A stretch of 64,000 nucleotides of DNA from Candidatus Poribacteria bacterium. GTDB lineage: Bacteria > Poribacteria > WGA-4E > WGA-3G. Every line of letters starts with the position of its first letter. The stretch's first letter is position 1. The translations under genes were made by a program, and so were the position numbers. Below the pieces are notes generated by a model. That model searched no databases, was not told the DNA's origin, and was given only the letters and a program-made list of their open reading frames with translations. This document shows, piece by piece, positions 1 to 64,000 of the stretch. The stretch spans positions 1-64,000 of the forward strand of contig JAJECN010000061.1 of NCBI GenBank assembly GCA_022821965.1, in the 5' to 3' direction.

Positions 1-131
1 CCCTGCGTAATACTGTGCTAACGCTGCTCCGCATATCAGGGTATACAAAAATAGCACAGGCATTCCGATTTTTCGCCGCACGTCCCACTGAAGCACTCAA
101 AATCATTCAAAACCCAATACTCGACAATTGA

Positions 132-566
132 ATGCCTCTGCTCAAGCGCGTTATAGGCGTTGTGCTTATCGTCATTGCAGTGATAGTCGCTATTCAGACG
201 ATAATCGAGCCAATTTACCACACCTCCACCGATGATAGTCCGCACAGTTCCGCCTGGGACATCATCAACCCGCTCTCTGCGATTTCGATAATCCTGGGGT
301 TGATATTCGGTTATATTCGCATGAATGGCATCGGAGAGAATTCGAGCGTTCAAGAGTTCATAGCGGCGAACACACTATTCTACGGGTTCATTTTCACAGC
401 CATAATCTTCTTCTGGAACTGGTTTGGCATCATGAGTATCGCCTCAGACTTCACCGCTGTTGGCATGGATACCCGATCATTGGTATGGATTCTCTTTGAT
501 GCCATACTCCCTCCGTTGAACATCGCAATGGGTATTTCCCTGCTGCGTGCCGGTTCCAGTGAATAG
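132..566 (+). CDS. Small polytopic membrane protein of unknown function
   Basis: The ORF encodes 144 residues with four hydrophobic segments, roughly residues 7-24, 44-62, 78-102 and 117-138, so an integral inner-membrane protein is likely. The N-terminal segment is followed by a polar stretch rich in Asp, Ser and His (about residues 32-42), probably on the outside. I do not recognise a named family. No Shine-Dalgarno is obvious before the ATG, which follows an A/T-rich stretch. It stands alone, with the window edge upstream and 174 bp of repeats and promoter sequence before the aldolase gene downstream. Coding is supported by the consistent hydrophobic pattern and a full-length frame; function is unknown. 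Confidence 0.6.
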   Translation: MPLLKRVIGVVLIVIAVIVAIQTIIEPIYHTSTDDSPHSSAWDIINPLSAISIILGLIFGYIRMNGIGENSSVQEFIAANTLFYGFIFTAIIFFWNWFGIMSIASDFTAVGMDTRSLVWILFDAILPPLNIAMGISLLRAGSSE

Positions 567-638
567 ACAACGGAGTCTATTCTCAAAATTGACATCCGGG
601 CTTGCAGTAGTGTAAGTACTACTATATGCCTGGACGCG

Positions 639-668
639 AAGTGTGCACTTCACAAGTGCGCACTTCAC
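639..668. repeat. Tandem 15-bp palindromic repeat
   Basis: Two adjacent 15-bp copies of AAGTG(T/C)GCACTTCAC (639-653 and 654-668) differ at one base. Each copy contains a dyad (AAGTGCGCACTT in the second is a perfect 12-bp palindrome), and a T run follows. It lies just upstream of the promoter of the aldolase gene, so it could be a double operator or a terminator for the upstream gene. Confidence 0.5.
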
Positions 669-675
669 TTTTTTG

Positions 676-704
676 TGGACAATTTTCAAAATTCCTGATA
701 TTCT
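676..704 (+). promoter_or_regulatory. Sigma70-type promoter of the aldolase gene
   Basis: TGGACA (676-681) and TATTCT (699-704) are separated by exactly 17 bp, and the expected start lies about 30 bp before the ATG at 741. The tandem palindromes at 639-668 end 7 bp upstream of the -35 box. Confidence 0.5.
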
Positions 705-740
705 TTACCCTTAAAGACAACAGCCGAACAGGAGAAACCT

Positions 741-1496
741 ATGGAAATAAGACCAAACAGAGTCAAACAAAAGTTAGCAAACGGAGACCTTGCGTATGTC
801 ATCTCAGGACTCACGAATGCTGACGATATAGACATCTTCGGTCCAAACGGATACGACGGCGTATGGTTGGAAGGCGAACACGGGAGAGTTGACGCATCAG
901 AAATCGCTGATTTAACACGCGCATGCGACCTCTGGAGCATGACCTCTATCACACGTGTCAACCGCAACGACCAAGGGCTTATCTACCGCACGCTTGATTG
1001 TGGTTCGATGGGGATCGCTGTCCCACACGTCAACACGAAAGCGGAAGCACAGAACGTCGTTGATGGTACGAAGTTCGCACCAATTGGTCACCGCGGCATG
1101 TATACCAGCCGTCAAGGCTACGGTGTAGACAACTATTTCGATGTGGCAAACGCACAGACGCTTGTTATCGTCCTCATCGAAGATATTGTTGCCATTAACA
1201 ATCTGGACGATATTCTTACCGTCGATCACATCGACGTATTTTTCGTCGCACCTTCAGATTTAGCGACCTCTATGGGACATATCGGAAACCTCACCCATCC
1301 AGATGTTCAGAACACAATAGACGCAGCACTCGCGCGCATCCAAGCGGCAGGGCGAGTTGCTGGCACCTTGACTCTCGATGCCACAGTGGAAAAATATGTC
1401 AAGGCAGGTGTGCGGTTTTTAATGACAGGTGTCGGCGGATGGATTACGTCCGGTGCAGCAGCATTTAAAGAACGCGCAGAAGGCGCGAAATCCTAA
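741..1496 (+). CDS. HpcH/HpaI-family class II aldolase (2-keto-3-deoxy acid aldolase type)
   Basis: The 251-residue product has the normal length of the HpcH/HpaI aldolase family, which cleaves 2-keto-3-deoxy acids to pyruvate plus an aldehyde with a divalent metal in the cytoplasm. The expected active-site residues are visible: His47 in EGEHG, Arg72 in SITRVNR, and metal ligands Glu147 in VLIEDIV and Asp173 in APSDLATSMG. The ATG is preceded by AGGAG with a 6-nt gap. The gene converges on an L-fuconate dehydratase gene, whose product type (2-keto-3-deoxy-fuconate) is a fitting substrate for a YfaU-like member of the family. Substrate specificity is inferred from that context only; a homoprotocatechuate (HpaI) or citramalyl-CoA-type role cannot be excluded. 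Confidence 0.88.
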   Translation: MEIRPNRVKQKLANGDLAYVISGLTNADDIDIFGPNGYDGVWLEGEHGRVDASEIADLTRACDLWSMTSITRVNRNDQGLIYRTLDCGSMGIAVPHVNTKAEAQNVVDGTKFAPIGHRGMYTSRQGYGVDNYFDVANAQTLVIVLIEDIVAINNLDDILTVDHIDVFFVAPSDLATSMGHIGNLTHPDVQNTIDAALARIQAAGRVAGTLTLDATVEKYVKAGVRFLMTGVGGWITSGAAAFKERAEGAKS

Positions 1497-1533
1497 CGGA
1501 TTTGACCTTAGACAGTATTTCTTCTACGCATTA

Positions 1534-1552
1534 GCGCGGTTTTTAACCGCGC
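1534..1552. terminator. Bidirectional hairpin terminator
   Basis: An 8-bp perfect stem GCGCGGTT/AACCGCGC with a TTT loop lies between the convergent stop codons at 1496 and 1569. A T-rich stretch follows on the plus strand. It has the same GCGGTT...AACCGC core as the dispersed hairpin repeats at 22462 and 51787. Confidence 0.65.
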
Positions 1553-1568
1553 ATTTTCGTTAAGGCAA

Positions 1569-2903
1569 TTACGCCAAGAACGTTACACTCCCAGATGCCT
1601 CTCTGCCCTGCCAGACTGAACCTGTCGGATAGATATGATTCTTGACGAACTCCGGGTACATCTCAAGTCCCCAACCCGGCACCGTTGGTGTGACATAAGC
1701 ACCGTTGCGCACCTGAATCGGGTGCAGGAAAACGTCCTCTTGTAGGAAGTTGAGATATTCAACAACTTGCGTATCGGAGTGCGCAGCGACACAGATTTGA
1801 TCCCATATCGCGTAGTGTTGAATCATATTACACAAACCAATCCCACCACCATGCGGACAGACGGGGACACCGTGCTTTGCCGCCATTAAGATAACTCCGA
1901 GCACATCGTTAATTCCACCCAACCGCGTCGCATCAATCTGACAATATTGGATCGCACCACTCGTAATTAACTGCTTGAAGATAACAGGGGATGGCACCTG
2001 TTCCCCCGTCGCAACACCGATACCGTGTTTCTCCAAGGCACGCGATATCTTCACAAAACCGAGCACATCATCGCGCGCTGTCGGTTCCTCAATCCATGTC
2101 GGTTCAAACTCCACCAATGCTTCCATATACGCGATCGCTTCATCGACACCCCAGACTTGGTTTGCGTCCAGCATCAAGCGTGCTTCTGAGCCGATCGCCT
2201 CTCGAATGAAGGCGAGCCGTTTCTTGTCAAATTCCAGATCCTGTCCAACCTTCATTTTGAAGCAGTCGAGTCCCGCTGCTTTCACCTGATTCACCGTTTC
2301 AATAATTTGTTCGTCTGTCAAACCGAGCCACCCTGCAGTAGAATACGCCTTCGGTCCTTGTTGACGGAGTACCTGTTCACGGGTTTCACAGCTGTCTCGG
2401 TGTGTGTTGAGGATCCCCACTGCTTCGTCCGGTGTCAGTGCATCGCGCAGATACCGCCAATCGATGCACTGCACAATCTTCTCCGGCGGTAAATCAACGA
2501 GGAGTTTCCAGAGTGGTTTATCAACCAGTTTTGCCCACACATCCCACATCGCATTGACAATGCTCCCGATCGCCATCCGATTGACCCCATCCGCAAGCCA
2601 GCGTAACTGATGATGATCCACGAGAAGTCTATGGAATGCACCCGGATCATCAACAAAAGTTTCCATCTCCATCCCGACAACAAGTTGCGCGAGATCTTTA
2701 ACCCCGTAGGCGATCCAGTCGTTTCCGGCACCAGCAGTGAACGCCACGGATATACCGTGGTGTCCCGTACTCGTTTCTATCGTCGTTAGGACTGCTGAGT
2801 AATTCGGCTTTTTATGGAACGGATCGGAACCGAGTAGTGTGTCCGATGTCGGAACTCGTAAATCAACAACGTCAATTTTTTTTATCTGTCCTGAAGTTTT
2901 CAT
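1569..2903 (-). CDS. L-fuconate dehydratase (enolase superfamily)
   Basis: This 444-residue protein has the length and motifs of the fuconate dehydratase branch of the mandelate racemase group; the enzyme dehydrates L-fuconate to 2-keto-3-deoxy-L-fuconate using Mg2+. Visible catalytic elements are the KxK pair Lys216/Lys218 (FKMKVG), metal ligands Asp246 (LDANQ), Glu272 (WIEEPT) and Glu301 (ATGEQ), and the Asp324/His351 dyad (QIDATR, CPHGGG). The stretch from GWLG (about 191) to the C-terminal PGW region follows the characterised Xanthomonas enzyme closely as I remember it. The ATG is preceded by AAAGGAG about 10 nt upstream, within a 44-bp divergent gap shared with the adenosyltransferase gene. 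It converges on the aldolase gene, a plausible next step in the pathway. Confidence 0.87.
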   Translation of the reverse strand: MKTSGQIKKIDVVDLRVPTSDTLLGSDPFHKKPNYSAVLTTIETSTGHHGISVAFTAGAGNDWIAYGVKDLAQLVVGMEMETFVDDPGAFHRLLVDHHQLRWLADGVNRMAIGSIVNAMWDVWAKLVDKPLWKLLVDLPPEKIVQCIDWRYLRDALTPDEAVGILNTHRDSCETREQVLRQQGPKAYSTAGWLGLTDEQIIETVNQVKAAGLDCFKMKVGQDLEFDKKRLAFIREAIGSEARLMLDANQVWGVDEAIAYMEALVEFEPTWIEEPTARDDVLGFVKISRALEKHGIGVATGEQVPSPVIFKQLITSGAIQYCQIDATRLGGINDVLGVILMAAKHGVPVCPHGGGIGLCNMIQHYAIWDQICVAAHSDTQVVEYLNFLQEDVFLHPIQVRNGAYVTPTVPGWGLEMYPEFVKNHIYPTGSVWQGREASGSVTFLA

Positions 2904-2910
2904 ACTTTAT

Positions 2911-2939
2911 TTGACTCCTTTTTCAACAAAGTATATAAT
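2911..2939 (+). promoter_or_regulatory. Near-consensus promoter giving a leaderless mRNA
   Basis: TTGACT (2911-2916), a 17-bp spacer and TATAAT (2934-2939) precede the ATG at 2948 by only 8 nt. Transcription starting 7-9 nt after the -10 would begin at or within 2 nt of the start codon. There is no room for a Shine-Dalgarno, so the adenosyltransferase mRNA is probably leaderless. Confidence 0.75.
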
Positions 2940-2947
2940 GGATTGCT

Positions 2948-3490
2948 ATGAAAATCTATACTAAATTTGGCGATTCTGGAGAGACTGCCCTCTTCGGAGG
3001 GATGCGGCTTCCGAAAGATGCACCGCGCATCGAGGCGATCGGTACTGTTGACGAATTGAACGCCTATATCGGCTATGCACAAACACTGATTGATGATGCT
3101 GATCTTTCTGAACTCATGACGCGGATCCAAAACCACCTTTTCTCGGTCGGAGCAGATTTGGCGACACCATCAACACACGCGAAGGCTGCCGAGTTTCGTA
3201 TATCGGAAGATTTCACAACAGAGATGGAAACCGCAATAGATGCACTTTCTGAAGAACTTCCACCGCTAACAAACTTTATTCTCCCCGGTGGATGCACTGC
3301 AGGTGCTATTTTACATATTGCCCGCGTTGTATGCCGCCGAAGCGAACGGTGTGTCGTGTGCCTCACACGCGAAGAAGATGTTAATCCTGAGATAATTCGG
3401 AGTTTGAACAGGCTTTCGGACCTTCTGTTCGTCCTTGCCCGGGCGGTTAATTTCCGAGCGAATGCTCCGGAACCAATTTGGGAATCCTAA
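2948..3490 (+). CDS. mmaB: Cob(I)alamin adenosyltransferase, PduO/MmaB type
   Basis: The 180-residue product transfers adenosyl from ATP to cob(I)alamin to make adenosylcobalamin. The N-terminal YTKFGDSGET segment is the ATP-binding motif of the PduO family, followed by VDELNAYIG (about 38-46), ILPGG (about 111-115), the basic ARVVCRRSER helix (about 122-131) and a C-terminal NRLSDLLFVLAR helix, all in the expected order. Length is normal for the trimeric five-helix-bundle enzyme. It has no Shine-Dalgarno and sits immediately behind a near-consensus promoter, so translation is likely leaderless. It is divergent from the fuconate dehydratase gene. No B12-dependent mutase lies nearby, so its client enzyme is elsewhere. 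Confidence 0.93.
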   Translation: MKIYTKFGDSGETALFGGMRLPKDAPRIEAIGTVDELNAYIGYAQTLIDDADLSELMTRIQNHLFSVGADLATPSTHAKAAEFRISEDFTTEMETAIDALSEELPPLTNFILPGGCTAGAILHIARVVCRRSERCVVCLTREEDVNPEIIRSLNRLSDLLFVLARAVNFRANAPEPIWES

Positions 3491-3508
3491 TTGAACTTTT
3501 AAAAGGAA

Positions 3509-3537
3509 TTGCATTATAAAGGGTGATGTGTTAAAAT
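3509..3537 (+). promoter_or_regulatory. Sigma70-type promoter of the lipoprotein gene
   Basis: TTGCAT (3509-3514), a 17-bp spacer and TAAAAT (3532-3537) lie 50 bp before the ATG at 3588. Confidence 0.5.
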
Positions 3538-3587
3538 TGAGAGACTTTTACACTTCATTTTGCAAATTTTACAAAGGAGAATGAATC

Positions 3588-4358
3588 ATGAATTTGAAAT
3601 TCATAAACCTCTTTTTCATAGTTCTCATCGCACTCGTTGCACTGGCAGGTTGTGATAGAGGACAACGGGTGATGATGGATAGCATGCCTTCAGCGGATGC
3701 TACTATGGACGATGCTATGACTGATATGGAAAAGGTTCCAGTGAGTTTAGTCTGGTTAGTCGACTATCCAGAGGGAGCAAAGGATGTGTATCTTGAATGG
3801 ATCGCGTCCGTTGCACCGACACTGCAAGCCCCAGAAGAGGTCAACCGGATAAGGTCTTACGACAACGAGGACCCGGAAATGAGTCCGAACCGGTTTGTTG
3901 AGTTTGAATTTGACAGTTTTGTTGATGCAATGACATATATGAATCGTCCAGAGATAGCAGCCGTTTTTGAAGACCTTCCCAACCACGCAACTCAAGTAAG
4001 CGCACACACGTTTATTGAGCGTTCTGACTACGCGAAAACCGAAGGAGACGATTGGCCAATTAAAGGCGTTATTTTTGTTAACTATCCCCTCGGCGGAAAA
4101 AAAGCATACCTGGAATGGGTTGCTTCTGTTTCTACTGCATTGGTCGGGCCACCTCAAGTGAAATCGGTAGCATCTTACGACAACTATAATGGTGAATCTT
4201 GGCATCGGCTTGTTGTGTTGGAGTTTGCGAGCCAAGAAGATGTTGAGGCTTATGAGCAATTGGAAGCTATAATGGCTATTGAAACTGAACTTGATAATCA
4301 AGCTGACAGTTGGGTCTTACATACATTTGAGTTACGCTCAGACTACATCAACGAATAG
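3588..4358 (+). CDS. Lipoprotein with two copies of an about 95-residue alpha/beta domain
   Basis: Residues 1-22 form a lipoprotein signal ending in the lipobox LAGC (Cys22), so the mature protein is probably membrane-anchored outside the cytoplasm. After a Met/Asp-rich linker the protein holds two tandem homologous domains (about residues 48-143 and 150-255). Both contain YPxG(A/G)K..YLEW(I/V)ASV near the start, a central SYDN, and end in H(T)F.(E/L)RSDY. The pattern resembles dimeric alpha-beta-barrel (EthD/ABM-like) domains, in which two copies fuse to mimic a dimer, but I cannot assign a family. AAAGGAGA precedes the ATG by 7 nt; another ATG at 3581 is out of frame. A strong terminator follows. 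Confidence 0.75.
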   Translation: MNLKFINLFFIVLIALVALAGCDRGQRVMMDSMPSADATMDDAMTDMEKVPVSLVWLVDYPEGAKDVYLEWIASVAPTLQAPEEVNRIRSYDNEDPEMSPNRFVEFEFDSFVDAMTYMNRPEIAAVFEDLPNHATQVSAHTFIERSDYAKTEGDDWPIKGVIFVNYPLGGKKAYLEWVASVSTALVGPPQVKSVASYDNYNGESWHRLVVLEFASQEDVEAYEQLEAIMAIETELDNQADSWVLHTFELRSDYINE

Positions 4359-4383
4359 TCCTCTACAGTTGCCTTTCTTTTTC

Positions 4384-4415
4384 GAGGCGCGCTTTCCGAG
4401 CGCGCCTCTTTTTTT
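4384..4415. terminator. Strong intrinsic terminator between convergent genes
   Basis: A 10-bp perfect GC-rich stem (4384-4393 with 4399-4408, core GAGGCGCGCT/AGCGCGCCTC), 5-nt loop, then seven T residues on the plus strand. A T-rich run also lies on the left side, so it is partly usable in both directions. Confidence 0.85.
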
Positions 4416-4419
4416 CATG

Positions 4420-5406
4420 TTACCGTGCAGGTCCTGGACCACTATATTCCCTACCGAACAACAAACTATGGGGTTCCTCAAAGGGTCGAAACGGTACCAT
4501 GTCCGCGATTTCCTGAAGCCGCTCCAACACCTCCGAAGGCAACGGACCTGCTTCAACCGCACGGACATTCTGTTCAACCTCTTCCACAGACCTTGCTCCC
4601 ACCAGCACCGTAGAAATATCAGGATTGGATATAACCATACGGATACCTGCCTCTGGAAGCGAGAGTTCGATTTCATCCAAAAACTGATAGAGCGTTTTGA
4701 ACTGCTCCTGACGCGGACGGCTAAGCCACCATGCTCCCGTCTCTACTTCAGCGTGGCGGCGTGACAATGCGCCCTGTTGTAAGGGAGCACCGATGACAAT
4801 TCCCATATTCTGTCGTTTCGCTTCTGGAAAAATTGAGATTGCCGCTTCACGCCAGAGTAGGCTATAATTCTGTGCTGCCAACACCACGTCGTAAACCCCT
4901 GTTGCCATAATTGCCGGTAATTGGTGTGCGGTTGTGCCACCTAATCCTGTGAAACGAACAATGCCTTCCGCTTTGAGTTCCGCCAACAATTCACAGACCG
5001 GTCCATCAAATGTCTCGTGGCTTGTCCACCAATCGTATTGTCCAGGGCGATCCGGTTCATGCACCATCAGGATGTCAATAGTATCTCTTTTCAGCAAACG
5101 CAGACTCTCTTCAACCGATTGCCGTAGGAGTTGTTTATCCCTCGGATCGAAAGGTTGCGGTCTACCACCGATCTTCGTGGAGAGATAATGCGGTTGCAGC
5201 ACACCCTCCAAGGCTTCTCCGACGACCTCTTCACTGTTACCGTAGCTCGGTGCGGTATCGACGTAGTTGACACCGAGTTCCAAAGCACGCCGGACAGCGT
5301 TATGTCCATCAGCGCGATTTCTGCCGCCAGCCGTTGAGACAAAGAGTCCACCCATTCCTAAAACACTCACTTCAAGGCCTGTCCGCCCGAGGGTTCGCTT
5401 TTCCAT
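4420..5406 (-). CDS. Aldo/keto reductase
   Basis: The 328-residue cytoplasmic NAD(P)H-dependent oxidoreductase starts with the AKR motif LGRTGLEVSVLGMGG. It shows the catalytic tetrad residues in place: Asp50 and Tyr55 in VDTAPSYG, the Lys of STKIGG (about 78) and the His of MVHEP (about 116). The C-terminal segment ISNPDISTVLVGARSVEEVEQN is the typical cofactor-binding region. The overall sequence suggests the D-threo-aldose / L-galactose 1-dehydrogenase branch, which includes L-fucose dehydrogenases, and would fit the fuconate dehydratase and aldolase genes 2-4 kb away; this role is inferred. It follows the WD40 gene on the same strand with 69 bp between them. Confidence 0.88.
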   Translation of the reverse strand: MEKRTLGRTGLEVSVLGMGGLFVSTAGGRNRADGHNAVRRALELGVNYVDTAPSYGNSEEVVGEALEGVLQPHYLSTKIGGRPQPFDPRDKQLLRQSVEESLRLLKRDTIDILMVHEPDRPGQYDWWTSHETFDGPVCELLAELKAEGIVRFTGLGGTTAHQLPAIMATGVYDVVLAAQNYSLLWREAAISIFPEAKRQNMGIVIGAPLQQGALSRRHAEVETGAWWLSRPRQEQFKTLYQFLDEIELSLPEAGIRMVISNPDISTVLVGARSVEEVEQNVRAVEAGPLPSEVLERLQEIADMVPFRPFEEPHSLLFGREYSGPGPAR

Positions 5407-5475
5407 AGTTACACCTTTGTTGTTTCTGTAAAGTTATGAAATAGAGTCTACAGTGGATTCTGCCTCAAGTCAACG

Positions 5476-7425
5476 TCAAAAATCTTTTTCTATCTTTTTT
5501 CCCACAGCAACTAAGTCAAGGATATTGACAATACCATCGCCGTTAACATCTGCCACATTTCCTTTTCCGATATGTCCGAAGTGGTCAGCAACGAACGTTA
5601 AATCGTCAATATCTACACTCCCATCACCATTGACATCCGCTGGTCTTCCATCCGCTTCTATCTCCCATAAGAGAATTGTGCCATCACAACTGGCACTGGC
5701 AAGGATTCTACCATCAGGGGAAAATGCGACAGAGGTAACATAATCCGGATACTGCAACGCAGCCTTACGTTTTCCGGTATGTGGATCCCATAATCGAAGC
5801 GTCTGATCGAAACTACCGCTCGCAAGTGTTTCACCGTCTGGGGAAAATGCGACAGAAGAGACAGCTTCTGTGTGTTGCGTTGTAATACTGAGACGGCGTT
5901 GGAGTGTAGGGATATCCCACAAAACAATCTCAGAATCTCGACTCGCGCTCACAAGCGTTTTACCGTTTGGTGAAAACACCATGCAAGTCAGTAAACCGTG
6001 ATATTCTTCCGAAACATAGCGAAGCTCACCCATTTGGACATCCCACAAGCCTATTGTCCCGATGATACCATCGCCTCCATATTCGTTCGCAAGCAGTTCT
6101 CCATCCGGCGAAAATGCAACAGCAGGACCACCCCCTCTAAGCGTAGTGATGTGGTGTCCGGTCTTAGCATCCCACAATCGAAGCCGACTGTCGTTACCAC
6201 CGCTTGCAAGGTGTTTGCCATCCGGTGAAAACACAACGGTTCTAACCGAATCAATGTGGTGCACCAAATTTTCAAGGTGTTCTCCGGTACGGGCATACCA
6301 TAATCGAAGCAGCTCACCTTTCGTATTCCACAAGTGAATCAATCCTCGGCTGGCACTGGCGATAGTTTCCCCACCCGGCGAGAACGCAACAGTATTGACT
6401 GAACTGGAATGTTCCCCAAACGTCTTGCGGAGTTTTCCGGTGGAGGCATCCCATAACCGGAGTGTCCAATCCCGACTGGCACTGGTAATCGTTTTTCCGT
6501 CCGGCGAAAACACAACAGTAGGGACAAGTTCAGCATGTCCCTCAAGGATCTCTTTAAGTTGATGCGTGGAGGTATCCCATAACCATATTTGATTGGTTGT
6601 CGCACTTACCAATGTTTTCCCATCCGGCGAAAACGCGATGGCATTGACTTTCTCTGGAAATCGAGCGGGTCCTTTAAGAACAGCAGATATCCTACCTATC
6701 TCCACATTCCACAACTGAATTGTTCCATCACTGCTACCGCTTGCCAGTACTTTTCCATCCGGCGAAAACGCAACGGAATTAACGTCATCTCGGTGTTCCT
6801 CAAGCAAACACTTAAGTTCTCCAGTGTAGACATCCCACAACCCAACCGTGTGATCCTCACTTCCACTCACAAGAGTTTCTCCATCCGCTGAGAACGAAAG
6901 GGCGAAGGTCGAATCCGTGTGTCCAACGAGAGTATCTCGAAGCTGCCGATTCGCTACGTTCCATAATCGAATTGGATAGGCGGGTTCTCCACCACTGCTG
7001 GCAAGGACTGTTCCATCTGGTGAAAACGCGAGGGCTAAAATCTCCTCGTATCCGTCAAGGGTGCCACAGAGTTCTCCGGTATCTGTATTCCATAACCGAA
7101 TGATACGGTTTGGCGAATAACCACTACTGGCTAACGTTCTGCCATCTGGAGAAAATGCAATCGCCCCAACATAATCCGGAACTTCAGAGAAGAAGTTAAG
7201 TTCGGTGTCGGTAAATGTATCATAGAGCCACACCCCGATAGAAGTCGCTACAGCAAGTCGAGTGCCATCTGGAGAATACTTTATATCATTTATGTACCCT
7301 TTGCCGAAGCGCGCAATCGCACCTTCCGGTAAGTTCATCTGTGTATAATCTTGTGCGAAACTGATCGGTGAAAGGAAGAGCGGAATCAGTAGCCATACGA
7401 CAGTAAAAAAGATTCTCTGCTTCAT
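5476..7425 (-). CDS. Secreted WD40 beta-propeller protein with C-terminal dockerin-like repeats
   Basis: The start is set by AGGAGG 9 nt before the ATG at 7425; an upstream TTG would add seven residues without a ribosome site. A Sec signal (about residues 1-24, ending FAQ) precedes 13 WD40-type repeats of the form (A/V)FSPDGKTLASxSxDxTIRLWD, enough for two propellers. Residues about 598-649 contain two Ca-binding loops (DVNGDGSVDIDDL and DVNGDGIVNILDL), a type I dockerin-like duplicated module. The N-terminal blade (LPEGAIARFGKG...YSPDG...GVWLYD) is closely similar to the first blade of the sigma-fused propeller at 40165. The ligand is unknown and no cohesin is visible in the window. Confidence 0.88.
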   Translation of the reverse strand: MKQRIFFTVVWLLIPLFLSPISFAQDYTQMNLPEGAIARFGKGYINDIKYSPDGTRLAVATSIGVWLYDTFTDTELNFFSEVPDYVGAIAFSPDGRTLASSGYSPNRIIRLWNTDTGELCGTLDGYEEILALAFSPDGTVLASSGGEPAYPIRLWNVANRQLRDTLVGHTDSTFALSFSADGETLVSGSEDHTVGLWDVYTGELKCLLEEHRDDVNSVAFSPDGKVLASGSSDGTIQLWNVEIGRISAVLKGPARFPEKVNAIAFSPDGKTLVSATTNQIWLWDTSTHQLKEILEGHAELVPTVVFSPDGKTITSASRDWTLRLWDASTGKLRKTFGEHSSSVNTVAFSPGGETIASASRGLIHLWNTKGELLRLWYARTGEHLENLVHHIDSVRTVVFSPDGKHLASGGNDSRLRLWDAKTGHHITTLRGGGPAVAFSPDGELLANEYGGDGIIGTIGLWDVQMGELRYVSEEYHGLLTCMVFSPNGKTLVSASRDSEIVLWDIPTLQRRLSITTQHTEAVSSVAFSPDGETLASGSFDQTLRLWDPHTGKRKAALQYPDYVTSVAFSPDGRILASASCDGTILLWEIEADGRPADVNGDGSVDIDDLTFVADHFGHIGKGNVADVNGDGIVNILDLVAVGKKIEKDF

Positions 7426-7614
7426 AGGTGGATGCCTCCTTCTCAAACAATGGACACTTGCTGTGATTTAGCAATTTATATGCCAACATCCGAAACGTTG
7501 CGTATACTGCTGTATCCATCCGTAAGGCGAATAACTTGCACAAAAATGGGCAAATGCTTGTTCACACTGCACAATATAGGGCATCACATGCTTCAAACGC
7601 TGAGTCACTCAATT

Positions 7615-7641
7615 CTCCTATAGGAGGGATTTCCAAATCCC
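7615..7641. repeat. Adjacent palindromes of the TAGG hairpin repeat type
   Basis: CTCCTATAGGAG (7615-7626) is a perfect palindrome, overlapping a hairpin GGGATTT-CC-AAATCCC (7626-7641). The TAGGnGGGnTT...AAnCCC layout resembles the hairpins at 22462 and 51787. Confidence 0.5.
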
Positions 7642-7712
7642 GACACACCACTTCAAACGCAAATTTATTTGACAAAGTCCAACCAATATGATAAATTGAC
7701 TATCAACGCTTA

Positions 7713-7741
7713 TTGACACCATTTCACAGTTAAGTTTAAAA
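7713..7741 (+). promoter_or_regulatory. Candidate promoter of the PhyH gene
   Basis: TTGACA (7713-7718) is consensus; a 17-bp spacer leads to TTAAAA (7736-7741), a weak -10. AGGAG lies 9 nt before the ATG at 7768. Confidence 0.4.
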
Positions 7742-7767
7742 CCTGTAGATAATAGGAGAACAAACGC

Positions 7768-8553
7768 ATGAGCGATCTACAGTTACAACAGTATCTCTTT
7801 GATGTACAAGGCTACCTCGTCATTGAGAATGTCTTAAGTCCAGAAGAGGTCGCAGCACTCAATCAATGTATTGACGAACAACAACTTCCCATGCCGGGAA
7901 AGGTCCAAAGGTTTGGAAGTGCACCCGACGGTCCTGGTTTTCTGCAGTGGGGACAACCGTTTTGCAATTTACTCGACCATCCCAAGATCATGCCGATACT
8001 TCAATTCCGCTTGGGCGATTGCTTTCGGCTCGACCGTATTTACGGGATGTATATGCAGGAAGGAATGCCACGCGGACATCTGCATGCCGACTACGGTGCC
8101 ACTTCTCCGACAGCAAGAGCACAACCCGGAGAATACTACTCTTTCCGGGATAACGAGATTCATAACGGTTTCGTTGTTGTGACGTGGAACCTCGCCGACA
8201 CCGGACCCGATTATGGTGGATTTTGCTGTATTCCGGGCAGCCACAAAGGCAATTTCAAACTACCACAACAGATCGCTGAAGCACCTCAGGACGCACCTTG
8301 TGTCGTCATTCCGAATGCCCCCGCAGGTTCAGCGATCCTATTTACCGAAGCACTGACACACGGCACAGCAGCGTGGAACGGTAAACATCAACGCAGATCT
8401 TTGCTGTATAAGTATTGTGTTTCACATATTGCTTGGACTTCGCGACGTGTAGCAATACCGGAGGATATAGAGCTAACAGAACGTCAAAAGATTCTTTTTC
8501 GTGAACCTGCCGATCCGTATCGCCACTTCCCATCACTATTCGACGCAGCATAA
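7768..8553 (+). CDS. Phytanoyl-CoA dioxygenase family protein
   Basis: The 261-residue product belongs to the Fe(II)/2-oxoglutarate-dependent PhyH family, cytoplasmic oxygenases that hydroxylate diverse small molecules. The facial triad is visible as His106-x-Asp108 (HLHADYG) and the distal His198 (EALTHGTAAWNG), with Arg209/Arg210 (HQRRSLLY) positioned to bind 2-oxoglutarate. The N-terminal helix-strand DVQGYLVIENVLSPEEV is typical. This is one of three PhyH genes in the window; the other two are at 31772 (interrupted) and 37325. The gene precedes an Ldh2-type dehydrogenase in the same orientation with a 67-bp gap. The substrate cannot be read from sequence. Confidence 0.9.
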   Translation: MSDLQLQQYLFDVQGYLVIENVLSPEEVAALNQCIDEQQLPMPGKVQRFGSAPDGPGFLQWGQPFCNLLDHPKIMPILQFRLGDCFRLDRIYGMYMQEGMPRGHLHADYGATSPTARAQPGEYYSFRDNEIHNGFVVVTWNLADTGPDYGGFCCIPGSHKGNFKLPQQIAEAPQDAPCVVIPNAPAGSAILFTEALTHGTAAWNGKHQRRSLLYKYCVSHIAWTSRRVAIPEDIELTERQKILFREPADPYRHFPSLFDAA

Positions 8554-8620
8554 CAGATACGGTAGGAACTATCTCCGAATCGCGACCTCTTAATATAGGA
8601 CACAGAGAACCGAAAACTAT

Positions 8621-9679
8621 ATGCCAAATTTTACGCAGAACCAGTTACAGAAAATCGCCACTGACATCTTTGAAGCCGGGGGTGTTCCGAGCGATGAAGC
8701 AGAGATCATCGGGGAACTGCTTGTCGCTTCAAATCTTGCTGGGCACGATTCCCACGGCGTTCTTCGCATTCCCCAATATATTGGACTCATTGAATCCGGA
8801 CGCATTCAACCCGGAGCACCGATGGAGATTGAACGTGAGTCGGCTTCGCATGCACTCATCAACGGGAATTGGGGGTTTGGACACGTCATCGCACAGAAGG
8901 CGATGTCGCTCGCGATAGAGAAGGCGAAATCGAGTACGATCAGCGCAATCAGTGTCTATAACTGTAATCACATCGGACGTATCGGGAGTTATCCGATGAT
9001 GGCAGCTGAAACCGACATGGTAGGCATCACGATGGTGAATGCCGGTGGAACTGCATTATATGTTGCGCCGTTCGGTGGAAGCGATGGACGGCTGGCAACG
9101 AATCCGCTCGCGATTGCTACACCGACCCGCAACGGACACCCGATGCTGCTTGACATTACAAGCAGCGTCGTCGCGCAGGGTAAGATTCGCGTGGCGTTTA
9201 ATCGTGGAGAGTCTGTGCCACTCGGTTGGCTGATTAACAGCGAAGGCGAACCGACACAGAACCCACGAGACTTGATGGAAGCTCCACACGGTGCGTTGTT
9301 ACCGCTCGGTGGAATTGCCGGGCACAAGGGATATGCCCTCGGTCTGATGATTGACATTTTAGGGGGTGCGTTGTCGGGTGCGGGTTGCAGTGGATCCGGG
9401 AACACCCGTCTCCAGAACGGTGTCCTGATGATTGCCTTGGATATTGCTAATTTTACACCACTTGATGACTTTTATGATCACGTTGACGGACTTATCGCCC
9501 ACGTGAAAGCCTCTCCCACCGCACCGGGATTTGATGAAATCCTGGCTCCGGGAGAAATCGAGGCACGCCAAACAGAACGCCGTCAGCGTGAAGGCATTCC
9601 TATTGATGACGAGACCTGGCGACAAATTCAAGAGACTGCAACACAAGTGGGACTCTCGCGCTTAAATCTTGAAAGTTAA
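8621..9679 (+). CDS. Ldh2-family malate/L-lactate-type dehydrogenase
   Basis: The 352-residue protein fits the LDH2/MDHG2 family (YbiC, DpkA, YiaK and relatives), NAD(P)H-dependent 2-oxoacid or imine reductases unrelated to classical Rossmann LDHs. Recognisable stretches are GHDSHGVLRIPQYI (about 45-58), the conserved SVYNCNHIGRIGSYPMMAAE region with the catalytic His (about 111-130), and GHKGYALGLMIDILGGALSGAG (about 234-255). Length is normal. No clear Shine-Dalgarno precedes the ATG. It may be cotranscribed with the upstream PhyH gene. Substrate is not predictable here; lactate, malate, sulfolactate, ureidoglycolate and cyclic imine substrates all occur in the family. Confidence 0.87.
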   Translation: MPNFTQNQLQKIATDIFEAGGVPSDEAEIIGELLVASNLAGHDSHGVLRIPQYIGLIESGRIQPGAPMEIERESASHALINGNWGFGHVIAQKAMSLAIEKAKSSTISAISVYNCNHIGRIGSYPMMAAETDMVGITMVNAGGTALYVAPFGGSDGRLATNPLAIATPTRNGHPMLLDITSSVVAQGKIRVAFNRGESVPLGWLINSEGEPTQNPRDLMEAPHGALLPLGGIAGHKGYALGLMIDILGGALSGAGCSGSGNTRLQNGVLMIALDIANFTPLDDFYDHVDGLIAHVKASPTAPGFDEILAPGEIEARQTERRQREGIPIDDETWRQIQETATQVGLSRLNLES

Positions 9680-9801
9680 TTGTAATAGGTCTAATTGAGA
9701 GGATTTTTCGGCTAAATAATGATACTTGGTTCAGCCCGCCCAATTTTTAGAATCTCAATACGTCTCCATTTCTCGGTAAAATATCAAAGGAGATCCGATG
9801 G

Positions 9802-11442
9802 ATGCAAAATCAACAACTAACTATCGGTAAATACCTGCTGAGAAAATTGAAAAGTTACGGTATTGATCACATTTTTGGTATTCCCGGTGATTATGTAGTG
9901 CAGTTCTTTGATATGATCGAGAAAAGCCCTATTCAACACATCGGCACGACCCGAGAAGAAACTGCGGGATTTGCTGCAGATGCCTATGCCCGGACAAAAG
10001 GCATGGGAGCTGCATGTGTGACGTATGGGGTTGGTGGGCTATCAATGATCAATGCTGTTACCGCCGCCTACGCTGAAAAATCGCCTCTCATTGTGATTAG
10101 CGGAAGCCCAGGGATAAAAGAGCGTAGTGAAGAGGGACTTTTGCACCATAAAGGTAAAGATTTCTATACACAACAACGTATTTATGACGAGATAACCGTT
10201 GCATCCGCACTCCTTGATGAACCCTTTACTGCCTTTAATGAAATAGATAGAGTGCTCGACGCTGTGTATTGGCACAAGCGTCCCGGCTACATTGAACTGC
10301 CACGGGATATAGTAGGTATGCAGGGAACACTCTTCCAACGTCCTGCAACAGGCAACCGCCAGAGTGACCCGGAGACATTAGAGGCCGCCTTAGCAAATGC
10401 AATTGCGTTCATAAATCAGAGCGAAAATCCTGTCATTTTGGCAGGGGCGGAACTCCACAGATTCGGCTACCAAAACAAATTACTCCAGCTTGCCGAGGAA
10501 AAACAGTTTCCCGTGGTGACAACGCTGCTGGGCAAATCGGTAATGCCAGAGGCACATCCACTCTACTTGGGTATTTACGGCGGCGCGATGAGCAGGGAAG
10601 AAATCACAGCACTCGTTGAATCTTCCGATTGTCTTATCACCCTCGGGGCCTTTATGACCGATGTCAACCTCGGAATCTACACCGCAAACTTGGATCGCAG
10701 CCGCCGGATATACGCAACCTCGGATAAAATTTCGGTTGGCTACTCTACCTATGAAAATGTCACGTTTGAAGATTTTATTGATGGATTGTATTCTCCAAAA
10801 CTCCATGAACGGGGAGATATAGATTTGGAGTGGGTTATGGAAGTGCCAGCACCTTTCAAGATGATGCCCGACCAGCCGCTTACAATGCAACGCCTATTCC
10901 AACAACTAAATCTACTGCTGTGTGAAGACATGACAGTTATTCCTGACATCGGGGACAGCCTCTGGGCGGCTTTAGACTTACGGCTTCCGGCACGTACCGA
11001 TTTTATTGCACTTGCCTACTACACCTCAATGGGGTTTGCAGTTCCCGCCGCAATCGGTGCCCAACTCGGCAAACCCACAGCCCGCCCATTTGTCATTGTA
11101 GGGGATGGGGCATTTCAAATGACCGGCACCGAACTCTCAACGACTATTCGCTACCGGCTCAATCCCATCGTGCTGATTTTAAACAACCAGGGATACGGCA
11201 CCGTCCGTCCCTTTATTGAAGGATCCTTTAACGATATAGAAAATTGGAACTACACCCATGTACCGGAACTCTTTGGCACAGGACGCGCATTTGCTGCTCG
11301 GACGGAAGGCGAATTTGATACTGCCATGAAAGCAGCACTTGCTGAAACACAACATTTTGTCTTGATTGAGGCGGAACTTGACAAATTGGACATTTCGCCC
11401 TCACTTATGCAGTTGGCAAAACAGGTGTCTAAGAGAGTCTGA
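9802..11442 (+). CDS. ThDP-dependent 2-oxo-acid decarboxylase (indolepyruvate/pyruvate decarboxylase type)
   Basis: The 546-residue enzyme has the three-domain layout of thiamine-diphosphate decarboxylases. The Pyr domain carries the catalytic Glu52 (TTREETAGFAADAYAR) and the adjacent His pair His115-His116 (LLHHKGKD) that marks PDC/IPDC-type decarboxylases. The central domain has VILAGAELHRFG, and the PP domain binds ThDP-Mg through Gly434-Asp435-Gly436 to NNQGY near 461. It should convert a 2-oxo acid to an aldehyde in the cytoplasm; indolepyruvate, phenylpyruvate and pyruvate are candidates. AAAGGAGA lies upstream of paired ATGs at 9798 and 9802, the latter in frame. A HAD phosphatase gene follows 51 bp downstream. 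Confidence 0.88.
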   Translation: MQNQQLTIGKYLLRKLKSYGIDHIFGIPGDYVVQFFDMIEKSPIQHIGTTREETAGFAADAYARTKGMGAACVTYGVGGLSMINAVTAAYAEKSPLIVISGSPGIKERSEEGLLHHKGKDFYTQQRIYDEITVASALLDEPFTAFNEIDRVLDAVYWHKRPGYIELPRDIVGMQGTLFQRPATGNRQSDPETLEAALANAIAFINQSENPVILAGAELHRFGYQNKLLQLAEEKQFPVVTTLLGKSVMPEAHPLYLGIYGGAMSREEITALVESSDCLITLGAFMTDVNLGIYTANLDRSRRIYATSDKISVGYSTYENVTFEDFIDGLYSPKLHERGDIDLEWVMEVPAPFKMMPDQPLTMQRLFQQLNLLLCEDMTVIPDIGDSLWAALDLRLPARTDFIALAYYTSMGFAVPAAIGAQLGKPTARPFVIVGDGAFQMTGTELSTTIRYRLNPIVLILNNQGYGTVRPFIEGSFNDIENWNYTHVPELFGTGRAFAARTEGEFDTAMKAALAETQHFVLIEAELDKLDISPSLMQLAKQVSKRV

Positions 11443-11493
11443 GTCTCCATTTTTTCAAACAGCAGCGGGGGTCGGGATATCCGAACTTGAATT

Positions 11494-12174
11494 TTGAACC
11501 AATTGAAACTTCCGATCCAAACTATTATATTTGACTTCGACTATACATTGGTAGAGTCTTCACGTGGAACGATCGATGGAGTCAACTTCGCATTTGGCAA
11601 AATGGGGGTGCCACTCGCTTCCGATGCCGCGATTCGGCAGACAATCGGTTTAGCACTACCGGACATACTGACGGCATTAGCAGGAGAAGCATATAGCAAG
11701 CGAATGGATGAATTTACGCGCCTGTTTCTTCAACGCGCTGATGAGACAATGGTTGAATTAGCAGAATTCTATCCAGATGTGCCAGAAACATTACAGGTGT
11801 TGCGTGGGCTTGGTCTCAAACTTGCTATCGTTTCTCAGAAACGTCGCCACTACATTCAAGGGATCCTTGAGCATGGAAATTTGTTAGAAGCATTTGACGT
11901 TATCGTTGGTGGCGGGGACGCAGCGTATAAGCCGAACCCGGAAGGGTTGTTGCGGGCGGTTGCGCAAACGGATGGTATTCCGCAAAATTGTTTCTATGTC
12001 GGAGATAGCGTGACCGATGCCAAAACTGCCCAGCGTGCTGCCGTTCCCTTTATTGCTGTGCTGTCGGGTGTCACGCCACAAACGGCTTTTGAAGATTACG
12101 ATGTTTATGCAGTTCTTGAAGATGTGTCTGAGTTACTAAGTTTAAAACCGGTAAAAATATTACAACAGCACTAA
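11494..12174 (+). CDS. HAD-superfamily phosphatase (phosphoglycolate phosphatase-like)
   Basis: The 226-residue product has all four HAD motifs: motif I FDFDYTLVES (nucleophile Asp near 15), motif II VSQKRRHY, motif III Lys in YKPNPEG, and motif IV VGDSVTDAKTA. The helical cap between residues about 25 and 95 marks subfamily I, as in Gph/PpaX. It probably dephosphorylates a small sugar or organic phosphate in the cytoplasm. The only in-frame start near the conserved N-terminus is a TTG at 11494, with no strong ribosome site, so the start is tentative. It lies 51 bp after the ThDP decarboxylase and 33 bp before a secreted binding protein. Confidence 0.84.
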   Translation: MNQLKLPIQTIIFDFDYTLVESSRGTIDGVNFAFGKMGVPLASDAAIRQTIGLALPDILTALAGEAYSKRMDEFTRLFLQRADETMVELAEFYPDVPETLQVLRGLGLKLAIVSQKRRHYIQGILEHGNLLEAFDVIVGGGDAAYKPNPEGLLRAVAQTDGIPQNCFYVGDSVTDAKTAQRAAVPFIAVLSGVTPQTAFEDYDVYAVLEDVSELLSLKPVKILQQH

Positions 12175-12207
12175 CAACCAAGCATTAGCAAAGGAGCTGA
12201 GAACACG

Positions 12208-13002
12208 ATGAAAACGATGATTTTATCAACCCTCTTCGGACTTCTGCTCGTTTTTGCGGCAAATGCAGATTTTCTACCAGAGGCAAACAGTGATGCGTTT
12301 GGACTGGAATATGGGGAATCAATCGCTGGTTTTATCCCGAACGCGCCTAAGATTGATGGAAAACTTGACGACTGGAAGTATGCTGTCTGGGTCGCATTTG
12401 ACTCAGAGGATGAACTGCTTCGAGGGCAAGGGGCATGGAAAGGGAAAGACGATCTCACGATGACCTGGTCAACCATGTATGATGACAAAACCTTCTATTT
12501 CGCAGCGGCGGTGCGTGACGATATATTTGCACCAGCGGCAAATGCTGGTCAACCTTGGGTAGGCGACACAATCTTTCTGTACATCGATTGGGAGCAAGTG
12601 GGAGCTGGACCGCCTGCATGCAAGCCGAATTTCGCCTTTATCAACAAGAAGGCACTCGTCACCGACTTCAGTGGGGTCAAAAATCCAAATCTCCCGAAGT
12701 CCGATATAGCGATCGTGCCGACACCGGAATTGGGCAAAGGCGGCATGATTTATGAGGTGGCGATGCCGTTTGAATGGCTCACGAAGGTAAAAGTTGAGGA
12801 GGGGACTGAAGTCGGGTTCACACCCGGATATGAGGAAGGCACGGATAATCCAGAGAAGAAGGCAGGTCTTGTGTTCATGGATTGGCACGGATTGAATCCA
12901 GACGAATCCTCGAATCTTGGCACTTTAATCTTTGGCGAGCCGCTTGCTGTTGATGCAGCGGGCAAATTCACACTAACGTGGGGGGCGTTAAAAAAATTTT
13001 GA
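12208..13002 (+). CDS. Secreted CBM9-like carbohydrate-binding-domain protein with C-terminal tail motif
   Basis: The ATG follows AAAGGAG by 11 nt. A Sec signal (about residues 1-20, ending ANA) precedes a single domain that looks like the family 9 carbohydrate-binding fold: IDGKLDDWKYAVWVAFD (about 50-66), WSTMYDDKTFYFAAAVRDDIF (about 91-111), WVGDTIFLYID, and YEVAMPFEWL. Such domains bind sugars and often appear in secreted proteins of this group. The last 19 residues end in AVDAAGKFTLTWGALKKF, the same tail type found at 14134, 21701 and 42943. There is no catalytic domain. A short hairpin (GGCAC/GTGCC, 13010-13024) follows the stop codon. Confidence 0.8.
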   Translation: MKTMILSTLFGLLLVFAANADFLPEANSDAFGLEYGESIAGFIPNAPKIDGKLDDWKYAVWVAFDSEDELLRGQGAWKGKDDLTMTWSTMYDDKTFYFAAAVRDDIFAPAANAGQPWVGDTIFLYIDWEQVGAGPPACKPNFAFINKKALVTDFSGVKNPNLPKSDIAIVPTPELGKGGMIYEVAMPFEWLTKVKVEEGTEVGFTPGYEEGTDNPEKKAGLVFMDWHGLNPDESSNLGTLIFGEPLAVDAAGKFTLTWGALKKF

Positions 13003-13009
13003 AGTCATC

Positions 13010-13024
13010 GGCACGCACTGTGCC
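13010..13024. repeat. Small hairpin related to the GGCACAC repeat
   Basis: GGCAC-GCACT-GTGCC forms a 5-bp stem directly after the CBM9-like gene and is followed by CG. It resembles the element at 13951, 14058 and 35950. Confidence 0.35.
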
Positions 13025-13036
13025 GCTTGCTGTTGA

Positions 13037-13954
13037 ATGATGTCTGAAAAAACGCGAAATCAGGAAGAACTCCTTGTTCAACTGCTGGAGAAGGCAGATA
13101 ACTTACTAACTCGTTTAGGCGGGCTCCCAATTCAATCGTCAAGTACGCTACTGGACACTGAACTTGATGACTACATTGCTTTTCGGTGGCGAGCACAGAA
13201 TGGATCGGGGCACCTAATTCCGGTTAAATATCCGAATCTTGTGGGACTATCGGATTTAATTGGAATAGAGAGGCAGTCCACAGAACTGGATCGGAACACA
13301 CGCCAGTTTCTACACGGACTACCCGCCAACCACGTTCTGTTATGGGGCGACCGTGGCACTGGTAAATCTTCGCTTGTGAAGGGAATGCTATCGCGCTATG
13401 CCGATGAGGGACTTCGGTTAATCGGAGTCAGTAAAGAAGGACTTGTGCATCTGCAGGAGATTGCCGAGGTGTTGTGGGAACGTCCCGAACGCTATCTCCT
13501 TTTTTGCGACGACCTCGCCTTTAACGAAGACGAACCCGAATATCGCGAGTTGAAAGCGATGTTGGAAGGCGGAATCTCTGCTTGCCCAGACAATATTCTC
13601 ATCTATGCTACCTCAAATCGCCGACATCTGATGCCCCGACAGGTTCGAGAAAACCGGTATCCCCAGAATGACGAAGATGAATTATATCCGCGGGAAGCGA
13701 CGGAAGAAAAGGTCTCATTAAGCGACCGTTTCGGGCTGCGTCTCGCTTTCCAACGAATTTCACAAGATACTTATTTACAGATTGTCTCCCATTATGCCCA
13801 GAAACGCGGACTCTCCGTTCCGACGGAGGCATTACACCGCGCGGCATTGGAATGGGAGGCATCCTCAAGTGGGCGTTCAGGACGTATCGCTTATCAGTTT
13901 GTTACTGACCTCGCTGGGCGATTGGCTCTTGAATCAAATACAGATGCAAAGTAG
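13037..13954 (+). CDS. AAA ATPase of the DUF815 family
   Basis: The 305-residue cytoplasmic protein has an N-terminal helical region, then a P-loop ATPase: Walker A GDRGTGKSS (104-112), Walker B YLLFCDDLAF (about 153-162), a sensor-like ATSNRRHLMP segment (about 199-208) and an Arg-rich C-terminal lid (SGRSGRIAYQ). This matches DUF815 proteins, whose biological role is not established. Two adjacent ATGs (13037 and 13040) are possible starts and neither has a clear ribosome site. The final 23 codons and the 3' flank are duplicated in tandem immediately downstream (107-bp period), which suggests recombination at the gene tail. Confidence 0.85.
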   Translation: MMSEKTRNQEELLVQLLEKADNLLTRLGGLPIQSSSTLLDTELDDYIAFRWRAQNGSGHLIPVKYPNLVGLSDLIGIERQSTELDRNTRQFLHGLPANHVLLWGDRGTGKSSLVKGMLSRYADEGLRLIGVSKEGLVHLQEIAEVLWERPERYLLFCDDLAFNEDEPEYRELKAMLEGGISACPDNILIYATSNRRHLMPRQVRENRYPQNDEDELYPREATEEKVSLSDRFGLRLAFQRISQDTYLQIVSHYAQKRGLSVPTEALHRAALEWEASSSGRSGRIAYQFVTDLAGRLALESNTDAK

Positions 13955-13980
13955 TAGGCACACGCCGTGTACCGTAACAA
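13951..13980 (+). repeat. GGCACAC hairpin element, copy 1
   Basis: GTAGTAGGCACACGCCGTGT followed by ACCGTAACAA. Stem GGCACAC/GTGTACC has one mismatch. It overlaps the TAG stop of the DUF815 gene. Confidence 0.6.
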
Positions 13981-14057
13981 ACAACAGGACGCGTTGCCTA
14001 TCAGTTTGTCAACGATCTCGCTGGACGGTTATCACTTGAGTCAAATACACATGCAAA

Positions 14058-14087
14058 GTAGTAGGCACACGCCGTGTGCCGTAACAA
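14058..14087 (+). repeat. GGCACAC hairpin element, copy 2
   Basis: Same element as at 13951 with a perfect 7-bp stem GGCACAC-GCC-GTGTGCC, in the second copy of the tandem duplication. Confidence 0.6.
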
Positions 14088-14133
14088 ATAATTGGCACGG
14101 TTTCTGATCGCGCCTTTATGTATGGAGATTTTT

Positions 14134-14769
14134 ATGAAAAATCGATTGATGTTTTCTGTAATATTCACGCTCTTCTTGAGCGGTATACTTCTGATACAAA
14201 TCGCAGATGCTGTGCCGAAAAACGGTACGTTGCGGGTCAGTGGTGATAACACTTGGGTTGTGTTCATTAACGGTGAAGAGGTCGCAGCAAGTGGAAACTG
14301 GCAAGTCCCAACCGTCAGTGAATTTAAGCTGGACAAAGGCTTCGCACAGATTGCCGTTTATGTCCACGACGCCGAACCCGGTGCCGCCGGTAGAGGCGGA
14401 TTCCTCGCCGATATTATCCTTGACGCTAAGCCCGATTACATCGGAACGGGTGAAGATGGCTGGCGATGTGATACCGGTAAACTCATCGCTGATCGGAAAG
14501 ATGGCTGGGAAAAGGTTGATTTTGACGACAGCAAATGGGAAGATGAACTCGAAATTTATGAAAAATTCGGGGCAGGTATCTGGGGGTTCGGTGCTGCAAT
14601 CATGCGGCAAGTTCTCAAAGACCCAGATTGTGAGGCGAATTGGGTATGGTGCGGTCCTAACGACGGCGAAGATGACATCTATTTCCGATACACCATCGGC
14701 ACACTTCCCGTGGAACCTCAAGATAAACTCGCGACGACATGGGCACGCATTAAAAACGATGCTAAATAA
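14134..14769 (+). CDS. Secreted galactose-binding-domain-like protein with C-terminal tail motif
   Basis: The start is the ATG at 14134, preceded by GGAG with a 6-nt gap; an upstream TTG would place 14 residues before the signal peptide. A Sec signal (about 1-27, ending ADA) is followed by a compact beta-rich domain: NGTLRVSGDNTWVVFINGEEV (about 31-51) and GFAQIAVYVHDAEP, as in galactose-binding-like or PA14-like folds of extracellular proteins. Four Cys residues lie in the second half (WRCDTG, PDCEANWVWCG). The protein ends in VEPQDKLATTWARIKNDAK, the shared tail motif. Role and ligand are unknown. A terminator-like hairpin follows. Confidence 0.75.
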   Translation: MKNRLMFSVIFTLFLSGILLIQIADAVPKNGTLRVSGDNTWVVFINGEEVAASGNWQVPTVSEFKLDKGFAQIAVYVHDAEPGAAGRGGFLADIILDAKPDYIGTGEDGWRCDTGKLIADRKDGWEKVDFDDSKWEDELEIYEKFGAGIWGFGAAIMRQVLKDPDCEANWVWCGPNDGEDDIYFRYTIGTLPVEPQDKLATTWARIKNDAK

Positions 14770-14803
14770 ATGAGTTAACTGTAGACGGTTCATTACTCGC
14801 GGA

Positions 14804-14825
14804 GGGACGGTTTCTACACCGTCCC
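14804..14825. terminator. Hairpin between convergent genes
   Basis: Perfect 8-bp stem GGGACGGT/ACCGTCCC with a 6-nt loop, touching the stop codon of the minus-strand aminotransferase gene at 14826. There is no long T run, so termination efficiency is uncertain. Confidence 0.5.
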
Positions 14826-16118
14826 TTACAACCTATCAATTACCCGCGCAATCACTTCAAAAACCGTCTCAATATCCGATTCTGCAAGGCACGAATAAGC
14901 CACCCTTAACTCCGTTTCGCTGAGTGCAATCGTGCCGATGCCGTGTTCTTCAAGAAGCTGCTGCCGAACCACTTCCGCGTTCCCAGATTTAAGGCTTAGA
15001 CACATAAAATAGCCAGCATGACTCGGATACACCTCCCAAAGTTTGGCATATCGGGCATCTGACGTAATTTCTTTTGTTTTCAACGCGCGTGCCTTGAGTG
15101 TCTCATAGTTGTGTTGTTTTTGATCGGCATGCCCCGGAGCCTTCATCGCTTCAAGGATGAGTGTTTGAGAGATCTGTGAGGCACCGGAGGTATTCGCTCG
15201 AATCAGTCCACTGAGTTTCTGTTCAAGGGGTTGCATTGCTGCCGCTCCGAGACCGAAACTCATAAATCCGACCCGTAAGCCCCACGCATACTCCTCCTTC
15301 GTTGCCCCGTCTATCTTTACAGGGACCACATTCGGGTGGCATCCGGCCAATAGTCCAAAGAGCGATTCTCGCATAACCGATGCATCGTACCACAGACCTG
15401 CATAGGCATCATCAATCATAACGAGGATGCTACATCCAGCATCGGCACGCGCCACAATCGCGTCCACAATATGCTGTGCTTCTGTTGCGGTAATCGCATA
15501 GCCAGTGGGATTGTGCGGAAAATTCAGGAGGACAAGCAATTTTTCGTCGGTAGCGTCAGCAAGAGCCTCATGAAATCCGAGCGTGTTAAAGCCGTTAGAA
15601 GCATTAAAGAATGGATAGGTCTGGATATTCGCACCCGCTTTGGTTTGGAAAATAAGTCGGTAATTGCCCCAAATCTTATCCGGTAGAATGAGCGTGTCCC
15701 CGCTGTCTGTGAAGAGTTCCGCGAGTAAACTAAACCCATGTGTCATTCCACTCGTCACAATTGGTAGACTCAATGCTGTCTTTGCGAGTGAAGGGTTTTC
15801 TTTTATAAGATGCATCTTCCACGCGTCCCGTAATTCCGGTTGACCTAACACGGGGGCGTATCCGTAGATACTTTCCAAGGGCAACGCTGGCACGAATTCC
15901 CGTGAAACGGCGAGATGCATCATATCTCTGTCTTCCAAAGCGATTGCGCGCGTCGCGTTGAAACGGTACGCTTTCGCATTCGCCTCCGCTGTCTGGCTTA
16001 AGATACCTCTCGGTAGGTAAACGCGTTTTCCTAACTTGGAGAGTAGCGCGGAGACGACTGGTGTTGCATTTTGAATCTGCTTGTTTAATTCAATTGCTAA
16101 GGAATTTAAATCTTGCAT
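14826..16118 (-). CDS. PLP-dependent aminotransferase, class I/II fold
   Basis: The 430-residue protein is a fold-type I aminotransferase. Visible elements are YGYAPVLGQPELR near 85-97, the SGMTHGFSLLAELFTDSGDTLILPD segment (about 123-147) that covers the PLP phosphate loop, LLNFPHNPTGY (about 197-207, the conserved Asn-Pro-Thr-Gly), IDDAYAGLWYD with the PLP-binding Asp and Tyr, DGATKEEYAWGLRVGF with the Schiff-base Lys (about 272), and RVAYSC with the carboxylate-binding Arg near the C-terminus. It acts in the cytoplasm; amino-donor specificity is not predictable. It converges on the secreted protein gene upstream and is otherwise alone. Confidence 0.87.
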   Translation of the reverse strand: MQDLNSLAIELNKQIQNATPVVSALLSKLGKRVYLPRGILSQTAEANAKAYRFNATRAIALEDRDMMHLAVSREFVPALPLESIYGYAPVLGQPELRDAWKMHLIKENPSLAKTALSLPIVTSGMTHGFSLLAELFTDSGDTLILPDKIWGNYRLIFQTKAGANIQTYPFFNASNGFNTLGFHEALADATDEKLLVLLNFPHNPTGYAITATEAQHIVDAIVARADAGCSILVMIDDAYAGLWYDASVMRESLFGLLAGCHPNVVPVKIDGATKEEYAWGLRVGFMSFGLGAAAMQPLEQKLSGLIRANTSGASQISQTLILEAMKAPGHADQKQHNYETLKARALKTKEITSDARYAKLWEVYPSHAGYFMCLSLKSGNAEVVRQQLLEEHGIGTIALSETELRVAYSCLAESDIETVFEVIARVIDRL

Positions 16119-16286
16119 ATTTTCTCTAAATTATGAACAATAATAAGCGTGTAAAACACTAAAAATACAAAGAAGTTATTCGACATTAATTGTGGACTGT
16201 CGCCCACTTAATGTCAACCGATTTTTGTCACCATTCGTTATAAGAAGAAAAAAGTTTAGACGCATCACATAGCACAAGGAAAAAAC

Positions 16287-17390
16287 ATGAAATCACTTTT
16301 GAAAAACCTGACATTTATCATTATTTTCCTCCTTTTTGTCGGTTTCGGCTTCAGCGTCTATGTTCTTCAAGCACCCCCTGTTGAGCAGAAAGGTGCGCCG
16401 AAACTGCAGATTCACACACGTACGGCACTGCGGAGCAGACCTACAGTAAACTCAAAACCGATTCGTTATACCACAGATGTATACCGTTTTAGTATGGATC
16501 GGCAATACATTAGCAATCTGAATAGCGGTAAATTAGAGCGTGAACTTCTGTTTAGCGCAGGATTGGCGCATCGCGCACGGTTGAAAGCACAACGTTTAGA
16601 TGAATCTCTAAAAACAGCGACCGATTGGCAAAAGATGTTTGCCGATTTTACTGAGGACATTCGATTCCGTTCAGGTGCATCCCCTATTGAAGTCTTGCTG
16701 AGCGGCGAGGAGTGGTTGCTCAGGGATACCACCGGTGCCGCTTATACAGTCATAAGAACCGACGACCGTGTTGATGTTTATCTGCCCGATCTAAGAGAGG
16801 TATTTGACGCAAACAAAGTTTCCCTATCAACTGATCTGGAAATCTCCATTAAGCAGACAAACAAACGATGGCTCATCACGGATAAAGGATACAAACAGGC
16901 TTACAGCATTGTGAACGGTGAGGGTAAACTCAATGTCTTTCAGCAATCGAAGTTTGAAATTCTGACGTTCCTGTTTGAAATAGATGCAGCACTGCAAAAT
17001 TCGCTTGCACAAGAAAAGTTGCCTACTGAATTGAACCAAGAATTTGTGATGGAAAAAATCCCATTGTCGCGACGGGCGAAAGTCTCCGCGAACGAAAACG
17101 GGACAAGTTGGCAAATAACCAGTCCTCCCTTGAAGTATAATATCCGAAATGAGGACGGTCGATTGAAGGTTTATCTTGATCTTGAGAGTAGATGGCTCCT
17201 CGTCAAGGTTGATGACAGCATAAAAGGTTGGGTGCAAAGCGAGCGCGGAACCATTTTCAAGCCATCCCCACCAACACCCAGTTCACGCCAGCAAGTCAAA
17301 GAACGGCTTCTCGTACTCATTGATGAATTGAAAGAGAAAGTTGGACTCTCCGATGCAGAAAGTAAAGCCGAAAATACTGCGTCCCGGTAG
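16287..17390 (+). CDS. Membrane-anchored or secreted protein with SH3-like C-terminal segment
   Basis: The 367-residue protein has one N-terminal hydrophobic segment (about residues 8-29) without a clear cleavage site, so a signal anchor is likely. The rest is soluble and extracytoplasmic. Near residues 300-325 the pattern WLLVKVDDSIKGWVQSERG resembles a bacterial SH3 (SH3b) strand pair, and a similar Trp-containing segment ending in GYKQAY occurs near 195-207. The C-terminal 40 residues form a charged helix. I recognise no named family. The 3' end overlaps the next gene by 38 bp, which fits a translationally coupled pair with a peptidoglycan hydrolase; a cell-wall role is therefore a guess from context. 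Confidence 0.7.
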   Translation: MKSLLKNLTFIIIFLLFVGFGFSVYVLQAPPVEQKGAPKLQIHTRTALRSRPTVNSKPIRYTTDVYRFSMDRQYISNLNSGKLERELLFSAGLAHRARLKAQRLDESLKTATDWQKMFADFTEDIRFRSGASPIEVLLSGEEWLLRDTTGAAYTVIRTDDRVDVYLPDLREVFDANKVSLSTDLEISIKQTNKRWLITDKGYKQAYSIVNGEGKLNVFQQSKFEILTFLFEIDAALQNSLAQEKLPTELNQEFVMEKIPLSRRAKVSANENGTSWQITSPPLKYNIRNEDGRLKVYLDLESRWLLVKVDDSIKGWVQSERGTIFKPSPPTPSSRQQVKERLLVLIDELKEKVGLSDAESKAENTASR

Positions 17391-18405
17391 CCGCGTCGCA
17401 GCGATTTCGATGTCTTGGGGCGGTCCCGGCACTGTTCCGTACCGCTACCAGATTGGTAAACAGCAATTTGAAGAAGAATTCGGCGTACAAGTTGTTGAAA
17501 CGGAACACGCCTTACGCGACGCAGACTGGCTTGCCAGAAATCCCAAGGCGCGTGCTGACGATTTAATGGAGGCTTTTACTGATCCAGCAATCGACGGTAT
17601 CATCTCAACGATCGGCGGTGAAGATTCCATCCGCACGCTGCCCTACCTCGACCTGGACCTGATTCGGAAGAACCCCAAGGTCTTTATGGGATATTCGGAT
17701 ACGACTATTTCGCACGCGGTCTGCTTTAAAGCAGGCATTGTGTCATTCTACGGTCCCTCGTTTATGGCAGGATTTGCCGAAAACCGCGGGATGTTTCCGT
17801 ATATGGTGGATGCCGTTCGACGTACCCTCTTTTCTACTGAACCCATTGGTGTTATTGAACCGAACCGAACGGGCTGGACAGTTGAATATCTGCCGTGGGA
17901 GGATCCTGAAAATCAATCCATTCGCCGAAAACTGAACCCCTGCACGGGTTGGAAGTTCCATCAGGACGAAGGTGTCGTTGAGGGGCAGCTTTTCGGGGGC
18001 TGTGTTGAGGTCTTGGACTGGCTTCGCGGCACCGACTACTTCCCTTCTGCTAACGATCTCCAAGGTGCCGTTCTCTTTCTGGAGACCTCTGAAGAGGCAG
18101 CACCGCCTTCGTTTCTGGCAAGGTTTGTGAGATGCATCGCAGCGATGGGCATCCTTGAAGGACTTAACGGTATTCTACTCGGACGACCCGGCGGAGGCGT
18201 TGATCCCGACACTTTCCACGAATACGACGATGCCCTCTGTAAAACTGTCCGCGAAGAACACGGGTTAAACGACATGCCAATTGTCACCAATATGGACTTC
18301 GGACACACAGATCCGATGTTCGTCATCCCGATAGGCATAAAGGTTCGTATTGACTCCACCAAACAGGAAATCGCCATTGACGAAGCAGCAGTTACCGAAA
18401 ACTGA
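17353..18405 (+). CDS. LD-carboxypeptidase / MccF-like serine peptidase (S66)
   Basis: The product (350 residues from the ATG at 17353; a TTG at 17341 is possible) has the S66 family catalytic triad: nucleophile Ser115 in MGYSDTT, Glu244 in LFLETSEE and His318 in FGHTDP. The N-terminal RPGSRVAAISMSWGG and the IISTIGGEDSIR segment are typical. S66 enzymes either trim murein tetrapeptides (LdcA) or cleave acyl-sulfamoyl nucleotides (MccF, microcin C immunity). The pattern here resembles the MccF-like group somewhat more, but assignment between the two is uncertain. There is no signal peptide, so it is cytoplasmic. It overlaps the preceding gene by 38 bp. Confidence 0.88.
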   Translation: MQKVKPKILRPGSRVAAISMSWGGPGTVPYRYQIGKQQFEEEFGVQVVETEHALRDADWLARNPKARADDLMEAFTDPAIDGIISTIGGEDSIRTLPYLDLDLIRKNPKVFMGYSDTTISHAVCFKAGIVSFYGPSFMAGFAENRGMFPYMVDAVRRTLFSTEPIGVIEPNRTGWTVEYLPWEDPENQSIRRKLNPCTGWKFHQDEGVVEGQLFGGCVEVLDWLRGTDYFPSANDLQGAVLFLETSEEAAPPSFLARFVRCIAAMGILEGLNGILLGRPGGGVDPDTFHEYDDALCKTVREEHGLNDMPIVTNMDFGHTDPMFVIPIGIKVRIDSTKQEIAIDEAAVTEN

Positions 18406-18423
18406 CACAAAAAATTAGTCTTT

Positions 18424-18565
18424 GTAGGTTGGGTTGAACGGATTGCCCCAGAACGATTGTCTGTCAAAAAACACTAATCGCTTTGGACAGTTGACAGTGT
18501 GAAGATAGCGAGTGAAACCCAACACTTTTTCTACACCGAATTTCTCATTTCCGTTCAACCCAACC
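18424..18565. repeat. GGGTTGAACG dispersed repeat, copy 1
   Basis: A 16-bp perfect inverted repeat, GGTTGGGTTGAACGGA at 18427-18442 and its complement at 18550-18565, flanks a segment containing AGTGAAACCCAACA at 18511-18524. Related copies are at 29190 and 36683. It fills most of the 290-bp gap before the glycosyltransferase gene, in which I see no coding sequence. Confidence 0.75.
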
Positions 18566-18696
18566 GATTGCACGCTCGGCATAAAATAAAACTAAGCTAA
18601 AGCATATAGCACTGCAACAACGGCGCAGTGCGGGACCGATATGACACCCGTATTTACTAAAGGAGTCTGATTGCACGCTTGGCGTTAATTAAAAAT

Positions 18697-19887
18697 ATGA
18701 AGATTCTTTTTCTTTCCCCTACCGTGCCATTCCCGCTCACCGATGGCGGACGCATCCGGGTGTTCAACCTCCTCAAACAGATCGCACAGAAAAGCGACGT
18801 AACACTCCTCGCCTTAGAGACACAACCAACAGATGCAGACGGTGTTTCCCAACTCCAGCAATTAGGTATTCAGGTCCACCTCGTCCCAAACGCACCGACA
18901 CTTCCACGTCTATCACTCGGCACACTCGTCAACGCCTTCTTCAAACGACAACCCATCACTGTGGCGCGCTACGACCTCCCTGTTTATCGTCAGAAGTTCA
19001 AAGAGTTAATCGCAACCGATACTTTCGATCTCGTCCATTATGAGATGTTCCACACAGCACAGTTTCGGACAGAGACAGATCTGCCCAGCGTGCTTTCACA
19101 ACAGAACGTCGATTCCGCGATCTGGCGGCGACTCTGCAGTGAAACCATCAACCCGTTCTATAAATTCGCATACTGGACGCAGCAACTCGCATTCCAACGC
19201 TATGAACAGGTGCTAAGTCCGAAATTCGATGCCGTAACGTGCACCTCCGACATCGATGCCGCCGTTTTCCAACGACACTGTGCGGAAGACGTTATTGAGA
19301 TAATTCCGAACGGTGTCGATGTCGCACATTACCAGCCCAACTTTTCCGCTGAGGCTCTCGCACACCTCATATATATCGGGAGCATGGACTGGTATCCCAA
19401 CGAAGACGCTGTCGCTTTTTTTGCCGATGAGGTGTTACCCCAGATTCACGCCGAGGTCCCCGAGGTCAAATTTTCGATTGTTGGTGGAAATCCATCGGCA
19501 CGTGTCCAAAAGTTAGCGGAGAGAGAAGGGATTGTTGTCACCGGACGTGTACCGGAGATTAAACCTTACTTCGCCGAGGCGACGGTTTTTGTTGTGCCGT
19601 TGCGCATTGGGAGCGGCACCCGCCTGAAAATCCTTGAAGCGTTAGCGATGGGCAAAGCGATTGCCTCTACCTCGGTCGGTGCGGAGGGATTGGATCTCAA
19701 AGATGGCGAGGAAATCTTCATCGCTGACGAACCGACGGTCTTTGCCGAAGCGGTCACCCGATTGCTCAAAGACCCATCCCTTCGCCGTAGAATTGGCGAA
19801 AACGGTCGCGCCCGCGTAGAGCAGGATTACGATTGGCAGAGCATCGCCGAGAAACTCCACCTACTCTATACCAAAATCCTCCACTAA
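18697..19887 (+). CDS. Glycosyltransferase family 4
   Basis: The 396-residue protein (ATG at 18697; a TTG at 18679 would add six residues) is a GT-B retaining glycosyltransferase. The N-terminus MKILFLSPTVPFPLTDGGRIR has the acceptor-side glycine loop, IIPNGVDVAHYQP (about 206-218) is the linker, LIYIGSMDWYPNEDAV begins the donor domain, and RIGSGTRLKILEALAMGKAI (about 306-325) carries the EX7E nucleotide-sugar motif. It probably adds a sugar to a cell-surface glycan in the cytoplasm or at the inner membrane. The segment resembles the sugar transferases of the PEP-CTERM/exosortase type, but no such cluster is here. It stands alone. Confidence 0.88.
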   Translation: MKILFLSPTVPFPLTDGGRIRVFNLLKQIAQKSDVTLLALETQPTDADGVSQLQQLGIQVHLVPNAPTLPRLSLGTLVNAFFKRQPITVARYDLPVYRQKFKELIATDTFDLVHYEMFHTAQFRTETDLPSVLSQQNVDSAIWRRLCSETINPFYKFAYWTQQLAFQRYEQVLSPKFDAVTCTSDIDAAVFQRHCAEDVIEIIPNGVDVAHYQPNFSAEALAHLIYIGSMDWYPNEDAVAFFADEVLPQIHAEVPEVKFSIVGGNPSARVQKLAEREGIVVTGRVPEIKPYFAEATVFVVPLRIGSGTRLKILEALAMGKAIASTSVGAEGLDLKDGEEIFIADEPTVFAEAVTRLLKDPSLRRRIGENGRARVEQDYDWQSIAEKLHLLYTKILH

Positions 19888-19907
19888 GATCACAAGAAAA
19901 CCTTTGG

Positions 19908-20954
19908 TCATTTCTTTCGAGACTTGTGCTTTTCTCTCCACTGCGGGTACGCATCTGCAAGGAGCTTAGCGGCCCAGCCACCGTAGTAGGCGTAGCCGGT
20001 GCGGCGTTCCTGCCCAATCTCGGAGAACGAGTAGCGGACCACCGAGTCGCGGTCGAGAAAGATTGGACGATTGCTGCCGAGCTCGTAGAAACGCGCCCAG
20101 ATCGGTCCCGCGTCGGGATCCGCCACGACCCGCTTATCGTCCTGCCCCTCTGCGTCAGTGAACCGCTCTAAACGGATGCCGTGGATAGCGACGCTCCTGA
20201 ACCACTCAACGGATCCTTCAACAGCAGCGATGATCTCTGGCGTGGGTTCTTCGACAGACATCAGGAATCGCACGACACCTACACTTTCAGCACCTGAGAG
20301 CGACGGAGGCTCATAAGAACGTGCCCACGCTGGCGCAAGTGTTTTTTCGTCATGCTGCGCGCACCAAGCCGTGAGCTCACCATTCTGCTTGATTTGCGTG
20401 CGTAGAATGCAGTCAATACCCTTGGTTACAGCAGCTTCAGCCTTCGTGCGGTACTCCGTTTCCAAAAACCCATAGTCGGAAGATTCAGAGACATCTCGGA
20501 GGAGTTCGAGAATTCGCACCATAGCGTTGTCATTGAACGTGATGTGACGATGGTAGCCTTTACTTAGTGGATAAAACTGTGGCCACCCGCCATTCGGGTA
20601 TTGCGCTTCAAGGATGTGAGAAAGACCTTTGAGAAATGCTTGTTGGTAGCGAGGCTCGTTTGTTGCACGAAATGCACGCGCAAGAAACCGTAGTTCGTTA
20701 ATAGTCGCACTGTTGTCAAACGTTCCATGCAGGTCCTCACTTTTACCCTCAAACGGCTCAGATGCCGTGTCTCTATTCTTGGGCCAACTGCCGTGCGGTG
20801 TCTGCCACGTGAGGACGTTGTCGGCAATACGGCGACCTTCCTCGCTCTGGAACCATTCAACGGATTGCTTCGCGTATCGGGAAGGAACGGTCGCATCGGA
20901 AGATGACAGAAGCAAAAGTAGCAAGACATAGATAGTAGCAAGTTGCAGTTTCAT
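19908..20954 (-). CDS. pelA: Secreted pectate lyase, PL10 type
   Basis: The 348-residue product has a Sec signal (about 1-22) and an alpha/alpha-toroid typical of polysaccharide lyase family 10, which cleaves polygalacturonate by Ca-assisted beta-elimination outside the cytoplasm. Family motifs appear in order: TPHGSWPKNRD (about 52-62), GTFDNSATINELRFLA, YPNGGWPQFYP (about 122-132), ITFNDNAMVRILELL, WCAQHDE, and ARSYEPPSLSGAES (about 214-227), which holds the catalytic Arg region. AAAGGGGA precedes the ATG. A pectate lyase in a marine-type genome points to use of algal or plant uronates. It converges on the GT4 gene with no obvious terminator. Confidence 0.87.
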   Translation of the reverse strand: MKLQLATIYVLLLLLLSSSDATVPSRYAKQSVEWFQSEEGRRIADNVLTWQTPHGSWPKNRDTASEPFEGKSEDLHGTFDNSATINELRFLARAFRATNEPRYQQAFLKGLSHILEAQYPNGGWPQFYPLSKGYHRHITFNDNAMVRILELLRDVSESSDYGFLETEYRTKAEAAVTKGIDCILRTQIKQNGELTAWCAQHDEKTLAPAWARSYEPPSLSGAESVGVVRFLMSVEEPTPEIIAAVEGSVEWFRSVAIHGIRLERFTDAEGQDDKRVVADPDAGPIWARFYELGSNRPIFLDRDSVVRYSFSEIGQERRTGYAYYGGWAAKLLADAYPQWREKHKSRKK

Positions 20955-21253
20955 GATAGTCCCCTTTCATTAGTAGCCAGAGGGTGTCGCTTATAGTGAA
21001 ACCTACAATTAAGTAGACACTTTTCCTCTAACAAAAAACATTTCGTAGGGGGTTTTGCTTGGGTGTTTCTTCAAGGTCCCCTCGCCCGTCTCTCAAAATG
21101 TGTCCTATTAATTCTAAACTTTACTATAAATACTATAGTTTGGACAGTTTTTATCCAGATCAGGTGCTGTTTCCACCGCATTTTACGTATTTTCTGCGCA
21201 TTATAACCACAAACGCAACTCAAAAAAAAATAAACGTAGATGCAGTCATGTGC

Positions 21254-21278
21254 AGCCCCGTAGGGGCGAAATGTGTAT
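21254..21278 (+). repeat. AGCCCC hairpin repeat, copy 1
   Basis: AGCCCCGTAGGGGCGAAATG followed by TGTAT. CCCC/GGGG form a short stem. It is repeated 51 bp further on. Confidence 0.7.
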
Positions 21279-21304
21279 AGAAACGCCATACCTCCCAAGG
21301 TCCA

Positions 21305-21329
21305 AGCCCCAGCGGGGCGAAATGTGTAT
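21305..21329 (+). repeat. AGCCCC hairpin repeat, copy 2
   Basis: AGCCCCAGCGGGGCGAAATG followed by TGTAT, differing from copy 1 only in the loop. Confidence 0.7.
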
Positions 21330-21367
21330 TGCTTAAAATCGTCCAAAGTTTACTTAAATAACCAGAA

Positions 21368-21478
21368 CTATCGCTTGAGTGTATTGACAATTTCTTCGTT
21401 GCCCTCACGCAACGCCAGGTCGAGAGCGGTCTCCTTTTCAAATTCTGCCTGCCAGCGTTCAATGAGTCTTTGGTTCAT
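21368..21478 (-). CDS. 36-residue mini-ORF resembling an ankyrin-repeat end
   Basis: An ATG at 21478 is preceded by AAGGAG with a 6-nt gap on the minus strand, and the frame runs 36 codons to TAG. The product reads MNQRLIERWQAEFEKETALD then LALREGNEEIVNTLKR. The second half fits the helix pair of an ankyrin repeat (TALDLALREGNEEIV). It may be a real microprotein or the remnant of an ankyrin gene whose body was lost; the good ribosome site argues for translation. It is divergent from the LamG gene. Confidence 0.4.
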   Translation of the reverse strand: MNQRLIERWQAEFEKETALDLALREGNEEIVNTLKR

Positions 21479-21700
21479 CTAATCTCCTTATCCAAGTAAT
21501 AGGCTTCACAGACCGTCGAATTGGACTATCAAAAGTATACCACACAAAATCGGAAAGAGCAAGATGTAAGGAACTGGAAATCCAGAACTATAGACGCAAT
21601 CCCAAAAAGTTGATTTTCTTTCTCCGATGTGCTAATATGTAACCAACTTGAACAAAACCCTCCAGTCTCAATAACGAACCACTTAAAAGGAGCTATTCCG

Positions 21701-22450
21701 ATGAAAGTTTTTATGTTAACTTTAACAATCACCCTTCTGCTGATGGGGAGCATTTCAGGGATTGCCGGTGAAGATCCAGATTTAGTGGCGTACTTCCCCT
21801 TTGACGGGAGTGAAGAGGATGCATCTGGAAACGATAACCACGGCGAAATTACAGGCGGATCCAAGTGGGTTAAAGGCAAATTCGGAGATGCAATCGAACT
21901 TGACGCAGCCGCTTATGTCGAACTACAAGCCTCCGACTCTCTCCACGGAGATTTCTTCAAAGAAGACCCGTTCACAATTTCCGCATGGATAAACCCCAAC
22001 TTCGAGGGAACCACATGGGAACATATCTGGCGGAGCTTACCTGGAGCTTCTGGACACAACACCTTATTCATTAACAAAGACCAAGGACTCATCTCATGGC
22101 GCGGACGGGTCGGCGGATGGACAGTCCTGTGTCAAACTGATGGCGGAATCGTTGAAGCGGATAAGTGGATGCACGTAGCCGTTACAGGCGATGGCGATAA
22201 ATTCAAAATTTATGCCGATGGAGAGATGGTCGCCGAGACCGATTTCAAAGAAACCGATGGTGCAAACGCCACTTACCGAATCGGTGGTTCCGGGGGCGAG
22301 ACGTTCGCCGGTCTAATGGACGATTACGCAGTCTTCTCCCGTGCGTTAGATGAAGATGAAATCAGTCTGATAATGGACAGCGTTGAAACGTTCCTGCCCG
22401 TTGAACCACAAGGCAAGTTGGCAACGCGCTGGGCAGAACTCAAACGCTAA
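21701..22450 (+). CDS. Secreted LamG (concanavalin-like) domain protein with C-terminal tail motif
   Basis: AAAAGGAG 8 nt before the ATG at 21701 fixes the start; an upstream ATG would put 24 residues before the signal peptide. The Sec signal (about 1-22) is followed by a LamG/concanavalin jelly-roll: LVAYFPFDGSEEDASGNDNHGE (about 27-48), FTISAWINP, WMHVAVTGDGDKFKIYADGE (about 161-180) and GLMDDYAVFSRALDEDEI (about 209-226). Such domains bind carbohydrate or protein ligands outside the cell. The C-terminus is VEPQGKLATRWAELKR, the shared tail. There is no catalytic domain. Confidence 0.85.
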   Translation: MKVFMLTLTITLLLMGSISGIAGEDPDLVAYFPFDGSEEDASGNDNHGEITGGSKWVKGKFGDAIELDAAAYVELQASDSLHGDFFKEDPFTISAWINPNFEGTTWEHIWRSLPGASGHNTLFINKDQGLISWRGRVGGWTVLCQTDGGIVEADKWMHVAVTGDGDKFKIYADGEMVAETDFKETDGANATYRIGGSGGETFAGLMDDYAVFSRALDEDEISLIMDSVETFLPVEPQGKLATRWAELKR

Positions 22451-22461
22451 TTCCAGACCTG

Positions 22462-22488
22462 GTAGGTGCGGTTCACAACCGCATCTAC
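22462..22488. repeat. TAGG-GCGGTT hairpin repeat
   Basis: Nested dyad GTAG-G-TGCGGTT-CAC-AACCGCA-T-CTAC (stems of 7 and 4 bp) directly after the LamG gene. A half copy (AACCGCATCTAC) occurs near 22863 and a related hairpin at 51787. It could also act as the LamG terminator. Confidence 0.6.
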
Positions 22489-22560
22489 TGACCATTTTAG
22501 CAGTGTTGGGGAATAATTCTGAAAATTGTAAAATATACTGAGATGGGAGTCCCTATTCAG

Positions 22561-22815
22561 ATGGCTACAATGAAATGCAGTAGGTGCGGCTCTGAGAAGA
22601 TTATGTCCAACTTACGGATTCGGGATCGCTACGATGCAGGCGTAGGACAAGACTTAGAAGTTGAAGTACAGGCTAACCCTGATGCCCTGATTTTCAAGCA
22701 GGCTCATAGGGTAGCGTTGAGAGCAACTGTTTGTGGTGAGTGTGGCAATGTTGGTCTTTCCGTTGAGAATCCACAGACATTATGGAAAGCCTACACCCAA
22801 CGAAAAAATTCGTAG
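22561..22815 (+). CDS. Small zinc-ribbon protein
   Basis: The 84-residue product has two CxxC knuckles, CSRCGS near residues 5-10 and CGECGN near 65-70, a pair spaced to bind one zinc. Between them lies a beta-rich region. The N-terminal MKCSRCGSEKI resembles the zinc-ribbon nucleic-acid-binding proteins that often accompany transcription or translation factors. Three ATGs are possible (22543, 22561, 22570); GGGAG 11 nt before 22561 favours the second slightly. It sits 76 bp before the phosphodiesterase gene. Function is unknown. Confidence 0.65.
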   Translation: MATMKCSRCGSEKIMSNLRIRDRYDAGVGQDLEVEVQANPDALIFKQAHRVALRATVCGECGNVGLSVENPQTLWKAYTQRKNS

Positions 22816-22891
22816 AATGTATTCCGCACCTATTTGACGATGGATGTTTCAGTGTGGTAGCAAACCGCATCTACATACTTACGGAGGAGTG

Positions 22892-24385
22892 ATGGCATCA
22901 ACGGAACCGGACTTCAAACGTTTTGTTTTTATTATAATTGATGGAGCACCCTACGCAATTTTTAAAGGATTGCTCGAAAACGGTGACCTACCGAATATTA
23001 AAAAATACGTCGTAGATCCCGGCAGTTTGAATAAAGCCGTTTCCGTCTTCCCGTCAACAACGGGCCCCGCCTTTATTCCATTTTTCATGGGGTTGTATCC
23101 GGGGACAGCAAATATTCCCGGTATCCGGTGGCTATCCAAATCAAAATTTCATACGCCACATCGCTTCAAACGTCCCGGTGTCTGCAGCTACATGGGGCTT
23201 GATGGGTTGCGCTTTGAAGCCGATTTACCCTCAGGTTTCCCCACCCTGTTTAACTTTTTTTCACCGGTAAGCAATATCTACAATCTACTCGCCCGTGGGT
23301 GTCCGCCTGCTAAAAATCTGACGCGCTGGATCAAACCCTTTGTCTATACTTATGCCCATTTTTCGCATCGATGGCGGTTCGTCAATCGGATTGCAATTCG
23401 TCAGTTCCACAAAGCGATTGAAGCGGGTGATAAGTTTGTAATGTGTCTCTTCCCCGCGATTGATACCTTTTCACACCTCTCGGACATACAATCTCCACAG
23501 GTATTCCAGACTTATCGAGAGATAGACACCGCAATTGGGAATCTCGTCCATACTTTGCAAAAAGCTAACACCCTTGAAGAGACACTCATCCTGATTACCA
23601 GCGACCACGGAATGACCAACACACATACACACATTGATGTCCCTCAGCATTTGGACGATGGCGGTTGGCGGTGTTTGCACTATCCAAAGGTTTGGAGACA
23701 AGGCACCGTATCCGCCAGCATGGTTTCAGGAAACGGAATGACGCATCTTTATTTTAAAAATAGCGGGAAAGGAAAAGGGTGGGGAGAACGCGCGCCTTTC
23801 GAGCAGCTCTGTCAAATGGGGGTCGTTGGCTCACTGATTGAACTGAAGGGATTGGGACTCGTTGCGGGACAGAGCGAAACAGGGGATATCATTGTCCAAA
23901 GCCGAGGCGGACAGGGGAAAATCTCTTGTCACGCACAGGACACAGATGACGAAAATCCACAAAGGGCAACAACGGCTTTTAAATGTGCAGACGCGCTGCG
24001 CTTCTCTTATCAGTTTACTGGAACGGATCCGCTCGGATACGGCGTTCACTACAAAAATCTGTCCTCACGCGATGCACTCCGTGAGACCTACGACAGCCCA
24101 TATCCAGATGGAATCGTTCAATTGTGGCAGATTTTCAAAAGCGAACGAACCGGTGATCTTGTCCTAAGTGCCGAGAGCGGTTATGACCTACGCGCTCGTT
24201 ATGAAATCCCAGAACATCACGCGACCCACGGTGCTTTAATTGCAGAGCATTTGCATATCCCGCTTGCGACGAATTATCCGATCACTGAGCAGTGCATCCG
24301 TTCTGTTGATGTCTTTCCGACGGTACTAAACCTTTGCGGACACAACATTTCGGAACAGTACATTGACGGAAGGGTCGTCAAGTGA
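22892..24385 (+). CDS. Alkaline-phosphatase-superfamily phosphodiesterase/hydrolase
   Basis: The ATG at 22892 follows GGAGGAG directly; an upstream ATG lacks a site. The 497-residue protein belongs to the type I phosphodiesterase/nucleotide pyrophosphatase group. Metal and nucleophile motifs are FIIIDGAP (about 13-20), FPSTTGPAFIPFF with the nucleophile Thr (about 52-64), FPAIDTFSHL (about 187-196), ITSDHGMTNTHTH (about 235-247) and ATHG near residue 460. No signal peptide is visible, so it is probably cytoplasmic or an exporter-independent enzyme. The middle segment (about 270-430) is an insertion relative to simple family members. The substrate could be a phospholipid headgroup, nucleotide or phosphonate. 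Confidence 0.8.
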   Translation: MASTEPDFKRFVFIIIDGAPYAIFKGLLENGDLPNIKKYVVDPGSLNKAVSVFPSTTGPAFIPFFMGLYPGTANIPGIRWLSKSKFHTPHRFKRPGVCSYMGLDGLRFEADLPSGFPTLFNFFSPVSNIYNLLARGCPPAKNLTRWIKPFVYTYAHFSHRWRFVNRIAIRQFHKAIEAGDKFVMCLFPAIDTFSHLSDIQSPQVFQTYREIDTAIGNLVHTLQKANTLEETLILITSDHGMTNTHTHIDVPQHLDDGGWRCLHYPKVWRQGTVSASMVSGNGMTHLYFKNSGKGKGWGERAPFEQLCQMGVVGSLIELKGLGLVAGQSETGDIIVQSRGGQGKISCHAQDTDDENPQRATTAFKCADALRFSYQFTGTDPLGYGVHYKNLSSRDALRETYDSPYPDGIVQLWQIFKSERTGDLVLSAESGYDLRARYEIPEHHATHGALIAEHLHIPLATNYPITEQCIRSVDVFPTVLNLCGHNISEQYIDGRVVK

Positions 24386-24435
24386 ACCGAGATTTTATCC
24401 CACAAATCTCGAAACCGGACACCTTCCTATAGAAG

Positions 24436-24492
24436 CGAGCTCGGCTCGTGACCACGATTATGTTTTACTGGCAAGGCTTCCTGGTCTTGCCA
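24436..24492. repeat. Two hairpins after the phosphodiesterase gene
   Basis: CGAGC-TCG-GCTCG (24436-24448) and TGGCAAG-10 nt-CTTGCCA (24469-24492). They lie in the 246-bp gap before the first ECF gene. Either may terminate transcription, though no long T run follows. Confidence 0.45.
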
Positions 24493-24562
24493 ATTGCAAC
24501 TTCCCATTTTGGGCAAACCGCGCGCTATGTTTTTTCTCAAATCTACTTTCTTCCTAAATTAT

Positions 24563-24588
24563 GCACCTCTTTTCCCATAACTCGCGTC
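24563..24588 (+). promoter_or_regulatory. ECF-type promoter signature, copy 1
   Basis: GCACC (24563-24567, within AAATTATGCACC) and CGTC (24585-24588) are 17 bp apart and TTTATATA follows. The layout matches ECF sigma promoters, whose -10 box is often CGTC. The ECF start codon lies 44 nt downstream. The same signature precedes the genes at 26072 and 47765. Confidence 0.55.
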
Positions 24589-24631
24589 TTTATATACAAG
24601 TGAACAAAAATACGCTTTCTGGAGTTTTTTG

Positions 24632-25825
24632 GTGAAAAACGAAGATGTTGCATTAATCCAACGTATCCTTGCAGGCGATGAAGCTGCTTTTGCGAGTTTG
24701 ATTAGAAAATACCGAAAGCAGGTTCACGCGCAGGCATTGAGACAAATCAACGACTACCAGACCGCTGAAGATATTGTACAAGAGACCTTCCTGCAAGTCT
24801 ATCAGCGGTTGGAAACTTTGGAAGACCCGAAACTTTTTCCAAAGTGGCTTCATGTGATTGTGAATCGACGCTGTATCGCATGGCTCCGCAAAAACAGGCT
24901 ACAAATCGGGTCACTGGAAGAAACCGACATCTCAGAGATAGAGAAGGAGGCGTATTCCCGATATGTCGCTGCAGAACACGCCGAGACGACTGCTGAGGCA
25001 CAGCGCGACCTCGTCCAAAAACTGCTTGCGAAGTTGAAGGAGAGCGACCGAGAGGTCATCACCCTCCACTATTTTGAAGAGATGACCTCTTCAGAAATAG
25101 GGACATTTTTAGGTGTATCTGAAAATACGGTTAAGAGCCGCCTCCACCGTGCGCGGCAACGACTCAAACAGTACGAATTCATGATTCAAGAGGCGTTAGA
25201 TATTACAATTGAGGAGGGACACCGTTCCCAAAACGAGTTGAAAGGAGCAATTAACATGACAGCAGAAGTGAGAGATAACACCGAAGTTGAAGCAAATGAG
25301 GAAAAAACGCAACGCCAGATTGCTGATCTGCAACAGCAAATTAAGGATATCGCTGCTGACTCGGACGCTTTTCTTGCGTCACGAAGGAATGAAGCTGTTG
25401 AGACATTACGCCGTGTTCCCTACGATGCTGAAAGACCGATCTCATGGGGCTATGTGGGTGGGTATCGTCCGTCTCCGGGAAACGGGACCGGACGCGTCGC
25501 ATTTTGGTGGGATAACATTGATAACTTTCTATCTAAGGCACCGGATGCTGAAATCGTGAATCTTGCGAGTCTCTTTACGAATCCCACTATAATCGCTGTT
25601 TTGAGACAGTTAGTGGAAGGAAAGAGATCGGTCTCGGATTTGGCAAAAGCGTGTGATGCCCAAGAAAGTGAGATAGAGAAAGCCGTGGAGACGTTAATGG
25701 ACGCGACATTAGTGGAGCGCACGGAAAATGATCTCATTGAACCCAAAAATGATGTTGTCTCTTTTTTCCTGAACTTCGTGAGTATGACAATCGTCCATCT
25801 CGGACACATCAAACCTGATAATTAA
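24632..25825 (+). CDS. ECF sigma factor fused to coiled coil and ArsR-like winged helix (paralogue 1)
   Basis: The GTG at 24632 is preferred because GGAG sits 7 nt upstream exactly as in the ATG-started paralogue at 26072. Of 397 residues, about 1-190 form an ECF sigma factor: region 2 (DEAAFASLIRKYRKQVH, DIVQETFLQVYQRL) and region 4 (LPKL-type helix, EEMTSSEIGTFLGVSENTVK, SRLHRARQRLK). After a linker come a short coiled coil (about 215-245) and a winged-helix domain (about 300-370: FTNPTIIAVLRQLVEGKRSV then SDLAKACDAQ...EKAVETLMDATLVERT), as in ArsR-type regulators. There is no membrane segment. An in-frame ATG at 25256 with AAAGGAG could start the C-terminal part separately. Confidence 0.88.
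   Translation: MKNEDVALIQRILAGDEAAFASLIRKYRKQVHAQALRQINDYQTAEDIVQETFLQVYQRLETLEDPKLFPKWLHVIVNRRCIAWLRKNRLQIGSLEETDISEIEKEAYSRYVAAEHAETTAEAQRDLVQKLLAKLKESDREVITLHYFEEMTSSEIGTFLGVSENTVKSRLHRARQRLKQYEFMIQEALDITIEEGHRSQNELKGAINMTAEVRDNTEVEANEEKTQRQIADLQQQIKDIAADSDAFLASRRNEAVETLRRVPYDAERPISWGYVGGYRPSPGNGTGRVAFWWDNIDNFLSKAPDAEIVNLASLFTNPTIIAVLRQLVEGKRSVSDLAKACDAQESEIEKAVETLMDATLVERTENDLIEPKNDVVSFFLNFVSMTIVHLGHIKPDN
25241..25258 (+). promoter_or_regulatory. Internal ribosome-binding site and start codon within ECF gene 1
   Basis: AAAGGAG, an 8-nt gap and ATG (25256) lie in frame at the sigma/winged-helix junction. Initiation here would give a 189-residue product with the coiled coil and winged helix but no sigma domain. 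The paralogue keeps the same arrangement at 26702. Confidence 0.5.
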
Positions 25826-25954
25826 ACTCAGTTTTCGTTGGCGGGGTTTGGAAGAACTGGCACCCGGTTTTTTCTAACCTTCGCCACTGCAACGCCATAT
25901 TTCAGGCAAACCTTCCGACAAATATTCCCTTTCAAACCCATTTTTCAAAATTAT

Positions 25955-25979
25955 GCACCCTTTTTTCTCAGTTCGCGTC
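25955..25979 (+). promoter_or_regulatory. ECF-type promoter signature, copy 2
   Basis: GCACC (25955-25959, within AATTATGCACC) and CGTC (25976-25979) are 16 bp apart, followed by ATTATATA. It is 92 nt upstream of the second ECF gene. Confidence 0.55.
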
Positions 25980-26071
25980 ATTATATAGTGAAGTGAACGG
26001 ATAGCATGTTGTACATCTATTCGAGAAACGTGTAATCTGCTTAGTGAAAGTAGCCTTTCTGGAGATGTCCG

Positions 26072-27277
26072 ATGAGAAATGACGATGTTGCGTTGATCCA
26101 GCGCATCCTCACGGGTGATGAAAACGCCTTCGCGACCTTGATTGAAAAGTATCAACGGCAGGTTCACGCACTCGCATTTCGGAAAGTAGGCGATTTTCAG
26201 ACCGCCGAGGATATTACACAAGAGACGTTCCTGCGAGTCCATCAGAAACTCGCAACGCTAAACGATCCAGCAAAGTTTTCAGGATGGCTGTATGCGATTG
26301 TGAATCATCTGTGTATCGCGTGGTACCGAAGAAACCGGTTACAAACCGAGTCGCTACAAGAGCTCCATATCTCAGCAGTAGAAAAGGATGCGTATTCTCA
26401 GTATATCGCGACGGAGCACGCAAAAACAACTGCTGCAGCGCAACGCGACTTGGTCAAAAGGCTCCTTACCAAGTTGAAAGAAGGTGATCGAGAAATTATC
26501 ACGCTTCACTACTTTGAAGAGATGACATCTTCAGAGATAGGAACGTATTTAGGTGTATCCGAAAATACGATTAAGAGTCGGCTCCACCGGGCGCGACAGC
26601 GGCTAAAGAAGTACGATTTTATGATTCAAGATGTATTAAACATCACAACCACAACTGAAGGCGAACACCGTTCCCAACACCCATTGAAAGGGGAAATTAA
26701 CATGGCAGACGAAGTGAGAAACCGATCCGAGGTTGACACAAGGTTGGAAGAGATGCAACGTCAGATTACGGATTTACAAGAGCAAATTAAGGGCATCGCA
26801 GCGAACTCGGGTGCTTCTAATGATTCAGATAAAAGAGAAGCACTTAATGCATTACTCCAGCTCCCTCATAATGCGAAAGATCCGATCACGTGGTGCTACG
26901 CGGGGGCATATCATGCGGCTTCTGGGCAGCGGTCAAGCCGAGGTTCAGTCTGGACGACCAGTACTGATAAGTTCCTATCTAACGCACCAGATGCTGAGAT
27001 CGTGAAGCTTGCGAAATTCTTCACGAATCCGACTGTCGTCGCTGTTTTAAGACAGTTAGTGGAGGGCAAGAGATCGGTTGCGGATTTGGCAAACGGCTGT
27101 GGCATTTCCGAAAGTGAGATGGAGGAAACCGTGGCACTGTTAATAGACGGAGCGTTGGTGAAGCGGACGGAAGACGATTTCATCGAACCTAAAAACGATG
27201 CCGTTTTCTATTTTCTGAACTTCGTCGGTATGGTTACCGTCTATCTGAATCCTGAAGAATATCATTCTCAGGATTAA
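26072..27277 (+). CDS. ECF sigma factor fused to coiled coil and ArsR-like winged helix (paralogue 2)
   Basis: This 401-residue protein is collinear with the preceding one over its whole length. The sigma part (about 1-190) has DENAFATLIEKYQRQVHALA, DITQETFLRVHQKL and EEMTSSEIGTYLGVSENTIK; the C-terminal part has a coiled coil (about 218-245) and the winged helix FTNPTVVAVLRQLVEGKRSV...EETVALLIDGALVKRTEDD. GGAG lies 7 nt before the ATG within the TTTCTGGAG leader shared by several ECF genes here. An internal ATG (26702, residue 211) with AAAGGGG corresponds to the internal start of paralogue 1. The gene is followed after 16 bp by a coiled-coil gene and then an ABC-2 permease, so it likely heads that operon. 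Confidence 0.88.
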   Translation: MRNDDVALIQRILTGDENAFATLIEKYQRQVHALAFRKVGDFQTAEDITQETFLRVHQKLATLNDPAKFSGWLYAIVNHLCIAWYRRNRLQTESLQELHISAVEKDAYSQYIATEHAKTTAAAQRDLVKRLLTKLKEGDREIITLHYFEEMTSSEIGTYLGVSENTIKSRLHRARQRLKKYDFMIQDVLNITTTTEGEHRSQHPLKGEINMADEVRNRSEVDTRLEEMQRQITDLQEQIKGIAANSGASNDSDKREALNALLQLPHNAKDPITWCYAGAYHAASGQRSSRGSVWTTSTDKFLSNAPDAEIVKLAKFFTNPTVVAVLRQLVEGKRSVADLANGCGISESEMEETVALLIDGALVKRTEDDFIEPKNDAVFYFLNFVGMVTVYLNPEEYHSQD

Positions 27278-27293
27278 TTAAGGAGAAACTACT

Positions 27294-27662
27294 ATGACAG
27301 AGGAAGTGAAAGATCAAGCCAAACTCAAAACAAGGCAGTCCTCTCTGGAAGACAGGCAGCGCGCTCTTGAAACACATCTGGCGAGGGCACAGAGTTTTCG
27401 CAAAGAAGTTGTGGAAACAAGGGACAGCCACCTTTTTGAAGTGGATAAGAGAATTCAATCTGTTGAAACAGATCTGGAGAAGCTACAGCGTCATCGCAAA
27501 GAGGTTGTGGAAACAAGGGATCGTGGTCTTGCTGAGGTGGATGAGAAAATTCAATCCATCAATGAGGAGATCCACGCTTGCCAGAATGAACTTTCAAAAA
27601 TTGCTGACCTGCGGGCGGAACTTCAGGCAACCACAACTAAATCGACTGCCTCTATTGCCTGA
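27294..27662 (+). CDS. Coiled-coil protein with an internal duplication
   Basis: The 122-residue product is almost entirely charged heptad sequence, a predicted long coiled coil. Two about 35-residue units repeat: FRKEVVETRDSHLFEVDKRI then QSVE (about 44-67), and HRKEVVETRDRGLAEVDEKI then QSIN (about 76-99). Its first residues (MTEEVKDQ) resemble the internal-start segments of both ECF fusions (MTAEVRDN, MADEVRNR), suggesting a common origin of this leader. AAGGAG precedes the ATG. It lies 16 bp after the ECF gene and 9 bp before the permease gene, so it is probably cotranscribed. Function unknown; a partner or adaptor of the ECF coiled coil is possible. Confidence 0.72.
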   Translation: MTEEVKDQAKLKTRQSSLEDRQRALETHLARAQSFRKEVVETRDSHLFEVDKRIQSVETDLEKLQRHRKEVVETRDRGLAEVDEKIQSINEEIHACQNELSKIADLRAELQATTTKSTASIA

Positions 27663-27671
27663 GAGAAAATA

Positions 27672-29180
27672 ATGTTTTTAGTGCTACTGAAGCGTGAGAT
27701 TCTCGCGCATCTGATAACATTTCGTTTTGCGATTACGGTGATTACCTGCTTGCTGCTAGTTGCCACAACCATGTTCATCAGAATTAATGATTATGAACAA
27801 CGGTTAGCGAGCTACAATGCCGCCAGAGACGCGCACCGTGATGAGCTTTTATCGACCCGCACCTATTCCTTTTTAATGCCAAAGATCGATAGACCGCCGA
27901 ACCCGCTGAGCATTTTTAACGCCGGCATGGACAGTCGGCTCGGTAATACGCTGCGGATTTATTATACACATGTCCCTGTCCTCTGGGATGCACATTCCCA
28001 CAGTTCTGGCAATCTTTTCATCGATCATTTCTACCGAATCGACCTTGTCTTTGTTTTCCAGTTCGTGCTTTCATTACTGGCACTGCTGTTTGCCTACGAT
28101 GCGATTGCAGGCGAACGGGAAAGCGGTACAATGCGGGTGACAATGAGCAACCCAGTAAGACGGGGTAGCGTTTTGGGCGCGAAGTACGTTGGTGCAATGA
28201 CATGTCTAATCCTGCCACTCATCATCAGTTTTATCATCGCTTTGATTTGGATCGTATCAACGGGTTCAATCGTCTTTAGTGAGGCGGATTTCCTACGAAT
28301 TGCGGGCATCCTGCTAACTTCAATTATCTATCTTTCTGCTATCTATCTGATAGGATTTTTTATTTCTGCTTCGGTGCACCGCACCGCAACGGCACTCATG
28401 CTCTCTCTATTTGTCTGGGTGGTATTAGTATTGGTTTATCCTTCCGTTAGCGTGTCAGTGGTTGATCAGCTGATAAAGCCTCAAAGGAGTCTGATATCTT
28501 CGAGTTACGATGCGATGCGGCAAATACGAGAGGAAGCGAATAAAGAGGCGATGGAATATCTTCAGAACGATGCGATTGCAGGCGAAAGCGACCACTTTAA
28601 CGTAGAAGGCTCTCGCGGTGGATTAAATGTGGGGCTCAGTAACCAAAGAACACTGATGCGTATAAATTTCAGGGCATATGATTGGCAATTCATCAGCCCG
28701 GAATCTGAAAAATACGTTCCGCATGTCATCCGCTACCATCAATTCTTAGCACCTTTACACATTGATGCCGCAGAGAAAATGGGATTGATACGTCTGCCTG
28801 CATTAGATCAAATCCGGTTTCGGAGAACCAGAATTGCGCAGCATCTACTTCGGCTCTCTCCAGCAGCGATGTATAATCTCGCAACACAGGCATGGTTAGG
28901 AACAGACCTTGATGGTGTTGTAGACTTCTTTGAGGCGGCGCGCCACTACCGACGTACGCTGATTAATTACTTTTACGATGAAGATGCTTTTTCAAGTCGA
29001 CAGTGGTTTGCGAGTGATAAAGGTGCCATCAACTTAGATGATCTGCCGGGATTTACCTATCAACGTGCCAGTCTCTGGGTAAACGCTTCACGGGCACTCC
29101 CCGATCTGCAGTTGTTAATTCTACTCAATGTCGCGTTGTTCTTGGCGACCTTCGCTATTTTCGTCAGGCAGGAGATTTAA
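27672..29180 (+). CDS. ABC-2 type transporter permease (gene 1)
   Basis: The 502-residue membrane protein has an N-terminal transmembrane segment (about 15-35), a large extracytoplasmic loop, then FVLSLLALLFAYDAIAGERE (about 126-145) followed by SGTMRVTMSNPVRRGSVLGAK, the coupling-helix-type signature of ABC-2 permeases, and further membrane segments to about residue 265. A second large soluble region (about 270-475) precedes a last C-terminal membrane segment. This long-loop layout fits the DUF3526-like group. No ATP-binding subunit is encoded nearby, so the ATPase must act in trans. The gene is 9 bp after the coiled-coil gene. Confidence 0.84.
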   Translation: MFLVLLKREILAHLITFRFAITVITCLLLVATTMFIRINDYEQRLASYNAARDAHRDELLSTRTYSFLMPKIDRPPNPLSIFNAGMDSRLGNTLRIYYTHVPVLWDAHSHSSGNLFIDHFYRIDLVFVFQFVLSLLALLFAYDAIAGERESGTMRVTMSNPVRRGSVLGAKYVGAMTCLILPLIISFIIALIWIVSTGSIVFSEADFLRIAGILLTSIIYLSAIYLIGFFISASVHRTATALMLSLFVWVVLVLVYPSVSVSVVDQLIKPQRSLISSSYDAMRQIREEANKEAMEYLQNDAIAGESDHFNVEGSRGGLNVGLSNQRTLMRINFRAYDWQFISPESEKYVPHVIRYHQFLAPLHIDAAEKMGLIRLPALDQIRFRRTRIAQHLLRLSPAAMYNLATQAWLGTDLDGVVDFFEAARHYRRTLINYFYDEDAFSSRQWFASDKGAINLDDLPGFTYQRASLWVNASRALPDLQLLILLNVALFLATFAIFVRQEI

Positions 29181-29189
29181 ATGTCAGTT

Positions 29190-29255
29190 GTAGGCTGGGT
29201 TGAACGGAACTGAAAAGAGGTACCAAACCTCGAAAAGGTGTGCGTGAAACCCAAC
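29190..29255 (+). repeat. GGGTTGAACG dispersed repeat, copy 2
   Basis: GTAGGCTGGGTTGAACGGAA (29190-29209) and GCGTGAAACCCAAC (29242-29255) match the arms of the elements at 18424 and 36683. It separates the two permease genes. Confidence 0.7.
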
Positions 29256-29288
29256 GCTTCAAACACCGCCTTTTACCGAGGACACAAT

Positions 29289-30761
29289 ATGATTTTCCAC
29301 ATCGTCATACGGGAACTATACGATCATCTAAGTAGTCTCCGTTTTGCACTCACAACACTATTAATCCTAATACTGATGATTGTCAATGCCGTTGTGTATC
29401 TTGGAGAATACAAGCAGCGAGTGGGCATCTATCGAGGGCGGACTATTGCCTCACAAAACCGACTGCAATCTCGGTGTGAGACTCTGTATGAACTAGCTCT
29501 CAGGGGACCTGGACACCTGTACAAAAAACCGAGTCCTCTGGCTTTTTGTGCAGATGGCGGCGAAAGACTTCTACTTGACGAAGTACGTGGCAACACTGAC
29601 GGACGGATACGTCGCTGGTGGAACGGGGATACTTCCTACGAATTCACAGAAATATGGGCGTTAGCCTATCCCCCCAATGTTGATATACTCTTCATTGCAG
29701 AGCAAGTGCCAAGCGAGAAAAGTATCATGCCGAACTATATAAAAATTGATTGGGGATTCGTGACGGCTGTTCTATTAAGTTTTATGGGCATTCTATTTAC
29801 GTTCGATTCAATCTCCGGTGAACAAGAACGTGGGACACTGCGGTTAATGCTATCAAATAGTATTTCACGGAGTGCCGTGATTTGTGGTAAATTTCTCGGC
29901 GCTTTTTTTACGATTACAATGCCTTTTTTGATTGGAGCGATTGTCAGTATTTCCATCATATACCTTTCGGAAACCGTTCCGTTCAACGGTAGCCATTGGG
30001 TCCGGTTGGGTTTGATCATCTGTGTCGCCTTGATTTATACCTCGATTTTTATTTTCTTGGGAATCCTTGTTTCCAGTCGCGTCAGAGAGTCCTCAACGAG
30101 CTTGGCGATTCTATTATTGATTTGGACGGTCTGGGTGGTGCTACTGCCAAACGCTCTCGGCTCCCTTGGTAACCGCTTGCACACCCGTCCTTCCGCCAGA
30201 GAATTTATGGCGCAGGCACGGGATTCCCGCGAAGATTTACAGATACGCTACTTTACTCGGATCAAGGAACCTCCCAAACGAGAAACGCCGGCGACAATCG
30301 CGACATCGTTAGGAGCGGAATATGTTAATAAAGATGCAGAATTACGCGATCGCTTGCATGCGGACTATCTTTCTGAGGAACTTCGTCAGATTCAAACCGC
30401 TCGGTCACTTACCCGTATTTCGCCAGCAGCTATTGTCCAGTACGCTTTTGAAGGGCTTGCGGGCACCGGTTTGCCTCGCCATTTAGACTTCATCTCTCAA
30501 ACGCGCCAATATGCAAAACAGTTTCGGCAATTCCTCATTGATACCGATCGCGCGGATCCTGCAAGTCCACATGCGGTCGGTATCCCAGAAGGGACATCCC
30601 AAAAACCTGTGAACTTTGATGCTGTCCCGAAATTTGAGGATCAACACCGTTTTAGTGTGGATTTTAATGCCGCAATCGTTGATCTACTGCTATTAATCTT
30701 GTTCTTTTTGGTGTTGTTCGTTGGCGCGTTTCTCTCTTTTCTACGTACAGAGATTGGGTGA
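29289..30761 (+). CDS. ABC-2 type transporter permease (gene 2)
   Basis: The ATG at 29289 gives a 490-residue protein; an upstream GTG-like start at 29238 would lie inside the repeat element. It is a divergent paralogue of the preceding permease: N-terminal membrane segment (about 16-38), long extracytoplasmic loop, FMGILFTFDSISGEQERGTL then RLMLSNSISRSAVICGK (the ABC-2 signature), several membrane helices to about 290, a soluble domain and a final membrane segment. The pair could form a heterodimeric exporter with an ATPase encoded elsewhere. It is probably transcribed with the ECF, coiled-coil and first permease genes, with a repeat inserted between them. Confidence 0.84.
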   Translation: MIFHIVIRELYDHLSSLRFALTTLLILILMIVNAVVYLGEYKQRVGIYRGRTIASQNRLQSRCETLYELALRGPGHLYKKPSPLAFCADGGERLLLDEVRGNTDGRIRRWWNGDTSYEFTEIWALAYPPNVDILFIAEQVPSEKSIMPNYIKIDWGFVTAVLLSFMGILFTFDSISGEQERGTLRLMLSNSISRSAVICGKFLGAFFTITMPFLIGAIVSISIIYLSETVPFNGSHWVRLGLIICVALIYTSIFIFLGILVSSRVRESSTSLAILLLIWTVWVVLLPNALGSLGNRLHTRPSAREFMAQARDSREDLQIRYFTRIKEPPKRETPATIATSLGAEYVNKDAELRDRLHADYLSEELRQIQTARSLTRISPAAIVQYAFEGLAGTGLPRHLDFISQTRQYAKQFRQFLIDTDRADPASPHAVGIPEGTSQKPVNFDAVPKFEDQHRFSVDFNAAIVDLLLLILFFLVLFVGAFLSFLRTEIG

Positions 30762-30826
30762 TTTCAAACACCATCATACCATTGACAGTTGACAGATCTA
30801 TCCACTACAAACATTTGCCTCTTGAT

Positions 30827-30856
30827 TTGACTTTCCTTTTCCGAATGTGCTACTAT
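30827..30856 (+). promoter_or_regulatory. Candidate promoter of the nucleoside phosphorylase gene
   Basis: TTGACT (30827-30832), 18-bp spacer and TACTAT (30851-30856), giving a leader of about 88 nt before the ATG at 30952. Confidence 0.45.
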
Positions 30857-30951
30857 TTTAATAATCGATTGCAATGGTGCGCGGTTCAGAAGGTTTTCCG
30901 TGCGTTTAGCAACGTTAAGATTCAGACAAATCCTCAACGTTTAAAGTAACT

Positions 30952-31725
30952 ATGCCGATACCGAATTTTTTGGGTAAACATAAATCACGTCCTATAGTCA
31001 CACCGCAGCAGCATGTTGCCTACTTCCGCCAACAAGGTGTCATCCCCGATTTTCCGATTCCCGATAGTGTCATTTTCTGTTATGAAGGGAATCTGCTTGA
31101 GCGTATTACCACCGTTGAAAAGGTCAATCAAATTCATGGAGTAGGTGGCGGATTCTACCTACTGACCCAAACCGATAATCGCGTGGCAGTTAGCGGCAAT
31201 AACGGCATCGGTGCGCCCGGTGTCTCAATGCTTCTCGAAATTCTGATAGAACTTGGTGTTAAGCGATTTATCAATGTAGGGATTGCGGGTGGATTACAAA
31301 AAACCTCTCATATTGGCGATGTTGTTGTCTGTACCAGTGCTATTCGTGATGAAGGCGTTTCATACCACTACTTAGAAGACCCTTCGGCACCTGCATTGCC
31401 ATCTGAGAATCTGACTGCTGCCCTCAAGCAGACCCTTGAACATGATGGCATATGCTACACTGAGGGACCAACATGGACAACCGATGCGTTCTTCCGAGAA
31501 ACAGTTGGAGAAATTCAACATTATCAACATGAGGGAGTTATCACCGTTGAAATGGAAGCCGCCGCTTTATTTGCCATCAGTTCGATGCGCGGTGTGGAAA
31601 TGGCATCGGGATTTGTTATTAGCGACTCGGTGGCTGAATTAGTATGGCATCCACAGATACTTGCCCAAGAAACACACGAGAGTTTATTTCGCTTGTACCA
31701 AGCAGCACGTGCAACCTTACAATAA
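30952..31725 (+). CDS. Nucleoside phosphorylase (uridine phosphorylase-like)
   Basis: The 257-residue protein belongs to the PNP/UDP phosphorylase superfamily, which cleaves nucleosides with phosphate in the cytoplasm for base salvage. Conserved parts are VSGNNGIGAPGVSMLLEILI (about 82-101, phosphate-binding region), RFINVGIAGGLQ (about 104-115), GDVVVCTSAIRDEGVS (about 122-137), VITVEMEAAALFAI (about 198-211, ribose- and base-binding MEAA) and the catalytic-region ISDS near 224. The purine/uridine distinction cannot be made by eye, though the ISDS ending and length lean toward uridine phosphorylase. It is followed after 46 bp by the interrupted PhyH gene. Confidence 0.86.
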   Translation: MPIPNFLGKHKSRPIVTPQQHVAYFRQQGVIPDFPIPDSVIFCYEGNLLERITTVEKVNQIHGVGGGFYLLTQTDNRVAVSGNNGIGAPGVSMLLEILIELGVKRFINVGIAGGLQKTSHIGDVVVCTSAIRDEGVSYHYLEDPSAPALPSENLTAALKQTLEHDGICYTEGPTWTTDAFFRETVGEIQHYQHEGVITVEMEAAALFAISSMRGVEMASGFVISDSVAELVWHPQILAQETHESLFRLYQAARATLQ

Positions 31726-31771
31726 TACGTCTGCTTAAACCGAACAAACACCGATACCACAGGAAACTCAA

Positions 31772-32605
31772 ATGCCAATATTAACACAAGCACACCGTGA
31801 TCATTTCGATGAATACGGCTATATGGTCATTGAAAACGCCGTTCCGACTGAACTCTGTGAACCAGTCGTCGATGCCATCTTCGCGTTTTTGGAGATGGAT
31901 CCTTCAGATCCAGACGGCTGGTATCGAGCACCTCACAAACCCGGTGCAGGTATGGTGGAGATGTATTTTCACCAAGCGATGTGGAACGTATATCAACACC
32001 CACCCATCCACCAGATTTATAGTGAGGTCTATGGCACCGAGCGAATTTGGGTTCATATTGATAGAGTCAACATGAAACCACCGAAACATCTGGACCACCC
32101 TGAGTGGGACCATAAGGGCATGTACCATTGGGATGCGGACACCTCAAAACTACCAGTTAGGTTTAGCACACAAGGTGTTTTGTTTCTCAGAGACACAGCC
32201 GACAATCAAGGGTCTTTTGTCTGTTGGCCCGGTGCGCATAAGTCACTGATTGATGAAGAAAACCCGTGGGTACCAGAACTTACGCCGGAAATATATACGG
32301 AAAAATTCATACAGGTACCAGCGAAAGCGGGTTCACTGCTTATTTGACATGTGGCACTTCCGCACGGCAACGGGCGCAACACCTCGGACAAACCGCGGTT
32401 AGCACAATACATGAATTATTATCGTGTGCCTAATCCTATGAATGAAGAACGGCGGCAAGAACGCATTACACTGTGGCAAGAGCGCAGAGCATTAGGCCGC
32501 GGACCCTATCCCGGTGACCCAAGGGGTTGGGAAGCAAAAAATTATGAGGCACCAGAACTCACAGCTTTGGGACGAAAATTATTGGGGCTTGATTTATGGG
32601 ACTAA
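31772..32605 (+). pseudogene. Phytanoyl-CoA dioxygenase gene interrupted by one in-frame TGA
   Basis: Reading frame 31772-32605 encodes a complete PhyH protein of 277 codons except for TGA at 32345-32347 (codon 192). The metal ligands before the stop are present (His119-x-Asp121 in MYHWDAD). After the stop the frame continues undisturbed as HVALPHGNGRNTSDKPRLAQ, which carries the distal His and the 2-oxoglutarate-binding Arg. Family members normally have Trp in the LLIWH position, so TGG to TGA is the simplest change. As written, the gene makes a 191-residue product without the distal ligands. TGA is a normal stop in this genome (for example at 24383 and 30759). It could be a recent nonsense mutation or a base error. 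Confidence 0.82.
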
Positions 32606-32672
32606 TCATAAGTTTTACAGAGTGGAATTTCACATAACCAGCATCAATAAGCATTAAAATAGGAATTTAGAG

Positions 32673-33368
32673 ATGGCTGTAAAGGTAATCATCTTCGATC
32701 TGTTTGAGACACTTGTCTCAGAATTTGACAGGGGTCATCCTTCAACTACTGAAGTCGCGCAGGCGTTGAAGCTGCCTGTGAAGGACTTTCAGCAGGAACA
32801 CCAGAATCTTCGAGTAGCACGACTTACGGGGTGCTTCTCAGATTATACGGCGATTTTGCATTATATAGTTCGGAAGCTTGGAGGAAAATCGCCTGAAAGT
32901 GTTATTAAGACACTTGCCGAGCGTCGCCAATCTGCTTTTGCCGCTCATCTGCGTCGTGTAGAACCCGAAATCCTTGATATGCTTAATGAAATCACTACTT
33001 CAGATGTTAGGCTCGGTCTCATCAGTAATACTGAGGGCACTGCGGTCTTGGATTGGGCAAATAGTCCTTTGTCAGGCTTTTTTCAGGTAACAGTATTTTC
33101 CAATGTGGTCGGAATGGTCAAGCCCGATCCTGACATCTATCAACACGCATGTGAGAATTTAGACGTTGCTCCTTCAGACTGCATATTCGTAGGCGATGGC
33201 AATAGTGGTGAACTTCGAGGTGCAGCACAAGTTGGGATGTTGCCATTTTGCGCTGCGTGGTTTCTCCGTCAGCACACAGATTTGCTTGGAGCGGATATTG
33301 TAAAACAACGCGCCGCAGGCTATCCAGTATTGCATCATCCATCAGAGTTGATCGATCGGATTTCCTGA
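32673..33368 (+). CDS. HAD-superfamily hydrolase
   Basis: The 231-residue cytoplasmic protein has HAD motif I as IIFDLFETLVSEFD (nucleophile Asp near residue 9, with Phe at +2 as in the dehalogenase-like and YjjG-like groups instead of a second Asp), motif II GLISNTEGTA (about 111-120), motif III Lys in VKPDPDIYQHA (about 149-159) and motif IV FVGDGNSGELRGA. The cap lies between about residues 20 and 85. Loss of the +2 Asp, usual in phosphatases, makes a classical phosphatase role less certain and a haloacid-dehalogenase-type chemistry possible. AGGA lies upstream of the ATG. It follows the broken PhyH gene by 67 bp. Confidence 0.84.
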   Translation: MAVKVIIFDLFETLVSEFDRGHPSTTEVAQALKLPVKDFQQEHQNLRVARLTGCFSDYTAILHYIVRKLGGKSPESVIKTLAERRQSAFAAHLRRVEPEILDMLNEITTSDVRLGLISNTEGTAVLDWANSPLSGFFQVTVFSNVVGMVKPDPDIYQHACENLDVAPSDCIFVGDGNSGELRGAAQVGMLPFCAAWFLRQHTDLLGADIVKQRAAGYPVLHHPSELIDRIS

Positions 33369-33488
33369 ATGCTGCCAAAAGCAGTGGATTTCACCTTAAG
33401 GAACTCAAGGAATGATAGTATGAAACATATCAAAATAGACCGCATCCCTGATATTTTCTGAATAATTAATAACAGATGCAAAAATTAT

Positions 33489-33517
33489 TTGACAAAAAGA
33501 AATTTATGTGTTATACT
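33489..33517 (+). promoter_or_regulatory. Consensus sigma70 promoter of the TetR gene
   Basis: TTGACA (33489-33494), 17-bp spacer, TATACT (33512-33517). The -10 box overlaps the palindrome at 33515-33531, so a bound repressor would block initiation. Confidence 0.8.
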
Positions 33518-33531
33518 TAACAGTGTTAAGT
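33515..33531. promoter_or_regulatory. TetR-type operator, autoregulatory
   Basis: ACTTAACA-G-TGTTAAGT is a perfect 8+1+8 palindrome overlapping the -10 and the start point of the TetR gene. A 14/17 match lies at 34214 ahead of the next gene. Confidence 0.75.
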
Positions 33532-33561
33532 TAAATGACTATGTAAATCAAAGGTAAAACA

Positions 33562-34167
33562 ATGGGTATTAAAGAACGGAAAGCAAGGGAAAAAAAGCAA
33601 TTGCGGCAGCAAATTCTTTCTGCAGCGCGAGAGTTGTTTGTCAATGAGGGTTATGAGAACGTCTCCATGCGAAAGATTGCCAGCAAGATCGAATACTCAC
33701 CGACAACGATCTACCTTTATTTTAAAGATAAGGCGGATCTTTTAGACTCTGTTTGCAAGGAAACACTTCTGAACTTATTGAACACGCTTGAACAACTAAA
33801 AAGAGATATAAACGACCCCGTCGAGGCTCTGAGAAAAAGTGGGAAAGCGTATGTCGAGTTCGGCTTAGAATATCCGCAGGATTACAAACTCACGTTTGTT
33901 ATCCGTCCGCAATTCCAGAAGGGATTGGGTCTTCAAGAAGGATCGGTTGGCGAAAAGGTATTTGATTACTTGCGGGCAATGGTTTCTGAATGCATTCGGC
34001 AACAGATATTCCGTCAAGTAGATGTCGAAACTACCGGTCAGGTAATGTGGTCAGCGGTTCACGGTGTCACACTGCTCCTGATTGATTTCCCTGATTTTCC
34101 TTGGACTGAAAAAGACAAATTGATTGACACAGTAATTAACACAACAATTGAGGGTTTAAAGGCATAA
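33562..34167 (+). CDS. TetR/AcrR-family transcriptional regulator
   Basis: The 201-residue protein has a canonical TetR N-terminal helix-turn-helix: QQILSAARELFVNEGYENVS (about 15-34), MRKIASKIEYSPTTIYLYFK (about 35-54), DKADLLDSV. The C-terminal ligand-binding part has the FGLEYPQDYKLTF pattern of the WHG/TetR_C-type regulators. The promoter upstream is near consensus and overlapped by a perfect palindrome, so autorepression is expected. A similar site lies before the FG-GAP lipoprotein gene 107 bp downstream, a probable target. The ligand is unknown. AAAGG precedes the ATG. Confidence 0.9.
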   Translation: MGIKERKAREKKQLRQQILSAARELFVNEGYENVSMRKIASKIEYSPTTIYLYFKDKADLLDSVCKETLLNLLNTLEQLKRDINDPVEALRKSGKAYVEFGLEYPQDYKLTFVIRPQFQKGLGLQEGSVGEKVFDYLRAMVSECIRQQIFRQVDVETTGQVMWSAVHGVTLLLIDFPDFPWTEKDKLIDTVINTTIEGLKA

Positions 34168-34213
34168 ATTTTTAAACGACTTGGCGAAGGTCAAGTATAT
34201 TTTTTCGCTTGTA

Positions 34214-34230
34214 AGTTAACACTGTTCATT
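34214..34230. promoter_or_regulatory. Second TetR-type operator before the FG-GAP lipoprotein gene
   Basis: AGTTAACACTGTTCATT matches the reverse complement of the 33515 operator at 14 of 17 positions. A perfect 12-bp palindrome TATGTTAACATA follows at 34240-34251. Together they lie 34-60 bp before the ATG at 34274. Confidence 0.6.
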
Positions 34231-34273
34231 TATTTATCTATGTTAACATAAGGAAATCCAGAAGGAGAATAAA

Positions 34274-35944
34274 ATGAAAAAGCGAAACCCATTCCATAAA
34301 CGCTTTTTTTCCGCAGTTGAGTGTATAAGGCGTTATCAACGAAGTCTGTTTTTCATACTGGTTTTTGGCGTGTTTCTGTCGAGCTGTTCGGGACGATCTA
34401 ACCAAGAGGTTGCTCCAACAATGGTGTCTGCTCCCACGGAACTCACTTTTGAACAGCACAAAGTCGAAACCGACACTGCGAAACACCAGACTGTTTTGAC
34501 AGGGTTTATTCTCGGTAATGATTTTGCTGAAGTTGCTGTGGTGAACATTGACGAAAATGATGATCGGCACTTGCGCATCCACACGTTCAATGACGGCACT
34601 TGGGTATTGAAGCTTGACGCAAAGCTGCGTCCTGAAGTGTTGTTCGTTGATATTGCTAACATTGGTGGGCGCGATCGGTTGATTACATACGAGCACGGTC
34701 GTCTGAATTGGTTTGACCCCGACTCGGCAGTTGAACGGACACTGGTCGAAGTTACAACAAACTACAACGCGACGGGTGAAGGTGGAATCCCCCACGTCGA
34801 TATCACTCGAGATATAAACCGCGACAGCCTTGACGATTTGATAGTGCCGGACATTGACGGTTTCTGGATAGCCACGCAATCGCGCGACGGTTCATTTCCG
34901 GCCCCGATAAAACTTGGACCGCCCGATCCCTTCCTCGACGAGATTGCTATGGACGATACGGGTAGTTACCGCGAGGTAGGGATAACGCCCTTAACTGTCC
35001 TTTGGTATCTGAGTCGTGTCCACCAGATGGACTACGACCAAGATGGACGCAGCGATCTCGTGTTCTGGAACGCGGATCATTTTGACGTTTATCGCCAAGA
35101 TGCTCGCGGGATGTTTTCCACGGTGGCAGAGACCTTCACTGTTGACATTCCATTCGACACTGACGGTGCCTACTCGATCGCCTTTGGATTCAGCGGTGAG
35201 AATATGTTCTCGCTCATCTTTGGCTTTAGGGAAAACACAAAACGGAGAGTGCTGCACACGTTTCAAGATATGAACGGCGATAACGTTGCCGACATGGTGA
35301 TCCATTCGTTAGAGGGACGGAGCCTTGGGAAACAACGCAGCCTGTACGAGGTGCATTTCGGCACACCAACACCGGAAGGGATCGTGTTCGCGCTGGAGGT
35401 TAGCATGACAATTCGACCACGCGGTACCGCTGGGGGTTTGCAGCCTTGGGGCTATTCGTCACAGTGGTTCCAGGACCTCAATGGAAATGGTAAGGCTGAC
35501 ATTCTGTTCAAAGACGTAAAGACTGGACTTACTGGGATGAGCCGGGCAATGCTTGGTAAATCGATTGCAATAGATCTCGAGTGCTATCGTATGGAAGATG
35601 GTACTTATCCCAATAAGCCCACGACCAGACGTAAAATCAGACCGGACTTAGATATCTTTGAGAAAGATAGGGTCTTTTTTCCAGTGGTCCTACTTGGCGA
35701 TGTGAACGGTGACGGACGCTCGGACCTGCTGGTTGGAAAAAACTGGGAAGAGCTGCACGTCTTTCTCGGCGTTCCGGGACCGGGACTGTTCGCGCGGACA
35801 CCTCAAAAAGTGGCAGTCGCTATGCCTAACGACGAGCGAAACGCTCGACTGGTAGACCTCAACAAAGACAAAAAGCAAGATCTCCTCATACATTATCCAT
35901 CCATTACCGAACTGCATCGGGTGACACTCTTGGTCGCCCAATAA
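34274..35944 (+). CDS. FG-GAP/VCBS-repeat lipoprotein
   Basis: The 556-residue product has a long N-region then a hydrophobic signal ending in the lipobox LSSC near residue 38, so it is a lipoprotein outside the cytoplasm. The body contains at least six Ca-binding FG-GAP-type loops of the form DxNxDxxxDL(I/L): DINRDSLDDL (near 178), DYDQDGRSDLVFWN (near 254), DMNGDNVADMV (near 333), DLNGNGKADILF (near 402), DVNGDGRSDLLVGK (near 476) and DLNKDKKQDLLIHY (near 535), predicting an integrin-like seven-bladed propeller. AAGGAG precedes the ATG. Operator sites for the neighbouring TetR regulator lie upstream, so expression is probably controlled by it. Ligand unknown. Confidence 0.86.
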   Translation: MKKRNPFHKRFFSAVECIRRYQRSLFFILVFGVFLSSCSGRSNQEVAPTMVSAPTELTFEQHKVETDTAKHQTVLTGFILGNDFAEVAVVNIDENDDRHLRIHTFNDGTWVLKLDAKLRPEVLFVDIANIGGRDRLITYEHGRLNWFDPDSAVERTLVEVTTNYNATGEGGIPHVDITRDINRDSLDDLIVPDIDGFWIATQSRDGSFPAPIKLGPPDPFLDEIAMDDTGSYREVGITPLTVLWYLSRVHQMDYDQDGRSDLVFWNADHFDVYRQDARGMFSTVAETFTVDIPFDTDGAYSIAFGFSGENMFSLIFGFRENTKRRVLHTFQDMNGDNVADMVIHSLEGRSLGKQRSLYEVHFGTPTPEGIVFALEVSMTIRPRGTAGGLQPWGYSSQWFQDLNGNGKADILFKDVKTGLTGMSRAMLGKSIAIDLECYRMEDGTYPNKPTTRRKIRPDLDIFEKDRVFFPVVLLGDVNGDGRSDLLVGKNWEELHVFLGVPGPGLFARTPQKVAVAMPNDERNARLVDLNKDKKQDLLIHYPSITELHRVTLLVAQ

Positions 35945-35949
35945 ACAAA

Positions 35950-35982
35950 GTAGTAAACGCACGCTATGTGCTGTAACAATAA
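35950..35982 (+). repeat. GGCACAC-type hairpin element, diverged copy
   Basis: GTAGTAAACGCACGCTATGT then GCTGTAACAATAA, a diverged version of the element at 13951/14058, again placed within a few bases of a gene's stop codon. Confidence 0.5.
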
Positions 35983-35999
35983 ACGAAAAGGAGAAAACA

Positions 36000-36560
36000 G
36001 TGAAACACACAATGTTCTGTCTAATCTGCATGCTTGCATTGATAACCTTCAGTTTCTCAGCGCAAGCACAAGAAACCGATCTTACCGAGAACAACGTGAA
36101 CAATGTAACGGAAGACAAATTCCTCACGAGTGACACGAAATTTGGTATCGGACTTCAGGGAGCCACCTCTGAATTTGGCGGAATTAGTCTCCGCTACACT
36201 GGACTGGCACCCGTATATTTTCAAACCGTTGGACGTTTTATTCTCAACGACCAAAATAGCGACCACATGTTCGGGGGCGGCGTTTCATACGCCATATTTG
36301 AACACCACGGTAGGTGGCATGCCTCACGACTCTATTTCACCTTAGAAGGGGGCTGGCGATACAACAAAGAACGGGAACTCCTTACTACGACGTTAGGAGG
36401 CGGACTCGCTTTTGGCGGCGAACTTGTGTTCTCACTTGGCGGGATTCCACTCGGTTTGAACGTGGAAGTCGGTCAAGGATTCGGGAGGGAAAAAACCGAC
36501 TCCGAATCTAAAGGTCTTGCTGGCGTGTACGTAGGAATGGGCATACATGCCTATTTTTAG
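36000..36560 (+). CDS. Small secreted beta-barrel-like outer-membrane protein
   Basis: The start is the GTG at 36000 with AAGGAG 7 nt upstream. The 186-residue product has a Sec signal (about 1-23, ending AQA). The mature part alternates hydrophobic and polar residues with many Gly and aromatic residues (KFGIGLQGATSEFGGISLRY, LYFTLEGGWRY, TTLGGGLAFGGELVFSLGG) and ends in VGMGIHAYF, with a terminal Phe typical of outer-membrane barrels assembled by BamA. About eight strands are plausible. No family name is recognised. It follows the FG-GAP lipoprotein gene by 55 bp with a hairpin element between them and may share its transcript. Confidence 0.72.
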   Translation: MKHTMFCLICMLALITFSFSAQAQETDLTENNVNNVTEDKFLTSDTKFGIGLQGATSEFGGISLRYTGLAPVYFQTVGRFILNDQNSDHMFGGGVSYAIFEHHGRWHASRLYFTLEGGWRYNKERELLTTTLGGGLAFGGELVFSLGGIPLGLNVEVGQGFGREKTDSESKGLAGVYVGMGIHAYF

Positions 36561-36569
36561 GTGAAAGCC

Positions 36570-36598
36570 TTGTCTTATAGATAGATTTAGGGTATAAT
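36570..36598 (+). promoter_or_regulatory. Promoter driving a structured leader
   Basis: TTGTCT (36570-36575), 17-bp spacer, TATAAT (36593-36598). Transcription would start near 36606, within the left arm of the inverted repeat, and run about 200 nt before the next start codon at 36808. Confidence 0.6.
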
Positions 36599-36720
36599 TC
36601 TGCTAAGAGAAAAAGGGGACAAATCGGATCCAGTCGTATTTTATGTAACACTCTCCTTTAGGTTTCTTTGTCGATGAGGAAAGTGTTGGGTTTCACGTCG
36701 ATTTGTCCCTTTACAGCAGA
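36599..36720 (+). repeat. Long imperfect hairpin in the DUF4405 gene leader
   Basis: Arms TCTGCT (36599-36604) with AGCAGA (36715-36720), and GGGACAAATCG (36616-36626) with its exact complement (36699-36709), form an about 120-nt stem-loop. The right part overlaps the GGGTTGAACG-type repeat at 36683-36750. Confidence 0.6.
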
Positions 36721-36750
36721 TTCTTCGTACACTTCCATTCAACCCAATAC
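36683..36750 (-). repeat. GGGTTGAACG dispersed repeat, copy 3 (reversed)
   Basis: GTGTTGGGTTTCAC (36683-36696) and TTCCATTCAACCCAATAC (36733-36750) are the reverse complement of the arms seen at 18424 and 29190. Confidence 0.65.
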
Positions 36751-36807
36751 AAGTCATTGGCATTCACCTAAAAGCGACTGCTCTAATGAATCAAATTGGA
36801 ACAACCT

Positions 36808-37293
36808 ATGAAAAACCTAAACACTCGACAATGGTCCACCCCTCTTACGATAGGCACAGGTATCTTTGTTGCGACTACCGGTCTACTTATGTTCTTTGTT
36901 ATGGAAGATCCGTTCAAGTTCGCGCATGAACTCGTTGGCATCGGGTTTTCGATTGCCATTGTCCTTCATGTATTGAGCAATTGGCAGTCATTCAAGAGGT
37001 ATTTCTCACAACGCAGTGTTGCTATCATAGCAATTGCTTGGTTGATCGGTATCAGCTTGGTTACGACCTCGGCCATCCTGAGTAAAGGAGAACCCGAAGA
37101 ACTAATCGTTACCCAAATCGAGAAGACTTCCATCACTCTGCTTGCACCAGTCGTTGGCATGGAGGTAAAAGAACTTGTCGATCAACTCAGCAAGGATGGT
37201 TTCGCTGTTGATGATCCTGAAATGTCTATTGAACAACTCGCTGACCAACACGAAGCGGATACGGATGACATCCTTCTCTCAGTGTTCCGTTAG
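36808..37293 (+). CDS. DUF4405-like membrane protein
   Basis: The ATG at 36808 gives 161 residues (a TTG at 36796 would add four). Three membrane segments are evident (about 11-30, 41-58 and 71-91). HELVGIGFSIAIVLHVLSNW carries two spaced His residues in adjacent helices, a heme-ligand-like pattern seen in DUF4405 cytochrome-like proteins. A soluble C-terminal tail (about 98-161) reads as a small acidic helical domain (GMEVKELVDQLSKDGFAVDD). It is expressed from a promoter 210 bp upstream with a structured leader. Electron transfer is a possible role but is not shown. Confidence 0.7.
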   Translation: MKNLNTRQWSTPLTIGTGIFVATTGLLMFFVMEDPFKFAHELVGIGFSIAIVLHVLSNWQSFKRYFSQRSVAIIAIAWLIGISLVTTSAILSKGEPEELIVTQIEKTSITLLAPVVGMEVKELVDQLSKDGFAVDDPEMSIEQLADQHEADTDDILLSVFR

Positions 37294-37324
37294 TTAACAA
37301 ACCACGCACTAAATGTGTGTGAGT

Positions 37325-38230
37325 TTAACCCAACCTATGCGCCTGCTGTGCCGAGACTTGCCTCTCCCATTCCTTCCAAGTCGGTTTGTCGCCTTCAGTC
37401 AGTACGACGAGCGGCACCCTGCCGCCTGCTAGTGCTTTGCTTTTTACGAATTCAGCAGCTTCACGCTGTTCAGCAGTCAAGTCAGCGCGGTCCGGTGTAG
37501 GAAAATAGCGGAAGTCGATACTCCAACGGGATTTCCGTGTCGTGTTCACTTTACTGGTATGGACGCAGAGATTCGACATGAACAAGGCACCACCCGGTTT
37601 AAGCGGAATAGGCACCGGCGTGCCACGCGCTTCGACATCTGCCTCCATCCGGACATTTGAATCCGCGCCGCGTGCCCCGTCCAATAGACCCCAGCGGTGA
37701 CTGCCCGGAATAACCCAGCAACATCCATTCTCAACTGTCGCTTCGACCAGCGGCACCCACACCGTAACCATGTGGAGCCCTCCAGTGTGCTTCTCCTTTT
37801 TCCCGATAGTCGACTGGTCCAAATACTGGCTGTCTTGGTGCCACGGGAACGATGTAATCACGCTTCCAGGGAGTTTCGTTCGTAACGCTGGTGTACCGAT
37901 ATTCGAGACTTCAGCACCCAAGAGCAGGCGGAGCACATCGAGAACACCCGGTAGGTTGTAGAGATCATAAAACTCACGTCCAAACATACCAAAAGCCCAG
38001 TTGCGAGGTAGTATGTCTAACTCCTCACAGATAGCAGCATAGCGTCGTTCAAAGGACTCGTCTTCATAACGCGACGACAGCTTGCCTTCCGTATACAATT
38101 CATCGCTATAGGCATCAACCTTTGCCTTAATAAAGTCGCGGATTGGATCTAAATCTCGGTTGTCAATAATGTTTCTGAGCACCACGTAACCATCACGTTC
38201 ATAAGAGGTCTTGATTTCTTGATCTGTCAT
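37325..38230 (-). CDS. Phytanoyl-CoA dioxygenase family protein
   Basis: The ATG at 38230 is chosen because AAGGAG lies 7 nt upstream and the conserved N-terminus TDQEIKTSYERDGYVVLRN begins there; a longer frame from 38281 lacks a site. The 301-residue product has the Fe(II) ligands in PWHQDSQY (HxD, near 138-140) and a distal His in CVHTSKVNTTRKSRWSIDFR (near 220), with the following Arg residues for 2-oxoglutarate. GCCWVIPGSHRWG is a typical core strand. It is divergent from the enolase-superfamily gene at 38347; PhyH and mandelate racemase-type genes often neighbour one another in this lineage. Substrate unknown. Confidence 0.9.
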   Translation of the reverse strand: MTDQEIKTSYERDGYVVLRNIIDNRDLDPIRDFIKAKVDAYSDELYTEGKLSSRYEDESFERRYAAICEELDILPRNWAFGMFGREFYDLYNLPGVLDVLRLLLGAEVSNIGTPALRTKLPGSVITSFPWHQDSQYLDQSTIGKKEKHTGGLHMVTVWVPLVEATVENGCCWVIPGSHRWGLLDGARGADSNVRMEADVEARGTPVPIPLKPGGALFMSNLCVHTSKVNTTRKSRWSIDFRYFPTPDRADLTAEQREAAEFVKSKALAGGRVPLVVLTEGDKPTWKEWERQVSAQQAHRLG

Positions 38231-38346
38231 CAGCCAACTCCTTCCATCGCTATTGTAGAATCTCAAAGGATATGTTATCATGAATGCGCAGCGGACGCAA
38301 TACCAATTGATTTTTTAACCGATTTCATACACGAAGGGGAACAGAC

Positions 38347-39480
38347 ATGAAAATCATCGACGTGAAAGCGATGACGTTAAAAGGTTACAAACAGTGGAAC
38401 TACGTCCAGATTGAAACCGACGAGGGATTGACAGGGATAGGCGAGGCACATCCTGGGGCGGGAATCGCCGAGATTATCTTGCAATTCAAGCGGATACTCG
38501 TTGGCGCAGACCCAAGAAATATAGAACCTCTTTACAACCGGATGATTGGAGCAGCAAGTAATCGATATGCGATGGGTTTATCGGCTATCGGTGGAATAGA
38601 AACTGCGCTGTGGGATCTGCTCGGGAAAAGCCTTGGGGTGCCGGTTTATCAGTTGTTAGGTGGAAAATATCGAGATCGCATTCGACTCTATGCTGATGTT
38701 GGACATGGAAAAGGGAACACGCCGGAGGGTTGGGCACAACGAGCCAGAGAGGGCGTTGCAGACGGCTACCAAGCGATTAAATTTGACATCGATAACTCCG
38801 CAAACGAACTTAAACAGGATGCAGTCAATCGAGAATTAAGGACAGCGGAATTGCAGAAAATGACATCGTTGGTTGCCGCCGCACGGGAGGCTGCTGGTGA
38901 TGAAATTGACATCAGTATTGATTGTCATAGTCTATTCAGCGTTCATTCGGCAATGAAGCTTGCGGAACTTTTGGAGCCGTTCGACTTAATGTTTCTGGAG
39001 GACCCTGTACCGAACGACAATGTTGAAGCGATGGCGAAGGTAAGTTCTGCAACGTCTATCCCCATTTGTACAGGTGAATTCCTATTTCGTCGAGACGGTT
39101 TCAGAGAACTGATTCAGACACAAGCCTGTGATATGCTCCATGTCGATGTCTCTGGAACAGGCGGGATACTTGAGGCAAAGAAGATTGCGGATTTGGCGGA
39201 TCTGTATTATATGCCGTTTGCAGCACACAACATCACATCCCCCATTGGTATGACAGCGACAGCACACGTTTGCGCCGCTGTGCGGAATTTCATCGTCATG
39301 GAACTCCCATATCACGCCGATCAGGTCGAGTGGCGGTGGGACCTCGCTATTTCTGAGGAACCGCTCATGCAAGATAACGCATTTGTGGTGCCGGAGCAAT
39401 CCGGATTGGGTGTCGAAATTAATGCAGAAGTCGCGCAAGAACATCTAATGCCCGGATCTGACCACTTTGGCACATCTTAA
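38347..39480 (+). CDS. Mandelate racemase/galactonate dehydratase-like enzyme (enolase superfamily)
   Basis: The 377-residue protein has the enolase-superfamily capping domain and barrel. Key residues are Lys145 in the KxD motif IKFDID, metal ligands Asp192 (SIDCH), Glu218 (FLEDPVP) and Glu244 (CTGEF), and a general base dyad Asp267/His294 (HVDVSG, AAHNITSP). This set is typical of sugar-acid dehydratases of the galactonate/mannonate type acting in the cytoplasm; the substrate is probably an aldonic or related hydroxy acid. AAGGGG precedes the ATG. It is divergent from a PhyH gene with a 116-bp gap and differs from the fuconate dehydratase at 1569 in motifs (KxD instead of KxK). Confidence 0.85.
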   Translation: MKIIDVKAMTLKGYKQWNYVQIETDEGLTGIGEAHPGAGIAEIILQFKRILVGADPRNIEPLYNRMIGAASNRYAMGLSAIGGIETALWDLLGKSLGVPVYQLLGGKYRDRIRLYADVGHGKGNTPEGWAQRAREGVADGYQAIKFDIDNSANELKQDAVNRELRTAELQKMTSLVAAAREAAGDEIDISIDCHSLFSVHSAMKLAELLEPFDLMFLEDPVPNDNVEAMAKVSSATSIPICTGEFLFRRDGFRELIQTQACDMLHVDVSGTGGILEAKKIADLADLYYMPFAAHNITSPIGMTATAHVCAAVRNFIVMELPYHADQVEWRWDLAISEEPLMQDNAFVVPEQSGLGVEINAEVAQEHLMPGSDHFGTS

Positions 39481-40164
39481 ACTTCCCGCGATCTATAGCG
39501 AAATAATACCATATCTACTTGAATAACTTTCATATTTATATGCATTGTGGAAGTTAACTTATGGTATATCTATAATTCACAACTTCGTCTTATGTGCCTC
39601 TCAAAGTTGCTAATACCTTCGACTTCTATCACCTTAAAAGACGCGATGACGTGTCGAATTCACCACAGAAAACCACAGAAATTTGACGGATTTAATCGTC
39701 CATAAAATTTTCAAAATCGCTTCTCATCCCTTTGGTAGCTTAGGTTCTCAGTCGATTTTGAGAGACCTGAAAATTCTGTGGTTTTCTGTGGTATTTGATT
39801 TTTGTTGTTTTTTCACCATTAAATTCATAAAACGGATCAGATGTTTTTGGTGTTGCGTAAGAAACGTTCTAAATCTTCCTTATCAGGCGTTGGAAATTTC
39901 TGATTAAAAATTCAAATTTTTTCAATTATGACAACTCTGCAACATATCGACTGTAAAATTGCGTCACTAACAATTGTAAGCCTAAATTGGTTGACTTACG
40001 CAAACAGGCGATAAAAGGTTTTCAGGCTACAAACAGCTGAACCTTAAAAGGACGTGTGTTTTCAAAAGTAGTGCCCCACACGCTAATTGCTATGGGGACC
40101 TCGATTCGTAGTCGCGCAATGTATTGCGCGTTGTGTCCGCCCTATTAATTATGGGAGGCTTCCG
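39481..40164. other. 684-bp gap with a MITE-like inverted repeat
   Basis: No supported gene is present; open frames here are short and mostly built from the inverted repeat. The gap holds the inverted repeat at 39662-39792, A/T-rich sequence, a weak ECF-type match (GCAAC at 39939-39943, 18 bp, CGTC at 39962-39965) and, near 40105-40125, the hairpin GCGCAA-TGTA-TTGCGC before the sigma-WD40 gene. Confidence 0.6.
39662..39792. repeat. Inverted repeat element, MITE-like
   Basis: A 19-bp arm ACCACAGAAAACCACAGAA (39662-39680) has its exact complement at 39774-39792, enclosing 93 bp. Each arm itself contains two ACCACAGAA units. The size and perfect terminal arms fit a small non-autonomous element or a very long hairpin. 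Confidence 0.7.
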
Positions 40165-42921
40165 ATGGAAAAAGATGACTTTAAACTAATTCACAGCGTA
40201 TTGTCAGGCGACGAGCATGCTTTCAGTATTTTAGTTAAAAAATACCAAAAAAGCGTCCACGCCTTGGCATGGCGGAAAGTTGGAGATTTCCATATCGCTG
40301 AAGAAATCACCCAAGACACCTTCCTGCAAGCACACAAAAAACTCGCTTCGTTGAAAAATCCGAATCAGTTTGCCGGGTGGCTTTACGTGATCACAGATCG
40401 GCTTTGCAGATCATGGTTACGGAAGCGGCAACTGCGTACACAATCACTGGAAGCGACTGATGAGGAAACACTCGAAGAAACGGATTACTCGAACTATATC
40501 CGCGAACAACGTGAAGATACAGCCGTTGAGCATCGTCGTCAAATCGTGCAAAAACTCATGGAAAAACTGCCGGAAAGTGAACGGACCGTGATGGTACTTT
40601 ACTATCTCGGAGAAATGAATTGTAAGGAAATTAGCAAGTTTTTAGGTGTGTCCTCAAATACGGTTAGAAGTCGACTTCACCGTGGGCGAGAACGATTAAA
40701 GAACGAAGAACAAATAATTCAAGAGACCTTTGGTAGCATCCCATTAAGTCCAAATCTCATCGAAAACATCATGGGGAACATTGATGCCATCAAACAGACA
40801 TCCCCTTCAGGAGATAAGCCGTTTCTACCGTTAGCGGCTTTAGGTTCATCTGTTATTTTGGTTATTTTGTTGATGGGAGCGAGCAATCAATTCATCGCGC
40901 GTTCTCAGCAGCCTTATAGCCTTGATGCACAATCAGAACCTACAATTGAAATTGTTGATGCGCCTGTTATTCATAATATCATATCAAAACCTGATGTGCA
41001 AAACCGAGTTGGCAGCGATACTATCCCCGGTAGAAACAGCAACAAAGGTCTACCAACAGGAACTAAGTCTATGAAAAATAATACAGCACAAGAATCCATG
41101 CAATGGAATCTACCAGAAGATGCGAAAGCACGCCTCGGTAAAGGTAAGATAAACGAAATACAGTATTCTTCCGATGGGGCAATTCTCGTTGTTGCGACGG
41201 GTATCGGTATTTGGCTCTACGACACAACAACGTATCAAGAGATCGGACTTCTTACGGCACATACGAGTGCAGTCAAGTGCCTTGCCTTCAGTCCTGATGG
41301 ACACCTCCTTGCGAGTGCAGACGACGCAGGTACCATTCTACTTTGGCATAGAAGCACAGGCGCGCAAAAAGTGCTCACAAGGGGCACGGAATCGATCTCA
41401 AACTTGACATTCAGTCCCGACGGACAAACACTTGCCAGTGGAAGTGGCGGTACTATCCGATTTTGGGATACCATCACTGGAGAAGAAAGGGATGCGTTCA
41501 CAGGACTTCCAGCAAATATCGGTGATTTATCATTTAGTCCCGATGGGAAAACAATTGTGAGTGTAACTTGGGATGGCGAAATCTGTATATTGGATGTGAT
41601 CGCCGGTAAACTTCAGAGAACATTTACTGTGCGTATGACGGATGTTGTCTTTAGCGTTGCCTTCAGTCCGGATGGTGAAACAGTTGCTATTGGCAGTAGA
41701 GATGGTAACATCTACCTCTCAGATTTAAACACGGGTAAACTCAAGCAAAAACTCATTGGACATTCGGTAGATGTTCAAAGCATAGTGTTCAGTTCAGACG
41801 GCAAAACTCTCGCAAGTTCATCATATATAGATGAAACAGTCCGTATCTGGGATGTCCACACAGGCAAACACAGGCGAACCCTTACTGGACACACGTGGGA
41901 TATTCCGGGTTTAGCCTTCAGCCCAGATGGCAAAACCCTCGCGAGTAGCGAAAGTGGTGATGGCACCATCCGTTTCTGGGATGTCCGCACAGGCGATCAA
42001 AAACATGCAGTTACTGGATATACGGGATTTATTGATGATTTTGCATTCGGGTCCAATGGACAGACAATCATAATTGGGTATGGTGCTGGCACCATCCGCT
42101 TATGGGATACACACACTGGACAACACGTCAAAACGTACAATAAGTTTAAGAATGCCATGTCAAACGGGGCAATAGCAAACATACGATTCACCTCCGATGG
42201 AAAAGCGCTCACTTGGGGCAATGAAGGCATGCGCCTTTGGGATGCTGATACAGACGAACTCAAAATGATACTCACGATAAGTGAGTGGGGTAACCATACT
42301 ATCGGACGCAGTCCCGACGGAAAGATAATCGCTATTGCGTTCGATAAGGACAATCTTATAAGATTATGGGATATGCACACAGGTGAACAGAGGCTAACAC
42401 TCACTGGACACACGGAGGGAATTTTTTGCTTAGCATTTAGTCCTGACAGCAAAACCCTCGCCAGCACAAGTGACGATAATACACTCCGCCTCTGGGATGC
42501 ACAAACAGGAAAGAACAAGAAGGTATTTACTTTAGATAGTGCTTGGAGGAACGATGTTGCAGATTGGCGGATAGATAGTACTTGGTGCAGCATCGCATTT
42601 AGTCCCGATGGAAAAATGCTCGCCTGTGGCGGTGGTGAAATCATTCTCTTATGGGATATAGATACATGGAAGACCAAGATGAGACTCACCAGACGGACAC
42701 ATCGGGTGTTTGATTTAGCGTTCAGTCCGGATGGAACTACCCTCGCAAGTGCGGGTTTCGAGAGTAACATCAACTTATGGGATCCACACACCGGTGAGCA
42801 CAAGAAAACACTGACGGGACATACAGCTTGGGTGAGAAGCATCGCGTTCAGTCCGGATGGTAAAACCCTTGGCAGCTGTAGTGACGATGGCACGGTGCTC
42901 ATCTGGGAGATAAATCCGTAA
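40165..42921 (+). CDS. Membrane-anchored ECF sigma factor with extracytoplasmic WD40 propellers
   Basis: GGGAGG 6 nt before the ATG at 40165 sets the start of this 918-residue protein. Residues about 1-185 are an ECF sigma factor (DEHAFSILVKKYQKSVHALA, EEITQDTFLQAHKKL, and region 4 GEMNCKEISKFLGVSSNTVR). A membrane segment lies at about 221-245, followed by a linker with YSLDAQSEPTIEIVDA and KPDVQNRVG. From about 325 to the end there are 14 WD40-type blades of the form AFSPDGKTLASxSxDxTIRLWD, enough for two seven-bladed propellers. Topology would place sigma inside and the propellers outside, a one-protein sensor and transcription factor. The linker is nearly the same in the BNR version at 44028. 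Gemmata-type planctomycetes have ECF-WD40 proteins, so the architecture has precedent. Confidence 0.9.
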   Translation: MEKDDFKLIHSVLSGDEHAFSILVKKYQKSVHALAWRKVGDFHIAEEITQDTFLQAHKKLASLKNPNQFAGWLYVITDRLCRSWLRKRQLRTQSLEATDEETLEETDYSNYIREQREDTAVEHRRQIVQKLMEKLPESERTVMVLYYLGEMNCKEISKFLGVSSNTVRSRLHRGRERLKNEEQIIQETFGSIPLSPNLIENIMGNIDAIKQTSPSGDKPFLPLAALGSSVILVILLMGASNQFIARSQQPYSLDAQSEPTIEIVDAPVIHNIISKPDVQNRVGSDTIPGRNSNKGLPTGTKSMKNNTAQESMQWNLPEDAKARLGKGKINEIQYSSDGAILVVATGIGIWLYDTTTYQEIGLLTAHTSAVKCLAFSPDGHLLASADDAGTILLWHRSTGAQKVLTRGTESISNLTFSPDGQTLASGSGGTIRFWDTITGEERDAFTGLPANIGDLSFSPDGKTIVSVTWDGEICILDVIAGKLQRTFTVRMTDVVFSVAFSPDGETVAIGSRDGNIYLSDLNTGKLKQKLIGHSVDVQSIVFSSDGKTLASSSYIDETVRIWDVHTGKHRRTLTGHTWDIPGLAFSPDGKTLASSESGDGTIRFWDVRTGDQKHAVTGYTGFIDDFAFGSNGQTIIIGYGAGTIRLWDTHTGQHVKTYNKFKNAMSNGAIANIRFTSDGKALTWGNEGMRLWDADTDELKMILTISEWGNHTIGRSPDGKIIAIAFDKDNLIRLWDMHTGEQRLTLTGHTEGIFCLAFSPDSKTLASTSDDNTLRLWDAQTGKNKKVFTLDSAWRNDVADWRIDSTWCSIAFSPDGKMLACGGGEIILLWDIDTWKTKMRLTRRTHRVFDLAFSPDGTTLASAGFESNINLWDPHTGEHKKTLTGHTAWVRSIAFSPDGKTLGSCSDDGTVLIWEINP

Positions 42922-42942
42922 ATACCTCTGACTGGGCTATTT

Positions 42943-43911
42943 CTATTGTTTGATCTTGAGAGCTCCCCATAGGGTTGACGACTTGCCTTTGGGAGAAACA
43001 ACTAAGGGTTTTGAGGACCAAGTCGGTGTCAGTGCCAGTTGTAAATCCTTAGCAATCGCAATCGCTCCGTTACCATCAGCGTTCATCACGTATATGCTGT
43101 AAAGACCGTCACGCTTTGATGAATAGGCAATCTGTTTCCCGTCTGGCGACCACGTTGGATGTGTGTCATCGGATCTACTGTCCGTTAGGTTTTCTTCCGC
43201 GTTGCCATCCACATTAATGATATAGATGTCCCAGATTTTGTTTCGGTAAGACGCAAATGCGATCTGTGTGCCATCAGGAGACCACGCCGGTTGTGTGTCC
43301 CAGTGTTTATCATCAGTGATCCGCCTTATGTCCGTGCCGTCGGTGTTCATCACAAAGATATCCGAACCAAAGATACGGGTTGATTCAAATGCAATCTGTT
43401 TTCCATCTGGCGACCACGCGGGTTGGCTGTCTAAGCCTGGATGGTTGGTGATCCGTTTTAGATTCGTACCGTCGGTATCCATTAAATAAATTTCCACATT
43501 TCCATCTCGTTCTGATGTGAAGGCGATCTGTGTTCCATCTGGCGACCACGCAGGCACACCGTGATCCGCAGGATGTTGGGTTAAATTAATCGGTTTCCCT
43601 CCATCTGTGGTCATTACATAGATTTCAAAGAAAAATCCACCCCGATCTGATACGAAAGCGATCTGTTGACCGTCTGGCGACCACGTCGGTGCCGCGTCAT
43701 ATAGTGCGTGATGGGTAAGCTGCCGGAGCCCCTTACCATCAGCACTCATTACATAAATTTCTTGATTTTTAGGGCTGCCAGACATAAAAGCGATTTGTGC
43801 TTCAGCACCGAGGATTATACCAATCAATGCTACAGTCCCCAATAGCACAAAAACAATAAAACTTTTTTGCAGCTTGTTTTGCAAAGTCGATGGTTTTAAT
43901 TGGTTTCTCAT
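42943..43911 (-). CDS. TolB-like PD40 beta-propeller protein with C-terminal tail motif
   Basis: GGAGG 5 nt before the ATG at 43911 favours that start over one four codons upstream. The 322-residue product has a signal sequence or anchor (about 14-38) and six to seven PD40 repeats of the form PxWSPDGxQIAFxSxRdGxxEIYVMxxDG, as in TolB propellers. The final residues VSPKGKSSTLWGALKIKQ match the tail on the secreted proteins at 12208, 14134 and 21701. It lies 116 bp after the sigma-BNR gene on the same strand and converges on the sigma-WD40 gene, so three propeller genes of different families are adjacent. Ligand unknown. Confidence 0.86.
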   Translation of the reverse strand: MRNQLKPSTLQNKLQKSFIVFVLLGTVALIGIILGAEAQIAFMSGSPKNQEIYVMSADGKGLRQLTHHALYDAAPTWSPDGQQIAFVSDRGGFFFEIYVMTTDGGKPINLTQHPADHGVPAWSPDGTQIAFTSERDGNVEIYLMDTDGTNLKRITNHPGLDSQPAWSPDGKQIAFESTRIFGSDIFVMNTDGTDIRRITDDKHWDTQPAWSPDGTQIAFASYRNKIWDIYIINVDGNAEENLTDSRSDDTHPTWSPDGKQIAYSSKRDGLYSIYVMNADGNGAIAIAKDLQLALTPTWSSKPLVVSPKGKSSTLWGALKIKQ

Positions 43912-44027
43912 TCTTTCCTCCATTGGAAAATTTTCACATAATCTGTTTTACCAGTGGAACTTTGATCCTGTTTTTTCTTTGATAACTCCGCCCTGGGTTA
44001 CTAACCTTTCCGCGGATGCGTATTCAC

Positions 44028-47018
44028 CTATTCCTCTTCAAGCGAGATATGAAAGACCCCGAGCTGGAAGGTAGCAATGTACAACCTATTGTTACTGGCA
44101 ATAAGAGAAACAACTTTATTTGTTATGTGTGGGTCAAGCTCCCATGGCACCTGCGGAGCGTTGCTGTTCTTGGCAACAAGAGAAACAACTTTTTTGGGTG
44201 CACTTGGAGAGATTTTATCCCATTTGCCACGATTATCTAAACGATAGACCCCAGTATCGCCAATACCATAAACTGTGGTGCCATCCACAGCGAATTTGTC
44301 AATAACGACATAAGCTCCCACCTTATCGGTTATCACGCGCCAGTGTGTACCAACTCGTGAAGCTAAAACCCCTTTGTCCGTTGCGACGTAAACCGTTGAA
44401 CCGACAAAGATTATTTCCTTAAAACTGATAAAGCGGAGTGGAAGGTTTGACGTAACGTCTCTCCAACTGTCTCCACCATCAAACGACTGAAACAGCCTGC
44501 CATTCCGCTTGCCCACGTAAATAGTTTCCGCCGAAGCCGCTAACTTAAACCCTTTATTCAACCCAGTATCAGATCGTTCACTGATATCTACCAGTCCAGT
44601 ATTCGTCCATTCTGGGTCGCCGGATTTCCATTTGAAAAGCCTCCCCAAGAATTCTATGTAGAACGTCTCACCACTGACTGCGAACCCGCCGACACCACCA
44701 TATATGTCAAGCAGATATAATGGAGCAGGTACGTTCTTAATTACCTGACGACCCGCAGCCAAACTCGCCTGTTTCAATTCTTCAAAGTGTGCCTCTGTCC
44801 AGAACTCCATGACGAGTGTTTCACCATCAAAATCGGGTACACCTTCAATTGGAATGAGTGCCTTGCCATCTGCAGACAGACGCAAAACACGCAGGTTGGC
44901 ACCTTCATCCATAATCACATAGAGCACATTATCAACAATTTTTAACTTTGAAAATGCAAAGAAACCGCTGTAAAGGCTTTCGTACACGCTTTCCCACGAC
45001 ACGCCTCCATCGGTCGATTGAAAGATGCCTTCACTCGTATGCGCATAAAGTCTATCGTTGAAAAGCACTAAATCCAGTGTTACCGTTCCTGCCATCCCGT
45101 TCGTAAATGGATGCCACGAGTTCCCACCATCAGTTGTACGATGAACACCGAATATCCCTGCTCTGTAAAACGTCTGTTCGTCTACCGCCACAAGTGGCTG
45201 CTTGTTCAACCTAAATGAATTCAGATCTGATTCAAAATTTGTCCCAGCCTGTCCACCATCTGTTAAGTGAGGTTTGACAGCATTTTGCGTTAAGAACGTG
45301 TCATCAACAGGCAAAAACCTTATACCGGTTGGTGTCCGTATTAACACAGATTTATCTTTAGGCGTTATATCTGTCCACGATTTTCCTAAATCGGTTGAAT
45401 GGTAAATACTGTTTAAACTTGCGTCGTCGTCGAGTGCTATTTCTTCTATAGTCTTTGGCGTTGTAAAAAGATCGGAACCTGATTTAACATAAAGATTGTT
45501 TTCAAAGACTTCTAAAGCGTGGATGGCTTCGGACATGCCCACGGGGAGTTGTTCCCAAACACCTGAATTGAGACGGTAAAGACCTCGATTTGTGCCAGCA
45601 AACACTGTGTTTTCAATGGCAGCGATCGCATAAATTCTTTTCCCTGTTAATCCATCGTTGATAGGTGTCCACTGTTTACCGGCATTCGTAGATCGGAAAA
45701 TGCCTTTATCAAGAAGGGCGAAATACATTGTTATAGACGCTTGTGAGTTTTGCCCTTGTGACCCATTTGTGATAATTAATCCAGTAGGATATCCTTTTGG
45801 TAAGAAATTACCAAGTGCCTTCCACGTCTCGCCCCTATCAGCCGAAGTAAATATTTTATGAAGAGTAAGGTAGAGGGTGCCGCCATGCTCCGTGATAGGT
45901 AAGTGATCTTCAGTCGGTAAACCTATGTTGATGAGTGACCAGGCATTTTCATCCTCTGATAATCTGTAGAGACCTGTTGCGGCAATAGCGTAGAGTCCAC
46001 CCTCAGATGTAGAGAAGAGCTTAATGCCGGCACCGCCTTGGAGCCCATTCACCCGCGTCCACTGCGAACCAGAAAATTTGCTGGAATCGCCCCATGTATT
46101 GGATGCTAAAACCGTCTCAGACACCTGTGAACCAGTCTTGTCGCTTCTACCCGGGGTAATAGTACGTCCAAGTCTATTTTGAATATCCGGTTTCGACCTA
46201 GTGTCAAGTACCATAGATGCATCAACAAGTTCAATCGTGGGTTCAGACTGCGCCTCGAAACTATACGGCTTTTGGAAACGAGCAATGTACTGACTGCTCA
46301 CACCGAGCAGCAACATAACCAATACGGTAGCCGTACCAAAGGCTATCCACGGAAGCGAGGGTTTCACAGGTGGAGATGGTGTCGGCTTCATGTTGGCAAT
46401 CTGCTGTATGATGTTTTCCATTAAATCGACAGGCAATTGTACGCTGCTGAGTGTTTCATTAACCAAGAGTTCTTCTTCCGTCCGTAAACGCCTCCGCGCC
46501 CGCTGCAACCGACTCGTGATTGTATTCACCGATACGCCTAAAAATCGACCGATTTCCTTGGTATCCATTTCACCGAGATAGTAGAGCGTTACCACCGTGC
46601 GTTCGCTCTCCGGCAGTTTCTCGAGCAGTTTTTTAACGATCGTACTGCGATGCTTAGTGGCTTCCATCTCGCGTTCCTCTGATATATGATGAACATAGGA
46701 AGATTCCTCTATCTCCTCCATAGGTGTGTCCTCCAGAGATTGCATCGTAGGTTTGCGTCTTTGGATCCAATTAATGCAACGCCGATTCGCAATGACATAC
46801 AACCATCCTTCAAACTGATTAGGATTCTTCAGTGTTCCGAGTCTTTTGTATACTTGGAGGAAGGTGTCTTGCGTAATTTCTTCAGCAACGTGGAAATCAC
46901 CGACCTTCCGCCACGCGAGTGCATGAACACTCTTTTGGTATTTTTGTACCAAAATGGTAAATGCCTCGTCATCGCCATCCAAAATTCTGTGAATGAGTTG
47001 AACGTTGTTCTTGACCAT
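44028..47018 (-). CDS. Membrane-anchored ECF sigma factor with extracytoplasmic BNR/sortilin-like propeller
   Basis: The 996-residue protein repeats the architecture of the gene at 40165 with a different sensor. Residues 1-185 are the ECF sigma part (DEAFTILVQKYQKSVHALAW, EEITQDTFLQVYKRL, GEMDTKEIGRFLGVSVNTIT). The membrane segment is at about 222-245. The linker keeps YSFEAQSEPTIELVDA and SKPDIQNRLG. Beyond about 320 come many BNR/Asp-box-type blades: FTSADRGETWKALG, FRSTNAGKQWTPI, YHSTDLGKSWTDI, HRTTDGGNSWHPF, FQSTDGGVSWESV, FQSFDGGDSWRDV, as in sortilin/Vps10 and YCF48 propellers. GGAG lies 8 nt before the ATG in the shared TTTCTGGAG leader. It follows a lipoprotein gene by 36 bp. Sensor exchange behind a constant sigma-TM-linker is the notable feature. 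Confidence 0.9.
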   Translation of the reverse strand: MVKNNVQLIHRILDGDDEAFTILVQKYQKSVHALAWRKVGDFHVAEEITQDTFLQVYKRLGTLKNPNQFEGWLYVIANRRCINWIQRRKPTMQSLEDTPMEEIEESSYVHHISEEREMEATKHRSTIVKKLLEKLPESERTVVTLYYLGEMDTKEIGRFLGVSVNTITSRLQRARRRLRTEEELLVNETLSSVQLPVDLMENIIQQIANMKPTPSPPVKPSLPWIAFGTATVLVMLLLGVSSQYIARFQKPYSFEAQSEPTIELVDASMVLDTRSKPDIQNRLGRTITPGRSDKTGSQVSETVLASNTWGDSSKFSGSQWTRVNGLQGGAGIKLFSTSEGGLYAIAATGLYRLSEDENAWSLINIGLPTEDHLPITEHGGTLYLTLHKIFTSADRGETWKALGNFLPKGYPTGLIITNGSQGQNSQASITMYFALLDKGIFRSTNAGKQWTPINDGLTGKRIYAIAAIENTVFAGTNRGLYRLNSGVWEQLPVGMSEAIHALEVFENNLYVKSGSDLFTTPKTIEEIALDDDASLNSIYHSTDLGKSWTDITPKDKSVLIRTPTGIRFLPVDDTFLTQNAVKPHLTDGGQAGTNFESDLNSFRLNKQPLVAVDEQTFYRAGIFGVHRTTDGGNSWHPFTNGMAGTVTLDLVLFNDRLYAHTSEGIFQSTDGGVSWESVYESLYSGFFAFSKLKIVDNVLYVIMDEGANLRVLRLSADGKALIPIEGVPDFDGETLVMEFWTEAHFEELKQASLAAGRQVIKNVPAPLYLLDIYGGVGGFAVSGETFYIEFLGRLFKWKSGDPEWTNTGLVDISERSDTGLNKGFKLAASAETIYVGKRNGRLFQSFDGGDSWRDVTSNLPLRFISFKEIIFVGSTVYVATDKGVLASRVGTHWRVITDKVGAYVVIDKFAVDGTTVYGIGDTGVYRLDNRGKWDKISPSAPKKVVSLVAKNSNAPQVPWELDPHITNKVVSLIASNNRLYIATFQLGVFHISLEEE

Positions 47019-47054
47019 CAGAATTCTCCAGAAAAAACTAAATTCGCTTTAAAT

Positions 47055-47765
47055 TCACTGATTTGGAATCGTCCCTACCCCAGGAATGATTGTCCTACTA
47101 CGTCTTTTGATGATGCCCATCAGTTGTTTTTCATAGAAAGATAACTCTGAGAGTGGAAAATTAATTTCATGAAGTTCATCATAGAACGCCCTATCGACGT
47201 ATGCAAACACACCATCCAAGTATACAAGCGTTCCTGCTTCATCTTGCTTCATCAACGTCCGCTTTAGGAGATCTTCAAGCAATCCGCCAGATGAATATTC
47301 ATGTTTGGTCATGCTGTGCTTATTGACTGAAGTGTAGGCGTTTGCATAAATAACGGTGTTGAAACTTTTCCACACCATGTTCCCTGCTTCGTCAGTCGGC
47401 ATCCCGTGTTTGTTAACCGCTTCCCTTATCAAATTTTCCGCATTCTGTACCGGTTCTTCCGTCACATATCCTGCCATTCGGAGTTTTTTATCCTTAAACG
47501 TATAGACTAATTTACAAAGGACACCATCAATCTTATGCTTATAGACGAGTTCATTTTCAGTCCTTTGAAACACTGTGTTTCCTGCCTCAGCAAGTTCAAC
47601 ACGTTCTCGACTGAATCCCCACCGCGTTTTGCGGAAATGATAATCTTCGTTGGTCTCACTTAACATCTGTCCTAAGTTGGCACACCCTGATAGCAACAGT
47701 AGCAATACCAAGGAACAAAACGCCGGTTTTTCATAATATTCACCTGTCAAGTTATTGCGCTGCAT
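47055..47765 (-). CDS. Lipoprotein upstream of the sigma-BNR gene
   Basis: The 236-residue protein has a signal with lipobox LLSGC (Cys near residue 28). The mature part is rich in charged residues; it has FRKTRWGFSRERVELAEAGN (about 44-63), resembling short lipoproteins that check a 'WG.s..eV' motif, and a long C-terminal helix. AAGGGGG precedes the ATG. It is 36 bp upstream of the sigma-BNR gene and shares its transcript behind an ECF-type promoter. A role as partner or regulator of the membrane sigma factor is possible by position only. Confidence 0.7.
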   Translation of the reverse strand: MQRNNLTGEYYEKPAFCSLVLLLLLSGCANLGQMLSETNEDYHFRKTRWGFSRERVELAEAGNTVFQRTENELVYKHKIDGVLCKLVYTFKDKKLRMAGYVTEEPVQNAENLIREAVNKHGMPTDEAGNMVWKSFNTVIYANAYTSVNKHSMTKHEYSSGGLLEDLLKRTLMKQDEAGTLVYLDGVFAYVDRAFYDELHEINFPLSELSFYEKQLMGIIKRRSRTIIPGVGTIPNQ

Positions 47766-47791
47766 AATTTTATCCCCCTTTTAATATTAAT

Positions 47792-47817
47792 GACACAATT
47801 TTTAGGGGATAACGTGC
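47792..47817 (-). promoter_or_regulatory. ECF-type promoter signature, copy 3
   Basis: On the minus strand, AATTATGCACG (GCACG at 47817-47813) is followed after 17 bp by TGTC (47795-47792) and ATTAATATT. The ATG of the lipoprotein gene is 26 nt downstream. Confidence 0.5.
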
Positions 47818-47880
47818 ATAATTCTAAAAAAAACGAGAAAACTGAATATTTGTATGATTTTAATTGAATAAAAACGAAAA

Positions 47881-49830
47881 TCATCCGGGTAGGGCACCTT
47901 GGTAGTTCACACCGGTAAACATCCCGAGTACCATCCAGAACCCTACGATGCCAAACTCACCGATAATCAACCCCATAAACAGTGGTCGGAACTGCCGATA
48001 GTATCCGATACCGCCTGATTTTAGTGCTAAATACTTTAAAAACCAGCCTACACACATACAGGACCAGAGGAAATAGGAGGAGTAAACCGCTCCCATCACA
48101 TATCCAATGGGGTGAAGTTGCCACCACATAAATTGGCGCTGCATAATCAGTAGAAAGCCGGTGATACCGGCTCCCAAAATCATACTGTACGCCTCTCCTA
48201 ATTTTGGATCTTTCGGATATTGAATCAGGGAAACCATGTGATTGAAGTATCTCGGTGATCCGATGAAGGGACCTCTTTGTAGATTTAAGCCTCCTTTTTC
48301 ATAAATCAAGGGCAACGAAGCGGCATAGGAAGCACCGATAGCAACAACAATAGCAAGTACCATTACACCCAGTACGCTTCTTCGATTTAATCTGACCGGA
48401 TCCGCCGCTTTGAAGCCGTGCAGAACACTCGGCATCAAAATGCCACCCCAGTCCCGCATCATTACCCGCTGAAATCCGAGCAGTGCCAGGCTGTTTGCGT
48501 CAACGATTCTTGAACCGGCAATAATCTCAAAATACTCCACAGGATACATCGGTGCTTGGATCAGTAGCATCCCGCCGTTGACGACCATCCACGACAACGC
48601 CGTAGAAGCAATCAGAAACAGTGCAATAATACTACAAGCAATCCAAAACGACATCCCAGCATAGACACAGAGTCCCACCAGCAGTAAAAAACTGAAAATC
48701 GTTCCGAGAACCGCCCATCTATACGGTAACACCTCATCCGAATCGTCGATTGTTGTGGAGGCTGCTGACTCCAGAAATGTTCGCTTCAAGAGGTCTATTA
48801 TATGAGAACGACTGTTAAGCAGAAACGCGAGAACCATAATGACATAGGCAGCCATTGTCTGTCCTCTGGCGGAAATCCACGGACTAATCGGGATGGCAAA
48901 AGCGTTGATAATTATGTATTGGAGTTTGAAGAACAGAAAGAAAAACCAGCAACTGAACGATACCTCCATAGCAAGGAAGTATGTTATACCGATAACGGAG
49001 AAATAGAGAAAGAACCGAAATTGGGGCCACCAACCCATCACAATCCACGGACGTTCGGTGAATGGGGTGTACAGGTCATACCGATTTGGAATGCGCGGGA
49101 GTGCTGGAAAATACTCGTGCAGTCCATTGAGTAGATGAAAGAAGGCAGCGATTCCAAAACCTACCCACACGAGCCGATTCCTGAACAAACTGTTCAGCCC
49201 CGCGTGCATTGAGGTTTGTTGAACCATCTCTACGGGAACGGTAACGAGTGGAAATATAAATCGTTCGCGTTCGACCCACTGCTTCCGCAACACAATCGAG
49301 ACACAAATTGTCAGCGCATAGAGTAGCAGAATGAAAACTGTCCAGACGAGGAGTGGCTTCGCCCAGAGTGCCCAAGGGACAAAAGATTCACCCTCATAGA
49401 AATCGGTAACGGCATGCTCATCCCACACAATTAACCATTCAGGAAAGTATGGATGAAGCGTTTCTGCCCATTCGTTTTCAGGTGTCGCAAAATAGACTGG
49501 TGCCGCCAAATAGGGCAGTAAATACCCGATCATCCCTTTGGATGGGATCGCTGAGCTGACTCCCATCATCACCCACACCACAATTAACTCGCCTGGATTT
49601 AGTACTGCCCGCGGGAATGTCTTTTTTAAAATGGGATTGACGATTAAGGTGAGAAAAATCAGTGTAAACACTGCTCCTAAAGGGAAATGATTACCGGATA
49701 TATCTGTCCCTTGGAGGTAATAGTCGTTGTAGGGGGTAATTGCGGTTTGTAGAATGACGAGTGCTAAACCAATCAGAAACGCCCGGACACTCATCATTTT
49801 CGGCGCGGCTTGCAAGCCAAAACTTGCCAT
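47881..49830 (-). CDS. Large polytopic membrane protein of the DUF6785 (OPT-like) type
   Basis: The ATG at 49830 gives 649 residues; a GTG four codons upstream is possible. Some 13-15 hydrophobic segments span the sequence. Landmarks such as NPGELIVVWVMMGVSSAIPS (about 78-97), the conserved ERERFIFPLVTVPVEMVQQ segment (about 185-203) and WMVVNGGMLLIQAPMYPVEYFEII resemble DUF6785/6784 proteins of planctomycetes and verrucomicrobia, which look related to the oligopeptide transporter (OPT) family. A transport function is inferred, with no substrate evidence. It is divergent from the C25-like protease gene with 269 bp between them, and is not clearly in an operon with its neighbours. Confidence 0.78.
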   Translation of the reverse strand: MASFGLQAAPKMMSVRAFLIGLALVILQTAITPYNDYYLQGTDISGNHFPLGAVFTLIFLTLIVNPILKKTFPRAVLNPGELIVVWVMMGVSSAIPSKGMIGYLLPYLAAPVYFATPENEWAETLHPYFPEWLIVWDEHAVTDFYEGESFVPWALWAKPLLVWTVFILLLYALTICVSIVLRKQWVERERFIFPLVTVPVEMVQQTSMHAGLNSLFRNRLVWVGFGIAAFFHLLNGLHEYFPALPRIPNRYDLYTPFTERPWIVMGWWPQFRFFLYFSVIGITYFLAMEVSFSCWFFFLFFKLQYIIINAFAIPISPWISARGQTMAAYVIMVLAFLLNSRSHIIDLLKRTFLESAASTTIDDSDEVLPYRWAVLGTIFSFLLLVGLCVYAGMSFWIACSIIALFLIASTALSWMVVNGGMLLIQAPMYPVEYFEIIAGSRIVDANSLALLGFQRVMMRDWGGILMPSVLHGFKAADPVRLNRRSVLGVMVLAIVVAIGASYAASLPLIYEKGGLNLQRGPFIGSPRYFNHMVSLIQYPKDPKLGEAYSMILGAGITGFLLIMQRQFMWWQLHPIGYVMGAVYSSYFLWSCMCVGWFLKYLALKSGGIGYYRQFRPLFMGLIIGEFGIVGFWMVLGMFTGVNYQGALPG

Positions 49831-50099
49831 AGAAAAGTCCACCCATTTTTTTCTGACAGCTAAGAATCCTTGTCAACCATTCTATCAAATCTCTGCTTTT
49901 CGCTTAAGGAAAATCTTGAGAGGTAATTCAGACTTGAATAAGCATCGTTAAATTGGTATACTAACAGAGCGACATCACCCTAATCGTAAGCATTTATTGT
50001 AAAGTCCATGATCAGTGAGTAATGACCCTCAACCTACAAAGCTCACTTATTCGCCGAAAGCACAACGGAATACAAATAACGCTATGACAAGGAGATTCC

Positions 50100-51776
50100 A
50101 TGCGTCGTAGAGATTTTTTAATTAATAGCAGTACCGCGTTAGCCGGGCTGGTCGTTGCCAACAATTCTCTTTACTCACAAATAATTTCAAATACTGAAAA
50201 GAAAAACATGGAGATCCCGATGAAGACGCTGGTACTAACCAATATGAAGGCACTTACAGCAGCCTATCCTCAAGAGGTGTTGGGTATTCAACAGGCGATC
50301 GAGGCGTTTGCCCGTGTACATAACGCTGAAGTCCTTGACATCGATCAGGCTTATCTGACGAAGACTGGACAACACATTTCAGTACCAGCGTATCCCAACG
50401 CCGGACTGACAGCAATAGCAAAGGAAATCAAAAATGAAATCACCTCACGAAGCAGTGGACAACTGGATCTGCTCATATTGGTAGGAGATGAATCCATTAT
50501 TCCAATGTGGGAGATCAGTTTAGATGGGACACCCCTCCACACCGATTCTTTCTACGCTGATTTAGACGGTGACGGTCTTCCGGAGGTTGCTACAACACGG
50601 GTGCTTGGAAATCCCGAGGCGATGCAGCGACAGCTCAGCGAAACTGCCGAAAGCGGTGGGCCGGAGGCAACGATTCTCTGTTCAGAGGATACACGTATAC
50701 ATCTGGAAACTCAGCGGTTTCTCGATGCACTTGCTCAACAAGGACACGAGGTCGCTGTACTCGGAAGAGGTGGCGTGGAACGTCTACCGCAATCTGATCT
50801 AATTATCCACTTCGGGCATGGAAGTCCTAAACAACTGAGCAATCGATTTGGTGAATCTTTTGTGTCAGCGAAAAGCATGCCGATGTTGCCGCGTCATCCG
50901 ATTGCGATTGTTGATGGATGCGCGACCACGCCACCCGGTTCAGCGTTGTTACGTGCGTTTTTGAACAATGGTGGTCGTGCCTATCTTGGCAGTACCGCGA
51001 CTGTCTGGGGAATGATTCCAGCACGTTACACCAATCAGTTAGTGATGCACTTTCTGGACGCTTACGAAGCACATCCAGAATGGACCCTGGCGGAATTACT
51101 CACCGTAGCACGCGCCCAATATGCTGGTGTGACGCGGCTTCAGGAGATATTATTGGAACTTGAACGGACAGAAACTATCAACGTCGATGGAGATATGGGG
51201 ACACACCTGATGACTTTCTTAGAATGGCACGCCTATGGGACACCTTTTGCGCGTCTACATCAAGGGGACGCTCAGTCGGTTTTTGCGAAGCATTCTTTGG
51301 TTAAAACCCCGATATCTCTGAAAGCAAAAGAGGAAAACGCTGTTGAAGCGACCTTCAACTTAGCAGGGGAGGACGGTCAGCCCATCCTCTTTCTCCGCGC
51401 AGATTGGTTGAATGCAATTTCATCTTCGCTTATGCTTCGGATCCATCAAAATGGGGGGATACTTCATGAGTTGAAAGGAGACGAATACATTATCTATCAG
51501 CGCATTGAAGATATTTGTGTTGGTGGTTATGTCAATGGAGATATGTATCACGCCTATTGGTTATTACCGCTGCAGAGAGAGGAGGGGCAAAACCGTATAC
51601 GCATTGAAGTTGGGGACACAGCTACGTTTGGTCCACTATCTAACTTGATTCGGGTACGTCAAAACCAAGTCCGAGGTGAACAGGTGAATCCAGAGATGGA
51701 ATTGCGCGTTTTACCGGAATCTGCGATTGAAATTTGGCCCGAATGGGAGACTATCTCCGCGCCCGTTAAGGAGTGA
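50100..51776 (+). CDS. Tat-exported gingipain-like (peptidase C25 family) protein
   Basis: AAGGAG precedes the ATG by 7 nt. The 558-residue protein starts MRRRDFLINSSTALAGL, a Tat-type signal (R-R-x-F-L) with a short hydrophobic core. The central domain shows the clan CD caspase-like layout of C25 peptidases: LILVGDESIIP (about 123-133), DSFYADLDGDGLPEVATTRV (about 144-163) with a Ca-binding loop, a His dyad in IIHFGHGSPKQL (His240) and Cys274 in IVDGCATTPPGS followed by YLGSTATVWG. The C-terminal half is beta-rich, Ig-like. It is probably an extracytoplasmic cysteine peptidase; no T9SS C-terminal domain is evident. Tat export with a cofactor-free protease is unusual for this family. Confidence 0.8.
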   Translation: MRRRDFLINSSTALAGLVVANNSLYSQIISNTEKKNMEIPMKTLVLTNMKALTAAYPQEVLGIQQAIEAFARVHNAEVLDIDQAYLTKTGQHISVPAYPNAGLTAIAKEIKNEITSRSSGQLDLLILVGDESIIPMWEISLDGTPLHTDSFYADLDGDGLPEVATTRVLGNPEAMQRQLSETAESGGPEATILCSEDTRIHLETQRFLDALAQQGHEVAVLGRGGVERLPQSDLIIHFGHGSPKQLSNRFGESFVSAKSMPMLPRHPIAIVDGCATTPPGSALLRAFLNNGGRAYLGSTATVWGMIPARYTNQLVMHFLDAYEAHPEWTLAELLTVARAQYAGVTRLQEILLELERTETINVDGDMGTHLMTFLEWHAYGTPFARLHQGDAQSVFAKHSLVKTPISLKAKEENAVEATFNLAGEDGQPILFLRADWLNAISSSLMLRIHQNGGILHELKGDEYIIYQRIEDICVGGYVNGDMYHAYWLLPLQREEGQNRIRIEVGDTATFGPLSNLIRVRQNQVRGEQVNPEMELRVLPESAIEIWPEWETISAPVKE

Positions 51777-51786
51777 ATGGGTTAGG

Positions 51787-51803
51787 CGCGGTTCCGAGCC
51801 GCG
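51787..51803. repeat. GCGGTT hairpin between convergent genes
   Basis: CGCGGTT-CCG-AGCCGCG (one G-T pair) follows the C25 gene, in the TTAGGCGCGGTT context of the repeats at 22462 and 1534. Confidence 0.5.
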
Positions 51804-51851
51804 TTTACAACCACTGGTTCATCAACTGCTAACTGGGGTGTGGAATATGGA

Positions 51852-54284
51852 TTACGGCGCGCCAAATTCGGGTTCTTTCGCTGGGCGGACTACCCACTCC
51901 TCAAAGGCAGCTTTAAACGATCCTGTCGTGTTACCAAAATAAAGATGCTGGATACTGTCGACCGGAAGCACTATCTCTCCATAGATTGACGAGCGTCCCA
52001 ATAGCGTGCCATCTCTAACCTCAAGTGGCTCAAAAACCAGAATTGAACCGTCGGTTAATCTGACGGAGATCTCAGACTGAGATGCTTTTGATTGACCAGA
52101 GTCATCTTGTTGATTGCTGACCTCTTCTTTGCTTACATTGACCACTCGCGCTACACGTTCGATGGGAACAGAAAACTGGCGTAACTTTGAATCGAACTGA
52201 ATTGTCTGTCCATTGAAGCCCAGCAGTTTCCCCCGCTTCATATCCCCGTTCTCTGCCACTAAGATATGGCTCGGTGGATTGTCGCGACTGAAACGCGGCA
52301 CGGTTAGCGCACGCTCCAATTTCACGTCTAATTTGTGGGCCTCGCTATAATTATGCGTCAACTCGGTCCAATTCTGGCCTGGGCGAACGTCTATTGCTTT
52401 GCCATCAACTATAATTTTTATTTCGCCATTTTCCAAGTTTATATTGCCACCCTCTGCCAAAATTTTCTCCAAGTTAACCTCTCCTCCCCCTCCTACATTC
52501 TGGATTACGATCCTATTGCCCACTTGTAGTTCTCCGCGTTGTAGTCCTCCCCGTGCCAAAACGGTATAGGAGCCCTTGCCGCTTGTCACACGCCTCCTGT
52601 TGAAGTATGTTGCATGTGTTCTGCCGGAGAACTCAAGTGCTTTTACGGACGCTGAATCAATGTGCTGTACGCTGATAAAAGGAGACCGGAAACCGATGGT
52701 CGCTTCACTGTATGACGAGATTTGACACGGAAGAATCTCTCCATTCCTGAGATGCAATACATGACGGAACCGCGATGTGTCAATGGGCCACGTCTTCGAG
52801 GCACGTCTATTATTCCGTTCTATGTAGGCTGCCCGAGTGTTTGCCAGTCGTACTGCCTCCGATGCCCCGACCGGTTGCCATCGAATGAGCGATCCCTCTT
52901 TCCCCCCGAATGAGGCGCGGCCCCGGAGACTTCCGGATGGATGAAACAATCTGTCTTCATTTTCAACCTGTTCACGAGTCTTAGAACCTTTTGGTTCCAC
53001 ACGAAGCACTGATGCACCGGCAAACGCGCAGTTTACTGGTTCATCTGCGAACGCGGTCTGTAATCCTACACCATCTGGATTCACTTCCGCAATTTTGCCG
53101 CGTAAAACCGCACCGTCTGGATACGTTATAGCAACAGGATGGTCCATGTTGGCTAACGCATTCCCGGATTGAACAACGCGGTCAATCTGTTGAATATCAA
53201 TGTCATGTCGAATCCGATTTTCATCAAGGACGTAGGTGCTTTCTTTTTGAGCAAACAGTTTACCGTAAAAGACCTGCCCGTTCATCATGTGGATCCTCGG
53301 TTTGGAAGAATCGATTTGCTGTTTCGCAGTGCCAGTGGACTGTTGATACACTCTCAACCGCCGCACCGTCAGATTTTGACCTCGGTTATAAATATACACA
53401 CCGGATTCCTCAACCGTCTGTTCGACCCCTTCCAATTTCAGCAACAAATTGCCAGCAAAATCAAAAACCTCCAGTACATCGGTGTCACCATCATAAGCGA
53501 GACGCAAACGAAAGCTTCGCCGATCAGGCTCAATCGTCAAGACTGGCTCGAATAACGTGCCTTGAACGACCACCAACTCGTTAACCCAAGTTTCCAACCG
53601 TAACGCCTCGTATAGGTTTTTACCAAGTGCGAAAACAAAACCGGGAGGACGCGCGGCAGATGCTAACTCCAAGTCAATTTCAAAGTACTGGGGCCAATCA
53701 AATGCGTGGAAGATTTTTGCCTTGACTTTATCTGTCCGCGGGTGACCGCTGCGATCTGCATACCAATCGGATCGTGCATCTCCACCAAATAGAAGCACGG
53801 GTTCCTTCGCATCCTCCTTGGGCAATTTCCAATTCGTCAGTTGGGAACCGTCGAAGACAAGGTTGGGATGCATACGACGTTCAAGGGTATAAATCGCTGC
53901 ACGATTCACCCGAAACAAACCGTGTCGCTTACTGGAAAAGAGAAAGGTGTCGTCATCCGAATCAATGATGTCAGCCATCCAGATATCTCCTGATACGGTG
54001 CCGACGCGAAAAGCTTCCGTTGCGGGTACAGACTGTTTAGGAAAGATAATCGAATCCAAAACACGAATATCAATAACCAGATCATCCGAAAAATGGGGTG
54101 ATGCCCAGCGAATCGCTCCAGAGCTACTTTCCAACAGTTTACCCGGAAGAATATCACCATTTTTCCAGCGCAATTTTTGTGTATAGACTTGCGAAGTTTC
54201 TGTTTCCTGAGCCTGTGTCGTGGGAGTCCACAACACCGTCACTACAGCGACAGCAACAAATAGCCTTTCCAGATTCCATTGCAT
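51852..54284 (-). CDS. Secreted repeat protein with 'NGD...G' beta-type modules
   Basis: The 810-residue protein has a Sec signal (about 1-25, ending AQA). Several modules share a pattern in which a hydrophobic strand leads into NGDxLxGxLxxxxxxxIxF/W: WKNGDILPGKLLESSSGAIR (about 40-59), MNGQVFYGKL (near 334), YPDGAVLRGKI (near 388), LRNGEILPCQI (near 538), ENGDMKRGKLLGFNGQTIQF (near 697) and LTDGSILVFEPL (near 762). Residues about 145-320 form a LamG-like domain (WYADRSGHPRT, FEIDLELASA, FRLRLAYDGD). Such proteins recur in planctomycete-like genomes without a known function. AAGGAG precedes the ATG. It ends a minus-strand series of secreted-protein genes. Confidence 0.78.
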   Translation of the reverse strand: MQWNLERLFVAVAVVTVLWTPTTQAQETETSQVYTQKLRWKNGDILPGKLLESSSGAIRWASPHFSDDLVIDIRVLDSIIFPKQSVPATEAFRVGTVSGDIWMADIIDSDDDTFLFSSKRHGLFRVNRAAIYTLERRMHPNLVFDGSQLTNWKLPKEDAKEPVLLFGGDARSDWYADRSGHPRTDKVKAKIFHAFDWPQYFEIDLELASAARPPGFVFALGKNLYEALRLETWVNELVVVQGTLFEPVLTIEPDRRSFRLRLAYDGDTDVLEVFDFAGNLLLKLEGVEQTVEESGVYIYNRGQNLTVRRLRVYQQSTGTAKQQIDSSKPRIHMMNGQVFYGKLFAQKESTYVLDENRIRHDIDIQQIDRVVQSGNALANMDHPVAITYPDGAVLRGKIAEVNPDGVGLQTAFADEPVNCAFAGASVLRVEPKGSKTREQVENEDRLFHPSGSLRGRASFGGKEGSLIRWQPVGASEAVRLANTRAAYIERNNRRASKTWPIDTSRFRHVLHLRNGEILPCQISSYSEATIGFRSPFISVQHIDSASVKALEFSGRTHATYFNRRRVTSGKGSYTVLARGGLQRGELQVGNRIVIQNVGGGGEVNLEKILAEGGNINLENGEIKIIVDGKAIDVRPGQNWTELTHNYSEAHKLDVKLERALTVPRFSRDNPPSHILVAENGDMKRGKLLGFNGQTIQFDSKLRQFSVPIERVARVVNVSKEEVSNQQDDSGQSKASQSEISVRLTDGSILVFEPLEVRDGTLLGRSSIYGEIVLPVDSIQHLYFGNTTGSFKAAFEEWVVRPAKEPEFGAP

Positions 54285-54472
54285 TGTATCTCTCCTTTTT
54301 TTGGGGTTGTCGGTTCTCAGTTTTCAGTTATCAATGTTAGCCAATAAAAAAAGTTTCAAAGTGTGCTAAAGTTGCGAAGTTGGTAACTTTACTAGGGGAA
54401 ACACCCAAGCAAAACACTTTAGAAACACTTCGCGGACTTTACGAACTTCTTTAACTGATGCCCGACAACCAT

Positions 54473-55546
54473 TTACCTTTCATAAATGGGTAAGAGACGA
54501 TAGTTCAACGCCAAGGCGAGGATAGCCATTCCTGTTCCATAGGCTCTGCCATGGGAACTTGCGAAGCTGCCGTCTTCTGCTTGCATTTGTTGGAGCCGCT
54601 CGATGGTTCTTTGGTTCCAAGCGTTCCACGCCTCAAAATCACTTTGAAACAGTGCTTGCGCCATATAGTAAAGATTATAGAACGGATGTCCGGTGCCGCG
54701 ATGATCCATTCGACGCTTGATAAATTCAGAAGCAGCTTTGTATTCAGGGGTATCTTTTCTTTTCGCAATCGCATAAATCAGGACTCCAATTGCTGAGCGA
54801 GTGAGTCCCCCGCCGTGACTGCTCGTCATCTGGTACGTCACACTTCCATCCTGCATTGTGTGGGTCTGGAAAAAACTCACCGCTTTGTCAACCGCTTCGT
54901 TGGGAATCTCAATACCGGCGTTTCGCGCGCCGAGTAAACCCATCAGGACAGTTCCAGCCACTGTTGTGTCAGCATCTTGGGATTCCGGGGAGTAACGCCA
55001 AGCCCCCCAAGGATTCTTCTTTTGCGCAGTCAATGAAGAGCGCACCGCTAATTCCAATGCCTCGCCGAGCGTACGCCGCCGTTCGGGTGGAGCGTCGCTG
55101 CCTTCCCATAGCAGCCGCTCGCTGACTGCACCATACGCTTCGGAAAGTGCCAACAGTGCAAAACCGTGTTGGTACATGGATCCGTGTCCACCCCAATGTC
55201 CACCGATGTATCCGGTTTTAGCGTCCTGATTAATAATGATATTGCGCAGTGCCTTACGAATATTGGTAGCATAGGGACCAAAGTCCGGGTCTTCACCACT
55301 CGCCATCAGTGCCATGACACAAATCCCTGTTACGCCGGGGCCACTGCCTGATCCCGACCAACTCCCGTCGTTCATTTGCGTATTAGTGAGATAGCGTAAA
55401 CCGCGATCGTTGATGATACGAACCGCCGCAGGTACACCGGTCCCGTAGCGAAGGTCTGCCTCCTGTGCATAAGCCGACTCAATTGAAAATGTGGTCAGCA
55501 TGATTAGAAAACTGGAAAACCCGATAATGCCTGTGTATTTATTCAT
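54473..55546 (-). CDS. Prenyltransferase/squalene-oxidase-repeat secreted protein
   Basis: GGAGG 6 nt before the ATG at 55546 sets the start; a longer frame to 55612 abuts the preceding stop. The 357-residue product has a signal (about 5-27, ending AYAQ). The rest is an alpha/alpha barrel with repeats containing QxxDGSW: TQMNDGSWSGSGSGPGVTGI (about 56-75), GYIGGHWGGHGSMYQHGFAL, NPWGAWRYSPESQDADTTVA (about 178-197), TMQDGSVTYQ, and QAEDGSFASSHGRAYGTGMA (about 322-341). This is the terpenoid-cyclase-like toroid found in secreted proteins of planctomycete-like bacteria, most lacking cyclase catalytic motifs, so a binding or protease-inhibitor (alpha2-macroglobulin-like) role is more likely than cyclisation. 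Confidence 0.82.
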   Translation of the reverse strand: MNKYTGIIGFSSFLIMLTTFSIESAYAQEADLRYGTGVPAAVRIINDRGLRYLTNTQMNDGSWSGSGSGPGVTGICVMALMASGEDPDFGPYATNIRKALRNIIINQDAKTGYIGGHWGGHGSMYQHGFALLALSEAYGAVSERLLWEGSDAPPERRRTLGEALELAVRSSLTAQKKNPWGAWRYSPESQDADTTVAGTVLMGLLGARNAGIEIPNEAVDKAVSFFQTHTMQDGSVTYQMTSSHGGGLTRSAIGVLIYAIAKRKDTPEYKAASEFIKRRMDHRGTGHPFYNLYYMAQALFQSDFEAWNAWNQRTIERLQQMQAEDGSFASSHGRAYGTGMAILALALNYRLLPIYER

Positions 55547-55613
55547 CAGAAACCTCCAACTTTTTTGTATCGCCCGATGACTATCTTCCTTCCATCGACT
55601 CGCCGACTTCATG

Positions 55614-57191
55614 TTAAAAACCAGCGCGCATAAATGTTACCATTTCCTGCTGCCAAGGACTCAACTTTTTGTCATCTACCCGTTGCAGAAGTTGGTAAAA
55701 CAGGTGAGATGTAGCATTTACGTTCAACAGGTCAACAGTCAGTTCCGCTGCTGTCGCTTCTAACTGTTGCCGTTGCGCACCGTCTAAAATCAACTGCGTA
55801 CTCAGACTTGTCACCGCTAAACGACGCAAAACTTGTAGGTGAAAAGACTCTCTTTCGGCTTGGATTTCTGTATACTGCCTGAACGCCTCTTTGGAAAGAA
55901 CGTCCTTGATAGTTTGTTGGTAGAGGGGATTCTTTGTGATGTCAATATTAGGTAGTTGTCTTCGTATCGTCCCTTTCTCGTTCCCTAACTCTCTACGCAT
56001 ATCATTAAGTACATCAGTAGCATCTTCGCGTCTCATTTCACCAGCCTCAACTAATCGCATAAGTACTGCTTCAACTTTGTGAAACATCGTTTCAGCCTCT
56101 TTGTCGCGTGCCTCAAAGTGTTGCTGAAGGACACCTTTGGTAGCGATAGCCAAATGCCGCGAGGTGTTTTCGTCAAGAGGTCCCAAGAGTTCGGTATGCC
56201 TCTCGAGTTTTGCTTCAGCGAGCTGCCACACTTGAGATTCCAAAACCGAAGGAATAACTCCGTTGCTTTTTGTTCTCCAATTGGTATTAACCAGATTCTG
56301 CCAAATTTTGGACTGTGCTTGGCTTAATATCCCATCCAATGAGATTTCCAACCTCTTATGTGCCAAATTTACTGTTTCTCGTAAATCAATCTCCAATATA
56401 CTGATTGCGACTGGGAAAGATTCATTCTCCGTTGTATCAAGTATCAATTGCTCAACCTTTTTGCGCTGATCTGTTGTTAAACTGAGTTCCTTGTCAAGCC
56501 ACGCTGTTATTCGTTGAGCAACTACCTGTTGATCTCGTTGTCGCAGTGTTTTGATGAAATCTATATAATCCTGAAGCTGTGTTTCAGTCAGGTGTTTGGC
56601 AAATGCTGTTCTGCAATCGGGGTGTGACAATAACCCCGTGAGCAACCCTATGCTGCCCTCCTGTCCTATCGTTGCGAATTCACTCACGTCCCGGTTCATC
56701 TGTTTCAACACAGTGTTGAATGCTCCAAGAATTGACTGACGGAGTGCCTCAACAACCGGCTCTTTTAGGTTGTAACGCTCACCAATGTTTTCAGCGACGT
56801 GTCGAATTAAGCCTTCAGTCCACTGCTTCTCAGTATTGCTTTTTTTTGCCATTCTGAGGGGAACGAAATGGTCACCGCCATTAACGACTGTAACCGGTCT
56901 ACCGTGCCTTTCCAGGTAGCCTTTTCTAAAGATACTGATGAGATAACGTCCTGCAGGAAGATTAGCCCGTTTATATTCGCCATTGGCATCTGTCGTTGTT
57001 GTCCATTCTTTGCCGTCTTGAGCAATAATCTTGACTGTAACACCCTCAATGGGGTTCTGTGCTTGCGTGGTGTCGGTAATTGTGCCTCGGAGCGTACCGC
57101 CATTTGCCGCCTGATTCTGCGCGAAGCCAATAACAGCGAACATACTGACACAAGCAGTGACTATTACTAACACAAAACTAAAACGAGTCAT
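55614..57191 (-). CDS. Secreted carboxypeptidase-regulatory-like domain protein, tandem paralogue 1
   Basis: The 525-residue product has a Sec signal (about 1-24, ending FAQ) and an N-terminal Ig-like carboxypeptidase-regulatory domain: TLRGTITDTTQAQNPIEGVT (about 33-52), TTTTDANGEYKRANLPAGRY (about 63-82), VPLRMA. The remaining 400 residues are helical, with segments of the CpxP/Spy LTxxQ type: LSLTTDQRKKVEQLILDTTE (about 233-252), ILSQAQSKIWQNLV and ILDGAQRQQLEATAA (about 470-484). The C-terminus (SPWQQEMVTFMRAGF) corresponds to TPWQQ in the two neighbours. It is the most diverged of three tandem paralogues, 21 bp after the middle one. Role unknown; an envelope chaperone-like or sensor role could fit LTxxQ helices. 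Confidence 0.83.
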   Translation of the reverse strand: MTRFSFVLVIVTACVSMFAVIGFAQNQAANGGTLRGTITDTTQAQNPIEGVTVKIIAQDGKEWTTTTDANGEYKRANLPAGRYLISIFRKGYLERHGRPVTVVNGGDHFVPLRMAKKSNTEKQWTEGLIRHVAENIGERYNLKEPVVEALRQSILGAFNTVLKQMNRDVSEFATIGQEGSIGLLTGLLSHPDCRTAFAKHLTETQLQDYIDFIKTLRQRDQQVVAQRITAWLDKELSLTTDQRKKVEQLILDTTENESFPVAISILEIDLRETVNLAHKRLEISLDGILSQAQSKIWQNLVNTNWRTKSNGVIPSVLESQVWQLAEAKLERHTELLGPLDENTSRHLAIATKGVLQQHFEARDKEAETMFHKVEAVLMRLVEAGEMRREDATDVLNDMRRELGNEKGTIRRQLPNIDITKNPLYQQTIKDVLSKEAFRQYTEIQAERESFHLQVLRRLAVTSLSTQLILDGAQRQQLEATAAELTVDLLNVNATSHLFYQLLQRVDDKKLSPWQQEMVTFMRAGF

Positions 57192-57212
57192 CTATTTTGA
57201 TCCTTTTCACAA

Positions 57213-58958
57213 TCATTGTCCCCACATCATTGGAGCGAACACACGTTCAAACTCACCCTGCTGCCAAGGTGTCAGGATTTCAAAGTTTCTCGCCCGTCGA
57301 AAAAGTTGAAAAAACATAAACTCCGCCGGTTTACTCCCGGCATACGGAACAGGAGCCAAGTACGATGCTGCCGTTTCTAACTGCTTCCGTTGTGAATCGC
57401 TTAAAAGGAGCTGCGTGTCCATGCACGCTACCGTTATATCACGCAGTGCCTGTAGACGCAAAGCCTCTCTCTCTGCTTGGTGTGCCTTATACTGTGCAAA
57501 CGCCTCTTCAGAAAGCACGTCTTTGATAGCCTGTTGGTAGAGAGAATGCTTCGTAATGCCTGAAGCACTGGTCTCACGTCTTTTATTTTTTTCTTTCTCA
57601 TTCCACAAATGTTCCTTCATGGCTTGGAGTCTTTTAGCAGCCTGTTCACGAGTGATTTCGCCAGCCTCAACTGCCTTCATGAATTGCGTTTCAAATCCCC
57701 TTAATACGATTCCTCGACCTTTATCTTGGTCTGCAAAGTCGCGACCTTTGTCTTGGTTTTCAAAGTCCTGTTCAACCACACCTTTAGCGGCGAGTGCCAA
57801 ACGCCGAGCAGCACGCTCATCAAGCGGACCCAACAGTTCAGTATGCGCTGCGAGTTTAGCCTCAGCGATCCACTTCATGCGTTCTTCAGATTCGGTTGTG
57901 TTGTTTCCGATCCGAATGCTCCTCTTTCGCGCGTCAACGGCTTCTTCATCTACCTTGTCAGCTCCGATCACCTTCCTGCGGATAAACATAGGTCTTTTTT
58001 GGGGGTCCAATTTATCAACCAATTCCCACCAAAGTTTGGACTGGGTATCGCTCAAGATGCCATCCAAGGAGACTTTCAATTTAGAGTGCGTAAGATTTAT
58101 CGCTTCCTGTGCACCGATCCCTAAAATGCTTATTGAGAACGGGAAAGGTCTGTTCTCTGCTGCGTTAAGCAGCGATTGCACAACCTTTTCGCGTTGGTCT
58201 ACTGTTAGACTGAGTTCCTTGTCGAGCGCGACGGTTATTCTACGCGCAACTGCCTGCTGATCTCGTTGTTGCCGCTCAGCTGTGAAGTTCAGATAATCCT
58301 GAAACTGCGTCCCGTTCAAATGTTCGGCGAATGCCGTTTGGTAAATCGGATGCGACACTAACATTTCAAGGAATACTGTGTTCCCTACCTTCAATGCCTG
58401 CACAAAATCATTCAGACCTCCACCGTGCCACCTTGCCTTTTCAACTGAATCAAGAATTGACTGATGTAGTGCTTTGACACTTGCTTCGTCCAGCGCGTAA
58501 CGCTCCCCGACACTTTCAGCAATGTGCTGGGGGACTGACTTAATTTGTTTGATGGTATCTTCTATTATTTTCGGTCGTCCTTTCGGCAATGGTTCAACAC
58601 GGTTTCCTTTTTCAGCCATTTTGAGTGGGACGAAGTAGACACCGCCATTAAGAATTGTAATAGGTTTACCAGATGTCCCGTGATAGCCTTCTTTAGATGT
58701 ACTGATGAGATAGCGGTTTGTGGGAATACCGGTGCATTCGTAATTGCCGTTGGCATCCGTTTTTACTATCCATTCCTTGCCACTGCGCCCGACAATCTTG
58801 ACCTCAACACCTTCGATCGGATTTTGCGCTGGCGTTGCGTCGATAATCTGTCCTCGGAGGGTCCCACCAGTCGTAGGTTTATCTTCCGCGAAGGTAATAC
58901 CAACGGATGTAATATTGATACAAACAGCTACTATTAACATGAAACAGAAACGAACCAT
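57213..58958 (-). CDS. Secreted carboxypeptidase-regulatory-like domain protein, tandem paralogue 2
   Basis: This 581-residue protein has the same plan: signal (about 1-24), regulatory-like domain (GTLRGQIIDATPAQNPIEGV near 32, TDANGNYECTGIPTNRYLIS near 66), a long helical region, LSLTVDQREKVVQSLLNAAE (LTxxQ-like, near 243), ILSDTQSKLWWELV, an inserted charged segment (about 318-345), LLSDSQRKQLETAASYLAPV near 533 and a C-terminal ILTPWQQGEFERVFAPMM. The start is supported by GGGAGGA about 8 nt upstream. It is spaced 21 bp from each neighbour, and the leader sequence resembles that of paralogue 3, so the array arose by tandem duplication. Confidence 0.85.
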   Translation of the reverse strand: MVRFCFMLIVAVCINITSVGITFAEDKPTTGGTLRGQIIDATPAQNPIEGVEVKIVGRSGKEWIVKTDANGNYECTGIPTNRYLISTSKEGYHGTSGKPITILNGGVYFVPLKMAEKGNRVEPLPKGRPKIIEDTIKQIKSVPQHIAESVGERYALDEASVKALHQSILDSVEKARWHGGGLNDFVQALKVGNTVFLEMLVSHPIYQTAFAEHLNGTQFQDYLNFTAERQQRDQQAVARRITVALDKELSLTVDQREKVVQSLLNAAENRPFPFSISILGIGAQEAINLTHSKLKVSLDGILSDTQSKLWWELVDKLDPQKRPMFIRRKVIGADKVDEEAVDARKRSIRIGNNTTESEERMKWIAEAKLAAHTELLGPLDERAARRLALAAKGVVEQDFENQDKGRDFADQDKGRGIVLRGFETQFMKAVEAGEITREQAAKRLQAMKEHLWNEKEKNKRRETSASGITKHSLYQQAIKDVLSEEAFAQYKAHQAEREALRLQALRDITVACMDTQLLLSDSQRKQLETAASYLAPVPYAGSKPAEFMFFQLFRRARNFEILTPWQQGEFERVFAPMMWGQ

Positions 58959-58979
58959 CTGTTCTGATCCTCCCTACAA

Positions 58980-60713
58980 TCATCTGCGCCACATAATTTG
59001 ACCGAACACACGTTTAAATTCATCCTGCTGCCAAGGTGTCAGGATTTCAAAATCTACCGTCTGTGGGAAAAGTTGGAAAAACATAAACTCGGCTGGTTTT
59101 TCCTCCTTAAGCGGACCGGGGACCAATTGTGACGCTGCCGTTTCTAATGCTTCCCGCTGCGTGTCGTCCAAAAGCAGCTGCGTATCCATGCACGCTACCA
59201 CCAAATCACGCAGCACTTGTTGATGCCAAACTTCTCTTTCCGCTTGGTACGTGCTATACTGTGCAAACGCCTCTTCAGAAAGCACATCTTTGATCGCCTG
59301 TTGGTACATCGGATGATCCGTAATGTCGATATTCGTCCCTTCATCTCCCCACAATTCATCCATCGCGTCGTGAGTTTTGTCTTGGGCTTCAGTGTACTGT
59401 TGTGCTACACCTTTAGCGACGAGTGCCAAGCGTCGAGCGGCGCGTTCATCCAAGGCACCTAACAATTCGGTATGCGCAACAAGTTTGGCTTCGGCGATTT
59501 CCATCATTTGCTCTGGAGATGCCGCTGTGCCTAAATTAAGTTCAATCCAAGGTGGCAGTTTCCCCGGCTGGTCAATCACGACCTCGTTAATCACTATTTT
59601 AGTTTCTTTCTCTATTATTTTGACAGGCTCGGGCCCCTTCTTGCGGATCAACGGACGCTTTTTGTCTGGGACCTCAACTTTTCTGTTATCTACTTTCTGA
59701 TTCTTGACTTCCACCTTGACCTCGGCTCCGGGCATGAAAAAAACGTTACGCGCTCTGTTCGCGTTTGTGTTAACCAATCCTTGCCAAACCTTGGACTGTG
59801 CATCACTTAAGATACCTTCCAGAGAGACTTTCAACCTATAGGGCACCAAATGTATCGCTTGATGCGAACTAATCCGTAGGGCACTCATTGAGGGCGGAAA
59901 GGCTGCATTCCACGCTGCGCCGCGCAGCAACTTCGCAATTTTTTCGCGTTGATCCACCTTCAAACTGAGTTCTTTGTCGATTAACATCGTTAGTCGACGA
60001 GCGACCACCTGTCGGTCCCGCTTCTGTCGTGCTTCTGTGAAGTCCAAATAATCCTGAAGCTGCGCCTCGCTCAAGTGTTCAGCAAACGCTGCCTTGCAAT
60101 CGGGCTGCGACAATAACATTTTGAGTAACGGTACATTTACTGTTGTGAAGGTAATCAGACCGTCAACCTGCGCCAGCATCCCGTCAATTGAATTAAGCAT
60201 AGACTGATAAAGTGATTTAACAACTGCTTCGTCCAGATCATAACGCTCACCCATACTTTCAGCCATACCTTGGAGTAAGGACCCAATTTGCTGCTTGATT
60301 CGCTGTTTGATGGCGACTATGTTCACTTCTGGTTGCACTTTAAAGAACGGCTTGATATTGCCCTTTTCAGCCATCTTGAGCGGGACGAAGTGGTTACCAC
60401 CCTCAACAATGGTAACAGGTTTCCCAACACGCGCATCGTATCCGTCTTTAGATATGCTAATCAAGTAGCGTCCGGCGGGAAGCCCAGCGTGTTTGTAATT
60501 GCCGTCCGCATCTGTTTTTGTTGTCCATTCCTTGCCGCCATCTTGGGCAACAATTTTGACTTCAACGCCTTCAATGGGGTTCTGCGCTGGTGTTATGTCA
60601 GTAATCTGTCCTTGAACGGTTCCACCGTTCGTAGCGTCGTCCTGTGCAAAGGCAATACCGAACGACAGACTGCCACAAGCAAACAATATTAACACGAAAC
60701 TTAAACGAGGCAT
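58980..60713 (-). CDS. Secreted carboxypeptidase-regulatory-like domain protein, tandem paralogue 3
   Basis: The 577-residue first gene of the array has a signal (about 1-24, ending FAQ), a regulatory-like domain (TVQGQITDITPAQNPIEGVE near 33, TDADGNYKHAGLPAGRYLIS near 66), helices with LSLKVDQREKIAKLLRGAAW near 251, ILSDAQSKVWQGLVNTN, then a unique insertion of charged beta-like sequence (about 330-395, rich in Lys, Glu and Val), LLDDTQREALETAASQLVPG near 533 and ILTPWQQDEFKRVFGQIM. GGAGGATCAGTACAA lies before the ATG. It follows the GH43/GH130-like gene by 106 bp. Paralogues 2 and 3 share the C-terminal block best; the middle insertions are the variable parts. Confidence 0.85.
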   Translation of the reverse strand: MPRLSFVLILFACGSLSFGIAFAQDDATNGGTVQGQITDITPAQNPIEGVEVKIVAQDGGKEWTTKTDADGNYKHAGLPAGRYLISISKDGYDARVGKPVTIVEGGNHFVPLKMAEKGNIKPFFKVQPEVNIVAIKQRIKQQIGSLLQGMAESMGERYDLDEAVVKSLYQSMLNSIDGMLAQVDGLITFTTVNVPLLKMLLSQPDCKAAFAEHLSEAQLQDYLDFTEARQKRDRQVVARRLTMLIDKELSLKVDQREKIAKLLRGAAWNAAFPPSMSALRISSHQAIHLVPYRLKVSLEGILSDAQSKVWQGLVNTNANRARNVFFMPGAEVKVEVKNQKVDNRKVEVPDKKRPLIRKKGPEPVKIIEKETKIVINEVVIDQPGKLPPWIELNLGTAASPEQMMEIAEAKLVAHTELLGALDERAARRLALVAKGVAQQYTEAQDKTHDAMDELWGDEGTNIDITDHPMYQQAIKDVLSEEAFAQYSTYQAEREVWHQQVLRDLVVACMDTQLLLDDTQREALETAASQLVPGPLKEEKPAEFMFFQLFPQTVDFEILTPWQQDEFKRVFGQIMWRR

Positions 60714-60819
60714 TTGTACTGATCCTCCTTTTGTCTGTAACTTTAAAGTGAAATCTACGATGACCTACACACTGATAGAACAGCGCGGTTACAAACCCCA
60801 CCAGCGAAGAGGTATTCTG

Positions 60820-61767
60820 TTAGTTCTCGCTGATTGTAGCCAAGCCTGTCTGCCACTCCTGACCTTTCTTGCCCGCATAGAGCATAGCGTAGGTGTCACC
60901 GACTTCAAAAATTTGACCCGTCAATACTCCATCGCAATCAAACGCATTAGGGTCGTCCGATGGTGTAAATATAGGGTTGTCTGGGTTCGGCTCGAAGGTT
61001 TGGAAATCACGCGTCCGCACATGCCCAATCCGCCAGACTTCGCCGTCGTATCCACCATAGAGAATATGGAAGTACTGTGGTCCCTTGAACAATTCAGTTT
61101 CACGAACGGCTCGACTGTCCCACGCTTGCCCACTTCCCGTGAAGACGGGGTTGGCAGGATTTTTTGTGACTGATGCCGGATTACTTGTCGGTGCTGTCGC
61201 ATGACACATCGTCAAACCCTCCCCGAATGACCGCGCCGCCTTCCCAGTATAAACGATGTGAATTGTGTCATCCTCTATAGCAACTGAAGGGTGCGTTGAG
61301 CCGTGCCGTTCGTGTTCGGTATCCGCAGGAATAACAGGGGTGTGTTGGACACGCCGCCAATCACCCAAGTCTCCATCGCTTACAAGCAAACCCGTCTGTT
61401 CAGGTGTCGTTTCCCCCTTGCCTCGATAGTACATGTAGAACTTACCGTCCGCGGGATTCAGGAACGGGAAAGGATACTCAACGGCTGCGTCATCGAACCC
61501 TTCCACTGAAGGCTCAAGAATAGGGTTCCGGGCATCCTGCGTGATGTCGGTCAGGTCGCTAACAAGAGCTGTCGCGTGCATTATCAACCAGCGAACACCA
61601 AGGTCCCGCTTACACCAGATGTAGTGGACCACCTCATCAACGATAATCGCGTGGGTTGCTGCCGCCCAGAGCGGTGGCGGTAGGGAAATAATCGGGTTGC
61701 CTACCTCAATTCTCTTGAAACTGGCGAATACCTCAAAGGGAATAGCACCCTCTGGCTTATCGGTCAT
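60820..61767 (-). CDS. GH43/GH130-like five-bladed propeller protein
   Basis: AGAGGAG before the ATG at 61767 fixes the start; an upstream in-frame ATG would overlap the preceding gene. The 315-residue product lacks a signal peptide and shows the five-bladed glycosidase-like propeller: NPIISLPPPLWAAATHAIIV (about 22-41), VEYPFPFLNPADGKFYMYYR (about 95-114), STHPSVAIEDDTIHIVYTGK (about 156-175), NPVFTGSGQAWDSRAVRETE (about 205-224) and FDCDGVLTGQIFEVGDTYAM (about 275-294). Asp and Glu candidates for an inverting glycosidase or phosphorylase are present, but which are catalytic is not clear. It lies 34 bp after the DUF4175-like gene and is probably cotranscribed. Confidence 0.75.
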   Translation of the reverse strand: MTDKPEGAIPFEVFASFKRIEVGNPIISLPPPLWAAATHAIIVDEVVHYIWCKRDLGVRWLIMHATALVSDLTDITQDARNPILEPSVEGFDDAAVEYPFPFLNPADGKFYMYYRGKGETTPEQTGLLVSDGDLGDWRRVQHTPVIPADTEHERHGSTHPSVAIEDDTIHIVYTGKAARSFGEGLTMCHATAPTSNPASVTKNPANPVFTGSGQAWDSRAVRETELFKGPQYFHILYGGYDGEVWRIGHVRTRDFQTFEPNPDNPIFTPSDDPNAFDCDGVLTGQIFEVGDTYAMLYAGKKGQEWQTGLATISEN

Positions 61768-61801
61768 CGGTTTCTCCTCTGTTTTACGGTACATTCTGTA
61801 C

Positions 61802-64000
61802 CTACTGTCTTCCTTCCAAAGTGTCGAAGTAGGCATCCAGTCCCTGGCGGAACTCTTCCGGCAATACGCGTCCTGCTTTGCCAGTTGCCTGCCTTGGGGA
61901 GCGATTTTCGATAAAGGCACCGCTACTGTCGTCACCAACACCAATGAGCATCAAGGCAGAAGCAGTGGGTGGTGGAGCAGTGATTATCATGGGTGCGTTC
62001 GGAACCCGTCCAGTTTGGAGTAGGATTTCGATCACTTCTGTTATTGCTGCAATTGCTCTGGGACCGGTGTCTGGCTCTGCGAGGATGTCTTCTACTTCGT
62101 CCATAACCTCGGCGGCTTGCATTACCTGCCTAAGCTGCCGCTGAATCAAGGATTCGTGGGCATTCGGCAAGAAGCTAATCTGGGCTGCGACTTCACGGGT
62201 ATCCTCAGTGAGCGTGATTTGGGTGTCGTATAATTCCATGCTGCGCTCACTGTATTCATCAGCACTGAGTGCTTCCTTCGCCTGCTCAAGTTCCCGTGTC
62301 TCTTCCCGCAATTGAATCTCACGATTGATAATGCGCATCACTTCCACAACGATTTCTGGCGGCAGGTTCGGCATCGTCCGCATTTCCATCTCTCCAGACT
62401 GACCTTCTTCAGGTTCAGGTAGGGGGTCCACCAACTGCTCTGCCCAGCGATCCAATGTATCCGCCCAGAATTCCGCTTCAATCGTCGATTCACCGATAAA
62501 GTTGTTCCTAATCGCTTTTGCCATGTCCTGCAGCTCGTTCGGTACAACAGCGTCCTGCATCTCCGAGAGCACACGCGAGAGATTTTCAGAAGGACGCCGG
62601 TCGGTATAAGCGACCATGTCTTGCAGGAGTGTAGACGTGGCTTCAGACTCAGCGATCTCCCGTTCCGCCAACCGCTCCCGATTGGGATGATCCGGCAGGG
62701 TACTATCTTCAGGACGGAAACTCTCCAGATTGTTGTTTGCGTCTGCCGCAATGTCGAGCTGCTTTCGCAATGAGGCTTTCAAGTGCTCCCGGTGGACCTG
62801 CTCCTCCGTCTCCTCTACTGCGCTGCCTACAAGACCGAACCCGTCCAGATTGTTCAAGTCTACTGCGATGTCAATCTGTCGTCGCGATGCGGCTTTCAAA
62901 CGCTTCACGAATGTGCTGTTTTCAAAACCGGTGAGCAATCTGTTCATTTCTTCCGCCAGATTTCCAAAGGCATCCAACAATTCCTGTTGTTCTTTGACCG
63001 CCTCCAGAACGAGTTCCGCTGTCTGAGGTACTGGTGGTTCCTCCTCGTCATCGTTATCTCTACCACTCCCTTTGAGGGTCGTCGCTGGAATTCCGAGACC
63101 ACCGACGGTTTGTGGTGCTTGTCCTGGTGCGTCTTCAGCCTCGTTGAACCCTGATTCAACATCAACGACGAGCGGCGTAGGATTGGCGGGTATATAACCG
63201 GGTTCACCATCCGGTTGTTTGCTCCGATTCACGACAACACTCTCACCGGGGGTATTTGGATCTTCTGGAATTTCATCTAACCCTTCAGGAGGCTTCTCGC
63301 TATCGGGTCCGTATTTCTCCACCTTCTCCAAGTTGTTAGGTTCGCCTGCGGAAGGGGACGAGGGACCTTGGGCTGCCTGATCTCCTTGTGCTGTGGCACC
63401 CGAAGGCTCACTTGGGGGAGGAGATCCAGTAGACTGACCGGGGGCTTCGGCTGCCTGCGCGAGTAAGTCCGCAACAGAGGGCATTCTCTGTCCGGCGATT
63501 TCCTCGAGTTGTTGTAGTGTTTCTGCCCACGACTCAAGTTTCTCTGGATCGAATTCATCATTTTTTGTTGCTTCTTTCACCAATCCTGTCCCAAGTTGAA
63601 CCAGGCTATCAAGTCTTGCTGCATTTGCACGTTCCGCAGCCGCTTGCTCTTGTATCCTCTTTCGCTGCGCCGGAGCGTCAAGTGCTTCGGGGGATAGGCT
63701 ACGCAGTTCACGATTGGTTTGGTACAGTTGTAATTCTTTGTCGTGAACCTCCTGTGCCGCGCCGATCCAAAGCTCCATCTGTTCCACCAGCCATCTGAAA
63801 TGTTCTGCTGGGGTAAGCACATGTAGTACAAGGGCGGGTGAACGGACGCGCTCACGACCGGGCAAATAATCCTCGGCAAAGGCGCGCAAGCGTAGGCTCT
63901 GTGGACGTACATCTTCACGCTCCGCAGAAAATGTAGCAGCAACTGTCATGCTGTCCGCGGTCGGTCTGCCGGAGGATACTGTTTTCTCGCCATTGGTGGG
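61802..64000 (-). CDS. DUF4175-like large protein, 5' end beyond the window
   Basis: The frame is open to the window edge: an ATG at 63949 exists, but the codons upstream to 64000 read on without a stop, so 732 C-terminal residues are visible. It starts inside a beta-type domain (LRAFAEDYLPGRERVRSPAL), followed by a long helical region (HDKELQLYQTNRELRSLSPE, MPSVADLLAQAAEAPG), a low-complexity Pro/Ser/Gly/Glu linker (about 185-300), and more helices with acidic repeats (RRQIDIAVDLNN, RKQLDIAADANN). In planctomycete-like genomes such DUF4175-like proteins sit next to MoxR, DUF58 and VWA genes and are membrane-anchored at their N-terminus; neither is visible here. Function unknown. Confidence 0.72.
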   Translation of the reverse strand, partial: PTNGEKTVSSGRPTADSMTVAATFSAEREDVRPQSLRLRAFAEDYLPGRERVRSPALVLHVLTPAEHFRWLVEQMELWIGAAQEVHDKELQLYQTNRELRSLSPEALDAPAQRKRIQEQAAAERANAARLDSLVQLGTGLVKEATKNDEFDPEKLESWAETLQQLEEIAGQRMPSVADLLAQAAEAPGQSTGSPPPSEPSGATAQGDQAAQGPSSPSAGEPNNLEKVEKYGPDSEKPPEGLDEIPEDPNTPGESVVVNRSKQPDGEPGYIPANPTPLVVDVESGFNEAEDAPGQAPQTVGGLGIPATTLKGSGRDNDDEEEPPVPQTAELVLEAVKEQQELLDAFGNLAEEMNRLLTGFENSTFVKRLKAASRRQIDIAVDLNNLDGFGLVGSAVEETEEQVHREHLKASLRKQLDIAADANNNLESFRPEDSTLPDHPNRERLAEREIAESEATSTLLQDMVAYTDRRPSENLSRVLSEMQDAVVPNELQDMAKAIRNNFIGESTIEAEFWADTLDRWAEQLVDPLPEPEEGQSGEMEMRTMPNLPPEIVVEVMRIINREIQLREETRELEQAKEALSADEYSERSMELYDTQITLTEDTREVAAQISFLPNAHESLIQRQLRQVMQAAEVMDEVEDILAEPDTGPRAIAAITEVIEILLQTGRVPNAPMIITAPPPTASALMLIGVGDDSSGAFIENRSPRQATGKAGRVLPEEFRQGLDAYFDTLEGRQ

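Follow-up and report, generated by a model that had tools for sequence, protein, structure and literature searches.

A short C-terminal peptide on unrelated exported proteins is a probable sorting or retention tag of Poribacteria

Introduction

Several bacterial systems place a recognizable signal or module at the C-terminus of exported proteins. The CTD of the T9SS (TIGR04183 / PF18962) is found on many unrelated Sec-exported proteins; it is 40-100 residues long, adopts a beta fold and contains motifs B, D (GxY) and E. Shorter versions have been described: in HBP35 the last 22 residues are enough for T9SS targeting, and Prevotella intermedia encodes CTDs of 40-55 aa (PMC11969387, PMC11285876). 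PEP-CTERM proteins, the counterparts of exosortase, carry a short C-terminal homology region in which a transmembrane segment follows the signature, and a single genome can encode dozens of unrelated exported proteins bearing it. GlyGly-CTERM (rhombosortase) and MYXO-CTERM (myxosortase) are lineage-restricted tripartite tags with many targets, whose hydrophobic helix is cut by an intramembrane protease; MYXO-CTERM is phylum-wide in Myxococcota (PMC11980579). Type I dockerins are C-terminal modules as well, with a calcium-binding fold of about 60 residues that docks exported proteins non-covalently.

Poribacteria are uncultivated bacteria that are abundant in sponges. Their proteins were reported in 2014 to contain TIGR04183 domains, while structural T9SS genes were not found (PMC3909097). 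The window analysed here is a stretch of 64,000 nucleotides from a poribacterial draft genome of 5.69 Mb. A sequence-only reading of this window described four secreted proteins of different folds that end in a similar short motif, and proposed that the motif acts as a sorting or anchoring tag. Here this C-terminal tail is examined in the source genome, across the phylum and beyond.

Anatomy and position of the tail

The tail can be written as L-x-V-[ED]-P-x-G-K-L-[AT]-T-T-W-[GA]-x-[LI]-K, or in short form as about LxVEPxGKLATTWGxLK, and spans about 18-25 residues. Numbered from its tryptophan, the consensus of 111 tails reads L(-12) x V(-10) [E/D](-9) [P/A](-8) x [G/D](-6) K(-5) L(-4) [A/T/S](-3) T(-2) T(-1) W(0) [G/A](+1) x [L/I](+3) K(+4). 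Only 1-10 residues, mostly polar or basic, separate the motif from the stop codon. The consensus first proposed was correct in outline but too loose, the strong positions being V(-10), K(-5), L(-4), T(-2), W(0) and K(+4). Among 295 tails, K occupies -5 in 289, V occupies -10 in 275 and T occupies -2 in 268; W and K(+4) were demanded by the search expression, and their invariance is in part by construction. When one tail is taken from each of 22 groups of carrier bodies, the information content rises sharply at -12 and stays high through +4, with little before.

A strict degenerate DNA pattern encoding K-[L/F]-x-T-x-W-x-x-[L/I/M/F]-K matches 86 places in the source genome and none when the pattern is reversed, a count beyond chance. 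The strict motif lies in 85 distinct frames of 60 aa or more, all of which stop 1-10 codons after it; the one extra match (C39) falls in a short frame of 43 codons. A profile from tail alignment A2 is matched at no fewer than 150 places in the same genome (150 of the 272 candidates scored). Where tail peptides are identical, their coding DNA still differs at about 4-10 of 30 bases, and this synonymous variation indicates that selection acts on the protein.

The confinement of the motif to C-termini extends to a larger gene set. A profile of own-genome tails, run against 1,256 genes from the fetched loci, gives 290 C-terminal matches, no internal match and none in reversed sequences; these genes come from stretches around matches and are enriched in tail genes, so that the tagged share of exported proteins is not readable from them. 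Searches of the tail segments against Pfam and NCBIfam models return no match. NCBIfam 'TafC fimbrial' matches occur in 41 of 111 members, and in the one examined the match is to the LamG domain and lies below the cut-off. In the PDB, the tail profile finds nothing beyond a weak match of 10 residues in an adhesin (E 0.046), which is taken as chance, and a literature search that mostly did not reach subscription journals found no description of the tail.

Carrier proteins and export signals

The four tails of the window are listed in Table 1; they lie at the positions given in the sequence-only reading, and the proteins translate as it describes. All four proteins have Sec-like N-termini, and their bodies belong to four different similarity groups, in keeping with the earlier view that the chains are exported and that the rest of each belongs to a different fold.

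Table 1. Coordinates of the tail proteins of the window and of related loci (Lnnn, fetched loci; E, search E-value).
Feature	Location	Strand	Details
CBM9-like exported protein, 264 aa	window 12208..13002	+	Pfam CBM9_1 E 9.7e-7, residues 49-240; signal-like N-terminus MKTMILSTLFGLLLVFAANA
Its tail, variant copy	window 12943..12999	+	LAVDAAGKFTLTWGALKKF; protein ends PLAVDAAGKFTLTWGALKKF, then stop; profile E 5.5e-7
Galactose-binding-like/rhamnosidase-N-like exported protein	window 14092..14769	+	NCBIfam NF041573 E 3.4e-8, residues 44-166, far under its cut-off; no match in Pfam search
Its tail	window 14704..14766	+	LPVEPQDKLATTWARIKNDAK; protein ends TLPVEPQDKLATTWARIKNDAK, then stop; profile E 3.1e-10
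LamG (Laminin_G_3) exported protein, 273 aa	window 21629..22450	+	Pfam PF13385 E 1.5e-24, residues 96-246
Its tail	window 22394..22447	+	LPVEPQGKLATRWAELKR; protein ends FLPVEPQGKLATRWAELKR, then stop; profile E 1.6e-9
TolB-like PD40 beta-propeller exported protein, 326 aa	window 42943..43923	-	Pfam PD40 E 9.4e-58
Its tail, variant copy	window 42946..43005	-	LVVSPKGKSSTLWGALKIKQ; protein ends PLVVSPKGKSSTLWGALKIKQ, then stop; profile E 5.3e-6
Exported WD40 protein	window 5479-7446	-	end looks like dockerin (DVNGDGxVDxxDL repeats)
ECF sigma factor fused to WD40 or kelch propeller	window 40087-42921		ECF first, propeller C-terminal
ECF sigma factor fused to WD40 or kelch propeller	L049:5043-6995		ECF first, propeller C-terminal
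ECF sigma factor fused to WD40 or kelch propeller	L071:253-2211		ECF first, propeller C-terminal
HmuY-like protein	L085:7877-8536		plain signal and tail
HmuY-like paralogue	L085:9013-9756		lipobox SSFGC, read from sequence (classed SPI by signal script); no tail
LamG tail gene directly upstream of sprA	L227:2856-3626		
SprA-like gene (contig C42)	L227:3914-10636		diverged T9SS
PorU-like C25 protease gene (contig C42)	L228:1675-7902		diverged T9SS; FlgD_ig C-terminus
PorV-family gene (contig C42)	L228:7997-9070		diverged T9SS

Carriers are small, with a median of 263 aa and a single protein above 400 among 111 members. LamG bodies account for 59 of these members and DUF1080 (3-keto-disaccharide hydrolase) for 15; the tail is also borne by PD40/TolB-like, kelch, F5/8C, CBM4_9, CBM9, HmuY-like and unclassified bodies.

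Among 569 complete genes from the stretches around matches, a signal-peptide-like N-terminus, as called by a home-made simple hydrophobicity rule, is present on 85/85 genes with the strict motif compared with 184/484 genes without it. A restriction of the tail to C-termini and to exported proteins, which the sequence-only reading had asked to be checked, is thus what was observed. No signal was called on fourteen tail genes, most of which show, on reading, long or weak signal regions, truncation or doubtful starts. Lipobox calls are made on 6/281 exported tail genes versus 44/301 exported genes without a tail. On reading, the cysteine of those six falls within the hydrophobic core and is followed by a plausible signal peptidase I site, L119 being the least clear. 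Nearly all tail proteins carry a Sec signal peptide by this rule, with no convincing lipobox.

Relation of the tail to the attached fold

In the AlphaFold2 model of the LamG protein, built with 42 homologues, the pLDDT of the body is mostly above 90 while residues 264-273 fall below 50, even though no other part of the alignment is as conserved as the tail. The model of the TolB-like protein, built with only four sequences, shows a clear propeller and leaves residues 309-326 below 50; across the two bodies, most residues exceed 85-90. Low values of this kind are expected in a monomer model when a peptide becomes ordered only upon binding a partner, though they do not prove that one exists. The possibility that the tail is the last strand of a shared domain is ruled out by the 22 body groups and by its lack of placement on two folds. 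Frequent internal or cytoplasmic copies, or tails forming such a strand, were named by the sequence-only reading as the outcomes that a sorting or anchoring tag could not accommodate; both were looked for and neither was found, which supports that reading.

Homologues without the tail

Nineteen exported genes without a tail recognized by the regular expression are homologous to tail proteins. Among them are four with a terminal T9SS CTD, three lipobox proteins and one with a dockerin-like repeat at its end (the WD40 protein of the window); two are truncated or frameshifted, and most of the others have diverged tails that keep the tryptophan. In one ectodomain family, some members end in the tail and others in a T9SS CTD. 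The clearest pair consists of two adjacent HmuY-like paralogues, 49% identical, one having a plain signal and the tail and the other a lipobox and no tail. In two kelch proteins that are fused to an ECF sigma factor and have no signal peptide, the tail is absent or present as a decayed copy. The tail thus follows export and appears to alternate with known surface-attachment signals. This pattern is the main argument for a role in sorting or retention, and only a few families show the suggested interchange with lipobox, CTD and dockerin.

Fusions of ECF sigma factors to propellers recur in the sampled loci (Table 1). Some other poribacterial proteins combine Dockerin_1 with a T9SS CTD.

Distribution

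The tail is present in 85/85 Poribacteria genomes, covering 22/22 genera. Genomes poor in the strict pattern still give 26-62 profile matches, and dozens to more than 100 tail proteins are encoded per poribacterial genome. Of the 80 matches listed by a named scan across about 85,000 species, 78 are Candidatus Poribacteria. Outside the phylum, the MAG Pseudomonadota bacterium RHO2_bin_21 (G085) has five tail profile matches (L114, L229, L238, L244 and L249), located on look-alike exported proteins. No homologues of these proteins were found among the poribacterial loci examined, and the tail is absent from 57 other genomes of the same class (0/57). A 'Deltaproteobacteria' match (L141) consists of an isolated tail downstream of a stop and was left out of the count.

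A diverged T9SS in Poribacteria

A diverged SprA-like protein is encoded in 82/83 Poribacteria genomes; that of the source genome has 2,241 aa and matches with E 5.3e-43, under the curated cut-off. PorU-like C25 proteins occur in 25/25 genomes (E 1e-116 for the source genome's copy), and the PorV family (NF033709) is likewise found in 25/25, with 13-25 copies each, an unusually large set. T9SS CTDs are present in 30/30 poribacterial genomes tested, and in the source genome a PorV-family gene lies directly downstream of the PorU-like gene. A T9SS is probably present in Poribacteria, which corrects the 2014 statement that structural genes are lacking (PMC3909097), and the CTD on large proteins is likely to be its signal there.

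The tail bears little resemblance to that signal. Alignment of the tail with poribacterial CTDs by hhalign gives a probability of 0.2% and no profile similarity, tail segments are not matched by TIGR04183 or PF18962, and the GxY of motif D is absent from the tail consensus. The LamG tail gene directly upstream of sprA was considered as a link between the two and rejected; among the 20 genomes examined, this arrangement (also at L258-L260, L264 and L267) is confined to the window's genus.

Proposed function and alternatives

The tail is quite probably a short linear C-terminal sorting or retention tag of Poribacteria that acts after Sec and has no hydrophobic segment. This reading draws on the C-terminal lock, the exported-only carriers, the independence from the attached domain, the conservation at the protein level, the phylum-wide spread and the unpacked tail in two predictions. 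Sec export and then signal-peptide cleavage would precede recognition. An envelope protein would read the peptide specifically, through the K, L, T, W, L and K side chains that follow a V-E-P-x-G turn, and would in this way bring these small proteins, lectin-like or propeller, to the outer membrane or cell surface or keep them there. The tail would thereby achieve by a different mechanism what lipid anchors, T9SS domains and dockerins do. From these sequence patterns we infer both the surface location and the existence of a receptor, for which a dedicated protein or one of the PorV-family barrels are candidates. A further step can be proposed only tentatively, at slightly less than even credence: Poribacteria may have an envelope-targeting system of their own, apart from the T9SS, lipidation and dockerins, in which a receptor reads a W-centred C-terminal peptide of ~18 residues lacking a hydrophobic helix and thereby puts dozens to more than 100 small proteins per genome on the surface.

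It is possible, if on balance unlikely, that the tail is instead a minimal T9SS signal, with a PorV-family protein binding it as the last strand or strands of a CTD, the cargo passing via SprA, and PorU attaching or releasing it. The T9SS parts held by all genomes tested, the adjoining PorU-like and PorV-like genes, the ectodomain family with either ending and the short-signal precedents of HBP35 and P. intermedia all fit such a route, but the tail and the poribacterial CTDs differ in profile, in motif D and in length (about 18-25 vs 40-100 residues). Within the phylum co-occurrence says little, as both features are universal and tests of it have no power. In G085, five tail matches are accompanied by no match in a search for SprA; the assembly, of just 1.9 Mb, could be incomplete or mixed, and the missing SprA therefore weakens the T9SS reading rather than excluding it.

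Three other readings are less probable still. An amphipathic interfacial helix that binds the membrane or LPS directly, with no receptor, is improbable: L(-4), W(0) and L(+3) would lie on one helical face, the hydrophobic moment (-5..+5) peaks near 110 degrees and both AlphaFold2 models contain short low-confidence helices, yet the moment is nearly as high at 160 degrees, and the near-constant K(-5) and T(-2) represent more side-chain identity than membrane binding needs. That so many bodies are beta-sandwiches, LamG and DUF1080 above all, would suit an element of the mature fold that stabilises lectin-like proteins or drives oligomerisation. Such a role is nevertheless very improbable, given that kelch and PD40 propellers, HmuY-like and unclassified bodies carry the tail too, that close tail-less paralogues exist, and that AlphaFold2 leaves the tail unpacked despite its top conservation. 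That the tail is not a selected peptide but a DNA element, mobile or repeated, located at the ends of genes is scarcely credible; many copies per genome, some of them in tandem paralogues, recall such elements, but the codon variation among identical peptides refutes this origin, and the tail is always in frame, 1-10 codons before the stop.

A phylum-wide tag allows tagged exported proteins to be listed straight from sequence and offers a handle on many unannotated genes. It also defines a search target, its receptor, and the tag reading would add a class of C-terminal signal without a hydrophobic anchor.

Comparison with known systems

By sequence the tail is unlike the PEP-CTERM, LPXTG and T9SS CTD types, as the sequence-only reading had stated, with no such motif, segment or model match. 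No known CTERM or sorting model matched it. The tail shares with the T9SS CTD its place at the C-terminus of many unrelated Sec-exported proteins, the same genomes and a basic C-terminus, but it is W-centred, much shorter and without GxY, and it is carried by small proteins whereas the CTD is found on large ones. PEP-CTERM is comparable as a short region on dozens of unrelated exported proteins, but the tail lacks the transmembrane segment; an exosortase system can be rejected, since exosortase (PF09721) is absent from the source genome and from 80/83 genomes of the phylum, being present in 3/83. Neither an LPXTG motif nor a hydrophobic segment was found in the tails. Like GlyGly-CTERM and MYXO-CTERM the tail is lineage-restricted with many targets, but its position frequencies contain no GlyGly or invariant Cys, and it has no hydrophobic helix. 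Dockerins do occur in the source genome (L046, L051) and resemble the tail in being C-terminal, but theirs is a folded domain and the tail a short peptide. What the tail has in common with C-terminal sorting tags in general is that it is found at C-termini only, on exported proteins only, and on unrelated domains.

Follow-up and report, generated by a model that had tools for sequence, protein, structure and literature searches.

Do the two tandem sigma factor genes of this locus encode one protein each or two? Both join an extracytoplasmic function (ECF) sigma factor to a winged helix in one reading frame, and at the junction both have a ribosome-binding site followed by an in-frame ATG. An earlier note on this DNA had offered two explanations for this arrangement, a recent fusion of two adjacent genes or a nested second product. 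We find that both hold in part and that each gene is probably a two-product gene, encoding a sigma-coiled coil-winged helix protein as well as a free coiled coil-winged helix protein; judged from sequence evidence, we put the probability of this reading at roughly 0.75.

The stretch of DNA analysed here, 64 kb in length and called the window in the following, comes from a genome of 5.69 Mb. The two genes lie in tandem (Table 1), and their products are 63% identical over residues 1 to 391. Gene 1 starts with the GTG at 24632, a small correction supported by the M(K/R)N(D/E)DV at which homologues begin. Both proteins have sigma region 2 (PF04542, residues 23 to 89) and region 4 (residues 126 to 180, with PF08281 at 126 to 178) but lack region 3, as is characteristic of the ECF family of sigma-70 factors, and they match TIGR02937 with 107.6 and 112.1 bits (cut-off, 42.9 bits). 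Region 4 is followed by a C-terminal extension (residues ~205 to 397) made up of a coiled coil and the winged helix. Among the Pfam matches listed for this part there were no SnoaL-like, TPR or cysteine-rich domains but helix-turn-helix (HTH) matches instead; membership in ECF41, ECF42 or ECF238, which calls for one of those three extensions, was rejected. ECF sigma paralogues form a large family in this genome, with members in the window at 40165-40731 (plus strand) and 46446-47009 (minus strand) and at about 50 further places. In most of them, sigma is fused to a transmembrane helix and a very long C-terminal part, and the open frames reach ~1060 residues.

Table 1. Positions of the features of the sigma fusion locus within the window
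Feature	Position	Strand	Product and start	Basis or remark
ECF-type promoter motif TGCACC-N15-CGCGTC ahead of gene 1	24562..24588	+		motif; putative promoter
Gene 1, ECF sigma + coiled coil + ArsR-type winged helix	24632..25825	+	397 aa, GTG	Pfam
Internal Shine-Dalgarno AAAGGAG of gene 1	25241..25247	+		sequence; conserved in 115/115 junctions
Nested frame 1, predicted free coiled-coil winged-helix protein	25256..25825	+	189 aa, ATG	conserved internal start, model, fold
ECF-type promoter motif TGCACC-N14-CGCGTC ahead of gene 2	25954..25979	+		motif
Gene 2, paralogous ECF sigma-winged helix fusion	26072..27277	+	401 aa, ATG	Pfam
Internal Shine-Dalgarno AAAGGGG of gene 2	26687..26693	+		sequence; junction conservation
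Nested frame 2, predicted free winged-helix protein	26702..27277	+	191 aa, ATG	conserved internal start
Shine-Dalgarno AAGGAG of coiled-coil gene	27280..27285	+		sequence
Coiled-coil gene	27294..27662	+	122 aa	start region homologous to internal starts
ABC-2 type permease 1, syntenic partner	27672..29180	+		PF12679, 6.7e-26
ABC-2 type permease 2, syntenic partner	29238..30761	+		PF12679, 3.3e-29

The C-terminal domain matched HTH_20 at residues 316 to 368 with 27.7 bits in gene 2 and 24.5 bits in gene 1 (cut-off, 27 bits) and NF033788 with 21.5 and 23.9 bits against a cut-off of 55. A profile of the winged helix matched NolR (E = 2.8e-4), and in NCBIfam the free winged-helix parts gave HTH-type matches only, above chance. 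AlphaFold modelling of the entire protein gave a poor result (mean pLDDT, 53.5; pTM, 0.31), which was set aside. A model of the winged-helix part, built on six related sequences, reached a pLDDT of 78 to 90 in its best part and is dependable only at residues ~100 to 170; its residues 88 to 183 carry the ArsR/SmtB fold, with the helices, the recognition helix, the beta wing and the C-terminal dimer helix, and gave Z scores of 12.0 with SmtB (8qkf) and 11.8 with CzrA (6cda). The domain therefore models as an ArsR/SmtB-fold winged helix, as the earlier note had proposed for both paralogues. Its predicted fold, including the wing and a dimer-type helix at the C terminus, is that of the repressors SmtB, CzrA and NolR (Z ~10 to 12), but unlike them the domain is fused to a sigma factor and is preceded by an N-terminal coiled coil of ~90 residues and a linker. 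Moreover, sequence identity to these repressors is low, no metal motif was recognised by eye, and inspection of the winged-helix alignment for a metal or thiol sensing motif revealed no conserved cysteine pair; the domain could respond to other ligands. The coiled coil begins just after the internal methionine and is thus present in the long and the free form. A role in defence, raised by matches to Csa3/CasR regulators of a defence library (E = 1.7e-6 at best), was not adopted; these matches hardly extend beyond the winged helix.

At both junctions, the internal Shine-Dalgarno (SD) sequence is separated by eight bases from an ATG (25256 and 26702) that is in frame with the sigma factor. Since the 3' end of the 16S rRNA of this genome is GGCTGGATCACCTCCTT, its anti-SD sequence is the usual one. 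When 2010 ATG-anchored windows of 49 bases, taken from both strands of the 64-kb window, were compared with the gene 2 site, the gene 1 site had 37 of 49 matches and the start of the coiled-coil gene at 27294 had 32, whereas the next best had 26. Indeed, the ribosome-binding sites described in the earlier note can be read at both junctions, and the 27294 gene does have a leader of this type.

An internal site that varies at random among homologues had been named beforehand as evidence against a second product. With the winged-helix part as the query, relatives were found in 47 of 84 genomes of the phylum, mostly as open frames of ~400 residues. A junction profile applied to the fetched stretches, many of them from incomplete genomes, yielded 115 distinct junction copies. 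These are related by descent, so that the counts are not independent and are only partly corrected by the tree-based count given below. The site was kept in all of them: an SD sequence lies 7 to 10 bases upstream of the start codon in 115 of 115 copies, and the start codon is ATG in 114 and GTG in one (L083 7719, minus strand), in which the SD sequence is intact. Amino acid changes at the junction (HEG for NGG in L084 and L117; KRG for KGE in L113) go along with a shifted SD sequence that is still present. The reading frame across both halves is open in nearly all copies, so that selection probably acts on the full-length protein as well. Frame-broken copies (L087, L113, L117 and L129) were examined and gave no clear signal favouring either product. 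The internal start is not a property of all sigma fusions of this genome, since 27 membrane-type paralogues, which serve as a negative control, mostly have a methionine (LTENIM) at a comparable position, where codons vary freely and no SD sequence is conserved.

The survey also returned relatives of other build. In L084 (9807-10761), a coiled-coil gene like that at 27294 runs in frame via another SD-ATG leader into a winged helix, so that this junction occurs in fusions of a third type. Five winged-helix copies have no sigma part (L097 6281, L098 6132, L112 6834, L118 7201 and L120 2508); their N terminus resembles the first membrane helix of the neighbouring ABC-2 permease, and they are apparently membrane anchored.

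The same sigma end, SD sequence and methionine were found in front of five unrelated partners: the winged helix (62 entries, 61 of them preceded by sigma), a DnaN-type clamp (35), an S9-type peptidase (15), PurC (2) and a WD40 protein (1). The PurC and DnaN assignments are backed by searches with PF01259 and PF00712, and the S9 and WD40 names are a reading of the sequences. The window genome has three such junctions, those of genes 1 and 2 and that of a sigma-DnaN fusion on another contig (L134 4816, minus strand; C59:71442-73160), which has 34 relatives; a normal dnaN is present elsewhere in the genome. The internal methionine of the DnaN fusions is exactly where their homology to free DnaN sets in; free dnaN frames of 371 to 375 aa match from this residue onward, and the clamp keeps its own SD sequence and ATG. 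The two sigma-PurC fusions (L105 4143 in G053 and L113 6922 in G075) occur in genomes that each have a second, free purC, and in L105 the native purC ribosome-binding site and ATG are still readable further inside the fused frame. The S9-type peptidase (~730 residues) follows the same SD-ATG junction in L116, L121, L123, L129, L173, L179-L181, L195 and L204-L209, and free relatives with frames of 724 to 770 residues are found in some of the same genomes.

How the fusion may have arisen is indicated by a distant relative in family f3 (L132), in which a separate sigma gene (194 residues) is followed by the winged-helix gene and the same two ABC-2 permeases. Here, the winged-helix gene begins in another frame before the sigma gene ends, with the SD sequence within the last codons of sigma (CAGTTGAGAGGAG, nine bases, ATG). 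In family f2 (L122, and likewise L102) the corresponding stretch is CAGTTGAAAGGAG, eight bases, ATG, and the two parts are in frame and fused. One spacer base separates the unfused state from the fused one. A second, separate f2 type (L130 and L133) is also fused, and in all four of these fusions with other sigmas the SD sequence and ATG are kept. The sigma of family f1 is yet another one, but the codons just before its SD sequence (RS-x-x-QLKGE) resemble the f2 sigma end, which suggests that the f1 sigma was exchanged upstream of the SD sequence. The ancestor would then have been a pair of overlapping, translationally coupled genes, sigma followed by winged helix; a single-base change in the spacer that follows the SD sequence would have brought the winged-helix frame into line with that of sigma, and the internal start would have been retained since the free winged-helix protein was still needed. 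The fusion of adjacent genes proposed in the earlier note thus finds support in the unfused syntenic locus, but a recent date is not supported: the junction is common to two genera of the family, and the sigma tree requires at least eight partner changes. As far as sequence comparison can date it, the fusion of the coupled genes is old. The two explanations offered for the junction, gene fusion and nested product, are not exclusive, and both are supported.

If the internal site is used, its nucleotides should be under selection beyond the amino acids they encode. Indeed, 98% of the junctions have an SD energy of -5 kcal/mol or lower, whereas this holds for 7.4% of the remaining in-frame ATGs in these genes (n = 886). 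With synonymous codons drawn in their place, no more than 37.7 of the 115 junctions were predicted to be strong. The junction glycine is encoded by GGA in 106 copies, by GGG in 4 and by GGC or GGU in none (usage of GGA, GGG and GGC plus GGU: 26, 19 and 55%), and the lysine codon before it is AAA in 51 of 51 cases in the winged-helix class. Over the sigma tree, which has a total length of 11.9, this glycine codon changed its third base four times, never between purine and pyrimidine, whereas 15, 22 and 28 changes were counted in the other conserved glycine columns. A single one of the 26 four-fold columns, that of a valine near the gene's own start, changed less. A synonymous bias of equal strength was also seen at a few other columns, such as a valine codon near the sigma start and a phenylalanine TTT column. 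Amino acid conservation alone was therefore rejected as the cause of the site by both the recoding of SD strength and codon choice. In 32 of 33 genes compared, the internal SD sequence is stronger than the main one, the exception being gene 2 of the window, in which it is slightly weaker (-5.9 versus -6.4). The internal start codon of these 33 genes is always ATG, whereas the main one is ATG in 16, TTG in 13 and GTG in 4. Moreover, the mRNA around the internal ATG (66 bases) is less structured than that of synonymous recodings, with a mean z of +1.05, rising to +1.26 five codons on; elsewhere in the same genes the mean was -0.27. By sequence, then, a conserved SD and start codon lie within a longer frame, as expected of a nested gene. 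The codon selection in the SD sequence, the near-fixed spacing, the exchange of ATG for GTG, the low mRNA structure and the SD strength all favour the nested product that the earlier note had considered, and this product is very probably made.

Could the site nevertheless be a relic, an SD sequence and ATG left behind by gene fusion and no longer used, with full-length sigma-winged helix as the only product? The fusion of adjacent genes is well supported, and a true gene start, at 27294, has the same kind of leader. A relic should decay, however, and no junction glycine codon has lost its purine over the entire tree length of 11.9 and at least eight partner changes; the start codon changed just once, and to another start codon. 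The local loss of mRNA structure would also be left unexplained, and we regard a relic as unlikely. Nearly as much can be said for the fusion protein as the sole working form, in which the winged helix would be a built-in sensor of the sigma factor and KGE-M would be kept for protein reasons. Fused regulatory domains have precedents in ECF groups (PMC3426412; PMC8999054), and the frame kept open in nearly all copies indicates that the full-length protein is probably selected. But constraint on the protein accounts neither for the choice among synonymous codons nor for a common linker end in front of five unrelated C-terminal partners, which makes a sole fusion protein a slightly poorer candidate again.

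A further explanation is that the SD-like stretch is a pause site that lets sigma fold before the next domain is made, the methionine being incidental. The stretch is in fact located in an inter-domain linker, always at the same place. A pause site, however, would need neither a start codon at a nearly constant distance, nor a change restricted to ATG for GTG, nor an unstructured start region. In addition, the methionine is the native start of DnaN, and one PurC fusion keeps the native purC ribosome-binding site together with its ATG. We consider a pause site very improbable. The two-product reading is the one that we prefer.

Upstream of the two genes, the sequence TGCACC-N14-16-CGCGTC was found, with only two matches in the 64-kb window, one ahead of each gene; 0.18 matches are expected per window, and none of 100 shuffles had two. 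Of the related sigma fusions, 112 were tested, and 61 have the motif in front. A TGCAnC-N13-17-CGCGTC motif is also located just upstream of several other sigma paralogues (G000:C9:198043, C34:53797, C39:13861, C43:149881, C47:42877 and C57:215529). Its presence ahead of fusions and other paralogues suggests that each of these sigmas drives transcription of its own gene, and autoregulation across the paralogue family is probable.

On the two-product reading, sigma would transcribe its own gene from the TGCACC-CGCGTC promoter. Translation from the front GTG or ATG would yield sigma-coiled coil-winged helix, and ribosomes would use the internal SD-ATG to make the free coiled coil-winged helix, probably in at least equal amount. 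Since both forms have the coiled coil and the ArsR-type dimer helix, they are expected to pair, and the free and the tethered form would meet through these common parts. The free winged helix would then be a brake or a targeting partner of the tethered sigma and control the downstream permease operon. The earlier note had suggested that the free protein could antagonise or dimerise with the full-length sigma, which is plausible given the coiled coil common to both forms. Judged from the anatomy of the proteins, however, an action of the free winged helix on sigma is possible but somewhat less likely than not.

ECF sigmas with C-terminal regulators are known, and for some an origin by fusion with a once separate regulator has been proposed in the part of a review devoted to them (PMC8999054). 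Like the window genes, they combine sigma and an extra C-terminal domain in one chain, but the extensions described are SnoaL-like, TPR, WD40, cysteine-rich or anti-sigma domains; a winged helix or helix-turn-helix is not mentioned in that review, nor is an internal start at the junction in its section on extensions. A further difference is that here one junction serves five unrelated partners. A second product made by in-frame internal initiation is known for SpaO, with a long and a short form (PMC13059759), and for Cas11b (PMC11899642), and the arrangement is alike, with one frame and a second in-frame start for part of the protein. SpaO and Cas11b, however, are single genes whose second product was shown experimentally, whereas the present case is known from its sequences, and here the internal start travels with the sigma module across partner genes. 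The open-access literature searched contained no account of sigma fusions of this type from Poribacteria, which may exist elsewhere, and no description of the combination of fused regulator and internal initiation or of a junction retaining its start through changes of partner.

It is also possible, if rather doubtful, that the ECF sigma with its SD sequence and ATG is a portable cassette that was repeatedly fused to unrelated genes of Poribacteria, each partner existing in a free and a tethered form. If so, the cassette would be a general means of coupling a cell function to the transcription of chosen promoters, and its class would include a natural fusion of a sigma factor and a sliding clamp. 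In the late transcription of phage T4, the clamp gp45 activates the sigma-like gp55 (PMC7892883); the T4 proteins are separate and those here form one chain, and the parallel to the sigma-DnaN fusion is one of idea only.

Studies of gene fusion seldom deal with internal initiation as well. The sequences compared here preserve an entire series, from overlapping coupled genes through an in-frame fusion in which the start is kept to the exchange of the downstream partner, and the change from an operon to a multidomain protein without loss of the separate proteins becomes directly testable. For annotation, it means that an annotated fusion would conceal a second protein in such genes. It also suggests ECF sigma factors whose C-terminal domain, made separately, may regulate them.
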